From positions 1-39,752 of IMG/VR virus record IMGVR_UViG_3300040815_000410: a stretch of 39,752 bases of DNA; one strand, given 5' to 3'. Under the pieces are notes generated by a model. That model saw nothing but the letters and a program-made list of their open reading frames with translations. It did no database searches and was not told where the DNA came from. Each line of letters starts with the position of its first letter. Within the stretch, counting starts at the first letter, position 1. The translations under genes and the position numbers were made by a program. Of the stretch, positions 1 to 39,752 are shown in pieces. This DNA comes from a virus.

Positions 1-74
1 TTTATCTTACTGATTTGTCTATATGCAATGTTTCTAACAATTGCCATATTCATATTTGTGTTTTTGTTTTTCAT
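1..74 (-). CDS. Partial leftward gene, start only, function unknown
   Basis: The minus strand is open from an ATG at 72-74 to the window edge and reads MKNKNTNMNMAIVRNIAYRQ and a few more residues. It is hydrophilic, with in-frame ATGs also at codons 8 and 10 (53 and 47). A sigma70-like promoter lies directly upstream, which supports a real divergent gene. No Shine-Dalgarno is visible before any of the three ATGs. About 24 residues are too few to name a family. A plus-strand reading of the same bases gives a hydrophobic tail ending at 84, which I consider less likely. Confidence 0.4.
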   Translation of the reverse strand, partial: MKNKNTNMNMAIVRNIAYRQISKI

Positions 75-82
75 ATACTACT

Positions 83-111
83 AATATACCGTATTTTTAT
101 GTAAAAATCAA
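83..111 (-). promoter_or_regulatory. Sigma70-like promoter for the leftward gene
   Basis: On the minus strand TTGATT (111-106) is followed after exactly 17 bases by TATATT (88-83). The -35 matches consensus at 4 of 6 bases and the -10 at 5 of 6. The expected transcription start is near 76, only a couple of bases before the ATG at 74, so the message would be nearly leaderless. This is unlike the TATAAATA late promoters of the rightward genes and suggests early expression. Confidence 0.45.
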
Positions 112-194
112 CAAAAAAATGGATTAATTGTCCGATTCTTTCGTAGCTAGTCGGTATTCTGGCACATAAAGAACAAAAGAAGAACAAAAACCGT

Positions 195-202
195 TATAAA
201 TA
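195..202 (+). promoter_or_regulatory. T4-type late promoter
   Basis: Exact TATAAATA, the T4 late promoter -10 element read with the gp55 sliding-clamp-dependent sigma system. The expected start is near 208, giving a leader of about 25 bases that contains a GAGGAA ribosome binding site for the gene at 233. Confidence 0.75.
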
Positions 203-232
203 GTAGAAAAACCATTAAAAAATGAGGAAATT

Positions 233-517
233 ATGAAAAAAATGAGAATTTTTAAGTTCTGGAGCGAATCGGGTAACGAAAAAGAGAAGGAAGCCATGAG
301 TTTGAAGAAAGCCACCATGTCTGTACAAGGAGATTTCAAGGATGAGTTTATTGGTGTTGAATATATTAGTAAAAAAGGCAAAAAAATCGTAGATTCGGTA
401 AAAATACCAGTAGGACGAAAAATACGTCAATCAATTGAGATTGAAAAGAAAAGAATGTTACTAAAAGCCGAAAGAGAACAAAGGCAAGCAGAGGCAAAAC
501 AAAGATATGGCAGTTAG
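233..517 (+). CDS. Small basic protein of unknown function upstream of the PAAR tip
   Basis: 94 residues, not recognised. The protein is highly charged; its last 40 residues are Lys/Arg/Glu/Gln-rich and probably form a helix or coiled coil (IEKKRMLLKAEREQRQAEAK). The start at 233 is chosen because GAGGAA sits 4-5 bases upstream; the in-frame ATGs at 242 and 297 lack this. It follows a late promoter and its 3' end overlaps the PAAR gene by 11 bases, so the two are probably translationally coupled. A late, tail-related role is inferred from position only. Confidence 0.75.
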   Translation: MKKMRIFKFWSESGNEKEKEAMSLKKATMSVQGDFKDEFIGVEYISKKGKKIVDSVKIPVGRKIRQSIEIEKKRMLLKAEREQRQAEAKQRYGS

Positions 518-806
518 AGAAGGCGATCCTTTAAGTACAGGTCATGCTTGTACAGGAATCACTAATTTAGCAACTTCACTAGTAAGAACCGTTAAGGCAA
601 ACGGTATCGTAGGTGCTGTACAAGGCACTCCTACCGTTGCACACCCTTTTCCACCTCTTCCTATTTGTCCTGCTCATATAGCTGCATTAAATCAAGGATC
701 AACAAACGTTAAAATAGGCGGTATTCCTTGGGGTCGTGTAGCTGATAGTGCTGACGCAGGATCAATGATCTCTGGTTCCTTGAATGTTAAAGTAAACGGC
801 AGATAA
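507..806 (+). CDS. PAAR-motif tail spike tip protein
   Basis: 99 residues, a full-length PAAR protein. PAAR proteins form a small metal-bound cone that sharpens the gp5/VgrG spike (T4 counterpart gp5.4). Visible features are an N-terminal GDPLSTGHACTG (residues 6-17), a central HPFPPLPICPAH (46-57) and a C-terminal repeat-like GGIPWGRVADSADAGSMISG. His13, Cys15, His46, Cys54 and His57 are candidate metal ligands. There is no extension on either side, so it carries no effector domain. It overlaps the upstream small gene and is followed by the gp25 gene, the expected setting for a baseplate hub or tip protein. Confidence 0.85.
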   Translation: MAVREGDPLSTGHACTGITNLATSLVRTVKANGIVGAVQGTPTVAHPFPPLPICPAHIAALNQGSTNVKIGGIPWGRVADSADAGSMISGSLNVKVNGR

Positions 807-810
807 TTCA

Positions 811-818
811 TATAAATA
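811..818 (+). promoter_or_regulatory. T4-type late promoter abutting the gp25 start codon
   Basis: Exact TATAAATA ending 5 bases before the ATG at 824. With the usual T4 late geometry (start 6 bases after the last A), transcription would begin on the A of the ATG. No Shine-Dalgarno is visible before 824, consistent with a leaderless message. Confidence 0.7.
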
Positions 819-823
819 TAGTT

Positions 824-1255
824 ATGGCCTACTCAAACTATGACGCAAGTACAACTAACAAAAGTAAAAGATCAAATAGAATCTATAGTGATTTAAATTT
901 AAGTTTTACTAAAAATCCTGCAACTAAAGATGTTGCAAAGTTATTTGATGTACAAGCAATTAAAAGGTCTGTTAAGAATATAATCTTAACTAACAAATAT
1001 GAAAGACCATTTAATTCTGACTTCGGTTGTAATTTAAGAGGTTTCTTATTTGAGAATATTACTGAACCTTTATTAGTAGTAATAAAAGATAGAATATCCA
1101 TGGCGATTGAAAAATATGAGCCAAGAGTTTCAGTAGAAGATGTTGTTGTTCAAAGTGATGAGGCCGACAACGGCATTAATATTATGGTTTCATTTAAAAT
1201 AAATGGTGTTGAACAACCAGTATCAGTATCAACATTTTTACAAAGAGTAAGATAA
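824..1255 (+). CDS. gp25: Baseplate wedge subunit gp25
   Basis: 143 residues (T4 gp25 is 132). It belongs to the gp25/GpW-like family of contractile tails and type VI secretion sheath-baseplate links, where it anchors the wedge to the tube and sheath start. The family signature is clear: FDVQAIKRSVKNIILTNKYE then RPFNSDFG (61-68) and LRGFLFENIT (71-80). It sits between the PAAR tip and gp6 genes; the gp6 ATG begins one base after its stop. A late promoter lies immediately before the start codon and may give a leaderless transcript. The first 30 residues are Ser/Asn-rich and probably flexible. Confidence 0.92.
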   Translation: MAYSNYDASTTNKSKRSNRIYSDLNLSFTKNPATKDVAKLFDVQAIKRSVKNIILTNKYERPFNSDFGCNLRGFLFENITEPLLVVIKDRISMAIEKYEPRVSVEDVVVQSDEADNGINIMVSFKINGVEQPVSVSTFLQRVR

Positions 1256-1256
1256 G

Positions 1257-3113
1257 ATGGCACAACACAGATTAGATATTTCAGAATTAGATTTTGAAAA
1301 TATAAAAGGCTCACTTAAAAGATTTTTAGCAAATCAAAACGAATTTAAAGATTATGATTTTGAAGGAAGTTCTCTTTCAATTTTACTAGACTTACTAGCG
1401 TACAATACACACTACTTGGCATACAATGCTAACTTTGTTGCCAATGAAATGTTTTTAGATACAGCACAATTAAGATCAAGTGTTGCGTCATTGGCTAAAT
1501 TAGTTGGTTACACACCTAACTCTGCTAGAGCACCAATCGCTGATTTAAAATTAGTAATCAATGATGGTACAGGATCAACAATTACAATTCCTGCAGGCAC
1601 AAAATTTTCATCTGCAATAGATGGTTTAACTTATACATTTGTTTCTATCGCTGACAAAACAGTTCAGCCCGTTGATGGCATTTATACAGCACAAAGTTTA
1701 AATGTTTATGAAGGTACATATGTTACATACACTTATACAAATGACACAAGTGATATAGACCAAAGATTTTTAATACCTAGTGACAGAGCAGATACGACTA
1801 CAATAAAAGTTGTTGTACAAAATAGTGCTTCTGACACTACATCAAACACTTACACAAAAGCAACTTCTATTACACAATTAGATGGTACATCAAAAGTTTA
1901 TTTTTTACAAGAAGCTGAAGATGGTCAATTTGAAGTGTATTTTGGTGATGGTGTTATTGGTAAAAAATTAGATGATGGCAATATTGTTAGTATAAGTTAT
2001 GTTGTAACAAACAAAACAGAAGCAAACGGTGCTACAACATTTTCATTATCAGGTTCTATTTCAGGTTTTAATGATGTAACTGTTACAGTTAACTCATCAG
2101 CACAAGGTGGCGCTGATGCTGAGAGTTTAGAAAGTATAAAATTTAATGCACCTAGTTTTTATGCGTCACAAGATAGAGCAGTTACGGTAGAAGATTATAA
2201 GACAAAAGTAAAACAACTTTATGCTAACACACAATCAGTTAGTGCTTGGGGTGGTGAAGACGCTGAAACTCCATTCTATGGTAGAGTTTATCTTTCTATC
2301 TTACCAACAAGTGGTTCTAACTTAACTGATTCTACAAAAGATAGAATAGTAAAAGATTTAAAAAAATATTCAGTTGCTTCAGTAACACCAGTTATTGTTG
2401 ATCCTGAAACTACAGATTTAATTATAACATCTACGGTTAAGTTTGATGAAACAAGCACACCTAAAACTGCTGATACAATTAAATCAAACGTAATTACAAC
2501 TTTAACAAGTTACAATACAAACACTTTACAATCTTTTGATACGATATTCAGATTTTCAAAACTAACTGGTTTAATTGATAGTACAGATGATAGTATTCTT
2601 TCAAATATCACAACCGTTAAATTAAGAAAATCATTTTTACCAACAATTGGTAGTTCTACAAAATATACAATCAACTTTGCAAACGCATTATACAATCCAC
2701 ATTCTGGTCATAATACTGCTTCAGGTGGTATTTTAGAATCATCAGGATTTAAAATCGAAGGCGATACAACAAACGTATGGTTTTTAGATGATGATGGTCA
2801 AGGTAATGTAAGAAGATATAGATTAGATGGTGCTGTAAGATCATATGCCAATAGTTCACAAGGTACAATAAATTATTCTTCAGGTCTAGTTGAAGTAAAC
2901 TCTTTAAATGTTTCTAATATAGAAAACATAAGAGGTGTAGCTTCTACGGTTATAGAAGTTACGGTTAAACCTAATTCAAATGACATTGTTCCTATTAGAA
3001 ATCAAGTATTAGAAATTGATGTTGCAAATAGTTCAGTTACGGTTGAGGCTGACACATTAGTAGGAGGCTCAGCAAACGCTGGTATTGGATATACCACGAC
3101 TAGTAGTTATTAA
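1257..3113 (+). CDS. gp6: Baseplate wedge protein gp6 (BaseplateJ-like)
   Basis: 618 residues (T4 gp6 about 660). gp6 dimers form the inner ring that holds the six wedges of the baseplate together. The N-terminal part is highly characteristic: LDFENIKGSLKRFL, a FEGSSLSILLDLLAYNTHY segment near residues 40-58, and VANEMFLDTAQLRSSVASLA. A BaseplateJ-like core follows, with DGQFEVYFGDGVIG around residues 222-235 and AVTVEDYKTKVKQL around residue 310. Start ATG is one base after the gp25 stop. No separate promoter is visible, so it is co-transcribed with gp25. Confidence 0.92.
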   Translation: MAQHRLDISELDFENIKGSLKRFLANQNEFKDYDFEGSSLSILLDLLAYNTHYLAYNANFVANEMFLDTAQLRSSVASLAKLVGYTPNSARAPIADLKLVINDGTGSTITIPAGTKFSSAIDGLTYTFVSIADKTVQPVDGIYTAQSLNVYEGTYVTYTYTNDTSDIDQRFLIPSDRADTTTIKVVVQNSASDTTSNTYTKATSITQLDGTSKVYFLQEAEDGQFEVYFGDGVIGKKLDDGNIVSISYVVTNKTEANGATTFSLSGSISGFNDVTVTVNSSAQGGADAESLESIKFNAPSFYASQDRAVTVEDYKTKVKQLYANTQSVSAWGGEDAETPFYGRVYLSILPTSGSNLTDSTKDRIVKDLKKYSVASVTPVIVDPETTDLIITSTVKFDETSTPKTADTIKSNVITTLTSYNTNTLQSFDTIFRFSKLTGLIDSTDDSILSNITTVKLRKSFLPTIGSSTKYTINFANALYNPHSGHNTASGGILESSGFKIEGDTTNVWFLDDDGQGNVRRYRLDGAVRSYANSSQGTINYSSGLVEVNSLNVSNIENIRGVASTVIEVTVKPNSNDIVPIRNQVLEIDVANSSVTVEADTLVGGSANAGIGYTTTSSY

Positions 3114-3118
3114 ATGAG

Positions 3119-5710
3119 ATGGCCGACTTTAAAGATAAAATATCAAACCTTATAGAATCACAAGTACCTGATTTTGTACTTGAAGACCACCCATTATTTT
3201 TAGACTTTGTAAAAGCATATTATCAGTTGATGGAATCAGCTGAAATAACATTAACAAACATCGGTGATCCAGACCACATAGTATTAGAAGGTAGCACAGC
3301 AGGTAAAACTGTAATTGATGGTACTAATAACAATAAAGATGATAGTGGTGATAACTTTCTTTTAGAGGATACAAGTTATGGTGATTTTCAAAATGGTGAA
3401 ACTATAACTGGTTCTACATCTGGTGCAACTGCAACAGTCTTAATTGAAGATGTGGATGCTGGTGCTCGTTTATTTGTAACTCATCAAAACAAATTTATAG
3501 AAGGTGAATTAATAACAGGTTCATCTTCAGCTGCTCAGGCAACTATAGGTAAATACAGAGTAAATCCAGTTCAAAATATTCAACAACTTTTAGATTACGC
3601 TGATGCAGATAAAACTATATCAGGCTTCTTATCTAAATTTAGAAACTCATTTTTAACTTCTATACCTGAAAATTTAACAACAGGTGTAAGTAAAAGTAAG
3701 TTAATTAAAAATATTAAAACGTTGTATCAATCAAAGGGTACAAAACGTGCAAGTGAAATATTTTTTAAATTACTATTTAATGAAACTGCTGAAATAAAAT
3801 ATCCTAAAGATGAAATGTTAAGAGTATCCGATGGTAAATGGGATACTAGAAAAATATTACGTTGTTTAGAAGTAGGCACTTCAGACGCTACAAATCTTAT
3901 AGGACAAAAAATTACACAAGCAAACGATCCAACAAATATAAATGTAAACGAAGCAACTGCTATAGTTGAAGATGTATTTAAATTTTTAGTTGGTGGTGTT
4001 ACAGTTACAGAATTAGTTTTAGGTGACAATTCTGTGAATGGTACGTTTGTTGATGGTCAAACAATTACAGGTATAGACAATGCAGATTCAGATATATTAG
4101 TTTCATTAACAGTTTCAAGTATTATTGATAATAAAACACTTACAAATGATGGCGGATTATATAGTGCTGATGATGATGTTGTTGTAACTGGTGGTGGTAC
4201 AGGAGCACTTTTAAAAGTAGATACTATAGGTCCTGGTACTATACAAGAAATTGTTGTAGATAGTGGTGGTACTAGTTACGCTGCAGGTGATGTAATTAAT
4301 TTTAGTTCTGGTACTGCGTCTGCAAAAGTTTCTATTGTTAATGGTGGTGTAACACTAGAAAGTGGCACAGGCACTGGTCAATTAACTTTAGAAGATGAAA
4401 CAGGTATTGATGACCATTACCATGGAGATAAAGTTGTACAAGAAAGTGGCACAGGTGTTGGTGATATTACTGACATTAGAATGATAGACAATGGTAATAG
4501 TTATAGTGAATTACCTACATTAACAGTTACATCTACATCTGGTGAAAACGCTAAAGTATTAGCATATGGTTCAGAAATAGGTCGTGCATTAAAAATTAAA
4601 GTTGTAGAGGCAGGTTATAACTATGCAAATAGTCCTGCACCAACAATAAAATTACCAACGTATATTTTATACACATCTCTTTCAGGTTCAACAACAGCAA
4701 ATGAAACTGCTACAGGTGCTTCAAGTGGTGTTACTGCTACGGTTGTTTCTATTGATACAACAAAACAAATTATAAAATTAAAAAATCATAGTGGTATTTT
4801 TACTGAAGGTGAAACGATAAACTTTTCAGGTGGTGCTTCATTAGTTGCTAGTAAACTGCAACAGGCAACTGGTACAGTAACAGTAGCACCTATCGTAACA
4901 ACTGATGGTGCATTTATAAATGAAGATGGTTGGGTTTCAGAAAACTCAATGAAAGTACAAGATAGTTTATTATACCAAGATTACTCTTATATAATAAAAG
5001 TTGGTAGATCAATTAACGAGTGGCGGGATGCTTATACAAAAACTTTACACTCAGCTGGTTTTTATTTTCAAGGTCAGATTAATATTGAAACATCTTTAAA
5101 TGCTGAAATCAAAACAATAACAGGACTAAACTCTGGTACAGAGGAAATATTAAAATCTGCTCTTACAAGATTATATTCAAAACTTATTGGTCGTAGATTG
5201 GGTACAGAAACAGATGGTACAAGTTTAAGAGCAAATGCAAAATCGGCTGTAGCAGCTGACTTTGATACAGATACAATAACACAATTTGATAAAACAACAA
5301 GAGATGTAACTTTAAAAACACAACCTATTGATATTAGGTATGTTAGTAGAGTTAGACGAGTTATAAACAATGTCAATGTAAGACAAGGATTTGTATATGC
5401 AGGACCTAGATTTGGTACAATCAATAAGATGATACAAACAGCATTTGGTACAACTGCAAATCCTAGTGGTGCTCAAGGTAGTAGTGGTATAACATTTGCT
5501 GTATTAAGTGGTATTAAAGTACAAGGTACAAGAACATCATTAGATGGACAAAACGCAATATTTTTAATGACTTCAAACGAAGATGGTAGAAAGATAAAAA
5601 CAAACTTCACAATACCAACTGAAGTATCACGTATTATATTTGGGTCAAATAGTTTTGATGAAGACGCAACATCATTTGATAGTAGTAGTATTACATTTGA
5701 TGTGGAATAA
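3119..5710 (+). CDS. Large baseplate-associated virion protein at the gp7 position
   Basis: 863 residues. It lies where T4 places gene 7, straight after gp6, but I see no similarity to T4 gp7, so the name is positional. The N-terminus (VPDFVLEDHPLFLDFVKAYY) is typical of an abundant structural family of marine T4-like phages. The middle is repetitive: NGETITGSTSGATATV (about 91-106), EGELITGSSSAAQATIG (128-144), VDGQTITG (near 310) and TEGETINFSGG (near 562), plus three copies of an I..I.V..GG.SY pattern near residues 380-510. These look like small beta-rich modules. The C-terminal third (YVSRVRRVINNVNVRQGFVY) is non-repetitive. It starts 5 bases after the gp6 stop. Role: likely wedge or periphery structure, inferred from context. 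Confidence 0.8.
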   Translation: MADFKDKISNLIESQVPDFVLEDHPLFLDFVKAYYQLMESAEITLTNIGDPDHIVLEGSTAGKTVIDGTNNNKDDSGDNFLLEDTSYGDFQNGETITGSTSGATATVLIEDVDAGARLFVTHQNKFIEGELITGSSSAAQATIGKYRVNPVQNIQQLLDYADADKTISGFLSKFRNSFLTSIPENLTTGVSKSKLIKNIKTLYQSKGTKRASEIFFKLLFNETAEIKYPKDEMLRVSDGKWDTRKILRCLEVGTSDATNLIGQKITQANDPTNINVNEATAIVEDVFKFLVGGVTVTELVLGDNSVNGTFVDGQTITGIDNADSDILVSLTVSSIIDNKTLTNDGGLYSADDDVVVTGGGTGALLKVDTIGPGTIQEIVVDSGGTSYAAGDVINFSSGTASAKVSIVNGGVTLESGTGTGQLTLEDETGIDDHYHGDKVVQESGTGVGDITDIRMIDNGNSYSELPTLTVTSTSGENAKVLAYGSEIGRALKIKVVEAGYNYANSPAPTIKLPTYILYTSLSGSTTANETATGASSGVTATVVSIDTTKQIIKLKNHSGIFTEGETINFSGGASLVASKLQQATGTVTVAPIVTTDGAFINEDGWVSENSMKVQDSLLYQDYSYIIKVGRSINEWRDAYTKTLHSAGFYFQGQINIETSLNAEIKTITGLNSGTEEILKSALTRLYSKLIGRRLGTETDGTSLRANAKSAVAADFDTDTITQFDKTTRDVTLKTQPIDIRYVSRVRRVINNVNVRQGFVYAGPRFGTINKMIQTAFGTTANPSGAQGSSGITFAVLSGIKVQGTRTSLDGQNAIFLMTSNEDGRKIKTNFTIPTEVSRIIFGSNSFDEDATSFDSSSITFDVE

Positions 5711-5712
5711 CG

Positions 5713-5720
5713 TATAAATA
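5713..5720 (+). promoter_or_regulatory. T4-type late promoter
   Basis: Exact TATAAATA followed by GTAG, 12 bases before the ATG at 5733. Expected start is near 5726, leaving a leader of only about 7 bases. Confidence 0.72.
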
Positions 5721-5732
5721 GTAGAAAGAGTT

Positions 5733-7094
5733 ATGGCAAAACAAATAATAAACATAGGATCAAGTGCAAACGACGGAACAGGTAGTTCGTTACGTGCAGG
5801 TGGGGATTTAATTAACGACAACTTTAATGAAATCTACACAGCATTAGGTGACGGATCTAGTATAAGTTCTGCCGCATTTGTCACTACAACAGGAACACAA
5901 ACTTTAACAAACAAAACTTTAACTGCACCAAAAATAAATGAAGATGTAGCAGTAACTTCTACTGCAACAGAACTAAATTTATTAGATGGTAAAGCAGCTA
6001 CTAACTTAGCTTTAGTTGGAAAAATTGAAGGAACAAACTTTACAAGTTCTTTATTAGTTGGTCATGCAACAACAGGAACTTTAAATGCGGCTGTACAAAA
6101 CACTGGAGTTGGTATTGGTGCTATGGATGCAATTACAACTGGAGATAATAACTCTGCTTTTGGTTTTGATTCTGGTGGAGCATTAACTGGTGGTCAAAGA
6201 AATACATACTTTGGTGCTTCTTCTGGAGAACAAAATGTTTCTTCAAATGATAATACTGGTTTTGGTCAAAAAACATTAGAGGAATCTGGAGTATCTGGTG
6301 CTACATCAACTGGAAATTCTGCATTTGGTATGCAGGCATTAAATAAAGTTACTTCTGGAGATTATAATTTAGGATTGGGTTGGAAAGCTGGAGATAATTT
6401 AACAACTGGTTCTGGTAACGTAATTATTGGAAGTGTTGATGCTACAGCAGTTGATAGTGCAAGAACTTTAAAAATCGCTGGTTACGATGGTACAACAACT
6501 ACAACTTGGATTAGTGGAGATAGTTCTGGTAATTTAACTTTTCCTGCAAACGTAACTACATCTGGTAACGCTATAATCACAGGTGACTTAACTGTAAATG
6601 GAACTACAACAACTGTGTCATCTACAAATACTACAGTTGCAGATAATTTATTAGAATTAAATAGTGGTGCTTCTTCAAACGCTAATGATACAGGTATCAT
6701 TATGGAGAGAGGTTCTACTGGAGATAATGCCATATTTGCATGGGACGAGTCTGCTGATAAGTTCATTGTAGGTACTACAACTGCTACTGCTTCAGATACA
6801 GGCGATTTATCAATAGCAACAGGAACACTTGTAGCAAATATTGAAGGTAACGTTACAGGCAATGTTACGGGAAATGCAGATACGGCTACTGCATTGGCAA
6901 CAGGTCGTACAATAGGTATGACAGGTGACGTAGTATGGACATCAGCAAGTTTTGATGGATCAGGCAATGTTACAGGTACTGCAGCCATTCAGGCAAACAC
7001 TATTTCATCTACAGAATTAGTAAGTGCAACTACCTTACTAATAGTAGACTCAACTGGATCAACAGTTAAAACAATAATAGGAGCAGGATCATAA
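5733..7094 (+). CDS. Trimeric tail-fibre-like protein with YadA-like head repeats
   Basis: 453 residues. The N-terminus (INIGSSANDGTG, then GGDLINDNFNEIYTALGDG) is the common attachment module of marine phage fibres. A GTQTLTNKTLTAPKI module follows near residue 55. Residues about 125-235 form a run of N..G..A units (NTGVGIGA, NSAFGFDS, NTYFGASS, NTGFGQKT, NSAFGMQA, NLGLGWKA), the left-handed beta-roll repeat of trimeric YadA-type adhesins. Then come ITGDLTVNGTTTTVSS and GNVTGNVTGNADTATAL modules typical of phage fibres. The C-terminus ends LLIVDSTGSTVKTIIGAG, a tail shared with the protein encoded at 14923. It sits between the gp7-position and gp8 genes behind its own late promoter, suggesting a baseplate-attached receptor-binding fibre. 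Confidence 0.82.
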   Translation: MAKQIINIGSSANDGTGSSLRAGGDLINDNFNEIYTALGDGSSISSAAFVTTTGTQTLTNKTLTAPKINEDVAVTSTATELNLLDGKAATNLALVGKIEGTNFTSSLLVGHATTGTLNAAVQNTGVGIGAMDAITTGDNNSAFGFDSGGALTGGQRNTYFGASSGEQNVSSNDNTGFGQKTLEESGVSGATSTGNSAFGMQALNKVTSGDYNLGLGWKAGDNLTTGSGNVIIGSVDATAVDSARTLKIAGYDGTTTTTWISGDSSGNLTFPANVTTSGNAIITGDLTVNGTTTTVSSTNTTVADNLLELNSGASSNANDTGIIMERGSTGDNAIFAWDESADKFIVGTTTATASDTGDLSIATGTLVANIEGNVTGNVTGNADTATALATGRTIGMTGDVVWTSASFDGSGNVTGTAAIQANTISSTELVSATTLLIVDSTGSTVKTIIGAGS

Positions 7095-7104
7095 TAATTT
7101 TGAT

Positions 7105-7112
7105 TATAAATA
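7105..7112 (+). promoter_or_regulatory. T4-type late promoter for gp8
   Basis: Exact TATAAATA. Expected start is near 7118, so the AGAGGAA ribosome binding site (7116-7122) lies at the very 5' end of the message, 6-7 bases before the ATG at 7129. Confidence 0.72.
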
Positions 7113-7128
7113 TAAAGAGGAATAACAA

Positions 7129-8625
7129 ATGCCAGCAATTATAACAAACAAATTTAGACTGAATAATGCAGAACAATTCCAGGAATCATTTTCTGAAAGT
7201 GCTGCTACAGTTTACTATCTAGGAATAGGTAGAGCACAGAATTTTGGTACTATAACTAGACCAGACGCAAGAACAGATTACGAAGGTACAGAAACATCAC
7301 CATCTACACCAGGTGATAGTGTACTTAATGAGTTTAAAAACTTTGATGATCTGTTGGCTGCAAAGAAAATTACAGGTTCAGATGTTTCTTTCTGTATACC
7401 AAGAAGAAACTGGACAACAGGTACTACATACGATATTTACAGACACGATTACGAAGAATTTATAACAGGTAGTACAACAACAAGACAAACAGCAAATAGT
7501 GGTGCAACAACTTTATTTGACGCAACTTTCTATGTACTAACTACAGACAGAAATGTTTACAAGTGTTTAGACAATAATGGTAATACTGCTTCAACAGTAG
7601 AACCAACAGGTACTGGAACATCAATTATTACAACTGGTGATGGATACAAGTGGAAATATATGTACACTTTATCTGCTGCCCAACAAGCAAACTTTTTATC
7701 TACTGACTTTATGGCAGTCGGAACAGACTCAACTGTTTCAGCCGCTGCTGTTGATGGTGCTTTAGATACAGTAAAAATTAAAACTGCAGGATCAAGTTAC
7801 ACAGTTTCAGGTGGTGGTACATCTGGAACAATAACTGCTGTACCAATTAGAGGTGATGGTAGTGGTGGTGTTTGCTCTGTAACTTTAACTTCAGGTGCTG
7901 TAACTGCTATAACTGTAACAACTGCTGGCACAGGTTACACTTCAGGTTATATCAGAAACGCTGACATACTTGCAGCTACAAATGCAGGTGGTGCTGGTTC
8001 AGGTGCAGAATTAGATGTTATCATTTCACCAAAAGGTGGTCATGGTTTTGACGCTGTAGAAGAATTAGGTGGATTCTTTGTAATGTTAAATACATCATTA
8101 GAAGGAACAGAAAGTTCTAACTCTGGTGACTTTACGGCTGCAAACGACTTTAGAAAAATTAGTTTAATCAAAAACCCTCAAAACGCAGCTGGTTCAGCTG
8201 CTTCTGCAACAACATTAAGAGGCACATACGCTGTTAAGATTGCAGCCTCTCCAACACCAGGTACTTTTACACCAGATGAAGAAATAAATCAGGCAAGTAC
8301 AGGTGCTGTTGGTATAGTTGTAGAATGGGATTCAACAAACAATATTTTATATTACGTTCAGACAAGGCATAATGACGCTGGTGCTGATAGTAATGGAAAT
8401 GTAACTGCTTTTTCGGGTGCAAACGTAATTACAGGTCAGACTTCAAGTGCAACAGGTACTCCTGACGCCTCTACTCAAACAGTAAACAACGTTTCATTTA
8501 CTTCAGGATATTCTGCTCCAGAATTAAAACATGACTCTGGTGATTTACTATACGTAGAGAATAGAACAAAGATTACAAGAGCAACCGATCAAACTGAAAA
8601 TATCAAACTCATAATTGAGTTTTAA
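7129..8625 (+). CDS. gp8: Baseplate wedge subunit gp8
   Basis: 498 residues against 334 in T4. gp8 is a wedge subunit that binds gp7 and gp10 in the T4 baseplate. Family landmarks in order: IITNKFRLNNAEQF at the N-terminus, CIPRRNW (about 88-95; T4 has IPRRDW), a VYKCLD segment, TGDGYKWKYMY (about 167-177), ELKHDSGDLLYVENR (about 464-478) and ITRATDQTENIKLIIEF at the end. Between about 205 and 300 there is a Gly/Thr-rich insert absent from T4, with GSSYTVSGGGTSG and AGTGYTSGYI, resembling repeats in the protein encoded at 3119. AGAGGAA precedes the start. Its AGAGGAAA-preceded neighbour at 8641 is probably co-transcribed. Confidence 0.9.
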   Translation: MPAIITNKFRLNNAEQFQESFSESAATVYYLGIGRAQNFGTITRPDARTDYEGTETSPSTPGDSVLNEFKNFDDLLAAKKITGSDVSFCIPRRNWTTGTTYDIYRHDYEEFITGSTTTRQTANSGATTLFDATFYVLTTDRNVYKCLDNNGNTASTVEPTGTGTSIITTGDGYKWKYMYTLSAAQQANFLSTDFMAVGTDSTVSAAAVDGALDTVKIKTAGSSYTVSGGGTSGTITAVPIRGDGSGGVCSVTLTSGAVTAITVTTAGTGYTSGYIRNADILAATNAGGAGSGAELDVIISPKGGHGFDAVEELGGFFVMLNTSLEGTESSNSGDFTAANDFRKISLIKNPQNAAGSAASATTLRGTYAVKIAASPTPGTFTPDEEINQASTGAVGIVVEWDSTNNILYYVQTRHNDAGADSNGNVTAFSGANVITGQTSSATGTPDASTQTVNNVSFTSGYSAPELKHDSGDLLYVENRTKITRATDQTENIKLIIEF

Positions 8626-8640
8626 TATAGAGGAAAATAA

Positions 8641-11600
8641 ATGCCAAGTCCAACTGACTTTAATGTTAGTCCATACTATGATGATTTTACAGAGTCAAAG
8701 AAGTTCCATAGAGTTCTTTTTAGACCTGCATTTGCTGTACAGGCTAGAGAATTAACTCAATCACAGACTCAATTACAAAATCAAATAGAAAGAATGTCAG
8801 ATCACCTTTTTGATAAAGGTGCAATGATTATTCCTGGCGAAATTGGTTACGATTTAAAATACTATGCTGTTAAATTAACATCTAAATCTGTTAGTGATAT
8901 ATCTACATATATTGATACTACATTAACAGGTGGTACTTCAGGCGTTACTGCTAAAGTTGTAAACGCTGTTGCTACAGACGGTACTGATCCAGATACACTA
9001 TTTGTTAAATATCAAAATACTGCTTCTGATGGAGCACAAATTGCTTTTACACACGGTGAAACAATAACATCTTCTAATGCTTCAACAGCAGTCGTTGCTA
9101 GTTGCCATACTGGTTCAGCTGCACAAGTTCAACAAGGTGTATATTACATTAATGGTTTTCATGTTCAAGTTTCTGCACAAACTTTAATACTTGAAAAATA
9201 TTCTGATACTCCTAGTTATAGAGTTGGTCTTACTGTTACAGAATCATTTGTAACACCAGGTGACGATACATCTCTAAATGATAATGCACAAGGCGTTTCA
9301 AATACAAACGCTCCAGGTTCTCACAGATTTAAAATTGAATTAACATTAGCTAAAAAAGCATTATCTAGTACCGATGATAGTAACTTCTATGAATTATTAA
9401 GACTATCAAGTGGTGCATTGCAAAACCAAGTTAGAACAACTGAATATGCTGTATTAGAAGATACTCTTGCTCGTAGAACATTTGACGAATCAGGTGACTA
9501 TGTTGTAAGACCTTTTGATATAGATGTTAGAGAACATTTATCTTCAGGCACTAATAGAGGTATCTATAGTTCAAGTAATGGTGGTGACGCTACTAAACTT
9601 GCAGTAGGATTTTCTCCAGGAAAAGCATACGTAAAAGGTTATGAGATAGATACAATCGCTACAACTTTTATTAATGTTGATAAGGCAAGAGATTTTGATA
9701 CACAAAATAACTTTAATACAAGATTTGATATAGGTAACTTTATAAATGTAACAAACGTTTATAACTCTCCTGATATTGCAAATGCTTCTGGTGTTGAACC
9801 ATTTAAAGGTTTAACTTTACATAACGAAGCTACAAGTTCACGTGGTACTGCAAACACAGGATCAAATTCAAGTATAACTACAATCGGTAGAGCAAAAAGT
9901 AGAGGATTTGAATATTCTTCAGGTACTGCTGCTTCAAACATATTTCCTACAAGTTCAATTTATAAACATTATCTTTTTGATATTGTTTTATTTACACACT
10001 TAAACATTAAAACTGCACAAGGATTTACAACAGGTGAAACTGTAACTGGTGGTACTTCAGGTGCTACTGCAACTGTACAAGCATTATCTACTACAGAAAG
10101 TGCTACAATCACAGGTGCAACACAGGCTAATCCTATTGTTATTACATCTTCAAATAAATTTAAAGAAGGTCAACAAGTTACAATCGCAAGTGTAGGTGGT
10201 ATGACTGAATTGAATGGTAACGTTTATACAGTTAGAAACCCATCGGCATCAAATTTTGAGTTATACGATACAGACGGCACAACTGCAATTGATGGTACAT
10301 CTGGTCATACATCTTATACTTCAGGTGGTACAGCTGCACACGGTGTTGTAATAGTATCAAACGTACAAGGTACTTTTGCTGCTGGCGAAACAATAACAGG
10401 TGGTACATCAAGTAGTACAGCAGTTATTCAAGCAGACGCTGTAGGTTTTAAAGGTGTAACTTCACACGATATTACTGCTGTTAAACAACTTGCAATGGCA
10501 GGTAGTCCTACATTTACTGCTGATACAGCATTAGACGCTACAAATGGCGACAACGCAACATTGACAGGTACGTTATCAGTTGCAAACTCTGGCACTGCTG
10601 TTACTGGTTTCAATACAAGATTTACAGACGAATTAGTTGTTGGTGACTCAATATCATTTACAACAGATGGTGGTTCATCTATAACAAGATTAGTAGAAGC
10701 TATAATTAGTAATAGTTCAATAACATTATCGGCTGCTGTTGGTGGATCAGACGTATCTACAAAAACAATTGCAACAAGAAAAAGAACAAAAATACAACAA
10801 CCTGAAAAAAATGTTTCTATATTTAAATTGCCATATGAAAATATTAAAACATTAAAAACTACTGCAAATAGTGGTGCTTCAGATACAACATATACATTTA
10901 GAAAACATGAATTAGAAACACTAACAGGTGATGGTGTTGGTACTTTCTCTGCTGGTGTAAACGAAACATTTGCTGATTTAAGCGAAGGCGATTACACAGT
11001 AACAATTACAAGTTTAGGTTCTGGTGGAACAGGTGCTGTAGGAGATGTATTAAGTTTAACAGGTAACAACCATGAAGGTAGTGCAATCTTTTCATTAAAT
11101 CCTGCTAAAACAACTTTAACATTAGACTTTGGTGCTAATTACGCTGCACACGATATTAAAGTATTACTTACGGTTAACAAAACTATCGGTACATCTAAAA
11201 CAAAAACTTTAAATAGTAATGAAACACTTGCTGTTGCTACACAAGCAACAATAGAAAGTGGTGTAATTAGTTTAGCAAAAGCAGACGTAATCGCTATCAA
11301 TTCAATTTACATGGCACCTGACTTTAGTACGACTGCAACAACATCACACACAGACGTTACAGATAGATTTGATTTAGATACAGGTCAAAGAGATAACTTC
11401 TATGATGTTGGTAGAATAAAATTAAAAACTGGTGCGTTAACACCAACAGGTCAATTACTTGTAAACTTTAACTATTACTCTCATAGTGGAGGAGATTATT
11501 TTGATGTTGACTCATACTCAGCAATTAATTACGAAGACATTCCTGCTTACACTTCAACCAACACAGGTACTAGATATGAGTTAAGAGATAGTTTAGACTT

Positions 11601-14600
11601 TAGACCAAGAGTTGATGACGCAAGTACAATCAATTCAGGTAACCAAGATAGATCATTTGATGGTACTGGTGCTTCAGTTGTAAATCCTATTAAGTTTAAT
11701 TCAGACATAAGATCAGACTTTGAATATTATTTAGGAAGAGTAGATAAAATATTTTTAGATAAAGATGGTAACTTTAAAGTATTAAAAGGTGCAAGTTCAT
11801 TAGAACCAAGAGTACCTGGTACATTAGATAACGCAATGCACCTATACACATTATTTTTACCTGCATACACATTAGATACATCTGAAGTTGGCATAGAACA
11901 CGTTGACAACAAACGATATACAATGAGAGATATTGGTAGAATAGAAAAGAGAATAGAAACTACAGAATACTATACTCAATTATCTCTACTAGAAACAGCT
12001 GCACAGAATTTACAAATACAAGACTCAAATGGTTTTGATAGATTTAAAAATGGTTTCGTTGTAGATAACTTTACAGGTCACGGTATTGGTGATGTAGGAA
12101 ATAATGATTACAAAGTTTCTATAGATTACGCAAACGGTGAGTTAAGACCTACATTCCATGAAGACGCTATCTCATTGATTGAAAGTGATGAAGACGGAAC
12201 TGCAATAGTAGCAGATGATAGAACAGACGCTAATTATCAAAAGACTGGTGATCTAATTACTTTACCTTATACAGAATCAACACTAATAGATCAACCTTAT
12301 GCAAGTAAGGCTATCAATGTAAACCCATTTGGTGTATTTACATGGATAGGTGCAATAGAATTAACACCTCCAGGTGACGAATGGAAAGAAACAGAAAGAG
12401 CACCAGAATTAGTTATCAACAACCCTAACGGTAGTTGGGATAACTTAACTAAAAACTCTGGTAACTCTAGTCAGTTATCTGAATTTCCTATGTCAACAGT
12501 TTGGAACTCATGGCAAGATACATGGACAGGAAGACCTGTTGAAACAGAAAGAAAAAATGTAGGTACATATAAGAAAAGAGGTGGTCATGGTTGGAGAGTA
12601 ATTGCAAAAGAAGAAGTAACTACTGCTCAACAAGTATCACAAACAAGAACAGGAATTAGAGCAGTTGCTGTACCTGAAACAGTAAGAACATCTATCGGCG
12701 ATAGAGTTGTTTCAGTTGCATTTGTTCCTTTTATTAGAAGTAGAACATTAACATTTGTTGCAACAAGATTAAAACCAAATACAAGAGTTTATCCTTACTT
12801 TGATAACATAGATGTAACTTCATATGTAACTCCAGACGGTGGTGCATTAGGTGGCAATCTAGTTTCAGACGCTAACGGTAAAGTTGAAGGTACATTTGCA
12901 ATACCTGATCCTAAAACTAATTCAAATCCTAGATGGAGAACAGGCCAAAGATTATTCAGATTAACAAGTTCATCTTCAAACAGTTTAACAAACGCAAACG
13001 TTGAAACGGCTGCAAACGTTGAATATGTTGCAAGAGGTCTATTAGAAACAGTAAGAGAAACTATTATTTCAAGTAGAGAAGCACGTGTAGAGATGAGAAG
13101 TGTAACAGAAAATCAAAGTATTACTAGAACATCTACAAGAACGGAAGAAAGACAAGTTGGTTACCATGACCCACTTGCTCAAACTTTCTTAATTGATGAT
13201 GAAGGTGGTGTATTCTTAACATCTATTGATATATTCTTTAGTACAAAAGACGCTGCGATACCAGTAACAGTTCAAGTAAGAGATGTTGTAAATGGTTATC
13301 CAGGTCAGAAAATATTACCATTCTCGGAAGTAACTTTAAATCCTAGTGCTGTAAATACAAGTACAGATGGTACAACTGCAACTAAATTTACATTTGCAAG
13401 TCCTGTTTACATACAATCAAACGTAGAGTATTGTTTTGTTGTAATGGCAAACTCACAAGACTACAATGCTTATGTGGCAAGAATAGGTGAAACATCTTTA
13501 GATACAAATAGAACAATATCTGCTCAACCATATGCTGGTGTATTATTTAAATCACAGAATGGTATGACATGGTCTGCTGAACAAAATGAAGATATGAAAT
13601 TCAAATTAAGAAGAGCAGAATTTAGTAACGTAACTGGTACAGTTACATTAACTAACAATACATTAGGAACAAGAACACTTAAAAATAATGCTTTAAGAAC
13701 AACAAATGGTTCTAAAGTAATTAGAGTATTCCATCCTAACCATGGTATGCACGGTACAAGTAATAACGTAACAATTGCTGGTGTACCTAGTGGTGATCAC
13801 AATGGTATTGCACACGATAAAATTAATGGCACATATACAAGTATTTCAAACGTGACTTTAGATAGTTACGATATTACATCTACAAGTTCATCAAATGCTA
13901 CTGCAACAGGTGATGTTGGTGGTGTTGCTGTAACAGCAACTCAAAACAGATTGTTTGATGTATTAAATTTAGGTGGTATTCAAACCGTAACTTTACCTGA
14001 TACTAATATAGATTTCTATGTTAGAACAACATCTGGTAGATCAATACACGGATCAGAAACAGAATTTGATTTAACAACAGCTGCAAGTAAAGTTGCTGTA
14101 ATAGGTAACGACAATATTGCTTTCACAGCACCTCAAATGGTTGCAAGTGGAATAAATGAAACAAACGAAACGCAAATTATAGGTGGTAAATCTTTCTATA
14201 CAATATTAGAATTGACAACTGCAAATACTAAACTTTCTCCTGTATTAGATACTCAAAGAATGAGTGCCTTTACTATTCAAAACAGATTAAATAGTCCAAC
14301 ATCAAGTAACACACCTAATTTTGTTACTGATACAGCAAGTACAGGTACATCATCTGCTGCTGTTTATTGTACTAAACCAGTATTATTAGAAAACACCTCA
14401 AAAGCATTAGACATAAGATTAACTGCAAACATAAGAGCAACATCTGAAGTTGAAATGTATTTTAGAGTTGCAACAGACGGCGATGAATTAAATGATTTAA
14501 GTTGGACACCTTTCAATACAGATGGTAGTCCAGATTCATCTATTGTGCCTGCTGAAGATGATACAACATTTAAAGAATACAAATATACAGCAACCGATAT

Positions 14601-14703
14601 AAATGACTTTACTAACTTTCAACTAAAAATAGTTATGAAAGGAACAAATTCATCATATCCACCTGTATTAAGAGATATGAGAGGAATAGCACTGGCGATA
14701 TAA
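8641..14703 (+). CDS. Giant DUF4815-type tail/baseplate fibre protein
   Basis: 2020 residues. The N-terminus (FNVSPYYDDFTESKKFHRVL, then FRPAFAVQARELTQSQTQLQ) and YYINGFHVQV with LILEKYSDTPSYRVGL (about 165-200) are hallmarks of DUF4815 proteins, large structural proteins of marine myoviruses. Three GETVTGGTSGATATV-type modules (about 96-110, 461-478, 579-597) and a QQVTIASVGGMTELNGNVYT segment (about 510-530, resembling the FCCH-like domain seen in phage fibres) interrupt it. The C-terminal portion is conserved too: YHDPLAQTFLIDDEGGVFLT (about 1507-1526), FFSTKDAAIPVTVQVRD and PYAGVLFKSQNGMTW. It is a likely baseplate rim or long-fibre component, inferred from position after gp8. AGAGGAAA precedes the start; the next gene begins one base after the stop. 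Confidence 0.85.
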   Translation: MPSPTDFNVSPYYDDFTESKKFHRVLFRPAFAVQARELTQSQTQLQNQIERMSDHLFDKGAMIIPGEIGYDLKYYAVKLTSKSVSDISTYIDTTLTGGTSGVTAKVVNAVATDGTDPDTLFVKYQNTASDGAQIAFTHGETITSSNASTAVVASCHTGSAAQVQQGVYYINGFHVQVSAQTLILEKYSDTPSYRVGLTVTESFVTPGDDTSLNDNAQGVSNTNAPGSHRFKIELTLAKKALSSTDDSNFYELLRLSSGALQNQVRTTEYAVLEDTLARRTFDESGDYVVRPFDIDVREHLSSGTNRGIYSSSNGGDATKLAVGFSPGKAYVKGYEIDTIATTFINVDKARDFDTQNNFNTRFDIGNFINVTNVYNSPDIANASGVEPFKGLTLHNEATSSRGTANTGSNSSITTIGRAKSRGFEYSSGTAASNIFPTSSIYKHYLFDIVLFTHLNIKTAQGFTTGETVTGGTSGATATVQALSTTESATITGATQANPIVITSSNKFKEGQQVTIASVGGMTELNGNVYTVRNPSASNFELYDTDGTTAIDGTSGHTSYTSGGTAAHGVVIVSNVQGTFAAGETITGGTSSSTAVIQADAVGFKGVTSHDITAVKQLAMAGSPTFTADTALDATNGDNATLTGTLSVANSGTAVTGFNTRFTDELVVGDSISFTTDGGSSITRLVEAIISNSSITLSAAVGGSDVSTKTIATRKRTKIQQPEKNVSIFKLPYENIKTLKTTANSGASDTTYTFRKHELETLTGDGVGTFSAGVNETFADLSEGDYTVTITSLGSGGTGAVGDVLSLTGNNHEGSAIFSLNPAKTTLTLDFGANYAAHDIKVLLTVNKTIGTSKTKTLNSNETLAVATQATIESGVISLAKADVIAINSIYMAPDFSTTATTSHTDVTDRFDLDTGQRDNFYDVGRIKLKTGALTPTGQLLVNFNYYSHSGGDYFDVDSYSAINYEDIPAYTSTNTGTRYELRDSLDFRPRVDDASTINSGNQDRSFDGTGASVVNPIKFNSDIRSDFEYYLGRVDKIFLDKDGNFKVLKGASSLEPRVPGTLDNAMHLYTLFLPAYTLDTSEVGIEHVDNKRYTMRDIGRIEKRIETTEYYTQLSLLETAAQNLQIQDSNGFDRFKNGFVVDNFTGHGIGDVGNNDYKVSIDYANGELRPTFHEDAISLIESDEDGTAIVADDRTDANYQKTGDLITLPYTESTLIDQPYASKAINVNPFGVFTWIGAIELTPPGDEWKETERAPELVINNPNGSWDNLTKNSGNSSQLSEFPMSTVWNSWQDTWTGRPVETERKNVGTYKKRGGHGWRVIAKEEVTTAQQVSQTRTGIRAVAVPETVRTSIGDRVVSVAFVPFIRSRTLTFVATRLKPNTRVYPYFDNIDVTSYVTPDGGALGGNLVSDANGKVEGTFAIPDPKTNSNPRWRTGQRLFRLTSSSSNSLTNANVETAANVEYVARGLLETVRETIISSREARVEMRSVTENQSITRTSTRTEERQVGYHDPLAQTFLIDDEGGVFLTSIDIFFSTKDAAIPVTVQVRDVVNGYPGQKILPFSEVTLNPSAVNTSTDGTTATKFTFASPVYIQSNVEYCFVVMANSQDYNAYVARIGETSLDTNRTISAQPYAGVLFKSQNGMTWSAEQNEDMKFKLRRAEFSNVTGTVTLTNNTLGTRTLKNNALRTTNGSKVIRVFHPNHGMHGTSNNVTIAGVPSGDHNGIAHDKINGTYTSISNVTLDSYDITSTSSSNATATGDVGGVAVTATQNRLFDVLNLGGIQTVTLPDTNIDFYVRTTSGRSIHGSETEFDLTTAASKVAVIGNDNIAFTAPQMVASGINETNETQIIGGKSFYTILELTTANTKLSPVLDTQRMSAFTIQNRLNSPTSSNTPNFVTDTASTGTSSAAVYCTKPVLLENTSKALDIRLTANIRATSEVEMYFRVATDGDELNDLSWTPFNTDGSPDSSIVPAEDDTTFKEYKYTATDINDFTNFQLKIVMKGTNSSYPPVLRDMRGIALAI

Positions 14704-14704
14704 G

Positions 14705-14923
14705 ATGAGCAAATTAAGAGTAGAAGGATTTTCTGGACTAGTAAGAGATACCAACTCAAATGCAATCGTTAATGTAAACAGGACTGATTATCAAGTTTAT
14801 ATGTCACGTCACAAGAATAGACAAAAACAAGGTGATGAATTAAGAGGCGCAATAAAAGAAATAAATACTTTAAAACAAGAATTGTTTGAAATAAAAAAAC
14901 TATTAAAGGGAATTAAAAACTAA
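14705..14923 (+). CDS. Small coiled-coil structural protein
   Basis: 72 residues. The first half (VEGFSGLVRDTNSNAIVNVN) resembles small conserved proteins of marine T4-like phages. The second half is a clear heptad-type coiled coil (ELRGAIKEINTLKQELFEIK). It begins one base after the DUF4815 stop and its TAA overlaps the next ATG (TAATG), so translation of the three genes is coupled. It may be an assembly chaperone, connector or minor virion protein; the sequence does not decide. Confidence 0.72.
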   Translation: MSKLRVEGFSGLVRDTNSNAIVNVNRTDYQVYMSRHKNRQKQGDELRGAIKEINTLKQELFEIKKLLKGIKN

Positions 14924-15759
14924 TGGCTGCAAGACAAATAACAGCAACGCAAACTTTAGAAGATTTTAGAACCGAGTTTAATGCTCTGTCGGCTAATGAC
15001 TTTGGTGATATTGCTACACTTGATTCTAATATTTCAGCAACGTCTGTAATAGGCGCTGTTAATGAATTATATTCTTCTATTGCAGGAAGTTTAGCGTTTA
15101 ATATTTCAGATGGTTCAAATACACAAACCGTTTCAAATAGTCAAACTATGACATTTGCAGGTACGGCTAATCAATTAACGCCTACAGTATCAGCAACAGA
15201 TACAGTTACATATGCCTTAACACCTAATGTAACTATTAGTGGTAACTTAACTGCTAGTGGTACAGGTACTCATACTTTAGGTCAAATATCGTTTGCAAGT
15301 AGCACAATAGCGAGTTCAGGTAGTACCGTAACAGTTGATGATGATTTATCACTTTCAGCAGGCAAAACATTAACAGCAGATAATATATCAAGTTCATTAG
15401 GATATGTTGACTTTGGCGCTAAACATGTAGTAACTAGTGGGTATTTGTACTCATCAGCTGCTCCAGGTTCACCTGTTATTGTCTTTGAAGGGTCAAATCA
15501 AAACGATTTTGAAACTTTAATAACAGTTGTAGAGCCAACAGCAGATAGAACAATAACAGTACCTAATGAAACAGGAACACTAGTAACTACTGGTGGTTCA
15601 GCAGTAGTGACAGGTACAATGATAGGATTAGACACGATTGCAGAGGCAAATATGGCTGATGACGCTATCGGGCAAGATCAACTAAAAAGTGTTGTGACCT
15701 TACAGATTTTAAACTCTAGTGGAACAGTAGTTAAAACTATGTATGGAGCAGGCGCATAA
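14923..15759 (+). CDS. Fibre-like virion protein
   Basis: 278 residues. The N-terminal 60 residues (ATQTLEDFRTEFNALSANDF, then a VIGAVNELYSSI helix) look like an anchoring and trimerisation module. The rest is Ser/Thr/Gly-rich beta repeat: ITVSQ-type strands, NVTISGNLTASGTGTHTLG, and PTADRTITVPNETGTLVTTG, a module found also in the 811-residue fibre encoded at 36416 (PTADRTITLPNATGTVSLL). The C-terminus VTLQILNSSGTVVKTMYGAG matches the end of the fibre encoded at 5733. No signal peptide or enzyme motif is seen. Translationally coupled to the coiled-coil gene by TAATG. Confidence 0.75.
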   Translation: MAARQITATQTLEDFRTEFNALSANDFGDIATLDSNISATSVIGAVNELYSSIAGSLAFNISDGSNTQTVSNSQTMTFAGTANQLTPTVSATDTVTYALTPNVTISGNLTASGTGTHTLGQISFASSTIASSGSTVTVDDDLSLSAGKTLTADNISSSLGYVDFGAKHVVTSGYLYSSAAPGSPVIVFEGSNQNDFETLITVVEPTADRTITVPNETGTLVTTGGSAVVTGTMIGLDTIAEANMADDAIGQDQLKSVVTLQILNSSGTVVKTMYGAGA

Positions 15760-15763
15760 ATAA

Positions 15764-15777
15764 TATAAATATAAATA
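15764..15777 (+). promoter_or_regulatory. Overlapping double T4-type late promoter
   Basis: TATAAATATAAATA contains two exact TATAAATA copies (15764-15771 and 15770-15777) offset by 6 bases. Two start sites 6 bases apart are expected, near 15777 and 15783, with a leader of about 50 bases to the ATG at 15831. Confidence 0.72.
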
Positions 15778-15830
15778 CAACAGGTACTTACTATAAGTGA
15801 GTTACCAGATAAAAAGAAGATGGAGAAATT

Positions 15831-16766
15831 ATGGCAGTAGTAAAACCCTTATATGTAGATTCAGGTAATCTACGAGAGATGGATACCACTATGATCGATC
15901 AGATCGTAGATCAGGCAGTCTATCAATATTCACTAGCACCTAGTGTCGCATTATCTGTTGTCGGTTCAGGTGGTTCACTTTCGGCTATAACAGACACAAG
16001 AAAACAAGCAGGTGCACAATCAACTAGTTCTACTTCAACACCAAGTGAAGGTACTACAGCAGAACCAAGTACGGTTACAGTAACTTACGATAAAGTATCT
16101 GAAGCTAGAACAGCAGGATCGCCAACATCTGATACTGGTAAAACATGGCCTGTGTATTACAACACATCTGGACAAATACAAGCAATGAGTTTAACGGATG
16201 TAAAAGATACATTTTTACACCCAGCGATTGATCTATTGGCTTCTGGTTCAACAGGAACGCAACAAGGTGGAACTTATCACGTTTCAACAACTACATCTGT
16301 TTCTGGATCATCATTAGTATCAGCAACAGCAATATTTACAGATACAAGAGCAAATACAGGTGCTTATTCAGCAGGTTCAATTCCTGAAACACTTGACCAA
16401 CCTACAACTATTACAAACTATTATCTACACAAAATTACTGGTTCTCAAATTACATATACTGAACCATATTTTTTAGATGGTTCTAATAATATTAAAGAAT
16501 TTACAACGTCTGCTTTTGATACTTTGTTATCAGAGTGGATGAAGTACACGGCAGTATCATCTAGTGATGGTTATTCTTTAAGTTACAACATTGGTACTTC
16601 TGGTTCTGGTAATACTAGAGGTTCTGGTATGGCAGATACTATTTTAAATGGTTCTGGTAATTATCAAACACGTTTTGTAAATAATGATGACTATAGAGCA
16701 CAGGAATTTCCAAATGGATCAGCTGTAACTGCAGCTACATACTACTTACGAATAAACAAATCATAA
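15831..16766 (+). CDS. Virion structural protein of marine T4-like phages
   Basis: 311 residues. The N-terminus (KPLYVDSGNLREMDTTMIDQ, VDQAVYQYSLAPSVALSVV) and DTRKQAGAQST are typical of a conserved structural protein of cyanophage and pelagiphage myoviruses whose position in the particle I do not know. The middle has a low-complexity Ser/Thr/Glu linker (about 60-85), and MSLTDVKDTFLHPAIDLL around residue 125. The C-terminal region is Gly/Ser/Asn-rich. ATG at 15831 follows GGAGAAATT, a good ribosome binding site. It is the last structural gene before the inserted metabolic block. Confidence 0.75.
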   Translation: MAVVKPLYVDSGNLREMDTTMIDQIVDQAVYQYSLAPSVALSVVGSGGSLSAITDTRKQAGAQSTSSTSTPSEGTTAEPSTVTVTYDKVSEARTAGSPTSDTGKTWPVYYNTSGQIQAMSLTDVKDTFLHPAIDLLASGSTGTQQGGTYHVSTTTSVSGSSLVSATAIFTDTRANTGAYSAGSIPETLDQPTTITNYYLHKITGSQITYTEPYFLDGSNNIKEFTTSAFDTLLSEWMKYTAVSSSDGYSLSYNIGTSGSGNTRGSGMADTILNGSGNYQTRFVNNDDYRAQEFPNGSAVTAATYYLRINKS

Positions 16767-16786
16767 TAGATAGTTATTTCTATTAT
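16763..16786 (+). repeat. Perfect 8-bp inverted repeat after the structural block
   Basis: ATAATAGA (16763-16770) and TCTATTAT (16779-16786) form a perfect but very AT-rich hairpin with an 8-base loop, overlapping the stop codon of the virion gene. No U-tract follows, so it is not a standard terminator; it may be an RNA-processing site or chance in AT-rich DNA. Confidence 0.35.
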
Positions 16787-16791
16787 AAATT
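16784..16791 (+). promoter_or_regulatory. Possible degenerate late promoter before the epimerase gene
   Basis: TATAAATT, one mismatch to TATAAATA, ending 5 bases before the ATG at 16797. The spacing matches that of the exact promoters at 811 and 35394, which is the main reason to list it. Confidence 0.35.
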
Positions 16792-16796
16792 ATATT

Positions 16797-17528
16797 ATGG
16801 ATATATTATTAACAGGTAGTGAAGGCTTCATAGGTCAACACTTAAATAAATTCTTAAACGAACAAGGTCACAAAGTAATTTGCATAGACAAAGAGTCTGG
16901 CAATGATTTACTTTCCTGCGACTTAAAATATTCTGTAGATTTAGTTATACATCTTGCTGGTTTATCTGGCGTTAGAGATAGTTTAGGTAGACCGACAGAA
17001 TATTGGGAACAAAATGTAATTGCAGGTCAAAGACTATTTCAATATTTCAAAGACACAAGAATCTTATACGCAAGTTCATCAACAGCACATGAGCCATGGA
17101 AAAATCCATATGCCATGAGCAAGTATAGCCTTGAACAGATTGCACCACCTAATAGTGTAGGTATGAGATTTACAACTGTATATGGTCCCAATGCTAGAGA
17201 GAGTATGTTAATACCAAGGATATTAAGAAATGATGTTCCTTATATTAACACAAATCATAGTAGAGATTTTATACACGTTGACGATTTAGTGAGAGCGATA
17301 GATAGTTTGATTAAGTCAAACGTTAAGGGTATTACAGATATAGGTTCTGGTACTACAAACAATCTTATAGAGTTAATAGAACACTTTGGTATAGATTGTG
17401 AAAGGGTTGTGGGAGAACACACCGAAAGACTAGATAACCTTGCTGATAATACCCTACTAAATAATATAGGATGGACACCACAAGTTAATTTATATGAATA
17501 CATAAAGGAGAACAGAAATGATAACTGA
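16797..17528 (+). CDS. NAD-dependent nucleotide-sugar epimerase/dehydratase
   Basis: 243 residues; extended short-chain dehydrogenase family, which works on nucleotide sugars for surface glycans. Visible are the Rossmann loop TGSEGFIG (residues 6-13, pattern GxxGxxG), Asp31 at the end of the second strand, VIHLAGLSGVRDS (50-62), the Ser/Thr-rich ASSSTAHEP near 92-100, and the catalytic YAMSK (Tyr105, Lys109), then MRFTTVYGPNAR and SRDFIHVDDLVRAI. At 243 residues it is clearly shorter than the usual 310-340, with a trimmed substrate domain. It opens the non-structural block; its 3' end overlaps the next gene by 11 bases. Exact sugar substrate cannot be told. Confidence 0.85.
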   Translation: MDILLTGSEGFIGQHLNKFLNEQGHKVICIDKESGNDLLSCDLKYSVDLVIHLAGLSGVRDSLGRPTEYWEQNVIAGQRLFQYFKDTRILYASSSTAHEPWKNPYAMSKYSLEQIAPPNSVGMRFTTVYGPNARESMLIPRILRNDVPYINTNHSRDFIHVDDLVRAIDSLIKSNVKGITDIGSGTTNNLIELIEHFGIDCERVVGEHTERLDNLADNTLLNNIGWTPQVNLYEYIKENRNDN

Positions 17529-18036
17529 AGAATATCTAAAAGATAATTTTGTTAGTGCGTACTTTATCGACCAAGATAGAAAAAACATTGAAGTATTAAC
17601 AACTACTGAAGATAAGAAAAAACTATTTTCTACAATCATACCTTACGAAGAAGGCCATCATCAATGGGTAGCACTTCAAACTAAAATGAATATTGATCAA
17701 TTGCATGAGGCAACTTATCAAAGAAACAAACTTGAACAAGAACAGTTTGAAAAATCTGTATTAAGAATTGCTGAAAAAGAAGGTCTTATATTTGAGTTTG
17801 AAAACAAAAAACTTGATACTAAATTTTACCCTAAAATCTTAACAGCATTATTTGAAGACAATGATAATGTTGATCAAATCTTTGCATTAAAATTAGCATG
17901 TTTTGAAACTAAAAATATTAGTGAGTCATCTAACAATGAGGCAAAGAAAAAGATAAGACAGGCAAAAACTAAACTAGACGTTTTAAAAGCGGCTATTGAA
18001 ATTGCAGAGGTTAGTAGAGTAAACGCAGGAGATTAG
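17518..18036 (+). CDS. Unknown phage protein, charged and helical
   Basis: 172 residues, no family recognised. The start at 17518 lies inside the epimerase gene and has a strong AAGGAG ribosome binding site 9 bases upstream. The N-terminus reads MITEEYLKDNFVSAYFIDQD followed by EVLTTTEDKKKLFSTIIPYE; the rest is helical and rich in Glu and Lys, ending in a probable long helix (NEAKKKIRQAKTKLDVLKAA). No cysteine cluster, signal peptide or membrane segment. The stop overlaps the GTG start of the next gene by one base, so these three rightward genes form a coupled unit. Confidence 0.7.
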   Translation: MITEEYLKDNFVSAYFIDQDRKNIEVLTTTEDKKKLFSTIIPYEEGHHQWVALQTKMNIDQLHEATYQRNKLEQEQFEKSVLRIAEKEGLIFEFENKKLDTKFYPKILTALFEDNDNVDQIFALKLACFETKNISESSNNEAKKKIRQAKTKLDVLKAAIEIAEVSRVNAGD

Positions 18037-18632
18037 TGAAAACTATAATTTTACTGATTGACTTCTATGGCCATCCTGCTTTAACCACAGATAGCTATAG
18101 CGATAGCATGAGATACTCTTATCTTAATGAAATTATATCATCAGGTACTGATAGAAATAGATGTTTATTTTTTTCAACAGTAATAGATCAGAATGATAAA
18201 AAGTTAAGAGAGCTTAAAAATATAGCAATATCAAAAGGGTTTAAATTTTTTACACTTGAAGATGATCCTACTTGGACGAAACCTTTAGATAAGTTCAAAG
18301 ATGATAATTACACTATAGATTATGTAAAATCAAAACTAGGACCATATGATGGCAATTATATTAATCATTTAAATACACAAATAATTGTAACAGGTACTAA
18401 TACTTCAGGTTGTGTGTTTAAAAATAAAGATATAGGTGCTTATCATTGGTCAAAGGCAGGTTATAAAACTAAAATATATTTACCTATGTGTGCCGAGTAT
18501 GAGAATAACGGTAGAAATGATTTTGAAAGAAACCAGATAGGATTTGCTACACTTTATAAAAAAATTTACGATAACAAGTGTTTTGATATTGAAATTTGTA
18601 GAGATTTGGGTGATTTAAACTTACCTTTGTAA
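18036..18632 (+). CDS. Possible isochorismatase-like cysteine hydrolase
   Basis: 198 residues, GTG start overlapping the preceding TAG by one base. The architecture resembles the isochorismatase/nicotinamidase fold: a first strand TIILLIDF with Asp9 at the nucleophile-activating position, a Lys (98 or 100) before a YDGNYINHL segment, then QIIVTGTNTSGCVF with Cys126, aligning with the family GxxTxxCV motif, and a following SKAGYKTKIYLP strand matching the usual GY.v.vv. Length is normal for the family (180-220). The Asp-Lys-Cys triad is inferred from spacing and not proven; substrates range over amides and carbonyl compounds. Its last 12 bases overlap the end of the convergent gene at 18621. 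Confidence 0.5.
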   Translation: MKTIILLIDFYGHPALTTDSYSDSMRYSYLNEIISSGTDRNRCLFFSTVIDQNDKKLRELKNIAISKGFKFFTLEDDPTWTKPLDKFKDDNYTIDYVKSKLGPYDGNYINHLNTQIIVTGTNTSGCVFKNKDIGAYHWSKAGYKTKIYLPMCAEYENNGRNDFERNQIGFATLYKKIYDNKCFDIEICRDLGDLNLPL

Positions 18633-19190
18633 AAAGTATTCAGAATACCAACCATCCCAACCTTTTTCTTGTAGATGGTGCATTTGACCTAAAGTGCATA
18701 CACTAAATTGTGGTGGTTTTTGATACATGTAATCTTTAATTGAAGGACAAACTTTATCATAAGTTTTATATTTGATATTTTTATAATACCATTCATCACT
18801 ACCTCTTGTATATGTTTTTATATAATATTCATCATATTTTTTAAATTTATCCCATATATAAGATACATCACCAGTCCATGATACTATAGATGAGTTCAGA
18901 GGTGTATGGGCACGTTCTCTCCACCATGTATCATCTAATAGTGTAAAATCTTTTCTTATAAGATCAGGTAACTTATCATAGATAACTAAATCTAAATCAA
19001 AGTATAGATTTTCACCATCTCTAAACCTATCATACATTTGAAACTTATTAAACCAATTGCCATATAGATCATCTTCTATAACTTCAAAACTATCATACTT
19101 TAGACCAGAGTATTCGTCTATCATATGTTTTAGGTTATCAACATGCCATTGATTAAACTTATCACCAAATCTACAACAAATTATTCTCAT
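18621..19190 (-). CDS. Small glycosyltransferase-like protein (GT-A type)
   Basis: 189 residues, last gene of the leftward operon. MRIICCRFGDKFNQWHVDNL at the start and GENLYFDLDLVIYDKLPDL (about 59-77) carry a DxD motif, the metal and nucleotide-sugar binding signature of GT-A enzymes. NSSIVSWTGD follows where family members have a conserved N-G/S acceptor loop. It is short for a GT-A enzyme, so either minimal or truncated at the C-terminus. The ATG overlaps the stop of the preceding nitroreductase-like gene (ATGA). No donor or acceptor can be named. Confidence 0.6.
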   Translation of the reverse strand: MRIICCRFGDKFNQWHVDNLKHMIDEYSGLKYDSFEVIEDDLYGNWFNKFQMYDRFRDGENLYFDLDLVIYDKLPDLIRKDFTLLDDTWWRERAHTPLNSSIVSWTGDVSYIWDKFKKYDEYYIKTYTRGSDEWYYKNIKYKTYDKVCPSIKDYMYQKPPQFSVCTLGQMHHLQEKGWDGWYSEYFLQR

Positions 19191-20014
19191 TTAATTTCGT
19201 ATATATTAATTTCACGTGGAATATTTGACATGGTATAGAAAACAGCTTTGTCTGGTAACTCATGTACATTACCATAAGGGTCAGTTGCCTTATCTGATTT
19301 AGTTACATCAACAACTGAACATTGTCTATATTTCCAACCTCTTACATCTCGTTCTTCACCTCTGTCCTTTGAGGAAAGATTGTGACCATTAGCTGCACCT
19401 ATTATTAATTCTTTATCATCTGATTCATTTCTAGGTCTTCCTTCTTGCGGATAACCTATACCTATTCCGTACAACATCTTTTTCTTTTTATGTATGTATA
19501 TATCTTCATATATACCCATTCTACGTTCCCAATTAAAATCACAATCAGGTCCTTGACTATTATTCTTATTACAACCAGTTGCATAACCTAATTCAGCTGC
19601 TGATCTCATAACTAATCCTAACGCAGTACCTACTGCAACTAATCCATTTTCCCATCTAGCTGGATGATCTGTTGGAGTAACAGAACCCTCATTTAAATAA
19701 TTTCTACTTGTTGGTGGATGTTTCATAACAAATAACATAAACATATTAGCGTTCATTTGTGGATTACGCCACGTTGCAGGTGGTTTACCTGAATGAGTAA
19801 ATCCCCACGACCACTTATAAAGTTCTTCTATAACTTTTCTATCAGTTGAATAATGAATATCATAATATGCTTCATGTTGTTTTGATGGTGCATTTTGAGC
19901 TACCCACAAAAGATGATCAACATGCTCTTTAGGTATAGTCTTTGAATAGTCCCAATTTCTTTGACACTTTTGAATTTTTTTTATATATTCTTTTTCTTGC
20001 TCTATATCAACCAT
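19187..20014 (-). CDS. Nitroreductase-like FMN oxidoreductase, divergent
   Basis: 275 residues. The family pattern is visible: an N-terminal helix with QRNWDYSKTIPKEHVDHLL (about 18-36), WVAQNAPSKQHEAYYDIH (the conserved aPSk.n.q segment), then RWENGLVAVGTALGLVMRSA with AELGYATGCNKN, the helix and Gly-rich turn that contact FMN. The first position of the usual RRS motif is replaced by QRN. A C-terminal section with YGIGIGYPQEGRPRNE is typical. It is longer than and distinct from the two tandem nitroreductase-like proteins encoded at 24451 and 25156. Start overlaps the upstream radical SAM gene by 8 bases. The substrate is unknown; a flavin-dependent reduction or dehydrogenation is expected. 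Confidence 0.7.
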   Translation of the reverse strand: MVDIEQEKEYIKKIQKCQRNWDYSKTIPKEHVDHLLWVAQNAPSKQHEAYYDIHYSTDRKVIEELYKWSWGFTHSGKPPATWRNPQMNANMFMLFVMKHPPTSRNYLNEGSVTPTDHPARWENGLVAVGTALGLVMRSAAELGYATGCNKNNSQGPDCDFNWERRMGIYEDIYIHKKKKMLYGIGIGYPQEGRPRNESDDKELIIGAANGHNLSSKDRGEERDVRGWKYRQCSVVDVTKSDKATDPYGNVHELPDKAVFYTMSNIPREINIYEIK

Positions 20015-21425
20015 TGTAATATTCCTTTAGTTCTGGAAATACTTCAAATAAATGTGATTCCCATTTTGTTCCTACATATGCTTTGTCCTGTTGTAACATA
20101 TAGTTTAACGTGTCCTGAAAATCATTGTCTGGTTCTTCATCCATTCGTAATGCAGCTTGAATATCAGGCCAGCCTTCATATTTTGGTATAAGTTGATCTT
20201 TTAGTTTTCTAGGTAGATTATGTACTCTTAATGATTTAGGTCTTTCAATCATCAACCAACCTGCACCTCTAATCCCAGGATTATCTCTACAATATTTAAT
20301 TACTTCATCAAATCGTAAAACACTAAAACATGTAATTACAGAATTAACATCAACGTGTGCCTTACCTTTGTATTTGTCTGAATTTAATAATGCTATATTT
20401 TCTTCTATTTCTTTCCAGTTTGATCTTCTTCTTAAATACTCAGCATTCTGATTAATACCATCAATAGAAGCAGTAAATGAAGTTTCTTTAAATTTAGGCA
20501 CAAAGTCAATAAATTTATGTTTGCCTTCGCCTAATTTTGTAAGATTAGTTTGAAATTTAATTTTTATGTGAGGTGCGTGTCCTGTTTTTACTATTTCTTC
20601 TAAAAACTCAAAATACTTTTTCATTATCAATGGCTCACCACCTATAATTTTTATACTATTAAGATATGGAGCAAGTTCTTTTATTTGTTCAATAACATCT
20701 TTTTTGTCTATTTTATTTAAATTATCTTCAACAAGTTTAATTTTATGATTTGTTTTTTCCATTGAACCAAACATCTTTTCACTATAAACATCATGTTTTC
20801 TCATCATATCAATACGCATAGATGAGCTGTCATGGTTACACATATGACAATCTAAATTACATTCTACACCAAAAGACTTTAATTGTATTTGCATTATTCT
20901 TTCGTCAAAAGTCCATACACCTGTCTTCTCGTACATTCTAACGTTTCTTTCTATAGCATCCCAACGTTCTTTAGTACTTGACTCTTTCCACATATGGTGT
21001 GTTCTACGAGATTTACCATATCTCTTTTCATCACTAATACATCTTATACAATGTTCATTAATTGCTTTAGTACCATGTTTTGCAGGATCTAACATTTCTT
21101 TTCTTAAATCATTCATATATTTACTATCTTCCATCCATGATTTTATAGATGTATTGTTTATATTATGATCTTTACTTCCAGCTGCAAGACAACACGCTTT
21201 AAATCTACCATCTAATTCTATAAACATCTCACTAAAAGGAAAATGACAGAACCAACTTCTCTTATCTTTTGCTCTATTCATAATAGAGTTAGGGTCTTTT
21301 TTTCGTTCTTCACCATCTTTTGATAATGTTTCAAACCAACCTGAAGTATCAACATCACCTGGCTTACTGTTAGATACAGCAGTCATTCTTTTTTTATGTA
21401 ATCTCTTATCTAATTTATTTTGCAT
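20007..21425 (-). CDS. Radical SAM enzyme with N-terminal twitch/SPASM domain
   Basis: 472 residues. A cysteine-rich N-terminal domain comes first: Cys60 in SWFCHFPFSEMFIELDGRFK, Cys78-Cys79 (ACCLAAG), and Cys126/Cys129 (HCIRCISDE), a twitch/SPASM auxiliary-cluster pattern. The radical SAM core follows, with Cys189, Cys193 and Cys196 (GVECNLDCHMC, CxxxCxxC) and GGEP at 262-265. Placing the auxiliary domain before the core is the reverse of most SPASM enzymes. It should cleave SAM to a 5'-deoxyadenosyl radical; the substrate is unknown. AGGA lies about 8 bases before the ATG at 21425, favouring it over the internal Met14. Overlaps both neighbours by about 10 bases. Confidence 0.85.
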   Translation of the reverse strand: MQNKLDKRLHKKRMTAVSNSKPGDVDTSGWFETLSKDGEERKKDPNSIMNRAKDKRSWFCHFPFSEMFIELDGRFKACCLAAGSKDHNINNTSIKSWMEDSKYMNDLRKEMLDPAKHGTKAINEHCIRCISDEKRYGKSRRTHHMWKESSTKERWDAIERNVRMYEKTGVWTFDERIMQIQLKSFGVECNLDCHMCNHDSSSMRIDMMRKHDVYSEKMFGSMEKTNHKIKLVEDNLNKIDKKDVIEQIKELAPYLNSIKIIGGEPLIMKKYFEFLEEIVKTGHAPHIKIKFQTNLTKLGEGKHKFIDFVPKFKETSFTASIDGINQNAEYLRRRSNWKEIEENIALLNSDKYKGKAHVDVNSVITCFSVLRFDEVIKYCRDNPGIRGAGWLMIERPKSLRVHNLPRKLKDQLIPKYEGWPDIQAALRMDEEPDNDFQDTLNYMLQQDKAYVGTKWESHLFEVFPELKEYYNG

Positions 21426-22140
21426 TTCGTGGTCCTAAATAGTGAATAATTTTTATTTTTTCGTGTGGGTCACCTAGTATCATATAATCTGTATTAAACT
21501 TCTTACTATACATTTTATTTAGTTCTATGTTTTGTCTGTCTTCATTTGTGTATTTAACGATCCACTCACCAGGTAGATACTTAATATTTGCTTTGTGTTC
21601 ATCAAGTTTCCAAAAGACATAGTTTTGTTCGCCATAATATTTGTAATGAACATCACCTTTGTTATAGTAATGTAATTGCCAGTATTCAGGATTTAATGAG
21701 AAGTCGTCCCATACATATTTAAAACTACCTGACTTAAACTTATAAAAACCACCATTGATAGGTATTATAACTCTATCAGCAAATTTATTTGTTTTAACAT
21801 TCCACCAACTATCATATGTAAGTAATTCACCTTCTTTTACAGGATAGTTTAGTATCTCATCAACGTTACCTACAATCTGTTGATCAATATCCATTATTAT
21901 AATATCATCGCCAGGATTTTGATATGCAAATTGAGGACTAAAGTATTTTAATTTATGCCAGTGTTTCTTAATATTACTATGATGATTATAAGGTAATACT
22001 ACATCTGCCTCAACGTCTGTATCACTTAAACAAATAAACTCAAAAGGCACAGTACTATTTTCTTTTAGTGATCTATACAATTTTGATACATGTTCAGGTT
22101 TATATAAACCTTCAAAATATACAGTACAAATTTTAAGCAT
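21415..22140 (-). CDS. Glycosyltransferase-like protein (GT-A, DxD)
   Basis: 241 residues from the ATG at 22140. An in-frame TTG at 22212 would add 24 residues, but the ATG is preceded by GGAGAG at a good distance and shares ATGCTTAA with the upstream stop, the usual overlap in this operon. MLKICTVYFEGLYKPEHV, PFEFICLSDTDVE and WHKLKYFSPQF match a family of marine phage and bacterial transferases. DDIIIMDIDQQIVGNVDEIL carries the DxD and the strand-turn after it; INGGFYKFKSG is the acceptor-side loop. Probably adds a sugar from a nucleotide donor onto a glycan or protein. Confidence 0.72.
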   Translation of the reverse strand: MLKICTVYFEGLYKPEHVSKLYRSLKENSTVPFEFICLSDTDVEADVVLPYNHHSNIKKHWHKLKYFSPQFAYQNPGDDIIIMDIDQQIVGNVDEILNYPVKEGELLTYDSWWNVKTNKFADRVIIPINGGFYKFKSGSFKYVWDDFSLNPEYWQLHYYNKGDVHYKYYGEQNYVFWKLDEHKANIKYLPGEWIVKYTNEDRQNIELNKMYSKKFNTDYMILGDPHEKIKIIHYLGPRNAK

Positions 22141-23002
22141 TATTGTATGCTCTCCAAACAACTTCAAATTTTTTATTGATAGCATGACATAGTACAACTG
22201 ATTTAGGTACAAAACCTTGATCAGAAAAGAAGTAATGCCATTTCTGATTTAACCATTGTATTGGTATATCATTTTCTGCTATCTTAACTGCAAACAATGT
22301 TTCATTATCCCAACCAAAAAAGTCTGTAATCTTTTTAGGATACATCTCATGGCCTTTAGTTAGTCTGCTCATTTCTGCCATATCAGAATCAAAGTTATCA
22401 AAGTATTTTAATTTTTGTATGTACTCTTTACTTGCACCAACAATACCTGTATTGACTACATGATGTTTAGGATTTAATTCTCTATCTAATAACATTGCTT
22501 GAGCGTTATAATATTTTGCTGTTGGACTACGAATAGTTTGTGATCTTTCAGTTACGTCTTCCATAGGAATAACTTTATGTGTATTGTGTTGTATCGCAAT
22601 ACCTTTTGATAAGTCCCATGCCTCAAAGAAATTATCACCGTGCATAGGTACTACATCAAAATCTAAATAAAGTATTTCATCATATTGTTCAGCAAGTTTA
22701 TAAAACAAATGTATCTTATAAAAATTTACTACATTGTATGCTGTAATATATGGATACTTTCTTTGCATATTTTCTTTATATAAGATAAAATCTACATCAT
22801 ACTCAAACATTTTAAAATCTACGCCCAATTGTTTTGCGTACCATTTTTTACAAGCTACTAATTTTGTATAATTTTGTTTAAAGGCATCCTTTGTAACATA
22901 ATTAATAGGTACAGATTTATTTGCTATTAATATATTCTTATCAAATATATCCAATTCTTCTTTTGGTATATCAATGTAAAAACTATATATTATTCTTTTC
23001 AT
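22133..23002 (-). CDS. Glycosyltransferase (GT8-like, DxD)
   Basis: 289 residues from the ATG at 23002; a TTG at 23014 would add four residues (MVNF) and is less likely, although neither start has a strong Shine-Dalgarno. The central AEQYDEILYLDFDVVPMHGD carries the DxD of GT-A enzymes of the GT8/GT32 type. HHVVNTGIVGASKEYI is the typical NTG loop, and DFFGWDNETLFAVKI the downstream acidic motif. The C-terminus (VVLCHAINKKFE) has the conserved His expected after the donor site. Overlaps the methyltransferase gene by 20 bases and the next transferase by 8, so it is part of a coupled glycan-modification set. Confidence 0.75.
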   Translation of the reverse strand: MKRIIYSFYIDIPKEELDIFDKNILIANKSVPINYVTKDAFKQNYTKLVACKKWYAKQLGVDFKMFEYDVDFILYKENMQRKYPYITAYNVVNFYKIHLFYKLAEQYDEILYLDFDVVPMHGDNFFEAWDLSKGIAIQHNTHKVIPMEDVTERSQTIRSPTAKYYNAQAMLLDRELNPKHHVVNTGIVGASKEYIQKLKYFDNFDSDMAEMSRLTKGHEMYPKKITDFFGWDNETLFAVKIAENDIPIQWLNQKWHYFFSDQGFVPKSVVLCHAINKKFEVVWRAYNNA

Positions 23003-23591
23003 AAAATTTACCAACTATCATAAATCTAGTTCCTCTATCATCTGTAATACTATCTTCAACTAATACTTTAGCGTTTTCAGGCAATTGATTTTTAAATTCT
23101 TCATTATCATTTACACAATTAACATGACCTTTTATATCAAACATATTATTTGATGTAAAGGCAAAGTAAGCATTAGAGTCATGTAGTGCTTTTAGTTCTT
23201 TCATAGGTTTCATATGCTCACAAGAAGTATTAATTATGAGATTAGCATATCGTATTCGTCCGTATCTATTTTCGTTGAACACATCACTTGTTATAAAATC
23301 TACATTTTCATAATGATTAAATATTCTACTTTTTGCCATACTAACAACAGCTTTATCTAAATCAATTAACGATATTCTTTTTGCTTCTTTTAAAGCAGGT
23401 ATCAATATACTGCCATACCAACCACCTAGTATCGTAATTTCAGATTTATCATTTACAACGTTTAAATCTCTAATATGAGATATTAATTTTTCTTTAGTTT
23501 TAAATTGATTAGGACTAAATGAATCTAAAAGATCATTATTGTGTCTGGCTTCTGCCATTATATTCTTAAACAGTTGTAAATCAATGTTCAT
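22983..23591 (-). CDS. SAM-dependent methyltransferase-like protein (class I)
   Basis: 202 residues. The Rossmann-type motif I appears as ITILGGWYGSILIPAL (Gly56-Gly60 region), followed by the acidic strand end RISLIDLDKAVVSMAKSR (Asp77/Asp79, ribose binding) and NVDFITSDVFNE (motif III). ANLIINTSCEHMKPMKEL occupies the catalytic loop. No DNA-methyltransferase (D/N)PP(Y/W) motif is present, so a small molecule, sugar or protein target is more likely. The start forms TAATG with the upstream PP-loop gene stop. Confidence 0.7.
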   Translation of the reverse strand: MNIDLQLFKNIMAEARHNNDLLDSFSPNQFKTKEKLISHIRDLNVVNDKSEITILGGWYGSILIPALKEAKRISLIDLDKAVVSMAKSRIFNHYENVDFITSDVFNENRYGRIRYANLIINTSCEHMKPMKELKALHDSNAYFAFTSNNMFDIKGHVNCVNDNEEFKNQLPENAKVLVEDSITDDRGTRFMIVGKFYEKNNI

Positions 23592-24460
23592 TATATTTTA
23601 TGAGCTGTAGATATTTTATATCTTTCCATTGTTTCTGGTGAATTGAAATCATAGACACCATATGCCCAATATTTTTCTCTACAAGGCCAACATATTTTAC
23701 ATGGTTCTTTACCTGGATTTCTATATGTTCTATTATGTTCTTTAGCATAAACAGGATACATATGTATTTCAGTTTCACATGATTCAGTAACAGGAAATAA
23801 AGTTTTATCAAGTCCCAACTCTCTTACCATATCTGCAACTTCTTTTTTATTCCAGTTACGAAAAGGTCTAAACTCATATTTGTGATGACCAAAATACTTA
23901 TCTCTAGTTTTAGAGAATAGTTTATCTTTTTTAGTATTTCTGTCATGTGGAAACTTTCTAAATTCGTGTGTGATGATTTCAGGTTGTTCTTCTACAGGTG
24001 GGTTTAAAGTTTCACCTGAAAGATATATGTTTAAGTTTACACCTAGTTTATGATACTTTTCCCACAATCCCCAAAAATGCTCTCTTTGAAAAATATCTTT
24101 CGGGTTATATTTTTGATTAGTTTTTTCCCAATTATCTATCATCTTTTGATTTTTCTTAAATCCTTCAGTTGTAAAAAACGCAATATCAGAATGTAAAAGA
24201 TTTTCATTTTCTGGTTTTAAGATACTTAATGCGTTAAGAACATTATCTACAACATCCATAGCTGCAGGTCTTAATTGGTTAAATAATGTAATTGGTAATA
24301 TTTTCTTATTAGGATATTTACTCATTGTGAGAAAACACAAGAACGCTGAGTCTATACCGCCACTCAACCTCATTCCTATTATATCTTGTTCGGATATTAT
24401 TTTGTCAATATCTGGTGTAAATACTTTATCTAGTATTTTGTTTAATTTTTCTATATCCAT
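23591..24460 (-). CDS. PP-loop ATPase, QueC-like with four-Cys zinc site
   Basis: 289 residues. IGMRLSGGIDSAFLCFL holds the PP-loop SGGIDS (33-38), which binds ATP and adenylates a carbonyl substrate. The C-terminal section has Cys228 (TESCETE) and Cys254, Cys257, Cys260 (EPCKICWPCREKYWAYG), the arrangement of the zinc site in 7-cyano-7-deazaguanine synthase (QueC). At 289 residues it is longer than QueC (about 230), and no QueD, FolE or guanine transglycosylase gene is seen here, so a preQ0 role is not assured; another amidation or nitrile-forming reaction is possible. GAAGGAGA precedes the ATG at 24460, which overlaps the nitroreductase stop by 10 bases. Confidence 0.75.
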   Translation of the reverse strand: MDIEKLNKILDKVFTPDIDKIISEQDIIGMRLSGGIDSAFLCFLTMSKYPNKKILPITLFNQLRPAAMDVVDNVLNALSILKPENENLLHSDIAFFTTEGFKKNQKMIDNWEKTNQKYNPKDIFQREHFWGLWEKYHKLGVNLNIYLSGETLNPPVEEQPEIITHEFRKFPHDRNTKKDKLFSKTRDKYFGHHKYEFRPFRNWNKKEVADMVRELGLDKTLFPVTESCETEIHMYPVYAKEHNRTYRNPGKEPCKICWPCREKYWAYGVYDFNSPETMERYKISTAHKI

Positions 24461-25152
24461 TTTATTATCTCCTTCATTTCAGGTTTAATATCTTCATGTT
24501 TTATTTTCCAATCTTCCATGTCTTCTTGTCTATATCTCTTAGCATATCCACAACTCATCATAACAATGGGTCTAGTGTCAACCATATTTAGGCCTGCTTT
24601 ATGCCAGTTATGTGGCCTTCTATTGAAACAAGAGTTATAAGATATATCAAGTCCTTCTTCTAACAAATAGTTTGTCAAGTTTGCAATGAATATACCTACT
24701 TCTACTGCAACACTATCAATTATCTTTTCTATATGACTTTCATGTGCTTGATCAAAGAAGTGACCTGTTTCAACTTGTTTCTGATAATAAACATTTGGTT
24801 GAGCAAGTCTGCTGTGTACCGTAATTAAATATGGGTTTTCTTTTACGTGTTTATAATATGGGTTTTCATATATACCTACTTTTGCGCCTTGAGTTTGTAT
24901 CGCTTGACCATCTTTAACTGCTTGATCTTCTACATCAGCATGACACTTCACTACTAAACCATGTATTGCCTCTTTCTCTTTCACTTTATCAGGTCCCCAT
25001 ACAAGTGCCTGATACGCCATTGCATTATTTTTAGACGGTGATGTTTTCCACGCCTTGTATAATGCTCGTTCTATAATTTCTTTAGGTGGAATATCTTTTT
25101 TATAAGTCTTTACGTGTTTTCTTTTTTGTTCTAATAAATCAAAATGTTTCAT
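24451..25152 (-). CDS. Nitroreductase-like protein, tandem copy B
   Basis: 233 residues. Nitroreductase fold: LLEQKRKHVKTYKKDIPPKE at the N-terminus (FMN phosphate-binding K/R position), ALYKAWKTSPSKNNAMAYQ (about 31-49), then IIDSVAVEVGIFIANLTNYL and the LEEGLDISYNSCFNRRP turn, and a C-terminal RPIVMMSCGYAKRYR. It is a paralogue of the adjacent upstream gene at 25156: the motifs, lengths and order match throughout, and stretches around 24647-24678 and 25349-25381 remain nearly identical in DNA. Such proteins usually work as dimers with FMN; two copies could form a heterodimer. Three bases separate the two genes. Confidence 0.78.
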   Translation of the reverse strand: MKHFDLLEQKRKHVKTYKKDIPPKEIIERALYKAWKTSPSKNNAMAYQALVWGPDKVKEKEAIHGLVVKCHADVEDQAVKDGQAIQTQGAKVGIYENPYYKHVKENPYLITVHSRLAQPNVYYQKQVETGHFFDQAHESHIEKIIDSVAVEVGIFIANLTNYLLEEGLDISYNSCFNRRPHNWHKAGLNMVDTRPIVMMSCGYAKRYRQEDMEDWKIKHEDIKPEMKEIIKWI

Positions 25153-25155
25153 TTT

Positions 25156-25845
25156 TTATACCCATGTAATTATATCCTGATGTTCAGGTTTTACATCTGT
25201 CTTATGAGCTGCACTTCCCATATGATTTCTTCTATATACTTCACCATAACCACAACTTAACATTAATATAGGTCTAGTTGTAATATTAGTCAATCCCCAT
25301 TTTTGCCAATATTTAACTTCTCTTGTAAAACAAGAATTATACGATACATCAAGTCCTTCTTCTAATAAATTGTTTGTTAAGATTTGAGCAAATAGTCCTA
25401 CTTCTACAGCAACACTATCAATTATTTTGCTCATATGGCTTTTGTGTGCTTGATCAAAAAACATACCTTTCTTTTCAATACTTTCTTTATGATATTCGTT
25501 AGGTGTAGCAAGTCTTTGATGAAATGTAAACATATAAGGATTAGTTCTTATATGTTCAAAATATTTGTTACCTGTAGATACTGATACAGCTAATCCTTCT
25601 TTTAATCCTGTTTTTTCAGTTTCAATGCAAGATTTTTGAGTTAGATTATATAATGCTTGTTTTTCAGATTTTTTATCAGGACCCCAAACAACAACCTCAT
25701 ATGCCATTGCATTGTTTTTTGAAGGAGTTGTTTTCCATGCTTTATATAATGCGTCTTCTATTATTTCCTTGTCTGGTATTTTATCACTATAATTGAATAC
25801 TTGTTTTCGTTTTGTTTCTAATAAATCAAACGTGTTCATTTGCAT
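25156..25845 (-). CDS. Nitroreductase-like protein, tandem copy A
   Basis: 229 residues, paralogue of the neighbouring copy at 24451. Shared blocks: LLETKRKQVFNYSDKIPDKE, ALYKAWKTTPSKNNAMAYEV, FFDQAHKSHMSKIIDSVAVE, LLEEGLDVSYNSCFTRE and RPILMLSCGYGEVYRR. The central section (about 60-110) is the least alike, so substrate preference may differ. ATG at 25845 is preceded by AAGG at a proper distance; a second ATG at codon 3 is possible. The start overlaps the end of the carbamoyltransferase gene by 10 bases. Reaction unknown; FMN-dependent oxidation or reduction of a small molecule or peptide ring is expected for the fold. Confidence 0.78.
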   Translation of the reverse strand: MQMNTFDLLETKRKQVFNYSDKIPDKEIIEDALYKAWKTTPSKNNAMAYEVVVWGPDKKSEKQALYNLTQKSCIETEKTGLKEGLAVSVSTGNKYFEHIRTNPYMFTFHQRLATPNEYHKESIEKKGMFFDQAHKSHMSKIIDSVAVEVGLFAQILTNNLLEEGLDVSYNSCFTREVKYWQKWGLTNITTRPILMLSCGYGEVYRRNHMGSAAHKTDVKPEHQDIITWV

Positions 25846-27341
25846 ATTACCTTTCCGTTAATTACTAACATGTCCAATTGTGTTCTCTTAAAGGTATTTA
25901 TTGCTTCTTTAGGACTCTCTACTATAGGCTCTCTACAATTAAAACTAGTATTCAATAACATTGGTATGCCTGTTATCTTATAAAACTCATTAATAATATT
26001 GTAAAACTTTTCGTTAAATTTTTTATTAACAGTTTGTATTCTTGCTGTATTATCAACGTGTGTAATACCTGGTACTGTATCTTTCTTAACTTTACATATT
26101 CTACTCATATAAGGACTAGGCAATCTCGTATCAAAATATTCTTTGTAATGTTCTTCTAATACAGCAGGTGCAAAGGGTCTAAAGTCTTCTCTCATTTTTA
26201 TAGTATGATTGATAATATCTTTAATATTAGGATTACGTGGGTCTGCAAGTATTGATCTATTACCTAATGCACGATTACCACTTTCTGATTTGCCTTGAAA
26301 CCACCCGACTATCTTACCATCAGCAATTGCCTGAGCAATCTTTTTATAGTCAGCGTCTTCGCCTACATTATGTTCGTATTCTATACCAGCAAATGTTTCT
26401 GTTTTATGTACATTATAATTTATCATATAATCAGCATGTTGATAAACACCTATTGCTTGTCCTTCATCACCTACAGCAGGTGGTACAAATACATTCTCAT
26501 AATGTTTTGTAAATTCTTCATTCATATATCCATTGTAAGCAACGCCACCTGCAATACATAAGTTATCACAAGTTTTTAATGGATAGACATATTCTTTTAT
26601 TTTATCTATTGTAAATTTTTGTAGTGTATGTGCTAAATCATCTATGTTGTCTAACTTAATCTGTTTAAAATGTGCTTGTTTCTTTTCAGTTATAGGTCCT
26701 GATAATATAGTTTCAAATATGTTGTAGTAGTATTCACTATATTTACCATACCCAACTTTACCCATTAACTTACTAGCACCTAGTGTGCCAAAACCTGTTA
26801 AGTTAGACATATGATTCCATAACCAACCAATAGGTAGTTTATCTGACAAGTCTATTAACTTTAGGTCTTTGTCAAAGAATACACATCTAAATTTTGATCC
26901 TATACCATCAATTGCTAGTATATCTGATTGTTCAAAATTAGAGTTTATAAAAGCATATGTGGCGTGTGATTGATGATGGTCTATATAATATATTCCGTCT
27001 TTATAATAATAGTCCCATAACGTTTTAGGATCATAATTAAATATTTCATCATGCCCTTTTAATGTTGTATTAAGTAATTCTTCTTTTGCTTTTCTTATAC
27101 CACCATAGGTATATGTAAATGCTAAAATACCATTGTCAGGTCTTTTAAAATACTTTTCAGTAAATTCATCATTCAATCTATAGTCGCCAGGATTTAATAT
27201 GTCTGATTGATGATCATATGCCTCAGCATGATAGGGTAGATTATGTTTAAATCTAGTAAATCTTTCTCTTTGATTATGAAAGACACCATCATATGTATTG
27301 TGGTCGTGTAAATTTAGTGCTACTGCAAATATTTTAGCCAT
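25836..27341 (-). CDS. NodU/TobZ-type O-carbamoyltransferase
   Basis: 501 residues. The family transfers a carbamoyl group from carbamoyl phosphate through carbamoyl-AMP to a sugar or antibiotic hydroxyl. The N-terminal Kae1-like domain has RERFTRFKHNLP, the metal-binding IDHHQSHATYAF (HxxxH), ILAIDGIGSKFRCVFF and CIAGGVAYNGYMNEEF. The C-terminal YrdC-like domain has GWFQGKSESGNRALGNRSIL, REDFRPFAPAVL and PMLLNTSFNCREPIVESP. The usual HDSSA near the N-terminus reads HDHNT here, and the protein is about 70 residues shorter than TobZ. All main catalytic motifs look intact. Related enzymes are known in marine myoviruses. Overlaps both neighbours by 8-10 bases. Confidence 0.88.
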   Translation of the reverse strand: MAKIFAVALNLHDHNTYDGVFHNQRERFTRFKHNLPYHAEAYDHQSDILNPGDYRLNDEFTEKYFKRPDNGILAFTYTYGGIRKAKEELLNTTLKGHDEIFNYDPKTLWDYYYKDGIYYIDHHQSHATYAFINSNFEQSDILAIDGIGSKFRCVFFDKDLKLIDLSDKLPIGWLWNHMSNLTGFGTLGASKLMGKVGYGKYSEYYYNIFETILSGPITEKKQAHFKQIKLDNIDDLAHTLQKFTIDKIKEYVYPLKTCDNLCIAGGVAYNGYMNEEFTKHYENVFVPPAVGDEGQAIGVYQHADYMINYNVHKTETFAGIEYEHNVGEDADYKKIAQAIADGKIVGWFQGKSESGNRALGNRSILADPRNPNIKDIINHTIKMREDFRPFAPAVLEEHYKEYFDTRLPSPYMSRICKVKKDTVPGITHVDNTARIQTVNKKFNEKFYNIINEFYKITGIPMLLNTSFNCREPIVESPKEAINTFKRTQLDMLVINGKVICK

Positions 27342-28203
27342 TTAATAACCTCGCATATTTTCTCATAGGAAAGTGACCTTTAGGTTCAACCCATTCCATA
27401 CATGTTTTACAATAGTTTTCATATTTAAACAATTGAAAATTCATCATCTTATCTACGTTTTCCTGTGTTATGTCAAATGTTTTTGAGTGAATAATATTAT
27501 TCGCAAATTTCTTACTACAATGTACAATCTTTCTTGTTTCAAAATTGATAACAGGTACCATAGGAAAGGCTGCACACATCTTACGATCTATTTCATCTGC
27601 TTGAGTATGTACTTCTAATACATCATCTTTGTTAGGTGTTCTACCATTAAATGATTTCCACATTGTATTCTTGTGATCTAACTGTTTCATTTCTTCAGGA
27701 AACAGATGTTTATATTTAAAAAAGTTAGGTGTTTTTACACATAGATTGTAATTGTTATAATCATTTTCTTTTATATAACCATAAGGTGGTAGTAAATCTA
27801 AACTACCAAGTTTTTTAATACCATCTTCGTAAAAATCTAATATGTTATGTTCAACATAAAGTATATCAGGATCTTTTAGTATATGTGGATATCTTTTACG
27901 TACAAAAGAGTTTGATAGTACTGAACACACATGATTAGGATTCTTTTTAACTTCAGCAATAACATCATCTAAATTCTTAATAAGGCCTGGCTCACCACCT
28001 AAAAGACAAACACGTATCTTATAATTTCTTAAATAGTGTAATGTTTGTTTTAGGAAATCAATATCAACTGTCAAGTTTCTCATCTCTAAAGTATAACTCG
28101 TACAATAATGACAATCTTTATTACATGACATTGACATAAAGAAGTCTATGGCTAAATAATTTTCTTGTATTTCTTGTAACGTTTTCAATTTCCTGCTCTC
28201 CAT
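27334..28203 (-). CDS. Radical SAM enzyme with C-terminal SPASM-like cysteines
   Basis: 289 residues. Cys27, Cys31 and Cys34 (SMSCNKDCHYC) form the CxxxCxxC [4Fe-4S]/SAM site; VCLLGGEPGLIKNLDDV holds GGEP at 69-72. In the C-terminal part Cys210 (KMCAAFPMVPVINFE), Cys229 (IVHCSKKF), Cys265 and Cys268 (YCKTCMEW) could bind an auxiliary cluster as in SPASM/twitch enzymes. So this one has both parts in a single chain, in the usual order, unlike its neighbours. It is compact (typical 350-400). It overlaps the radical SAM core gene just upstream by 19 bases. Substrate unknown. Confidence 0.82.
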   Translation of the reverse strand: MESRKLKTLQEIQENYLAIDFFMSMSCNKDCHYCTSYTLEMRNLTVDIDFLKQTLHYLRNYKIRVCLLGGEPGLIKNLDDVIAEVKKNPNHVCSVLSNSFVRKRYPHILKDPDILYVEHNILDFYEDGIKKLGSLDLLPPYGYIKENDYNNYNLCVKTPNFFKYKHLFPEEMKQLDHKNTMWKSFNGRTPNKDDVLEVHTQADEIDRKMCAAFPMVPVINFETRKIVHCSKKFANNIIHSKTFDITQENVDKMMNFQLFKYENYCKTCMEWVEPKGHFPMRKYARLLNG

Positions 28204-28808
28204 TTTTTACTAGGCAATAAAGGATCATTTTCACCATTTTGCCATCTACCAGATTTCATAACATAAAAATCAACACCTATATCTCTAGCCATTTGCTTAC
28301 ATGTATCTATATCGTTTTCATTATAGTTAAATACAATGTATTGCCACATAGGTTTTTTATATAGTATTTTAGTGGCTTCTTTCATAACTCTAAATAACTT
28401 TTCACCGTCTTGGTTGATACGATACTTATGGCTATCTTTAGGAAGACCATCTATAGAAAATCGCCACAACGCTCTTGGATTTGTTTTAAATGCTTCTATA
28501 TACCACTTTTCAGATTTAGCTGCACTAGCATGTTGAACAGCCACACTTATTTCTTTATCATAACACATCTTTAATATTTCTAAAAATTTAGGATGGTGCA
28601 CAGGATCTGAATATTGTCCTTCAAAGTTTATATGATTAAAATATTTTATTAACTTATTAAAACTATCTATAGGCACATCTACACCTGGTACTTTCTTACC
28701 TTCGTTTACATAATCCCATTGTCTTGCACAATTAGGACATAATAAGGAACATCTATGAGTAGTATCTAAATTTATTGCATCTCTTTTGATAAATTCTTTA
28801 TAGTTCAT
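28185..28808 (-). CDS. Free-standing radical SAM core, pair 2
   Basis: 207 residues. Cys20, Cys24, Cys27 (HRCSLLCPNCARQW) make the CxxxCxxC cluster site. In place of GGEP it has FEGQYSDPVHHPKFLEILKM, where SDP aligns with GEP. LWRFSIDGLPKDSHKYRINQ and MWQYIVFNYNEND are strongly shared with the core encoded at 31540. The chain stops after the radical SAM barrel and has no SPASM domain; that domain is encoded by the overlapping upstream gene (28805-29209), joined by ATGA. The two products may work as a complex. Length is about half that of ordinary SPASM enzymes. Confidence 0.82.
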   Translation of the reverse strand: MNYKEFIKRDAINLDTTHRCSLLCPNCARQWDYVNEGKKVPGVDVPIDSFNKLIKYFNHINFEGQYSDPVHHPKFLEILKMCYDKEISVAVQHASAAKSEKWYIEAFKTNPRALWRFSIDGLPKDSHKYRINQDGEKLFRVMKEATKILYKKPMWQYIVFNYNENDIDTCKQMARDIGVDFYVMKSGRWQNGENDPLLPSKKWRAGN

Positions 28809-29209
28809 TTTTTCTCTTTTGTGTATCTTTGTGAATAAGTAGATTTTTCATAATCTACTATATTTCCCTCTTTGTCATAATGAGTATCTTCTCTTGTTGC
28901 CTTAATAGGCGTTCCATCAGTTTTAGTACCACAAGTTTCTAAACATGCTAAACATGGTGGTATATCTTTTGTTAAAAGATCGTAAAATTCTTTCCATTCT
29001 TTAGTTTCAAATATGTCATCTATCTTGTTATAGTCTGATACCTTGCTAACTTTAACTAATGGTTGAAACCGAGGATCTCTCATATTCTTCTTACTATCAC
29101 AATAACAACAAGGTAGTAACTCACCTTTGTTTGACATAGCAAAAGGAAACTTTTCAAAACACATAGGTTTCATTTTTATGTTTTTTATATCTTTATATCT
29201 GTTGGTCAT
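28805..29209 (-). CDS. Free-standing SPASM/twitch protein, pair 2
   Basis: 134 residues, no radical SAM core. Cysteines lie as in SPASM/twitch auxiliary domains: Cys17 (KPMCFEKFPFAMSNKGE), Cys34, Cys35, Cys37 (LLPCCYCD), then Cys86, Cys89, Cys93 (PPCLACLETC). The DIFETKEWKEFYDLL helix is the standard iFn..ew..fr segment of SPASM domains. Closely related to the protein at 31212. Here the SPASM gene is upstream of its radical SAM partner, opposite to the other pair. The final 35 residues are hydrophilic and lack cysteine. It presumably binds one [4Fe-4S] cluster and helps place substrate in its partner. Confidence 0.75.
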   Translation of the reverse strand: MTNRYKDIKNIKMKPMCFEKFPFAMSNKGELLPCCYCDSKKNMRDPRFQPLVKVSKVSDYNKIDDIFETKEWKEFYDLLTKDIPPCLACLETCGTKTDGTPIKATREDTHYDKEGNIVDYEKSTYSQRYTKEKK

Positions 29210-30455
29210 AAAATTTATTAAAGGCTATCTTTAACTTTCTTTTGTTTTTAAATGGTTCTTCTTCTATGTAACCTGGTGTTTGATATATCTTCTCTACAAT
29301 ATATTCGTAGATAGGTTCTGTTGTTTCTTTTAGTAAACTTTTATCAAATAGATCATCACCTAATATTTTTTTCATATCATCTACAAATTGATCTTTCTTG
29401 TATTCTAACGTAAGTATGATTGTTTGAATAATCTTATTAACTTCTTGTTTAGTCATCCATGGGTGTATAGGTAAAGACAATATAGTATCACAAACTATTT
29501 TGCTTATAAACATATCATCTGCTCTATGTTCTATTTCTCTATACATTTTGTTTTCAGATAATGGTAACTCATAATGTACTTTTGCGTCTAATACTTTTTT
29601 AAGATTATCTCTAACTTCTTTATTTTGTAATCTGATAACATACTTGTGATAGTTATGGTCTAAACCATTTGTTGTAGGTTGTATTGTAACATATTCTTGT
29701 AATTGTTCATCATACATTTTAGCAATTTCTTGTCTTCTATTTTGCCATTCTTTCATCTTACTTAATCTAAAATTAATAAACTCGGCATTCATTAATAACA
29801 TTTTAGAGTTGTAACCTAATATCTCACGCTCACCATGTTTTCTTAACTTCTTAAACATCTCTGCTTTTTCTTTGTCATCTGTACAGATAGCCCCACCACC
29901 TGCAATCCCAGCAACAACTTTGTTTGCATTGAAACTTAATGTTGATATGTCACCTATTGATCCTGCCTTGACACCATTTAGACTTGCACCTAGTGATTGA
30001 GCTGCGTCTTCAATAAATGCGATATTCTTTTCTTTACAAAATTCTAATATCTCTTTTGTATCTGACATGTTACCAAATAGATGTGGATAAACAATTGCTT
30101 TTACTTTGTCCGAATACATACGTTTAATACTATCTAATGACATATGATAAGACAATATATCAATCTCACAAAATACAGGTGTTGCACCGACCATAGATAC
30201 ACAAGACGCTGAAGATATCCATGAGAATTGTGGTACTAATACCTCGTCACCTTTTCTTATACCTAAACTTCTTAAAGCAAAATGTAATGCGTCTGTGCCG
30301 TTACTACACGCAACAACATATTTTCTACCTGTGTATAGTTTAAGTTTATTTTCTAAAAACTCAACGTTTGCTTCCTGTTCTTTTTGCATTGACTTTTCAA
30401 AAAGTTGTAGATAATCAACTTTGTTTTCTTTAAAATCTCTATCCCAACATGTCAT
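29193..30455 (-). CDS. DegT/DnrJ/EryC1/StrS-type sugar aminotransferase
   Basis: 420 residues. PLP-dependent transamination of nucleotide keto-sugars, for amino sugars in surface glycans or antibiotics. Motifs: ACSNGTDALHFALRSLGI (49-66), EVLVPQFSWISSASCV, VYPHLFGN (123-129), AFIEDAAQSLGASLNG with Asp150 (PLP pyridine contact), and STLSFNANKVVAGIAGGG with Lys179, the Schiff-base lysine, where GIAGGG replaces the usual GEGG. After the normal end near residue 365 there is an extra tail of about 55 residues (EPIYEYIVEKIYQTPGYIEE), not part of the family. GAGG precedes the ATG. Overlaps the neighbours by 17 bases each. Confidence 0.87.
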   Translation of the reverse strand: MTCWDRDFKENKVDYLQLFEKSMQKEQEANVEFLENKLKLYTGRKYVVACSNGTDALHFALRSLGIRKGDEVLVPQFSWISSASCVSMVGATPVFCEIDILSYHMSLDSIKRMYSDKVKAIVYPHLFGNMSDTKEILEFCKEKNIAFIEDAAQSLGASLNGVKAGSIGDISTLSFNANKVVAGIAGGGAICTDDKEKAEMFKKLRKHGEREILGYNSKMLLMNAEFINFRLSKMKEWQNRRQEIAKMYDEQLQEYVTIQPTTNGLDHNYHKYVIRLQNKEVRDNLKKVLDAKVHYELPLSENKMYREIEHRADDMFISKIVCDTILSLPIHPWMTKQEVNKIIQTIILTLEYKKDQFVDDMKKILGDDLFDKSLLKETTEPIYEYIVEKIYQTPGYIEEEPFKNKRKLKIAFNKFYDQQI

Positions 30456-31215
30456 GTATAAACCTCGCTAGTTTTTGTTGTCCTTGTCTATTAGGATGTA
30501 AATCTATTTTTGATATTCTATCAGTAGTATTATCTAATACTTTATCAGATAAACTATAACCATTTAATCTTGGATCTGTAGGCCATCCTATAAAATTATT
30601 ATTAATTTTTTCATAATATGGACTATTGTGTATTTGTGCCAAGTACTCTTTTTCTCTTTTTTCTTTCCAATGTTTTTCATCAACTGTTAAATCTTCTGGT
30701 TTATTTAAAACAGGAATTTGTTTATTATCTAAAACTTGTTTTGTTCTTCTGTTGATAAGTTCTTGCCATAGATAACCTTTAAATAAATCTACCATTTGAA
30801 ATTGTTTATAAGGTAGTTTAAAATATTCACACACAGTTTGAAGACTATAATAATATCTTAATGACCTATCAATCCAATAATTCATAAAACCTTTTGTATC
30901 ATACATATCATTTGTCCATTTTGCTTTTTGTAAATATAAACTTTCTATCTGATAGTCACGTCTAGGTGCTGTACTCCAAGCTGCGATAACTAAACCTATT
31001 TTAGAGTGATCAATAGTTTGTAATTTATCAATTATATTGCTGTAGATATATTCTTGTCCTGCACCTGACTCACTAACATTTATAAGTTCCATATCTAATC
31101 TATCAGCAAGTAATTGTGGCCATTTAGGCCAACTAACATCTAATTCAGGATGGTGTATAGATGTAAATCTTTCGTTTGAATAACTACACCCAGCAACTAA
31201 TAATATTTTTTTCAT
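30439..31215 (-). CDS. SGNH/GDSL-family hydrolase-like protein
   Basis: 258 residues. Block I is ILLVAGCSYSNERF with Ser11 as likely nucleophile (GCS in place of GDS, common in phage members). ELINVSESGAGQEYIYSNII (about 43-62) supplies block II Gly and Asn. VIAAWSTAPRRDY covers the block III strand, where the usual GxND is replaced by AAWST. Block V is SKIDLHPNRQGQQKLARFI with Asp238 and His240. The family includes sugar O-acetylesterases and acetyltransferases. The long middle (about 90-210) is aromatic and charged, without known domains. ATGA overlap with the upstream SPASM gene. A role in removing or adding acyl groups on a glycan fits the context but is inferred. Confidence 0.7.
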   Translation of the reverse strand: MKKILLVAGCSYSNERFTSIHHPELDVSWPKWPQLLADRLDMELINVSESGAGQEYIYSNIIDKLQTIDHSKIGLVIAAWSTAPRRDYQIESLYLQKAKWTNDMYDTKGFMNYWIDRSLRYYYSLQTVCEYFKLPYKQFQMVDLFKGYLWQELINRRTKQVLDNKQIPVLNKPEDLTVDEKHWKEKREKEYLAQIHNSPYYEKINNNFIGWPTDPRLNGYSLSDKVLDNTTDRISKIDLHPNRQGQQKLARFIHDMLG

Positions 31216-31550
31216 ATTAAGTCTTCTATTTTTTGTCTATCTCTACCTGTTCTTTTCTTACAATGAGTAATACAAGTAGGTATGACTTTTTTTAAATTTT
31301 TTTCTGCTAAATTTCTTGCAAAATCTTGCCATTCTTTTGTTAGTAATATATCTTCAATACTATTATGATCACTTATTTTACTAACTTTTAACATCTCTTT
31401 CATAACAGGATGTTCTAACGCACTAGATTGATCCATCCAACAACAAGGTATTAATTCACCTCTATTAGTCATTGCAGCTTGCATACGTTTTTCTATTGAA
31501 CCATGTGCTGGCATACATCTAGGTTCTAATATTATTTTATCAGATGGCAT
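31212..31550 (-). CDS. Free-standing SPASM/twitch protein, pair 1
   Basis: 112 residues. Cys12 (EPRCMPAHG), Cys36-Cys37 (MTNRGELIPCCWMD), Cys93 and Cys97 (IPTCITHC) form the auxiliary iron-sulphur pattern; NSIEDILLTKEWQDFARNL is the typical SPASM helix. No SAM-binding core. It starts inside the end of the radical SAM core gene (11-base overlap, different frame), with the core upstream: the same order as a normal single-chain enzyme, but split. A frameshift in the overlap could in principle fuse them. It is a paralogue of the protein at 28805, which has one more cysteine after CC. Confidence 0.75.
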   Translation of the reverse strand: MPSDKIILEPRCMPAHGSIEKRMQAAMTNRGELIPCCWMDQSSALEHPVMKEMLKVSKISDHNSIEDILLTKEWQDFARNLAEKNLKKVIPTCITHCKKRTGRDRQKIEDLI

Positions 31551-32202
31551 TAAGTGATACCTCTTTATTCTTTGGTCTTAATGGGTCATCATTATCATTC
31601 CAACGTGATGATTGTACTAACATAAATCCTACACCATTTTCTTTTGCCATTTGTTTAGCTTCTTCAATATGATCTTCATTATAGTTAAATATAATATATT
31701 GCCAAACTGGTGTTACCTCTAAATGTTTTTTAGATTCAATCATTATATTAAAAAGTTTTTTACCATCTTGGTTTACTCTATACTTGTGACTTTCTTCTGG
31801 TAAACCATCTATACCAAATATCCATTGAGCATGTGGATTTGCTTTAAAACATTTTATAAAATATTCTTTAGATTTTTGTGAAGCTGCATTATGTATTTCA
31901 ACTATAGTCTTTTTCTTATACAACATTTCTAATATTTCAGGAAACTTAGGATGATGTACAGGATCAGATAATTGACCACAAAAAATAAAATCATTATAAT
32001 AGTCTGATATTTTATCTATTTCTTTTAAAGTAAGATCACGTCCTGGTACTTTTTTACCCTCGTTACGCCATTGTCTTTGTCTTTGACATCTAGGACATTC
32101 AAGTGGACACCTAAAACTTATATCAATATTCAATGATCTTCTACTCATAAAATATTGAATATCTTTAGTTATCTCTAACTCTTTTTGTATTTCTTTGCTC
32201 AT
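31540..32202 (-). CDS. Free-standing radical SAM core, pair 1
   Basis: 220 residues. Cys32, Cys36, Cys39 (SFRCPLECPRCQRQRQW) bind the cluster that cleaves SAM. FCGQLSDPVHHPKFPEILEM replaces the GGEP region, and WIFGIDGLPEESHKYRVNQ plus VWQYIIFNYNEDHIEEAKQM match the core at 28185 almost block for block; both also share NEGKKVPG after the cysteines. The chain ends without SPASM cysteines; the overlapping downstream gene at 31212 supplies that domain. ATGA overlap with the gene upstream. Likely a two-component radical SAM enzyme; substrate unknown. Confidence 0.83.
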   Translation of the reverse strand: MSKEIQKELEITKDIQYFMSRRSLNIDISFRCPLECPRCQRQRQWRNEGKKVPGRDLTLKEIDKISDYYNDFIFCGQLSDPVHHPKFPEILEMLYKKKTIVEIHNAASQKSKEYFIKCFKANPHAQWIFGIDGLPEESHKYRVNQDGKKLFNIMIESKKHLEVTPVWQYIIFNYNEDHIEEAKQMAKENGVGFMLVQSSRWNDNDDPLRPKNKEVSLNAI

Positions 32203-33059
32203 ATTAGTTTTAATAAATTTTTTACTTTATCTTTACTTTGTGTTAGGCAGATCACAGGCCTATTCCAATATACTTTGCCGCCATCATGTTTATATTTATT
32301 CCTTAAATAAACGACTTCTTTTTTGAGCCATCTAAACTCCATGAATAGTCTTGGAGCAGGATCAAAGTTAGGTTTTGTATAGACATATGTTTCAAACTTA
32401 CCTAATATATTTGTGATTGGCACCATTAGATTGTTTAGTTTAGGGTTTATAAATTTGTCGTTGTATGTTATAATACCGTGATCAGGATAATTATGTATAT
32501 GTTTTTCTACTTCTCTATAGTATATCTCATTTGTGCCTAAAAACAAATACTTAAATTGTATATCTTCTTTTATAGGTTTGTATATACTAAAGTTTATTAT
32601 CTTTTCAAATTGTTCTCCTACACCATTGACATATACATCATGGTCGCATAAGTCATAAACTTTTTTAGGTTTGAAATATTGTAACGCAATAGGATATTCT
32701 CTAACATGATTTTCAGAATATACAGATATAAGATTACCACTAAACAATAAATGTAAAGTTAGAAGTTGATCATTATTGTAAGTATGTTTATTTAAGTATG
32801 CTAAAGTTATTTGACTTCTACCCATAATCAATGTTATATCATTTGACGTAGGTGTGTAAAAATCAAATATTACATTTTCATATTTGACATAACATTCATT
32901 TAGAGCATTGATATAAGATTGTTCAGAAAATCTATGGTCTCTTATGATTATCAGTTTTGCTTTTACACCTAAATCATTCAGAAAACAACAATGTTCATAA
33001 CTATAATGTAGAAGACCATCACCAGGCTTACTTGTACATACTATATTTACATTTTTCAT
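32199..33059 (-). CDS. Glycosyltransferase-like protein, first gene of leftward operon
   Basis: 286 residues. The start reads VNIVCTSKPGDGLLHYSYEH, like the N-terminal loop of GT-B transferases. The C-terminal part has GKFETYVYTKPNFDPAPRLF followed by MEFRWLKKEVVYLRN, resembling the GT-B donor-site segment in which a Pro-Arg and Glu precede a Gly or Leu turn. No DxD is clear. Identification is by overall pattern and is tentative; other nucleotide-binding proteins are possible. The ATG at 33059 lies 5-6 bases downstream of a perfect sigma70 promoter and has no Shine-Dalgarno, so it may be translated from a leaderless message. Stop overlaps the radical SAM start (ATGA). Confidence 0.5.
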   Translation of the reverse strand: MKNVNIVCTSKPGDGLLHYSYEHCCFLNDLGVKAKLIIIRDHRFSEQSYINALNECYVKYENVIFDFYTPTSNDITLIMGRSQITLAYLNKHTYNNDQLLTLHLLFSGNLISVYSENHVREYPIALQYFKPKKVYDLCDHDVYVNGVGEQFEKIINFSIYKPIKEDIQFKYLFLGTNEIYYREVEKHIHNYPDHGIITYNDKFINPKLNNLMVPITNILGKFETYVYTKPNFDPAPRLFMEFRWLKKEVVYLRNKYKHDGGKVYWNRPVICLTQSKDKVKNLLKLI

Positions 33060-33064
33060 ACTAT

Positions 33065-33093
33065 ATTATAACACATTTTATTATATCTGTCAA
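33065..33093 (-). promoter_or_regulatory. Perfect consensus extended sigma70 promoter of the 18-gene operon
   Basis: On the minus strand TTGACA (33093-33088), a 17-base spacer ending TGT, then TATAAT (33070-33065): both hexamers perfect, optimal spacing, and a TGn extension of the -10. The expected start is at or within a base of 33059, the A of the first ATG. It should be recognised by unmodified host RNA polymerase, in contrast to the late promoters of the structural genes. Confidence 0.8.
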
Positions 33094-33104
33094 ATAGACG
33101 ACAC

Positions 33105-33112
33105 TATTTATT
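33105..33112 (-). promoter_or_regulatory. Possible late promoter upstream of the sigma70 promoter
   Basis: AATAAATA on the minus strand, matching the cyanophage late element NATAAATA. Expected start near 33099 with a leader of about 40 bases. It could keep the operon on late in infection, but a single 8-base match in AT-rich DNA is weak evidence. Confidence 0.35.
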
Positions 33113-33126
33113 GACTAAATAACTAT

Positions 33127-34296
33127 ATGATTTTAGACCAAAATATAGACTTTTCCAAGTTGAGAACATACAGATTAGATAGAGTAAAAAAAGAGCTAGA
33201 AAAACAAAATATAGAAGCCTGTATATTGTTTGATCCAGTTAATGTTAGATATGCGTTAGACACTACTAACATGAGTGTTTACAATTTACACAATTTAACA
33301 AGATATTGTTTTGTGCCAGTCAATGGACCAACAATTCTTTATGAGTATTTTGGTTGTGAATATCACGCTAAACATTTAAATCTAATTGACGAAATAAGAC
33401 CTGCAATCACATGGGATTATTTTAGTCATGGAGATCAGGCAGAAAAAGAATTAAAAAAATGGGTTAATGATATAAAAGATTTATCAAAATATTTTAAAAA
33501 TAAAAAAATCGCAATTGATGTAATTAATGGACCCGCTGTTACAGCATTGAATAAAGAAGGTATTGAAGTAGTTGACGCTAAATCAGTACTTGAACAGGCA
33601 AGAGTTATTAAATCACCAGAGGAACTAAAATGTATTAAAGAAGCAGTGAAAGTTGTAGAAATTGGTGTTACAAGAATGAGAGAAGAATTAAGAGCTGGCA
33701 TGACAGAAAATCAGTTATGGTCAATTTTACATAAAACAAATATTGAATATGGTGGTGAATGGATAGAAGGCAGATTATTAGCTTCAGGTCATAGAACAAA
33801 TCCTTGGATGCAACAATGTAGTCACAAAGTTATTGAAAGTGGAGAATTAGTAACTTTTGATACAGATACAGTTGCGTCTTATGGATACTTGGCTGATTTT
33901 TCCAGAGCTTTCGTTGAAGGAAATAAGTTTAGTGATTATCAGAAAAAATTATATTCAATTGCTGTTGAACAAATAAATCACAATTCAGAATTGATTAAAC
34001 CTGGTTTATCATTTAAAGAGTTTTTATCTAAATGTTATAAACTTCCAGAACCTTATTATGGTAATCGTTATCCTGCCATAGTTCATGGAACTGGTCTTTG
34101 TGATGAATGGCCATTTATTAAATGGAATACAGACGGCGGCGAACAAAGTGGACAATTTGAAAAAGATATGACTATTTCAGTTGAGGCATATGTAGGTGAA
34201 GTAGGTGGTAAAGAAGGTGTTAAATTAGAACAACAATTTCATGTTGGTGAAAATGGACTTGAATTATTATCCCACCATCCATTAGAGAATTTGTAA
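33127..34296 (+). CDS. M24-family metalloenzyme, DddP-like (DMSP lyase candidate) or Xaa-Pro peptidase
   Basis: 389 residues. An N-terminal creatinase/prolidase-type domain (about 10-155; IEACILFDPVNVRYALDTTN) precedes a pita-bread M24 domain (about 165-385). Metal ligands: Asp245, Asp247 and Asp257 (VTFDTDTVASYGYLADFSR), His320 (AIVHGTGLCDEWPF), Glu353 (TISVEAYVGE) and Glu368 (VKLEQQF). The DxD pair, its 12-residue distance to the third Asp, the 15-residue Glu-Glu gap and Asp326 six residues after the His follow the Fe-binding and catalytic pattern I recall for the DMSP lyase DddP, not that of prolidase or PepP. DMSP is a major substrate of SAR11 cells. Other M24 enzymes with FDTD exist, so activity remains open. 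Divergent from the leftward operon; no good promoter seen. Confidence 0.8.
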   Translation: MILDQNIDFSKLRTYRLDRVKKELEKQNIEACILFDPVNVRYALDTTNMSVYNLHNLTRYCFVPVNGPTILYEYFGCEYHAKHLNLIDEIRPAITWDYFSHGDQAEKELKKWVNDIKDLSKYFKNKKIAIDVINGPAVTALNKEGIEVVDAKSVLEQARVIKSPEELKCIKEAVKVVEIGVTRMREELRAGMTENQLWSILHKTNIEYGGEWIEGRLLASGHRTNPWMQQCSHKVIESGELVTFDTDTVASYGYLADFSRAFVEGNKFSDYQKKLYSIAVEQINHNSELIKPGLSFKEFLSKCYKLPEPYYGNRYPAIVHGTGLCDEWPFIKWNTDGGEQSGQFEKDMTISVEAYVGEVGGKEGVKLEQQFHVGENGLELLSHHPLENL

Positions 34297-34311
34297 TGAT
34301 AAGGATTTGTA

Positions 34312-35391
34312 ATGTTATTCGCAGATAATGTAGATAAAAAACTTTTACCTAAAAATATTCTTATATTAAATGCTCGTAAAAAAAATGAAACTATAGTAGA
34401 GTTTTGTTTAAAGTACGGCATTAATTTTAAGATGTTTGAAATAGCTAATAATAATCATTTTAATATAAGTGAAAAATTAAAACCATATACTACATATCTT
34501 CCAGAAAAGCAATTATATGATCCACAATATTATATAAAAAATTTAGATTTTGAACCTGAATATATTATTAATTTTAGAGATGAAGAACCATCAGTTAAAT
34601 TAGAATATCAACTTTCTCTTTACTATAATACTAAAACAAAATTTGATAAAAGAGCTTTAGAGTTTTTTATATCTAAAAAAGAACAAGACCGAGTAGCTAA
34701 ATTGATGGGTATACCTACTTTAGATGAAGGAGGACCTGATGATAAAATTATAGTAAAAACAGATTTAGGTAATTCAGGTGGTGGTGATGGTTATAAAATT
34801 GTTGACGCTAAAAAAAATCATATAGTACAACCAAATGATTTTATACAAAGATATATTGATTATGATTATACAATTGATCAACACTTTATAATTGATAATG
34901 AGGGTGAGTATCATATATATAATCATTTTTTAGGTAAATTTGGAGATGGTAATGTTGTAGGTAATAATATTGCATATCTGTATAAGTATCCATTTCCAAC
35001 TAATTGTTTTGAAGAAGAAGATATTGCTATAATACATGAGTTTTTTACAAAATTAAAAGATCATATAAGTGTTAGAAACAGGATTGGTATTTCAGAATTT
35101 TCTAAAGAAAGAAAGACTGGCAAATTACGTTTCCAAGAACTTAATTGTAGACCTTCTGGTGAATTTGAATTAGGAGGGTATGATTGGAATGCAGGTAAAT
35201 TTAATACAATAGTAGATTATTTTACAGGTAACATACAAGAAGAAATAGAATACTATCAACAAAGTACAGAAATATATTTTGATAATGTTTATAATAATGC
35301 AAAATTTGGTTGGGGAAACGGAGAGGGTTTAAAAATTGAGAGATTGCCCTTTAAAGAAAGAATAAAAGTATTTAATACAAAGTCAAAATAG
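34312..35391 (+). CDS. ATP-grasp ligase-like protein
   Basis: 359 residues. ATP-grasp signatures: DKIIVKTDLGNSGGGDGYKI (Lys149 and the Gly156-158 loop), DFIQRYIDYDYTIDQHFIID (about 177-195, adenine-side strand) and KLRFQELNCRPSGEFELGGY with Glu276, Asn278, Arg280 (Mg and phosphate binding). The first 110 residues form a pre-grasp region without recognised domain. Such enzymes join a carboxylate to an amine or thiol using ATP, for example in peptide or amino-acid ligation. It starts 16 bases after the M24 gene with AAGGA before it, so the pair is probably one transcript. Substrate unknown. It is the last gene of the metabolic block. Confidence 0.75.
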   Translation: MLFADNVDKKLLPKNILILNARKKNETIVEFCLKYGINFKMFEIANNNHFNISEKLKPYTTYLPEKQLYDPQYYIKNLDFEPEYIINFRDEEPSVKLEYQLSLYYNTKTKFDKRALEFFISKKEQDRVAKLMGIPTLDEGGPDDKIIVKTDLGNSGGGDGYKIVDAKKNHIVQPNDFIQRYIDYDYTIDQHFIIDNEGEYHIYNHFLGKFGDGNVVGNNIAYLYKYPFPTNCFEEEDIAIIHEFFTKLKDHISVRNRIGISEFSKERKTGKLRFQELNCRPSGEFELGGYDWNAGKFNTIVDYFTGNIQEEIEYYQQSTEIYFDNVYNNAKFGWGNGEGLKIERLPFKERIKVFNTKSK

Positions 35392-35393
35392 TG

Positions 35394-35401
35394 TATAAAT
35401 A
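35394..35401 (+). promoter_or_regulatory. T4-type late promoter abutting a start codon
   Basis: Exact TATAAATA followed by GTAGT and the ATG at 35407. The expected start coincides with the ATG, as at 811, and there is no Shine-Dalgarno. It marks the return to structural genes. Confidence 0.7.
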
Positions 35402-35406
35402 GTAGT

Positions 35407-35742
35407 ATGGCAGCTGTAGCAAATTTTACGATAGATCAAGGAACTACTTTCAGTTCAACGGTAACAGTTAAAGATAGTGCGGGAAGTCCGTTAGATTTAA
35501 CTGGTTATACGGCAACTGCAAAGATGGCTTTGGGTTATGCGAGTACAAGAACACGTACAGATTTAACCATAGAATTTACAGCAGATAGAACGACAGGTGG
35601 TATCACTATGTCACTAACTGCAACGCAAACAGCAGCTTTAGAAGCACCTGCAAGATATGTGTTCGATATGGACATAACAGACTCTTCAGGTACAGTAACA
35701 AGAGTAATTGAGGGTCTAATGACTGTTAGACCTAACGTATAA
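35407..35742 (+). CDS. Small Ig-like tail protein (BppU N-terminal-like)
   Basis: 111 residues. NFTIDQGTTFSSTVTVKDSA, PLDLTGYTATAKMAL, RTTGGITMSLTATQTAAL, ARYVFDMDITDSSGTVTRVI and EGLMTVRPNV make a single beta-sandwich of the type found at the N-terminus of baseplate upper proteins (BppU) and in many small phage tail proteins. No other domain is present. It is likely an adaptor or decoration of the tail fibre complex. The late promoter sits directly before the ATG; the next gene follows 19 bases after the stop. Confidence 0.72.
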   Translation: MAAVANFTIDQGTTFSSTVTVKDSAGSPLDLTGYTATAKMALGYASTRTRTDLTIEFTADRTTGGITMSLTATQTAALEAPARYVFDMDITDSSGTVTRVIEGLMTVRPNV

Positions 35743-35761
35743 TAATAAGGAGATATACAAC

Positions 35762-36046
35762 ATGAGTAGTGAAGCAATCAACACGACAACAGCACCGACA
35801 AGTGCGCCACAAGAAGCAGTATTTACTATAGACGGTAAAGACTATAAAAAAAGTGACTTAAACCCTAAAACTTTTAATTGCATTATTGTAAGACAAGATT
35901 TACAAGCAACTAAAATTAAACTATCTTTAGAGTTAGAAAAAGTCGCAATTCTTCAGGCACATTATGACGCTGTAATTGCAAAAGAATTAGGTATAGAGTT
36001 AAAGAAACCTGAAACTAATTCTGACGCAACTGCTGACAAAAAATAG
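35762..36046 (+). CDS. Small phage protein resembling DUF6447
   Basis: 94 residues. A Thr/Ser/Ala-rich first 18 residues lead into AVFTIDGKDYKKSDLNPKT, a short beta pair, then a long helix (LQATKIKLSLELEKVAILQA, HYDAVIAKELGIEL). This DG.dY...dL...ak plus long helix layout resembles small phage proteins grouped as DUF6447; I am not certain of the family. AAGGAGA (35747-35753) lies 8 bases before the ATG, the strongest ribosome binding site of the window. Position between tail genes suggests a chaperone or minor tail component. Confidence 0.7.
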   Translation: MSSEAINTTTAPTSAPQEAVFTIDGKDYKKSDLNPKTFNCIIVRQDLQATKIKLSLELEKVAILQAHYDAVIAKELGIELKKPETNSDATADKK

Positions 36047-36086
36047 TTGAAATTACATAATTGCCTTTGATTTAGTATCTTATTAT

Positions 36087-36094
36087 TATAAATA
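36087..36094 (+). promoter_or_regulatory. T4-type late promoter
   Basis: Exact TATAAATA in the 78-base gap between genes. Expected start near 36100, leader about 25 bases containing AAGGG before the ATG at 36125. Likely drives the fibre genes to the right. Confidence 0.72.
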
Positions 36095-36124
36095 TTGTAA
36101 TAACAGTATTTAATAAGGGTAAAA

Positions 36125-36403
36125 ATGTCAAACGATATTACTGCTACGTATAGTACAGGTACTAACACCACAGCTACGATTAATAGTAACTCAACTGGAC
36201 CGAATAACGTATCGGTCACATCACCATCTGTTGCTCAACTCCAAAGTAATGTAAATAAATTTACTGGTTTGAGTGACGTAAATGCTTCAACGCTAGATGA
36301 TGGTGCAATGATTCAATATGATGATACTACGAAAAAATTTGTAACGAGAACTGAAATAAAAACTGAAAGTGGAAATTTAATATTAAACGGTGGCACATTT
36401 TAA
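36125..36403 (+). CDS. Small structural fibre-associated protein
   Basis: 92 residues. The first 35 residues are Thr/Ser/Asn-rich (STGTNTTATINSNSTG). NKFTGLSDVNASTLDDGAMI and QYDDTTKKFVTRTE form the GL.DV..s.l.dga.l.Yd....kf module that occurs repeatedly in marine phage fibres; the same theme appears at 38873 (LTNVTVSSLGSAQILAYNGT). The end NLILNGGTF is a short strand. It precedes the 811-residue fibre by 12 bases and is probably co-expressed. A fibre connector is likely. Confidence 0.7.
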   Translation: MSNDITATYSTGTNTTATINSNSTGPNNVSVTSPSVAQLQSNVNKFTGLSDVNASTLDDGAMIQYDDTTKKFVTRTEIKTESGNLILNGGTF

Positions 36404-36415
36404 TAGGGAGAAAAA

Positions 36416-38851
36416 ATGGCAACAATTATAAAGATTAAACGAACCACAGGTGCTGTCGCACCTTCAGGTCTAGAGCAAGGGGAACTTGCCTACGTTTATG
36501 ATACATCGGCAGCCAGCACAGGCGCTGGTGGTAACGGATTACGACTATTCATAGGTGATCCATCATCAACATCAAATTCAGCAATTCAGATAGGCGGACA
36601 ATACTATACTCAATTGATGGACCATGCACATGGTACATTAACTGCTTCATCTGGTCTAATAGTAGATTCAAACAAGGCCATAGACGAATTATACATTGGT
36701 AATAATACCTCTACAGGTGGTACAATTAAGTTTAACGAAGGTACCGATAACGGTGCTCACTTCGTAGCATTAAAAGCTCCCAATAGTGTTGCAAGTAGTT
36801 TAACTTTTACTTTACCTGGCACAGATGGTTCTAATGGTCAATTCTTAAAAACAGATGGTTCTGGTAACTTAGCATTTGGTACAATTACATCTAGTTTTAC
36901 AATCGCTGCTGATAGTGGTACAAACGACACATTTAATACTGGCGAAACATTAACTTTTGCTGGTGATACAGGAATTACAACAACCGTATCAAACAATCAG
37001 ATTTCAATTGATTTAGATGACACAGCTGTAACTGCAGGAGATTATGGATCATCAACTGCAATTCCAACATTTACTGTGGATGCTCAAGGTCGTTTAACAG
37101 CGGCTGGTACTGCTTCTATATCAACAACATTAGATATTGCTGCTGATAGTGGTTCAGACGATGGTGTTAGATTAGGTACAGACACATTAACATTTACTGG
37201 TGGTACTGGTATTGATACTTCAGTTTCTGGTGATGCCGTAACTTTTGCTATTGATAGTACAGTTGCAACATTAACTGGTTCTCAAACATTAACTAACAAA
37301 ACAATTACAGCACCAAATGTTTCTGGTTTGCAAATTACTGATAGTTCAATTGTATTTGAAGGTTCAACAAATGACACAAATGAAACTACATTAACAGTAA
37401 CAGACCCAACGGCAGATAGAACAATTACTCTACCGAACGCTACTGGTACAGTTTCATTATTAGATAATACAGAAACATTAACAAACAAAACATTAACGTC
37501 TCCAGTTTTAAATGGCACATTAAGTGGTAGTGCATTTTTAGATGAAGACGATTTAAGTTCAGATAGTGCTACAGCAGTTGCTTCTCAACAATCTATTAAA
37601 GCATATGTTGACTCACAAGTAACGGCACAAGACCTTGACTTTCAAGGTGACTCTGGTGGTGCATTAAACATAGATTTAGATTCTGAAACACTTACAATCG
37701 CTGGAGGAACTGGTATTGATACATCTGGTTCTAGTAATACTTTAACAGTTGCGATTGATAGTACAGTTGCTACACTTACAGGATCGCAAACTTTAACAAA
37801 TAAAACATTAACAAGTCCTACATTAACTACACCTAGATTTGCTGACGCAGGCTTTATTGCTGACGCAAGTGGTAATGAACAGATACTATTTCAGCAAACT
37901 TCAAATGCTGTCAATGCTGTTGAAATTACAAACTCGGCTACAGGTAATGGTGTAACAATAGGAACTGCTGGTGATGATTCAAACATTGACTTAATACTTG
38001 ACCCTAAAGGTAGTGGTACTGTTGATGTTAATTCAAGTAGAATAACAAACGTAACTGATCCATCTTCAGCACAAGACGCTGCTACAAAAGCATATGTTGA
38101 TAGTGTTGCAAATGGTTTAGATGTAAAAGCTTCTGTTAAGTATGCTTCAACAGCAAACGTTGCTGGTACATACGATAACGGTGCTGGTACAATAACTGCA
38201 GGATCAAATGGTGCATTTTCAATTGACGGTGCAACACCTTCAACAAATGATAGAATTTTATTAAAAAATCAGACAGACGCAACTGAAAATGGTTTATATA
38301 GAGTAACAACTGTTGGTGATGGATCAACTGCATACGTATTAACAAGAACACCTGATGGTGATGAGGCAATTGAAATAACAGGTGGTGCTTTTGTATTCGT
38401 AGAAGCTGGTACTGCAAATGCTGACAATGGTTATGTATTTACACATAACGGTACTCCAACATTAGGAACAACTGATATAACAGTTGAACAATTCTCTGGT
38501 GCTGGTCAAATATCTGCTGGTGACGCTTTAACTAAAACAGGTAATCAGTTAGACGTTGCTGTAGATGACTCTACAATTGAAGTATCTTCAGACGCATTAA
38601 GAATTAAAACAACATATTCTGGTCAAACATCAATCACTACTTTAGGTACGATTGCAACTGGTACTTGGAATGGTACTGTTATTGACGAAGTATATGGTGG
38701 TACAGGACAATCTTCTTACACTACTGGTGATATTTTATATGCAAGTGGATCAAACACACTTGCTAAATTAGCACTTGGTAATAATGGAAAAATTTTACAA
38801 TCAAACGGTAGTAACGTAACATACGGCGATATTGACGGCGGAACTTACTAA
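36416..38851 (+). CDS. Large modular tail fibre protein
   Basis: 811 residues. N-terminal module IIKIKRTTGAVAPSGLEQGE (2-21) with LAYVYD and RLFIGD is a common marine-phage fibre head. The shaft repeats a unit of roughly 90-100 residues: a (T)LTFTGGTGIDTSVSGD strand pair, VAIDSTVATLTGSQTLTNKT and a short insert; the LTNKT core occurs three times (near residues 290, 360 and 460). PTADRTITLPNATGTVSLL and ITNVTDPSSAQDAATKAYVD with NGLDVKASVKYAST are standard fibre modules, the last ending in a domain with DRILLKNQTDATENGLYRVT. The C-terminus (IDEVYGGTGQSSYTTGDILY, LQSNGSNVTYGDIDGGTY) is the usual adhesin or assembly end. AGGGAGA precedes the ATG. Confidence 0.85.
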   Translation: MATIIKIKRTTGAVAPSGLEQGELAYVYDTSAASTGAGGNGLRLFIGDPSSTSNSAIQIGGQYYTQLMDHAHGTLTASSGLIVDSNKAIDELYIGNNTSTGGTIKFNEGTDNGAHFVALKAPNSVASSLTFTLPGTDGSNGQFLKTDGSGNLAFGTITSSFTIAADSGTNDTFNTGETLTFAGDTGITTTVSNNQISIDLDDTAVTAGDYGSSTAIPTFTVDAQGRLTAAGTASISTTLDIAADSGSDDGVRLGTDTLTFTGGTGIDTSVSGDAVTFAIDSTVATLTGSQTLTNKTITAPNVSGLQITDSSIVFEGSTNDTNETTLTVTDPTADRTITLPNATGTVSLLDNTETLTNKTLTSPVLNGTLSGSAFLDEDDLSSDSATAVASQQSIKAYVDSQVTAQDLDFQGDSGGALNIDLDSETLTIAGGTGIDTSGSSNTLTVAIDSTVATLTGSQTLTNKTLTSPTLTTPRFADAGFIADASGNEQILFQQTSNAVNAVEITNSATGNGVTIGTAGDDSNIDLILDPKGSGTVDVNSSRITNVTDPSSAQDAATKAYVDSVANGLDVKASVKYASTANVAGTYDNGAGTITAGSNGAFSIDGATPSTNDRILLKNQTDATENGLYRVTTVGDGSTAYVLTRTPDGDEAIEITGGAFVFVEAGTANADNGYVFTHNGTPTLGTTDITVEQFSGAGQISAGDALTKTGNQLDVAVDDSTIEVSSDALRIKTTYSGQTSITTLGTIATGTWNGTVIDEVYGGTGQSSYTTGDILYASGSNTLAKLALGNNGKILQSNGSNVTYGDIDGGTY

Positions 38852-38872
38852 TCGTTTATATAAGAGAGATAT

Positions 38873-39331
38873 ATGGCGACAGTTATTAAGTTAAAGACAG
38901 GTACAAGTGCTCCTACAACAAGTGATTTGGCGGCACGTGAAGTTGCGATTGATACTTCATCACAAAAGTTTTACATAAACGATAGTGGTACTATTAAAGA
39001 AATCGGTGGCGCAGCTGCTTCTGATATTTCTACTATACAATCTTTAACAAACGTAACTGTTTCAAGTTTAGGTTCTGCACAAATTCTTGCTTATAATGGT
39101 ACTGCATGGGTTAATGAATATGACCATGACATAAAAGGTAGAGTGCCATTTATTGAAACAGATGGAACAAGAACACACATTCAAATGACTAATAATAAAG
39201 ACATGACAACAATAAATGGTTTTTTAGATCACGTTGTCAGTCAATCATTTTATTTGCCTTTTACAAACGCAAGTGGCACAGCAGTAACAACAGTAAGACC
39301 AGGACATATGCCTGAGTTATCGGAGATATAA
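38873..39331 (+). CDS. Small tail fibre-like protein
   Basis: 152 residues. TVIKLKTGTSAPTTSDLAAR and EVAIDTSSQKFYINDSGTIK form the same N-terminal module type as the 811-residue fibre, followed by IQSLTNVTVSSLGSAQILAY. The C-terminal half (DIKGRVPFIETDGTRTHIQM, FYLPFTNASGTAVTTVRPGH) is not repetitive and may be the functional head. AGAGAGA precedes the ATG. It may be one piece of a multi-chain fibre, since three fibre genes with matching modules follow one another here. Confidence 0.75.
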   Translation: MATVIKLKTGTSAPTTSDLAAREVAIDTSSQKFYINDSGTIKEIGGAAASDISTIQSLTNVTVSSLGSAQILAYNGTAWVNEYDHDIKGRVPFIETDGTRTHIQMTNNKDMTTINGFLDHVVSQSFYLPFTNASGTAVTTVRPGHMPELSEI

Positions 39332-39334
39332 TAG

Positions 39335-39752
39335 ATGACAACTAAAACGCCAGTACGAGCAACCTTTTCGGGATCTACGGTAACAGGTTTAGCAGAATAT
39401 CAATCAGGTGAATTTATACCTTTAACACATGGTGGTTTAGGGGCTTCTTTATCTATAGGTTCTGCAGGACAGGTTTTAAAAGTTAATGGTGCTGGTAACG
39501 CAATAGAATTTGGTGCTGTTGAGGCAATCATAAACATTGATGGTGCAACAGACTTAACAAGTGCTACACTACAAGCTTCTGACCAAATAATGTTGTCAGA
39601 TGGTGGTACTGAAGGTAGAGTTACTTTATCACAATTAGATACTTTATTTAAAGACACTACACAAACTTTAACAAATAAAACTATCAATAGTGATAGTAAC
39701 ACAATAACTTTAGATTTATCTGAAGGCACTTTAACAGGTACAACAGCAGAAT
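39335..39752 (+). CDS. Tail fibre protein, cut by the right edge
   Basis: ATG at 39335, four bases after the previous stop, open for 139 codons to the window end with no stop. It begins MTTKTPVRATFSGSTVTGLA and continues with EYQSGEFIPLTHGGLGASLS, GQVLKVNGAGNAIEFG, LSDGGTEGRVTLSQLDTLF and DTTQTLTNKTINSDSN, all marine-phage fibre modules; the LTNKT unit is the one found in the proteins at 5733 and 36416. GGAG lies 10-13 bases upstream, overlapping the previous stop. Full length and C-terminal binding domain are outside the window. Confidence 0.8.
   Translation, partial: MTTKTPVRATFSGSTVTGLAEYQSGEFIPLTHGGLGASLSIGSAGQVLKVNGAGNAIEFGAVEAIINIDGATDLTSATLQASDQIMLSDGGTEGRVTLSQLDTLFKDTTQTLTNKTINSDSNTITLDLSEGTLTGTTAE

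Follow-up and report, generated by a model that had tools for sequence, protein, structure and literature searches.

What interrupts the structural genes of this marine virus, and how did it come to lie there? In the window analysed, the whole 39 752 nt of IMG/VR record IMGVR_UViG_3300040815_000410, the structural-strand genes stop at position 16766 and restart at 35407, and the window ends (39752) within fibre genes. Using the ORFs and their translations, we confirmed that 23 genes lie between these blocks: three on the + strand (16797, 17518 and 18036), 18 on the − strand (18621–33059) and two on the + strand (33127 and 34312; Table 1). The reverse run is near-continuous, with neighbours overlapping or abutting apart from a single 3-nt gap at 25152/25156, and both GC skew and AT skew change sign across ∼19–33 kb. 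Fibre-type repeats are present on both flanks, as the first-pass annotation had described. An assembly join or chimera at the borders was ruled out, as the right border is spanned by two contigs from other IMG datasets (L005 and L006, 100 % aa identity) and the left by a third (L121, 91–100 % identity). We further collected 80 VrlC-anchored loci, 53 of which were long enough to judge island presence; 33 possess the island and 20 lack it, although loci from one population recur and these counts are not independent. As gene 15831 is restricted to loci with the island head, the left border is better placed near 15760.

Table 1. Features of the island and its borders in the window
Feature	Coordinates	Strand	Evidence
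VrlC-type structural protein anchoring the site on its left	8641..14703	+	63 % to Mosig VrlC; anchor for 80 loci
Pair of conserved structural-strand genes separating VrlC from the island	14705..15759	+	Homologues in Mosig and HTVC008M; same position in many VrlC-anchored loci
Three ATAAATA late-promoter motifs, overlapping/adjacent, ahead of 15831	15756..15777	+	Motif as given in PMC2984593
311-aa gene, island-only	15831..16766	+	33/33 loci with island head, 0/20 without
NAD-dependent sugar epimerase/dehydratase	16797..17528	+	PF01370, E 3.3e-27
Two genes (17518, 18036), no firm family	17518..18632	+	18036 cysteine-hydrolase-like by eye only
Probable GT-A glycosyltransferase	18621..19190	-	Invariant D65-L66-D67 in 24 sequences; top Foldseek matches glycosyltransferases, weak (best E 0.02)
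Nitroreductase family	19187..20014	-	PF00881, 27.0 bits
N-terminal-twitch radical SAM protein	20007..21425	-	NF033640, 277.9 bits, above cut-off
Glycosyltransferase	21415..22146	-	phrog_1962, E 4.7e-14
Conserved LDFD-motif protein, glycosyltransferase-like by motif only	22133..23002	-	Invariant DFD in 20 sequences; no family match
Methyltransferase-like (22983) and PP-loop ATPase-like (23591)	22983..24460	-	Weak matches; SGGxDS motif read in translation
Tandem nitroreductase-like pair	24451..25845	-	PF00881; DNA duplicated, 73-80 %
NodU/Nol-type carbamoyltransferase	25836..27341	-	PF16861, E 2.2e-66
Radical SAM protein	27334..28203	-	PF04055, above cut-off
Split radical SAM core (28185) and small SPASM-like partner (28805)	28185..29209	-	phrog_21308, E 6.7e-15; motifs
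DegT/PseC-type sugar aminotransferase	29193..30455	-	PF01041, E 4.3e-82
SGNH-like by motif only	30439..31215	-	No HMM match
Second split pair: SPASM-like (31212) and radical SAM core (31540)	31212..32202	-	Weak Pfam matches
First reverse-operon gene, conserved, no family	32199..33059	-	
Sigma-70 promoter TTGACA-N17-TATAAT, 8 nt ahead of the 32199 ATG	33065..33093	-	12/12 match; 16/18 loci
ATAAATA late motif upstream of sigma-70 promoter	33105..33111	-	Seen by eye in the 16 promoter-bearing loci
CTAAATA-N5 ahead of cargo start codon (plug-in point)	33115..33126	+	Same spacing as at 824 and 35407
DddP-like protein (DMSP-lyase superfamily), SAR11-derived	33127..34296	+	
ATP-grasp protein, fast evolving	34312..35391	+	Foldseek E 6.4e-9; dN/dS 0.5-1.0
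ATAAATA late motif, right border	35395..35401	+	
Right border gene, 111 aa, LtfC-like (weak)	35407..35742	+	PF23926 below cut-off; in 10/10 long contigs

The first-pass calls for the carbamoyltransferase, DegT and epimerase genes proved firm. All four proposed radical SAM genes (20007, 27334, 28185 and 31540) contain CX3CX2C, but only 20007 and 27334 exceed the Pfam Radical_SAM cut-off; 31540 falls below it, whilst 28185 has weak NCBIfam and PHROG matches only. Two of three nitroreductases (19187 and 24451) likewise score above the cut-off and the third (25156) below. The PP-loop, methyltransferase, SPASM and SGNH assignments come solely from weak matches or motifs, and the ATP-grasp call is backed by fold (Foldseek) but by no HMM match. 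Profile searches of PDB sequences returned no credible match for the 34312, 18621, 22133 and 32199 families.

The island is of a known type. Zaragoza-Solas et al. (2020; PMC7029224) describe a hypervariable host recognition cluster of pelagimyophages, located between VrlC and gp14 and carrying glycosyltransferase and radical SAM genes. Our island likewise lies downstream of VrlC inside the structural module, mixes fibres with glycosyltransferases (18621 weakly so) and radical SAM cassettes, and is hypervariable in gene content among related phages; as such, it is a SAR11 myophage host recognition cluster. Its gene content had been thought to exceed what is usual for such phages, a view overturned by that published island and by Pelagibacter phage EXVC030M (Mosig; MT647606; PMC7892664), which carries this core at the same site and in an identical reverse-run order, mostly at 37–82 % aa identity. 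Mosig differs in heading its reverse run with one additional nitroreductase-like gene, and in cargo annotated as desaturase, Asp/Arg hydroxylases, taurine dioxygenase and peroxiredoxin, without a DddP-like gene. Full or near-full maps of six viral contigs also show the core in the same order with different cargo. The LPS clusters of cyanophages (P-SSM2; PMC2984593, PMC3037559) resemble the island in placing sugar-surface genes in marine T4-like phages but, by their description rather than gene by gene, they occupy other genome positions. Relative to the cluster as outlined in PMC7029224, the additional features are the two-part layout, the promoter pairing at the start of the reverse run and shared between loci, the cargo slot and, within it, the DddP-like gene of the window or the FrhB-like gene of other phages; the promoter pairing, the slot and these two slot genes are new here.

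At the start of the reverse run, an early-type sigma-70 promoter adjoins a T4-type late motif, an arrangement conserved in 16 of 18 loci; in the other two the promoter is absent. TTGACA-N17-TATAAT is the sole 12/12 match among the matches listed for 14000–33500. Each of the ten + strand ATAAATA sites is followed within 80 nt by a + strand gene. CTAAATA occurs nine times in the window (16 expected), and eight of these copies look like chance; at the cargo start, CTAAATA-N5 preserves a late-type motif right at the start codon.

The predicted enzymes suggest that the reverse run, together with the epimerase, most likely synthesizes an unusual amino- or carbamoylated sugar and attaches it. Its four radical SAM proteins, two SPASM-like partners and three nitroreductase-like proteins, with the ATP-grasp protein, could also be taken to make a small molecule or modified peptide instead of a surface glycan. 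We regard this as unlikely, given that no precursor peptide gene was noticed among ORFs of at least 60 aa, that the most conserved members (epimerase, glycosyltransferase-like, carbamoyltransferase and DegT) fit sugars, and that PMC7029224 interprets such islands as O-chain genes.

The first + strand gene beyond the run, 33127, had been misread as an M24 peptidase and is DddP-like instead. It gives a near full-length DddP match (NF043017, E 9.5e-96; PDB 4rzy, E 9.9e-75) and is 67–77 % identical to SAR11 proteins. Using the eight active-site residues taken from PMC4108388, we found all six metal ligands (Asp295, Asp297, Asp307, His371, Glu406 and Glu421) as well as Tyr366 and Asp377 conserved; superfamily, metal and catalytic residues are thus shared with DddP (4RZY/4B28; PMC4108388, PMC5395565). 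According to PMC5395565, the peptidase histidines are replaced in DddP by Asp and Phe. In 33127 the substrate-binding histidines of M24 peptidases are absent, with Asp and Met at the two positions as assigned here, and a peptidase was rejected on these grounds. The Met occupies the presumed Phe position (278, assigned by us and not by PMC5395565), and is found in 3/3 phage and 13/13 SAR11 proteins; all 12 members of the DddP clade have Phe or Tyr. Moreover, the NF043017 score (321.3 bits) lies below the curated cut-off of 600, the first ∼50 profile positions are missing with the N-terminal stretch, and the protein falls outside the clade of 4RZY, the sole proven DddP in our tree. We therefore rejected filing 33127 as DddP on three features: histidine replacement, NF043017 cut-off and clade.

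DMSP lyase activity is possible. A true lyase would split SAR11-stored DMSP into DMS and acrylate late in infection, and the profile match and intact residues speak for it, as do an identity of 34–35 %, close to the 32 % between RdDddP and FgDddP, the demonstrated DMS production of a Fusarium graminearum enzyme (both PMC4108388), and the millimolar DMSP stored by SAR11 (PMC10030565). Nevertheless, the low score, the separate clade, the Met at 278 and the missing N-terminal stretch all make such an activity improbable, and the same eight residues are also kept across the wider DddP-like family. Among 240 alphaproteobacterial genomes, 44 encode such proteins, often as several paralogues, and only four exceed the cut-off; the wider family therefore probably has other functions. 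Searches of the open-access (PMC) literature turned up no report of such a DddP or DMSP lyase in a phage; the fibre domain resembling DMSP lyase at 18 % identity in PMC8228385 is a different protein from 33127.

The tree places the phage proteins within a group of SAR11 proteins (98/92), indicating that the phage gene is of SAR11 origin. Of 197 SAR11 genomes, 34 encode a DddP-like protein (two as fragments) and 22 an FrhB-like protein; 18 have both (expected 3.8, P 8e-13), and in 12 the two genes lie on one contig and strand, 1.4–8.7 kb apart. They are joined there by Rieske, carnitine-dehydrogenase-like and DmdA-like genes in an operon which, by its gene content, apparently serves catabolism of onium compounds (betaine- or DMSP-like).

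The DddP-like and ATP-grasp genes fill a slot (33060–35406) between the 32199 and 35407 genes that faces the upstream end of the reverse run and varies in content between phages. In three loci (L202, L203 and L213), 32199 and the ATP-grasp gene are direct neighbours, whilst another (L207) preserves a deletion scar in which only ∼16 nt from the start of the DddP-like gene remain, joined to the ∼20 nt that immediately precede the ATP-grasp gene. An FrhB-like gene occupies the slot in three more (L204–L206); one other phage (L270) has an FrhB-like gene outside the slot. The two alternative slot genes trace to the one SAR11 operon. The DddP-like gene is rare, occurring in six IMG/VR contigs apart from the window. 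Between the window and locus L010, dS was 0.14 (0.09–0.20) for the DddP-like and 0.23 for the ATP-grasp gene, and 0.77 and 1.71 for the neighbours, so that synonymous divergence steps sharply at the slot and the right border. Judged by these comparisons, the moving part is the cargo, and phages have acquired the DddP-like gene, lost it (one deletion scar) and exchanged it among themselves. Should such genes be neutral passengers retained for genome size, the ATP-grasp dN/dS (0.5–1.0 overall, 0.9–1.0 in two comparisons), the gene loss in L207 and the 'stuffer DNA' raised for LPS genes in PMC3037559 would be accounted for. We consider this quite unlikely, however, as the DddP-like gene has a dN/dS of 0.18–0.21 in two more distant comparisons, an intact active site and a late-type motif retained at its start codon.

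As for the origin of the core, relatives with an empty site exist, as the first-pass annotation had anticipated: in three loci (L168, L181 and L184), VrlC, 14705- and 14923-like genes (the latter unmatched in L181) and small fibre-type genes are followed by a 35407-type gene. Gene 15831, however, which was expected in the empty site, is not part of it. HTVC008M and Melnitz also lack the island. Given the same island at the same site in Mosig and its absence from more distant relatives, it is ancestral in this lineage. Recent insertion through recombination between the flanking fibre repeats, as proposed earlier from those repeats and compatible with island-less relatives, was rejected as very improbable: core, order and border genes are common to 33 loci and Mosig, the core is co-inherited with its neighbours in close VrlC relatives, fibre motifs are general and found in island-less HTVC008M and Melnitz too, and the sharp steps in divergence coincide with the slot and right border instead of the fibre repeats. 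Nor is the core a recent host capture: most carbamoyltransferase homologues in SAR11 are only distantly related, and a search of 197 SAR11 genomes (E 1e-10; a set without positive control) found no 31540-type radical SAM protein. On the latter result we rejected the idea that the entire run had been acquired from SAR11. One SAR11 genome (G038) contains a 7.6-kb contig with an island-like operon (carbamoyltransferase 82 %). This contig may come from a phage that was infecting the cell; searches of the genome recovered neither VrlC nor gp6.

From the anatomy, promoter sequences, empty site, deletion scar, exchange, SAR11 ancestry and common host operon, we consider it fairly probable that this is a two-part host recognition cluster, in which an early/late host-surface glycan operon adjoins an exchangeable, late-expressed metabolic slot. 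The ancestral 18-gene reverse run and adjoining epimerase would be transcribed from an early promoter of host type that overlaps with a late motif. The sugar product may modify the phage's own fibres or else the surface of the SAR11 cell, where it would block rival phages. The slot, between the first reverse-run gene and 35407, would be read from a late promoter ending in the start codon, its genes being swapped between phages: in the window, a DddP-like enzyme presumably taken from the SAR11 onium operon and an ATP-grasp enzyme; in sister phages, another gene of that operon at the same place, or neither.

SAR11 are the most abundant bacteria of the ocean, and together with their phages they dominate its surface waters, where onium osmolytes (DMSP and betaines) are major currencies of carbon, nitrogen and sulfur. 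A more tentative suggestion, doubtful as it stands, is that pelagimyophages keep a promoter-plus-start-codon socket beside a surface-glycan operon which takes single SAR11 onium-operon genes, one at a time; the late DddP-like enzyme would cleave DMSP or a betaine-like osmolyte, millimolar in SAR11, so that infection would redirect a large oceanic pool of carbon, nitrogen or sulfur and may release DMS. A phage gene of the DMSP-lyase superfamily that is subject to purifying selection and passes from phage to phage would link viral infection to the onium-osmolyte cycle, and a slot with gained, lost and alternative genes would offer a natural presence/absence experiment on the value of a metabolic gene to a phage.

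T4-type baseplate genes (gp25, gp6 and gp8) are present on the 39,752-base viral fragment (the window). Judged by gp8, its closest named relative is Pelagibacter phage Mosig EXVC030M; next come HTVC008M and Methylophilales phage Melnitz. The first-pass annotation had placed an island of 23 genes at 16797-35391, and ORFs and translations bore this out (three forward, 18 reverse, two forward; genes are named here by start coordinate). Family assignments draw on Pfam, NCBIfam and PHROGs, with library coverage varying by protein. Both the island and its site are of a known kind: the consulted portion of Zaragoza-Solas et al. (PMC7029224) reports, between VrlC and gp14, a host recognition cluster that is hypervariable and combines fibres with glycosyltransferases and radical SAM cassettes; neither DMSP nor DddP genes are mentioned in the paper's AMG section. 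The site is fixed and the island core ancestral, most of the window's island genes being present in Mosig with identical place, order and strand. We anchored a site survey on the VrlC C-terminus, keeping the best 80 of 176 matching viral loci and setting aside 27 with <3.5 kb downstream. Among the 53 judged from these best 80, the island head was found in 33, all with gene 15831 (33/33), and both were absent from 20, 15 of which had a visible 35407-type gene; these counts are not independent, as the loci include the same virus from several samples. An empty site in relatives, as envisaged in that annotation, was found in three mapped loci (L168, L181 and L184). In HTVC008M and Melnitz fibre genes come directly at the site, without the island, and the 35407 gene was present in 10/10 long island-bearing contigs.

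Across six contig maps and Mosig, the island comprises a stable reverse run (18621, 21415, 22133, 22983, 25836, 27334, 29193, 30439, 31212, 31540 and 32199), within which insertions occur, and a mostly forward-strand cargo between 32199 and 35407, the content of which varies. Much of the run is lost or replaced in one contig (G212). Cargos include a TctA-type transporter among other genes (G204, by Pfam; G210, by sequence likeness), a desaturase (G207, Pfam) and a radical SAM protein weakly matching a B12 domain (G208, Pfam). A surface-glycan function for the reverse run seems probable. The 18621 model (pLDDT 71.9) had glycosyltransferases as top matches, although the best E was 0.02. In a SAR11 assembly (G038), a 7.6-kb contig (C49, L244) carries an operon resembling the island, with identities of up to 82%, possibly from a phage in an infected cell.

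Positions of individual features
Feature	Positions	Remark
FrhB/FdhB-type iron-sulfur flavoprotein gene, cargo slot	L204:1202-2467, L205:2733-3998, L206:757-2031	63-69% to SAR11 proteins from the operon that includes DddP-like
FrhB-like gene, another T4-like phage	L270:4185-5444	outside slot, among replication-type genes
TctA-type transporter gene, cargo of a relative	L235:4751-6822	TctC-like gene alongside by eye
ATP-grasp gene	window 34312-35391	dN/dS 0.5-1.0; near 1 between close phages, whereas neighbour gene conserved
Adjacent nitroreductase-like pair	window 24451-25845	tandem duplication; DNA 73-80% identical over two stretches
Split radical SAM core with separate small SPASM-like partner	window 28185-29209 and 31212-32202	pair doubled in some relatives too
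67-base gap	window 33060-33126	reverse-strand TTGACA-N17-TATAAT, 8 nt before ATG of 32199

The TTGACA-N17-TATAAT before 32199 was the only 12/12 match listed within 14000-33500, where promoter-type matches overall equalled chance (126 vs 122.4). It is kept at 10-12 of 12 positions in 16 of the 18 loci carrying the 32199 gene, the exceptions being Mosig, whose run begins with a different gene, and the contig from G038; the same 16 loci have ATAAATA on the reverse strand (by eye). According to the consulted portion of PMC2984593, the cyanophage late promoter is NATAAATA, and early and late promoters overlap at middle genes. All ten forward ATAAATA sites in the window fall within the 80 nt that precede a forward gene; such stretches make up 4% of positions. 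The slot contains CTAAATA-N5-ATG, a spacing matching genes 824 and 35407, and CTAAATA alone is not enriched in the window.

In the window the slot holds a DddP-like and an ATP-grasp gene (model pLDDT 66.7; Foldseek matches to biotin carboxylase and PurK folds, best E 6.4e-9). In L202, L203 and L213 the ATP-grasp gene directly adjoins 32199, and in L207 the opening ∼16 bases of the DddP-like gene are fused to the sequence immediately preceding the ATP-grasp gene, a deletion scar. Three loci (L204-L206) carry a different 1.3-kb gene, of the FrhB/FdhB family (one of three tested). Against the compared locus L010, dS was 0.14 for the DddP-like gene (bootstrap 95% range 0.09-0.20) and 0.23 (0.16-0.30) for the ATP-grasp gene, versus 0.77 (0.57-1.05) for flanking gene 32199 and 1.71 (1.05 to saturation) for 35407. 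In the comparison with L007, dS stepped from 0.05 to 0.77 at the right border. The pair has thus moved between phages. The DddP-like gene is under purifying selection, with dN/dS of ∼0.2 in two comparisons and no amino acid change in a third.

Its product aligns with the DMSP lyase DddP over almost the full length. The name DddP was nevertheless rejected in favour of DddP-like, because the phage/SAR11 group does not fall in the clade that includes DddP 4RZY, Phe278 is replaced by Met, the active-site residues (8/8 conserved in the phage protein) are conserved throughout the wider family as well, and, with family members at E 1e-60 in 44/240 alphaproteobacterial genomes, four were over the curated cut-off. 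The phage protein's nearest relatives come from SAR11 (13 loci, 67-77%), and the three phage proteins nest with SAR11 proteins (98/92) in a tree that has some long or open deep branches. Near-complete copies occur in 32 of 197 Pelagibacteraceae genomes and fragments in two.

In SAR11 the gene follows a Rieske oxygenase gene (closest NCBIfam model glycine betaine monooxygenase, score below cut-off) and precedes 2OG-oxygenase/halogenase-like, aldolase-type, L-carnitine-dehydrogenase-like and FrhB-like genes. DmdA-like and MTHFR-like genes are divergent to this operon, and betaine (OpuA)-type transporter genes were read by eye nearby in two genomes. When 300 phage proteins were compared with 23 SAR11 neighbourhoods of the DddP-like gene, only the DddP-like and three FrhB-like slot proteins matched. 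In the same 197 genomes, 34 have DddP-like, 22 FrhB-like and 18 both (expected 3.8; hypergeometric P 8e-13, inflated by shared ancestry of the genomes); in 12 the two are 1.4-8.7 kb from each other on a single contig and strand. Two different phage groups thus have, in the same spot, two genes of a single host operon. After the FrhB-like gene of L270 comes a split radical SAM/SPASM-like pair; a neighbouring gene looks UvsX-like by eye.

As far as searched, the promoter-slot layout, a DddP-like gene in phages and a common host operon behind two alternative cargos are new, and the cargo would probably function in onium catabolism.

Follow-up and report, generated by a model that had tools for sequence, protein, structure and literature searches.

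Twitch and SPASM radical SAM enzymes are single-chain proteins: the auxiliary domain extends the chain of the radical SAM core at its C-terminal end (PMC9012708). A marine virus record raises the question of how such an enzyme is built when core and auxiliary domain are encoded by separate genes, twice within one gene island and in opposite orders. The window, that is, the whole stretch of 39,752 nucleotides analysed here, is a 39.8-kb virus record of a T4-like myophage, in which baseplate genes (1257-8625) are followed by a variable island. This layout fits the "host recognition cluster" of pelagimyophages, which lies within the structural region and, in the parts of its description considered here, contains tail fibres, glycosyltransferases and radical SAM cassettes (PMC7029224). 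The island type and the phage group are thus the same, but split enzymes are absent from those parts of the description. The genes concerned are listed below in the order of transcription.

32199-33059, minus strand: glycosyltransferase-like protein with a GT-B fold, directly upstream of core1 and conserved in 39 loci
31540-32202, minus strand: core1, radical SAM core of 220 aa, with CPLECPRC as its CX3CX2C motif; the chain stops directly behind the barrel
31212-31550, minus strand: AUX1, separate twitch-type auxiliary Fe-S protein of 112 aa, with Cys 12, 36, 37, 93 and 97
30439-31215, minus strand: SGNH/GDSL-like protein of 258 aa, a weak call from synteny and a Pfam GDSL match below the cut-off (E=0.012)
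29193-30455, minus strand: DegT/DnrJ/EryC1 aminotransferase of 420 aa (276.6 bits)
28805-29209, minus strand: AUX2, separate twitch-type auxiliary Fe-S protein of 134 aa, with Cys 17, 34, 35, 37, 86, 89 and 93
28185-28808, minus strand: core2, radical SAM core of 207 aa, with CSLLCPNC
27334-28203, minus strand: third radical SAM protein, 289 aa (Pfam Radical_SAM, 36.5 bits, above 29.5)
25836-27341, minus strand: NodU/Nol-like carbamoyltransferase
23591-24460, minus strand: PP-loop ATP-pyrophosphatase-like protein with SGGxDS, a conserved syntenic neighbour with profile matches to NAD synthetase and QueC in the PDB
20007-21425, minus strand: single-chain radical SAM protein of 472 aa with an N-terminal twitch module (NF033640, 277.9 bits, cut-off 170)

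The island also holds two adjacent paralogous nitroreductase-like genes (24451-25152 and 25156-25845) and a third nitroreductase (19187-20014), and an M24 metallopeptidase of the creatinase/prolidase type (33127-34296) lies on the strand opposite to the cassette.

The preliminary description of this DNA had named the four ORFs of the two pairs, all on the minus strand, and had placed AUX2 before core2, the reverse of pair 1, with an SGNH gene and a DegT gene between the pairs; the ORF positions agree with it on each of these points, but the SGNH assignment itself is weak. Core1 and AUX1 overlap by 11 nt, and AUX2 and core2 by 4 nt (ATGA). The same description had regarded the two pairs as paralogous. 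They are indeed paralogues, with similarity far beyond chance: 52% identity over 197 aa between the cores (E=3e-76) and 38% over 89 aa between AUX1 and AUX2 (E=1e-20).

To which enzyme class do the two parts belong? In a set of 86 non-redundant core-AUX pairs collected from phage records, IMG/VR (with core1, core2 and AUX as baits) and GTDB genomes, where cores and AUX genes in tandem arrays were paired exclusively, the SAM-cluster motif CX3CX2C is present in 86/86 cores. Core1 and core2 both score under the gathering score of Pfam Radical_SAM (E=4e-4 for core1), and relatives exceed it with 31-35 bits; by the motif, by these scores of the relatives and by the fold match given below, the core is a member of the radical SAM superfamily. 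The AUX proteins share the cysteine set C...GX4CC...CX3C, with the PxC part kept in 84/86, GX4C in 77/86, PCC in 83/86 and CX3C in 86/86, and match Pfam SPASM only under its gathering score (E=0.009 for AUX1). The second SPASM motif, CX2CX5CX3C behind GX4C, was found in 0/86, so AUX is better described as a one-cluster twitch-type module than as a full SPASM domain. The first suggestion of a separately encoded SPASM/twitch domain therefore stands as regards the separate gene and the twitch type, but not as regards a full SPASM domain. The module has predicted ligands for one cluster, and within the fusion model described below it aligns with BtrN and MoaA.

Searches with more specific profiles gave no closer assignment. 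Many NCBIfam and Pfam matches were set aside as generic radical SAM similarity under the cut-off, among which the tungsten-oxidoreductase maturase family TIGR04317 gave 29.4 and 26.4 bits with a cut-off of 380. In searches against PDB sequences, the core profile matched GDGT-MAS alone (5e-4) and the AUX profile gave spurious matches only (IL-31, Sul7). The family N_Twi_rSAM (NF033640) resembles the AUX2-core2 arrangement in that its auxiliary module precedes the core, but it is a single chain with a different core family; neither the cores nor the AUX proteins of the window match it, only the 472-aa protein passes its cut-off, and a screen with family HMMs for further single chains with an N-terminal AUX found none other than NF033640 members. 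The third radical SAM protein (27334-28203), the syntenic neighbour directly downstream, is likewise a single chain and has its own C-terminal cysteine set, with C210, C229, C265 and C268 invariant. Together with the NF033640 gene, the island thus unites core-first split, AUX-first split, N-twitch and C-twitch-like arrangements.

The extent of the split became clear from the relatives. Of the 86 pairs, 68 are split, 54 with the core first and 14 with AUX first, and 18 are fused; both pairs of the window are split, and the rule that one chain carries the auxiliary domain behind its core fails for split pairs. A total of nine changes between the three arrangement states is required on the core tree, and its well-supported branches demand no fewer than two for AUX-first and no fewer than three for fused. 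When AUX alone served as bait, 69 of 78 distinct AUX ORFs adjoined a core (52 core-first, 17 AUX-first, none fused); one lay at a contig edge, and the eight without an adjacent core all had one within the locus. In some of these eight a whole gene stands between core and AUX, namely the PP-loop gene in L208 and L221 and a 1.5-kb N-twitch-type radical SAM gene in L191, L194 and L195, which makes AUX an independent chain acting in trans. In the others (L154, L158 and L159), as in L102/L104, a single core is accompanied by two AUX genes that differ from each other, possibly alternative subunits for the same core.

Among 50,697 phage records, a single close relative is from culture, Pelagibacter phage Mosig EXVC030M, in which core and AUX are separate genes (84 and 85), 57% and 37% identical, respectively, and are annotated as a molybdenum cofactor enzyme and a hypothetical protein. 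Its gene order is like that of the window (GT-like, core, AUX, SGNH-like, DegT, radical SAM, carbamoyltransferase), but pair 2 is lacking. In cellular genomes the split pair is rare, since a search of 297 genomes from the order of the MAG concerned gave only three matches. On two Hyphomicrobiales MAG contigs (174 and 228 kb) cell genes flank core and AUX (L127 6013-6965, L128 5950-6917); the flanks differ and the DNA shared by the contigs is the 944-bp core+AUX unit only, possibly a mobile two-gene unit. Some of the "cellular" matches, such as L122 with a full phage cassette, are probably virus contigs inside MAGs. With respect to the cassette itself, the DegT gene of the window (29193-30455) has a C-terminal extension of about 75 aa that is a separate small gene in relatives (L122 3823-4149; also L013 and L017), possibly a second split within the same cassette.

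Could the split be an artefact, either a sequencing or assembly error or the decaying remnant of a fused gene? The preliminary description had itself pointed to sequencing error, and to related genomes with a single fused gene, as observations that would speak against it. Fused relatives do exist, as counted above, but most pairs are split; sequencing error is ruled out by dozens of independent contigs in both orders, by pairs with a whole gene between them, and by Mosig, whose genome was sequenced at 348x coverage (PMC7892664). Decay is at odds with the retention of all key cysteines and with dN/dS values below 1 against homologous viruses, 0.26-0.44 for the cores and 0.43-0.68 for the AUX genes, by which all four window genes are under purifying selection. 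We give error or decay practically no credence. Programmed frameshifting, by which core and AUX ORFs would be translated as one chain, deserves hardly more: most pairs do overlap by 1-20 nt, and there are fused homologues, but the overlaps use either of the two alternative frames (-4 and -8/-11/-14), the start Met of AUX is conserved, AUX-first pairs could not give a core-AUX chain, and whole genes separate the members of some pairs. By dN/dS, overlap frames, the loci found with the AUX bait and the gene-separated pairs, sequencing error, pseudogenes and frameshift fusion were all rejected. The split of core and AUX into two genes is strongly supported, and the two-chain arrangement is common in uncultured marine phages; it had at first been called unusual, which holds in comparison with described enzymes but not among marine viral contigs, where it is frequent in both orders.

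Given two cores and two AUX proteins in one island, cross-pairing between the four had been considered as well. The trees of core and AUX mirror each other (r=0.82, the best of 500 permutations reaching 0.28), a signal that may partly reflect shared descent. Neighbour pairing fits better than swapped pairing in 21/21 two-pair genomes, of which about a dozen are informative, six being fused-fused and three having nearly tied tandem pairs. Moreover, pair 1 and pair 2 of the window are each co-inherited as a unit in L004, L006, L043 and L045. Cross-pairing thus finds no support over evolution, and each AUX is likely the partner of its neighbouring core, as far as co-inheritance indicates.

How two such chains may fit together can be viewed from a natural fusion, L057 (335 aa), which is nested within the split clade. 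Its junction, ...SFTPNIGI-M-KKLIPKC, aligns with the split core end and the AUX start Met of the relative L014, and the Met retained where AUX would start suggests, from the alignment, a recent re-fusion. We modelled L057 by AlphaFold2 with alignment rows made of split cores and AUX proteins, without Mosig rows, and obtained pLDDT 91.4 and pTM 0.90, the fold being known in this way for the natural fusion. By VIA-align over both domains, the model matches MoaA with Z 17.6 (3.7 A, 256 residues), SuiB with 17.6, SkfB with 17.2, BlsE and DesII with 17.0, anSME with 16.7 and BtrN with 15.1, at identities of only about 10-16%; since Z differences of up to 1 count as ties, we single out none of these enzymes as the closest. 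The two domains are predicted to pack as in MoaA, SuiB, BlsE and DesII. With MoaA, BtrN, BlsE, DesII, SuiB and anSME the phage proteins share CX3CX2C, the fold of core plus auxiliary domain (Z 15-18, from the fused relative) and a C...GX4C...CXnC set; unlike the auxiliary domain of these enzymes, the phage AUX has a gene of its own, which may precede the core, follow it or lie some genes apart from it.

A small, free-standing protein with an Fe-S-type cysteine set might also serve as an electron carrier or a cluster-delivery protein for the core and not as a catalytic subunit, and intermolecular electron transfer can drive radical SAM enzymes, as for PapB (PMC10470005). We regard this as unlikely: AUX shares homology with the auxiliary domain of the fused form, which is packed in a MoaA/BlsE-like manner in a confident model, and it is inherited with its own core, unlike a general carrier. 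The best reading, and a probable one, is that each pair forms one two-subunit twitch radical SAM enzyme, with AUX docked on the core barrel to complete the active site. The core chain would hold the SAM-cleaving [4Fe-4S] cluster by CX3CX2C, and the AUX chain, as a free-standing twitch-type module, one auxiliary [4Fe-4S] cluster; AUX would dock at the position taken by the C-terminal extension in enzymes of the MoaA/BlsE/DesII type. In such a heterodimer, with its two clusters on two chains, the reduced SAM cluster would generate a 5'-deoxyadenosyl radical that takes a hydrogen from a substrate lying between the chains, while the auxiliary cluster would bind the substrate or accept an electron, the two roles proposed for it in twitch enzymes (PMC9012708).

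Regarding the substrate, the family occurs in three genomic settings. The first is the host-recognition island, with the GT-B-fold gene, SGNH-like, DegT, carbamoyltransferase, PP-loop and nitroreductase genes and further radical SAM genes; the product of the GT-B-like gene (32199-33059) gave a model with pLDDT 90.1 and pTM 0.88 that matches PimA (Z 15.2) and BshA (14.9). The second is the T4-like virion operon, where fused genes lie between the sheath stabiliser, TerS and TerL, and AUX-first pairs between TerL and the tail sheath in 8/8 structural-context cases with both sides known; these copies, fused or AUX-first, have a characteristic architecture at each site (L080, L087, L089, L105, L110, L114, L118 and others). 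The third is the stand-alone pair on the two Hyphomicrobiales contigs. In L072 (6632-7717) and L073 (6615-7673), AUX is fused C-terminally to a domain of about 250 aa, for which a Pfam search gave no match; recognised by eye, it looks like a glycosyltransferase (GT-A-like, with the DxD-like IIIMDIDQI).

From the island neighbours (GT, DegT, SGNH-like and carbamoyltransferase genes) and from this fusion of AUX with a glycosyltransferase-like domain, we infer that the window pairs probably modify a sugar or glycan; neither the virion-operon copies nor the stand-alone pair indicates a glycan. The virion-operon setting makes a protein or peptide substrate, such as a protein of the tail or its fibres, the main rival, as many SPASM enzymes act on such substrates. 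Relatives are embedded in that operon, the window island adjoins baseplate genes, and SuiB, SkfB and anSME are among the closest folds; but the window copies themselves have GT, DegT, carbamoyltransferase and SGNH-like genes as neighbours, the two chromosomal loci share the pair only and hence no common precursor-peptide ORF of the kind that adjoins RiPP radical SAM maturases, and AUX is joined to the glycosyltransferase-like domain in L072 and L073. A split enzyme acting on protein is accordingly a distinct but lesser possibility. With a sugar or glycan as substrate, the two paralogous pairs would most likely differ in their substrates or serve different steps of one phage-encoded pathway within the host-recognition island.

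Radical SAM systems that need a second protein are known, such as PqqE/PqqD and AprD4/AprD3, but the partner there is a peptide chaperone or a reductase and not the auxiliary-cluster domain itself. Searches of the open-access literature found no report of a heterodimeric radical SAM enzyme or of a SPASM/twitch module split off as a subunit; the enzyme class is known, and its two-chain architecture appears to be undescribed. Split genes are overlooked or given the wrong name when a profile search requires both domains in a single gene, as with the "hypothetical" AUX of Mosig. A Baltic survey listed 261 viral "ahbD" genes but had the two domains together on three contigs only (PMC9301287), a shortfall that may reflect the split of core and AUX. 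Direct evidence for the role of the auxiliary cluster "has long remained elusive" (PMC9012708), and with the two clusters on separately purifiable chains, each could be reconstituted, mutated or omitted alone. For the phages themselves we suggest, tentatively, that marine T4-like phages may have turned the AUX domain into an exchangeable free subunit: with AUX found before the core, after it, genes away, fused to it, fused to a glycosyltransferase-like domain or sometimes doubled per core, the same radical core could be used for more than one reaction.

Follow-up and report, generated by a model that had tools for sequence, protein, structure and literature searches.

A sigma70-class, predicted leaderless promoter and an upstream T4-type late box in front of a cargo operon of a pelagimyophage-like virus

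In the present study, we analysed a stretch of 39,752 bases (hereafter the window), the record IMGVR_UViG_3300040815_000410, which represents part of the genome of a T4-related, pelagimyophage-like marine myovirus. We consider it likely that its 18-gene leftward operon is served by a compound promoter, made of an inner sigma70 part for early or mid-infection, leaderless expression and an outer T4-type late box, and that this cargo operon has moved between late only and early plus late expression. The operon would be a block of cargo genes in the host-recognition island of the virus. At the inner part, the host RNA polymerase would recognise the -35, TGn and -10 elements through sigma70 and, with the -10 lying 5 nt from the ATG, would transcribe the first gene early or in mid-infection as a leaderless mRNA. 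From the outer part, 45 nt from the ATG, a gp55-type late polymerase would transcribe the same operon later. Gain or loss of the sigma70 module between the late box and the ATG would then switch its expression from 'late only' to 'early plus late' or back.

Table 1. Coordinates of the features in the window
Feature	Position	Strand	Remark
18-gene operon	18621..33059	-	all 18 ORFs leftward
First operon gene, predicted GT-B-fold glycosyltransferase	32199..33059	-	AlphaFold2 model
Start codon ATG of first operon gene	33057..33059	-	predicted transcription start at or within the ATG (leaderless)
-10 hexamer TATAAT	33065..33070	-	perfect match
Extended -10 TG	33072..33073	-	one base before the -10
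-35 hexamer TTGACA	33088..33093	-	perfect match
Late-type box AATAAATA	33105..33112	-	45 nt before the ATG, reads into the operon
Weak late-like box ACTAAATA	33114..33121	+	putative; spaced from the divergent gene by exactly 5 nt, as in the 5-nt class
DddP-like (DMSP lyase family) gene, divergent	33127..34296	+	profile and alignment
Late box TATAAATA	811..818	+	leaderless class; ATG at 824, 5 nt away
Late box TATAAATA	35394..35401	+	leaderless class; ATG at 35407, 5 nt away
PHROG glycosyltransferase	21415-22212	operon	profile
Proteins with DXD-like motifs	22133-23014; 18621-19190	operon	read by eye
Convergent overlap of 12 bp, operon end and rightward gene 18036-18632	18621..18632	.	no intrinsic terminator found

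On the minus strand, the bases from 33093 to 33065 read TTGACA-GATATAATAAAATGTGT-TATAAT with a spacer of 17 nt, so that the features of a sigma70-type early promoter (-35, spacer of 17±1, TGn and -10) were all found. The first-pass annotation had described this TG-extended site as reading into the operon at 5-6 bases from its first codon, and both points held, the gap between the -10 and the first codon (33059) being 5 nt here and 5-6 nt in 24/24 upstreams of relatives. It was the sole 12/12 site in the window. Shuffling the whole window gives an expectation of 0.11 such sites, and shuffling only the 66-nt upstream regions of the 38 tested genes one of 0.0025. Matches of 9-10/12 were no commoner in the window than in shuffles and, therefore, weight was placed only on the site at 33093..33065.

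The conservation of this site was followed in 48 related loci of the first gene with readable upstream, many of them near-copies, which gave 24 distinct upstreams of 60 nt. TATAAT and the TG were invariant in all 24, and the -10 stood 5 nt from the ATG except in two, where the distance was 6 nt. A -35 matching at least 5/6 was present in 23/24, with a spacer of 17 nt (16 in one), and exact TTGACA in just 5/24. Since the -10 and TG are invariant while the exact -35 is not, the perfect -35 of the window is a local detail. Among 18 distinct 32-mers, the spacer positions carried little information and the -10 was again invariant. Judged from these upstreams, the extended -10 and its distance from the ATG are held by selection, and 33093..33065 is well supported as a sigma70-class, predicted leaderless promoter.

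Transcription from sigma70 promoters generally starts about 6-9 nt past the -10. From this rule and the 5-6 nt between -10 and ATG, the start is predicted on or next to the start codon and the mRNA of the first operon gene to be leaderless, in agreement with a missing SD. A point against it is that the A of the ATG lies just 6 nt past the -10, near the lower limit of the usual start distance. Its translation would then be leaderless as well. Like the early promoters of T4 (PMC2988021), the operon promoter has a -35, TGn and -10 matching the host sigma70 polymerase in a T4-related phage; unlike them, its -10 lies 5-6 nt from the ATG, in a predicted leaderless arrangement, and a late box stands just upstream. 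An UP element would be only a possible part of the operon promoter.

The timing class of such sites was evaluated in related genomes. In Pelagibacter phage Mosig EXVC030M (MT647606), the nearest cultured relative of the window among annotated phages, late boxes (NATAAATA) stood before 12/31 structural versus 2/26 replication-class genes (Fisher p 0.007), and sigma70 sites of at least 10/12 before 0/31 versus 5/26 (Fisher p 0.016), with class labels assigned by us from the annotation names. The in-gene background in Mosig was 0.85% for late boxes and 2.4% for sigma70 sites. A 165-kb relative (G002) carries the operon behind TTGATA-17-TATAAT. Its 12/12 sites at gene starts lie in early/middle replication and regulatory blocks, among others at gp55, a nuclease and the gene preceding gp33. 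Within its late block of about 28-120 kb the sigma70 site of the operon is the only one of at least 11/12 at a gene start. In this phage group (Mosig, G002), sigma70 sites thus accompany prereplicative genes and, because of this class separation, we regard the operon as having an early/middle-class promoter inside a late block. Published RNA time courses cover the pelagiphages HTVC022P and HTVC027P, and none was found for this group.

It is unlikely, in our opinion, that the site is a middle promoter, prereplicative but delayed, at which sigma70 sites are reached only after an early phage protein has acted. T4 does possess a separate class of middle promoters, and the sigma70 sites of this group stand before typical middle genes (primase, gp55, nuclease); however, profiles that recovered the T4 proteins as control, and that could miss distant homologues, found neither MotA nor AsiA in Mosig, HTVC008M or G002, the three related genomes covered (the window itself being a fragment). 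Furthermore, the -35 of the operon promoter is the sigma70 element TTGACA and no MotA box (TGCTT) occurs near -30. As MotA and AsiA were not found, the usual distinction of early and middle may not exist here, and sigma70 promoters in this group may be used for middle expression in addition to early. Transcription of the operon at once, as proposed in the first-pass annotation, would then be only one possibility.

The promoters on the operon side were given in the first-pass annotation as the sigma70 site alone. That site stands, but a second box, AATAAATA at 33112..33105 on the minus strand, had been overlooked. Late promoters of T4 and the cyanomyophages carry TATAAATA and are read by gp55/gp33/gp45, and the same octamer stands at structural genes there as here. 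The box before the operon is a close variant of it, upstream and on the correct strand, and a gp55-type start is predicted at this place; gp55, gp33 and gp45 are annotated in Mosig. In the relatives, where the late box takes the form A/G/T/C-ATAAATA, the NATAAATA box was kept in 23/24 distinct upstreams at 44-46, 35 or 14 nt from the ATG; the clade L040-L043 has the sigma70 promoter and no such box. ATAAATA was depleted in the window (13 found versus 29.7 expected), with three copies on the minus strand, of which the operon box is the intergenic one. Most copies in the window lie where promoters are expected, which would fit selection against stray late boxes. A late transcript from the operon box would have a leader of about 40 nt and, as this leader lacks an SD, its translation is uncertain.

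The relation between the two parts was seen most directly in close relatives. The first genes of L055, L057 and L066 and those of L059, L060, L061, L064 and L068 are closely related in the tree, and their upstreams differ, in an otherwise clean alignment, by a single 38-bp piece which holds the entire sigma70 promoter. In the loci without this piece exactly 5 nt separate the late box from the ATG, and they are predicted to be left with a leaderless late promoter. The first-gene tree implies at least six switches between promoter states. The operon of L058, L062, L063 and L065 is flipped, so that it runs colinear with the late genes; it abuts the preceding late-side gene (17518-type) and has no promoter of its own. 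Mosig carries a related operon (60990-71305 of MT647606), likewise opposite to the flanking late genes and similar in gene order and place, but differing from that of the window in an extra nitroreductase as first gene and in a start made of late box, 5 nt and ATG, predicted leaderless, with no sigma70 site. In sequence, relatives wire the same operon late, early-plus-late or inside a late transcript, and its timing seems to be dual and open to switching in evolution. L053 and L054 carry a distant form of the operon with rearrangements, L054 on a much larger viral contig of 261,806 bases.

These data also bear on the description of the operon as early. The sigma70 promoter that the first-pass annotation described holds, and is conserved and of a class with prereplicative association, but exclusive earliness is not supported, given the late box in 23/24 upstreams and Mosig, which has the late box only. 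It is accordingly improbable that the operon is purely early, transcribed from the sigma70 promoter alone immediately after infection with the late box irrelevant. Such an operon would agree with a strong, perfect and conserved promoter, with the clade which has no late box and with a would-be late leader without SD, but not with a box kept at three different positions in most relatives, nor with relatives that are late-only or colinear with late genes. Doubtful too is the suggestion that the AT box, rather than being a late promoter of the operon, acts as an UP element or belongs to the promoter of the divergent gene. An AT-rich box at 45 nt does fall in the UP-element region, and a TAAATA motif in mirror orientation points towards the divergent gene; however, the box lies at 35 or 14 nt in other clades, and the same box takes the 5-nt leaderless late position where the 38-bp piece is lacking. 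A chance match of the sigma70 site in AT-rich DNA, where sites of 9-10/12 do occur at shuffle frequency, has a negligible probability and was ruled out by the shuffles and by its position, orientation and invariance in relatives.

The preferred reading of an inner sigma70 part and an outer late box is accompanied by a leaderless class of late promoters. In the window, TATAAATA boxes occur on the plus strand only (195, 811, 5713, 7105, 15764, 15770, 35394 and 36087), and many precede baseplate/tail-type genes. The earlier claim of structural genes with late promoters on both sides of the operon was borne out to this extent, but the immediate neighbours of the operon are not structural. Among late boxes within 60 nt of a start in Mosig, HTVC008M, G002 and the window, 24/94 lay exactly 5 nt away, with starts taken from a simple ORF caller and some genes orthologous between genomes; the pooled binomial p of 7e-22 overstates independence, and the same peak was present in each of three genomes. 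The corresponding counts were 0/15 in T4 70-120 kb (most at 21-28 nt), 0/4 in Syn9 and 1/4 in P-SSM2. An SD-like motif was found in 3/22 genes of the 5-nt class versus 25/32 with boxes 12-40 nt away (p 4e-6). Unlike in the T4 and Syn9 samples, about a quarter of these pelagimyophage-type late boxes thus lie exactly 5 nt from the ATG, and leaderless late promoters with little SD look general in pelagimyophages and not in T4. Our search of mostly openly available literature found no report of leaderless T4-like late genes, and in a pelagimyophage survey (PMC7029224) the prediction of middle and late promoters had failed.

A wider reading is plausible, although we hold it tentatively: in pelagimyophages, early as well as late expression would be partly leaderless, with whole cargo operons retimed by gain or loss of a sigma70 module of about 38 bp between late box and start codon, so that one indel would make a late operon early (plus late), with leaderless mRNA in both states. 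Neither this promoter architecture nor the 38-bp switching is described in the accessible part of PMC7029224.

To the right of the operon lie the DddP-like enzyme and a protein of unassigned function, and to the left mainly genes without virion match. The DddP-like gene matched NCBIfam DddP (E 9.5e-96, 321 bits, below the curated 600), and its protein keeps the metal-site motifs FDTD, ADFSR, HG.GLCDEW, VEA and KLE of PDB 4rzy. It was present in six viral loci in IMG/VR, with no close one in annotated phages. At the other end, leftward transcription of the operon would meet the rightward gene at 18632, as had been noted before, and Mosig has a similar convergent overlap (71292-71305).

By its gene content, the operon points to the synthesis or modification of a sugar or glycan, plus radical-SAM chemistry, and the product would be a surface glycan or a modified sugar. 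It encodes a GT-B-like glycosyltransferase, radical SAM proteins (including a twitch-domain one above the curated cut-off), SPASM-like proteins, a sugar-type DegT aminotransferase, a Nol/NodU-like carbamoyltransferase, a methyltransferase, three nitroreductase-family proteins, further glycosyltransferase-like proteins and a GDSL-like protein (by eye), in an order largely kept in dozens of viral loci. The first gene had no match in PHROGs or NCBIfam, and its fold came from the model (pLDDT 83), which gave VIA-align Z of 13.0 with PimA and 12.5 with T4 alpha-glucosyltransferase, and low Foldseek TM values of only 0.3-0.45. For two putative glycosyltransferases, nothing was found by sequence among solved structures. 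Two radical SAM cores each have a separate, slightly overlapping SPASM-like ORF with no fusion (31540-32202 with 31212-31550; 28185-28808 with 28805-29209). A PP-loop protein (23591-24460, minus strand) has SGGIDSA, a CxxCxxC end and weak matches to QueC and NAD synthase.

Small-molecule synthesis by the operon is possible, but a RiPP-type cluster was rejected, as no room for a precursor peptide was visible among the tightly packed genes (by eye, from the ORF list). The first-pass annotation had argued that early timing favours small-molecule synthesis over decoration of virions. This argument fails, since late promoters would drive the same operon in relatives and the genes are largely of glycan type; timing cannot decide the product when relatives wire the operon late, early-plus-late or into a late transcript. 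A host copy was also sought by genome-contig scan, in which the most conserved radical SAM protein led to two close relatives. Because both lie on short MAG contigs with the same operon order, one of which (L103) also bears phage genes, no host island was identified.

Profile searches of the window recognised baseplate wedge proteins, a PAAR protein, a fibre-assembly protein and fibre-like proteins, and the GC content was 29-35%. The host is probably SAR11, as the nearest relative is a Pelagibacter phage. According to PMC7029224 (Zaragoza-Solas 2020), the host recognition cluster of pelagimyophages is an island of large size and variable content, bounded by VrlC and the neck genes, with cassettes of glycosyltransferases and radical SAM proteins for which a change of the host surface against coinfection was proposed. 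The operon resembles it in island position, lying after the VrlC/baseplate genes and before further tail genes, and in the presence of glycosyltransferases and radical SAM proteins.

With the late boxes, the 5-nt class and the early class, transcription can be mapped in a testable way for phages that infect the most abundant bacteria of the ocean, and whose late promoters were earlier reported as unpredictable (PMC7029224). Whether auxiliary operons act early or late is a matter for which gene names are usually the sole argument. As close relatives naturally have or lack the sigma70 module, they would allow a direct test of whether such an operon works early, where it would change the host, or late, where it would change the virion or the dying cell.

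Follow-up and report, generated by a model that had tools for sequence, protein, structure and literature searches.

The metal ligands of DddP, a dimethylsulfoniopropionate (DMSP) lyase, are Asp295, Asp297, Asp307, His371, Glu406, and Glu421, as given in a published paper (PMC4108388), and the sulfur of DMSP is bound by a tryptophan and a tyrosine, according to a review (PMC5395565). In a published account of pelagimyophages (PMC7029224), one genome region is termed the host-recognition cluster, and radical SAM cassettes are mentioned as well. Phages are known to carry auxiliary genes of host origin, and M24 is likewise a known family of metalloenzymes. Here, a viral DNA stretch of 39,752 nucleotides (IMG/VR record IMGVR_UViG_3300040815_000410, positions 1 to 39,752; referred to as the window) was analyzed, for which a preliminary description had proposed a phage-encoded M24 enzyme with DddP-type ligand spacing that might link infection with marine sulfur cycling.

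Genomic context of the M24 gene

The M24 gene occupies a position with variable content in related contigs, here called the slot. The features of the window considered in this study are as follows.

1257 to 8625, plus strand: T4-like baseplate genes (gp6-like, wedge, gp9/10-like, and gp8), which provide the viral context
18621 to 33059, minus strand: biosynthetic cassette (several radical SAM genes, a DegT aminotransferase, a NodU-type carbamoyltransferase, three nitroreductase-like genes, and a methyltransferase-like gene)
32199 to 33059, minus strand: conserved protein, left neighbor of the slot, present in 49 viral loci
33060 to 33126, no strand: divergent intergenic region of 67 bp, left border of the slot; the same border precedes the FrhB or the ATP-grasp gene in sister contigs
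33127 to 34296, plus strand: gene for a DddP-like M24 metalloenzyme of 389 amino acids, SAR11-derived (judged from open reading frame, Pfam, tree, and predicted structure)
34312 to 35391, plus strand: ATP-grasp-fold ligase-like protein of 359 amino acids, separated from the preceding M24 gene by 15 bp and bounding the slot on its right side
36416 to 38851, plus strand: tail-fiber-like protein, downstream of the slot

The nearest cultured relatives of the wedge-like protein belong to the pelagiphages Mosig EXVC030M and HTVC008M (approximately 42% identity). As the cultured phages that are nearest by baseplate protein infect Pelagibacter, this relationship fits a capture of the M24 gene from the host. 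The window and the pelagimyophage host-recognition cluster, as represented by Mosig EXVC030M, correspond in genome region and in cassette genes: most of the cassette is found in Mosig at the same place beside VrlC, with up to 82% protein identity. The 32-kb stretch of Mosig that was examined contained neither an M24 gene nor an ATP-grasp gene. In Mosig (59678 to 60954) and in contig L182 (1076 to 2667), the place beside the cassette is occupied instead by a fatty acid desaturase gene, and in Mosig also by a gene with an Asp_Arg_Hydrox domain.

Within the divergent region adjoining the M24 gene, a perfect sigma-70-type consensus (TTGACA, spacer of 17, TATAAT, with TG) lies on the minus strand at positions 33065 to 33093, upstream of the minus-strand cassette. 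A late-promoter-like motif before the slot, CTAAATAA, occurred at about the expected frequency (7 matches versus 5.6 expected; 1 versus 1.1 for its longer form).

The M24 protein and its predicted structure

The open reading frame at positions 33127 to 34296 starts with ATG and contains no internal stop codon, while the one reverse frame that was translated over it is full of stops. Its product matches the Pfam family M24 (PF00557) with 91.3 bits at a cutoff of 23 (E value 9e-26). As stated in the preliminary description, the metal ligands are Asp245, Asp247, Asp257, His320, Glu353, and Glu368 (offsets 0, 2, 12, 75, 108, and 123), and Tyr315 and Asp326 are present as well. The latter two are the equivalents of Tyr366 and Asp377 of DddP. 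The offsets that it had given for DddP (0, 2, 12, 76, 111, and 126) are likewise those obtained for both RlDddP and RdDddP.

Among solved structures, the best matches by sequence were DddP entries (E value 1e-74). The predicted model of the window protein (pLDDT 87.6) was superimposed by VIA-align on DddP with a Z score of 46 and an rmsd of 1.8 over 389 residues, the next family being the prolidases with Z scores of up to 34, so that the structural overlay suggested earlier does identify DddP as the closest fold; the model also reached Z scores above 30 with many M24 enzymes, i.e., the pita-bread superfamily in general. Compared with RlDddP (4rzy/4s01) and RdDddP (4b28), the fold, the six metal ligands, and the equivalents of Tyr366 and Asp377 are alike, whereas sequence identity is only approximately 33% and the ligand spacing differs. 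Moreover, the alignment starts at approximately residue 50 of DddP, and the window protein thus lacks most of the N-terminal extension of that enzyme.

Pairwise dN/dS values between nonidentical phage copies of the gene were 0.20 to 0.23, although few of these pairs are independent, since the L003 copy is identical to that of the window, L095 shows synonymous changes only, and L005 and L006 give the same values. The ratios suggest that the protein is kept functional by purifying selection.

The M24 fold that the model has in common with prolidases is compatible with a Xaa-Pro or related dipeptidase recycling peptides from host protein breakdown. We regard this function as quite improbable: the PepQ model NF040821 scored 75 bits at a cutoff of 630, too low for a Xaa-Pro peptidase; the Asp-x-Asp ligand pair of the DddP-like group is present in all DddP-like rows examined; RlDddP itself had no measurable Val-Pro activity according to a review (PMC5395565); and the host neighborhood described below is not related to peptides (65 SAR11 loci among the matches listed). 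The earlier argument that the Glu-Glu gaps of Xaa-Pro peptidases are much larger found no support in the sole well-aligned ordinary M24 row (L106), whose gap is 17 versus 15, the two other outgroup rows being misaligned.

Relationship to DddP

With the NCBIfam model for DddP (NF043017), the window protein scored 321.3 bits and its SAR11 ortholog 360.9 bits, against a cutoff of 600 that was passed in 6 of 289 alphaproteobacterial genomes. For phylogenetic analysis, 142 proteins exceeded a 150-bit filter; a first IQ-TREE tree comprised 70 rows, with near-copies omitted, and a second comprised 66 rows, from which the long-branch rows L106, L105, L097, and the second copy of L145 had been dropped. 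The phage proteins nest within SAR11 in both (support 98/89 and 100/94 in the 70-row tree, 98/89 and 100/93 in the 66-row tree). In the smaller tree, the 20 SAR11 and phage rows form one group (support 96/100) and the 17 DddP rows another (100/98), and the two do not mix. Forcing the two groups into one clade cost 37 log-likelihood units, with an AU p value of 0.052, by which a sister relation to DddP is disfavored, though not quite rejected. In a viral scan with an alignment of the DddP clade, no relative was found, a weak result given that its patterns would miss the window protein itself.

Ligand spacing turned out to be a poor marker and was abandoned as such: the exact spacing of DddP occurs in 28 of the 70 rows, including several that do not belong to its clade, and that of the window protein in 16 of the 70, with phage and SAR11 proteins among those listed. 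The ligands together with the Tyr and Asp residues are present across nearly the whole DddP-like group, including rows that are not DddP, and also in proteins annotated merely as Xaa-Pro peptidase family whose genes adjoin betaine-type genes. As this signature is common to the broad DddP-like group, it is not diagnostic of DddP.

The sulfonium-contacting tryptophan of RlDddP is taken here to be Trp95. The aligned position is a tryptophan in 17/17 rows of the DddP clade and in 25 of 29 other rows, and a tyrosine or phenylalanine in 17/17 rows of the SAR11 clade; in all three phage rows it is a tyrosine, which in the window protein is Tyr52. The loop around Tyr52 has pLDDT values below 50 in the model, too low for its geometry to be read. 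Tyrosine or phenylalanine at this place could still hold an onium group.

Thus, the parts of the original DddP reading that stand are the phage-encoded gene, the DddP-like fold and metal site, and DddP as the nearest protein of known function, while membership in the DddP clade does not: the protein falls among uncharacterized FDTD-type M24 proteins, i.e., in the SAR11 clade. A true DddP was ruled against by the profile cutoff, the clade, and the tryptophan, and was kept as a rival in view of the AU p value. Accordingly, it is unlikely that the gene encodes a true DMSP lyase by which the phage boosts the cleavage of DMSP to dimethyl sulfide and acrylate in SAR11. The presence of all six ligands and of the proposed catalytic Tyr and Asp, invariant in DddP, would agree with such a lyase, as would the wide margin by which DddP structures are nearest in both sequence and fold, the aromatic residue retained at the Trp95 position, and a sister relation that the AU test narrowly failed to reject. 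These points are set against the score of little more than half the equivalog cutoff, the placement outside the clade of DddP, and the replacement of Trp by Tyr; in addition, a review lists DddK as the DMSP lyase of P. ubique (PMC5395565). The neighborhood of the host genes, which also bears on this question, is described next.

Host origin and gene neighborhood in SAR11

The closest cellular proteins were encoded in SAR11 single-cell genomes, with 76% identity at best among the matches listed. Orthologs occurred in 23 of 147 Pelagibacteraceae genomes (an even draw, completeness not given), two of them as fragments. The SAR11 proteins share with the window protein the clade, the ligand spacing, and Tyr or Phe at the Trp95 position; their genes, however, are bacterial and reside in betaine-type catabolic clusters, whereas the phage carries its copy as a lone cargo gene. 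Located between phage genes and placed by the trees within a host group, the window gene has the genomic attributes of an auxiliary metabolic gene of host origin, and on sequence evidence it is a SAR11-derived, optional cargo of a pelagimyophage.

For the neighborhood analysis, the best 80 of at least 581 relatives from the genome scan were kept; 65 of these 80 loci were counted as SAR11, and the other 15 were left out. Neighboring genes were clustered and representatives named via Pfam or NCBIfam, often at scores below curated cutoffs (e.g., 127 of 670 bits for the GbcA model). Among these matches, 42 SAR11 loci had at least five genes mapped per side, and all 42 contained both the Rieske and the FAD-GcvT clusters, along with OpuAC (37 loci), homocysteine S-methyltransferase-like genes (36), ProW-type permeases (34), and HalD-like 2-oxoglutarate oxygenases (33), counts that are not independent because the SAR11 loci are kin. 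A carnitine-dehydrogenase-like gene (358 bits at a cutoff of 414) was found in 14/65 loci and 8/42 well-flanked ones among the matches listed. In 62 of the 65 loci listed, M24 and the gene upstream of it share a strand, with a median gap of 1 bp. Overall, the set of neighbors has the makeup of a pathway for a methylated, charged nitrogen compound. Outside SAR11, M24 homologs on plasmids adjoin genes of the trimethylamine methyltransferase family, sarcosine oxidase, and glycine betaine ABC genes, and another plasmid homolog lies beside a gene annotated as an aromatic ring-hydroxylating dioxygenase.

With respect to the DMSP lyase alternative, an enoyl-CoA hydratase gene is nearby in 48/65 SAR11 loci and in 36/42 well-flanked ones among the matches listed, and it would equally suit acrylate or acryloyl-CoA derived from DMSP; the host neighbors as a whole are of the betaine type and not acrylate-specific. 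DMSP cleavage by the window protein is a less favored possibility, and the proposed link to DMSP breakdown is not supported. As to other substrates and known enzymes, literature searches on homarine returned no gene-level paper, and a paper on glycine betaine demethylation, in its available part, reports that SAR11 has Bhmt but not MtgC, and makes no mention of the word peptidase.

A variable slot in the phage genome

The M24 gene was seen in seven contigs, including the window. Fifteen contigs had both slot borders; seven of them (the window and six others) carry the M24 gene between these, three carry an FrhB-like gene, and five neither. Contig L159, whose slot is empty, retains just the initial 16 bases of the M24 gene, which indicates that the gene was lost there and is dispensable.

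The FrhB/FdhB-like slot gene (421 amino acids, SAR11-like; L156, 1202 to 2467; L157, 2733 to 3995; L158, 757 to 2031) is approximately 67% identical to SAR11 genes near M24 and 46% identical to the immediate neighbor of the M24 homolog on a Pseudomonas plasmid. Of the 147 Pelagibacteraceae genomes, 20 contain FrhB, and 16 contain both FrhB and M24, versus approximately 3 expected (Fisher p 1e-12); in 12 of these 16, the two genes are on one contig within 10 kb, although FrhB lies within the flanks of only 4/65 SAR11 loci among the matches listed. This linkage in the hosts suggests that the slot takes up either of two genes from a single host neighborhood, or contained both at an earlier time. 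An FrhB-like gene is also found in another viral setting, in L174 to L176, where that of L174 adjoins DNA polymerase B, RecA-like, and radical SAM genes.

The ATP-grasp gene at the right border is present in 23 viral loci, mostly without M24. Its product had no match in Pfam, PHROG, or NCBIfam and only weak ones in a PDB sequence search; a fold search with the model, whose mean pLDDT is only 67, gave an ATP-grasp fold with a Z score of 15.5 and an rmsd of 4.5 to 4.7 over 291 to 296 aligned residues. In a second phage lineage, the ATP-grasp gene directly follows the cassette genes on one strand.

Because the phage copy lies outside the host cluster and 15 bp from the ATP-grasp gene, the M24 protein might instead serve the cassette of the phage itself, e.g., by trimming or rearranging the product of the ATP-grasp ligase, with modification of the surface or of the virion as a conceivable purpose. 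We consider this as improbable as DMSP cleavage. The proximity of the two genes and the divergent arrangement of M24 and the 14-kb radical SAM/aminotransferase/carbamoyltransferase cassette are consistent with such a role; however, eight of the 15 slots lack M24, three of them holding FrhB instead, most of the cassette occurs without an M24 gene in the cultured phage Mosig, and the remnant in L159 marks the gene as dispensable.

A second virus with a DddP-like M24 gene

Contig L097 (IMGVR_UViG_3300031886_000791), which carries a T4 portal gene (Portal_T4), encodes OpuAC, an ABC permease, an AMP-binding-like protein, a DddP-like M24 protein, and TauD consecutively at positions 2066 to 7398. OpuAC and the permease are approximately 41% and 54% identical, respectively, to their counterparts in the SAR11 cluster, and the row probably represents phage-borne genes for osmolyte uptake and breakdown. 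Like the window, L097 thus combines a T4-like virus with a DddP-like M24 protein; its copy is 37% identical to the window protein, however, and forms a long branch outside the SAR11 clade, so that a separate acquisition is likely. L097 lends separate support to a link between M24 and the uptake of betaine-type compounds.

Proposed role

With moderate confidence, we propose that a T4-like pelagiphage acquired a SAR11 metabolic gene and has retained it as an optional auxiliary gene for the catabolism of onium osmolytes of the betaine type. The product would be a dinuclear-metal enzyme belonging to the DddP-like branch of M24, and its SAR11 ortholog would act as part of a gene cluster for the uptake and breakdown of methylated, positively charged osmolytes, presumably comprising a glycine-betaine/carnitine-type ABC transporter, a Rieske oxygenase, FAD/folate demethylases, and, in some loci, a carnitine-dehydrogenase-like enzyme. 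Judging from these neighbors, the M24 enzyme most likely cuts a C-N bond in a betaine-type osmolyte or one of its breakdown products, either by hydrolysis or by a DddP-like elimination. By analogy with DddP and M24 enzymes, the metal pair may hold the carboxylate, Asp326 may act as the base, and Tyr315 and Tyr52 may point toward the onium group. In infected cells, the copy carried by the phage may add flux to the osmolyte route, yielding nitrogen and one-carbon units.

A more far-reaching proposal, which we put forward tentatively, is that SAR11 and its phages share a new DddP-like branch that cleaves a nitrogen onium osmolyte, as the C-N counterpart of the DddP reaction, together with a swappable slot for genes of this host cluster, so that infection would directly redirect osmolyte nitrogen and methyl groups. 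Full-text literature searches, with results judged mostly from their listings, returned no report of a DddP-like gene in a virus, of pelagiphages carrying such a gene from SAR11, or of a slot swapping the genes of one host catabolic cluster.

SAR11 bacteria live mostly on small organic compounds, some of them methylated, and the phages that infect them rank among the commonest viruses. The occurrence of DddP-like M24 genes in seven phage contigs, and in L097 beside a betaine-type transporter, suggests that viruses act on this carbon, nitrogen, and possibly sulfur economy. The uncharacterized SAR11 cluster, with its Rieske and FAD-GcvT genes in every well-flanked locus among the matches listed, is a clear target for further study, and surveys should heed that DddP-like ligand patterns alone do not mark DMSP lyases. 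If both the C-N-cleaving branch and the swappable slot are real, infection would redirect osmolyte nitrogen and methyl groups in the most abundant bacteria of the ocean.
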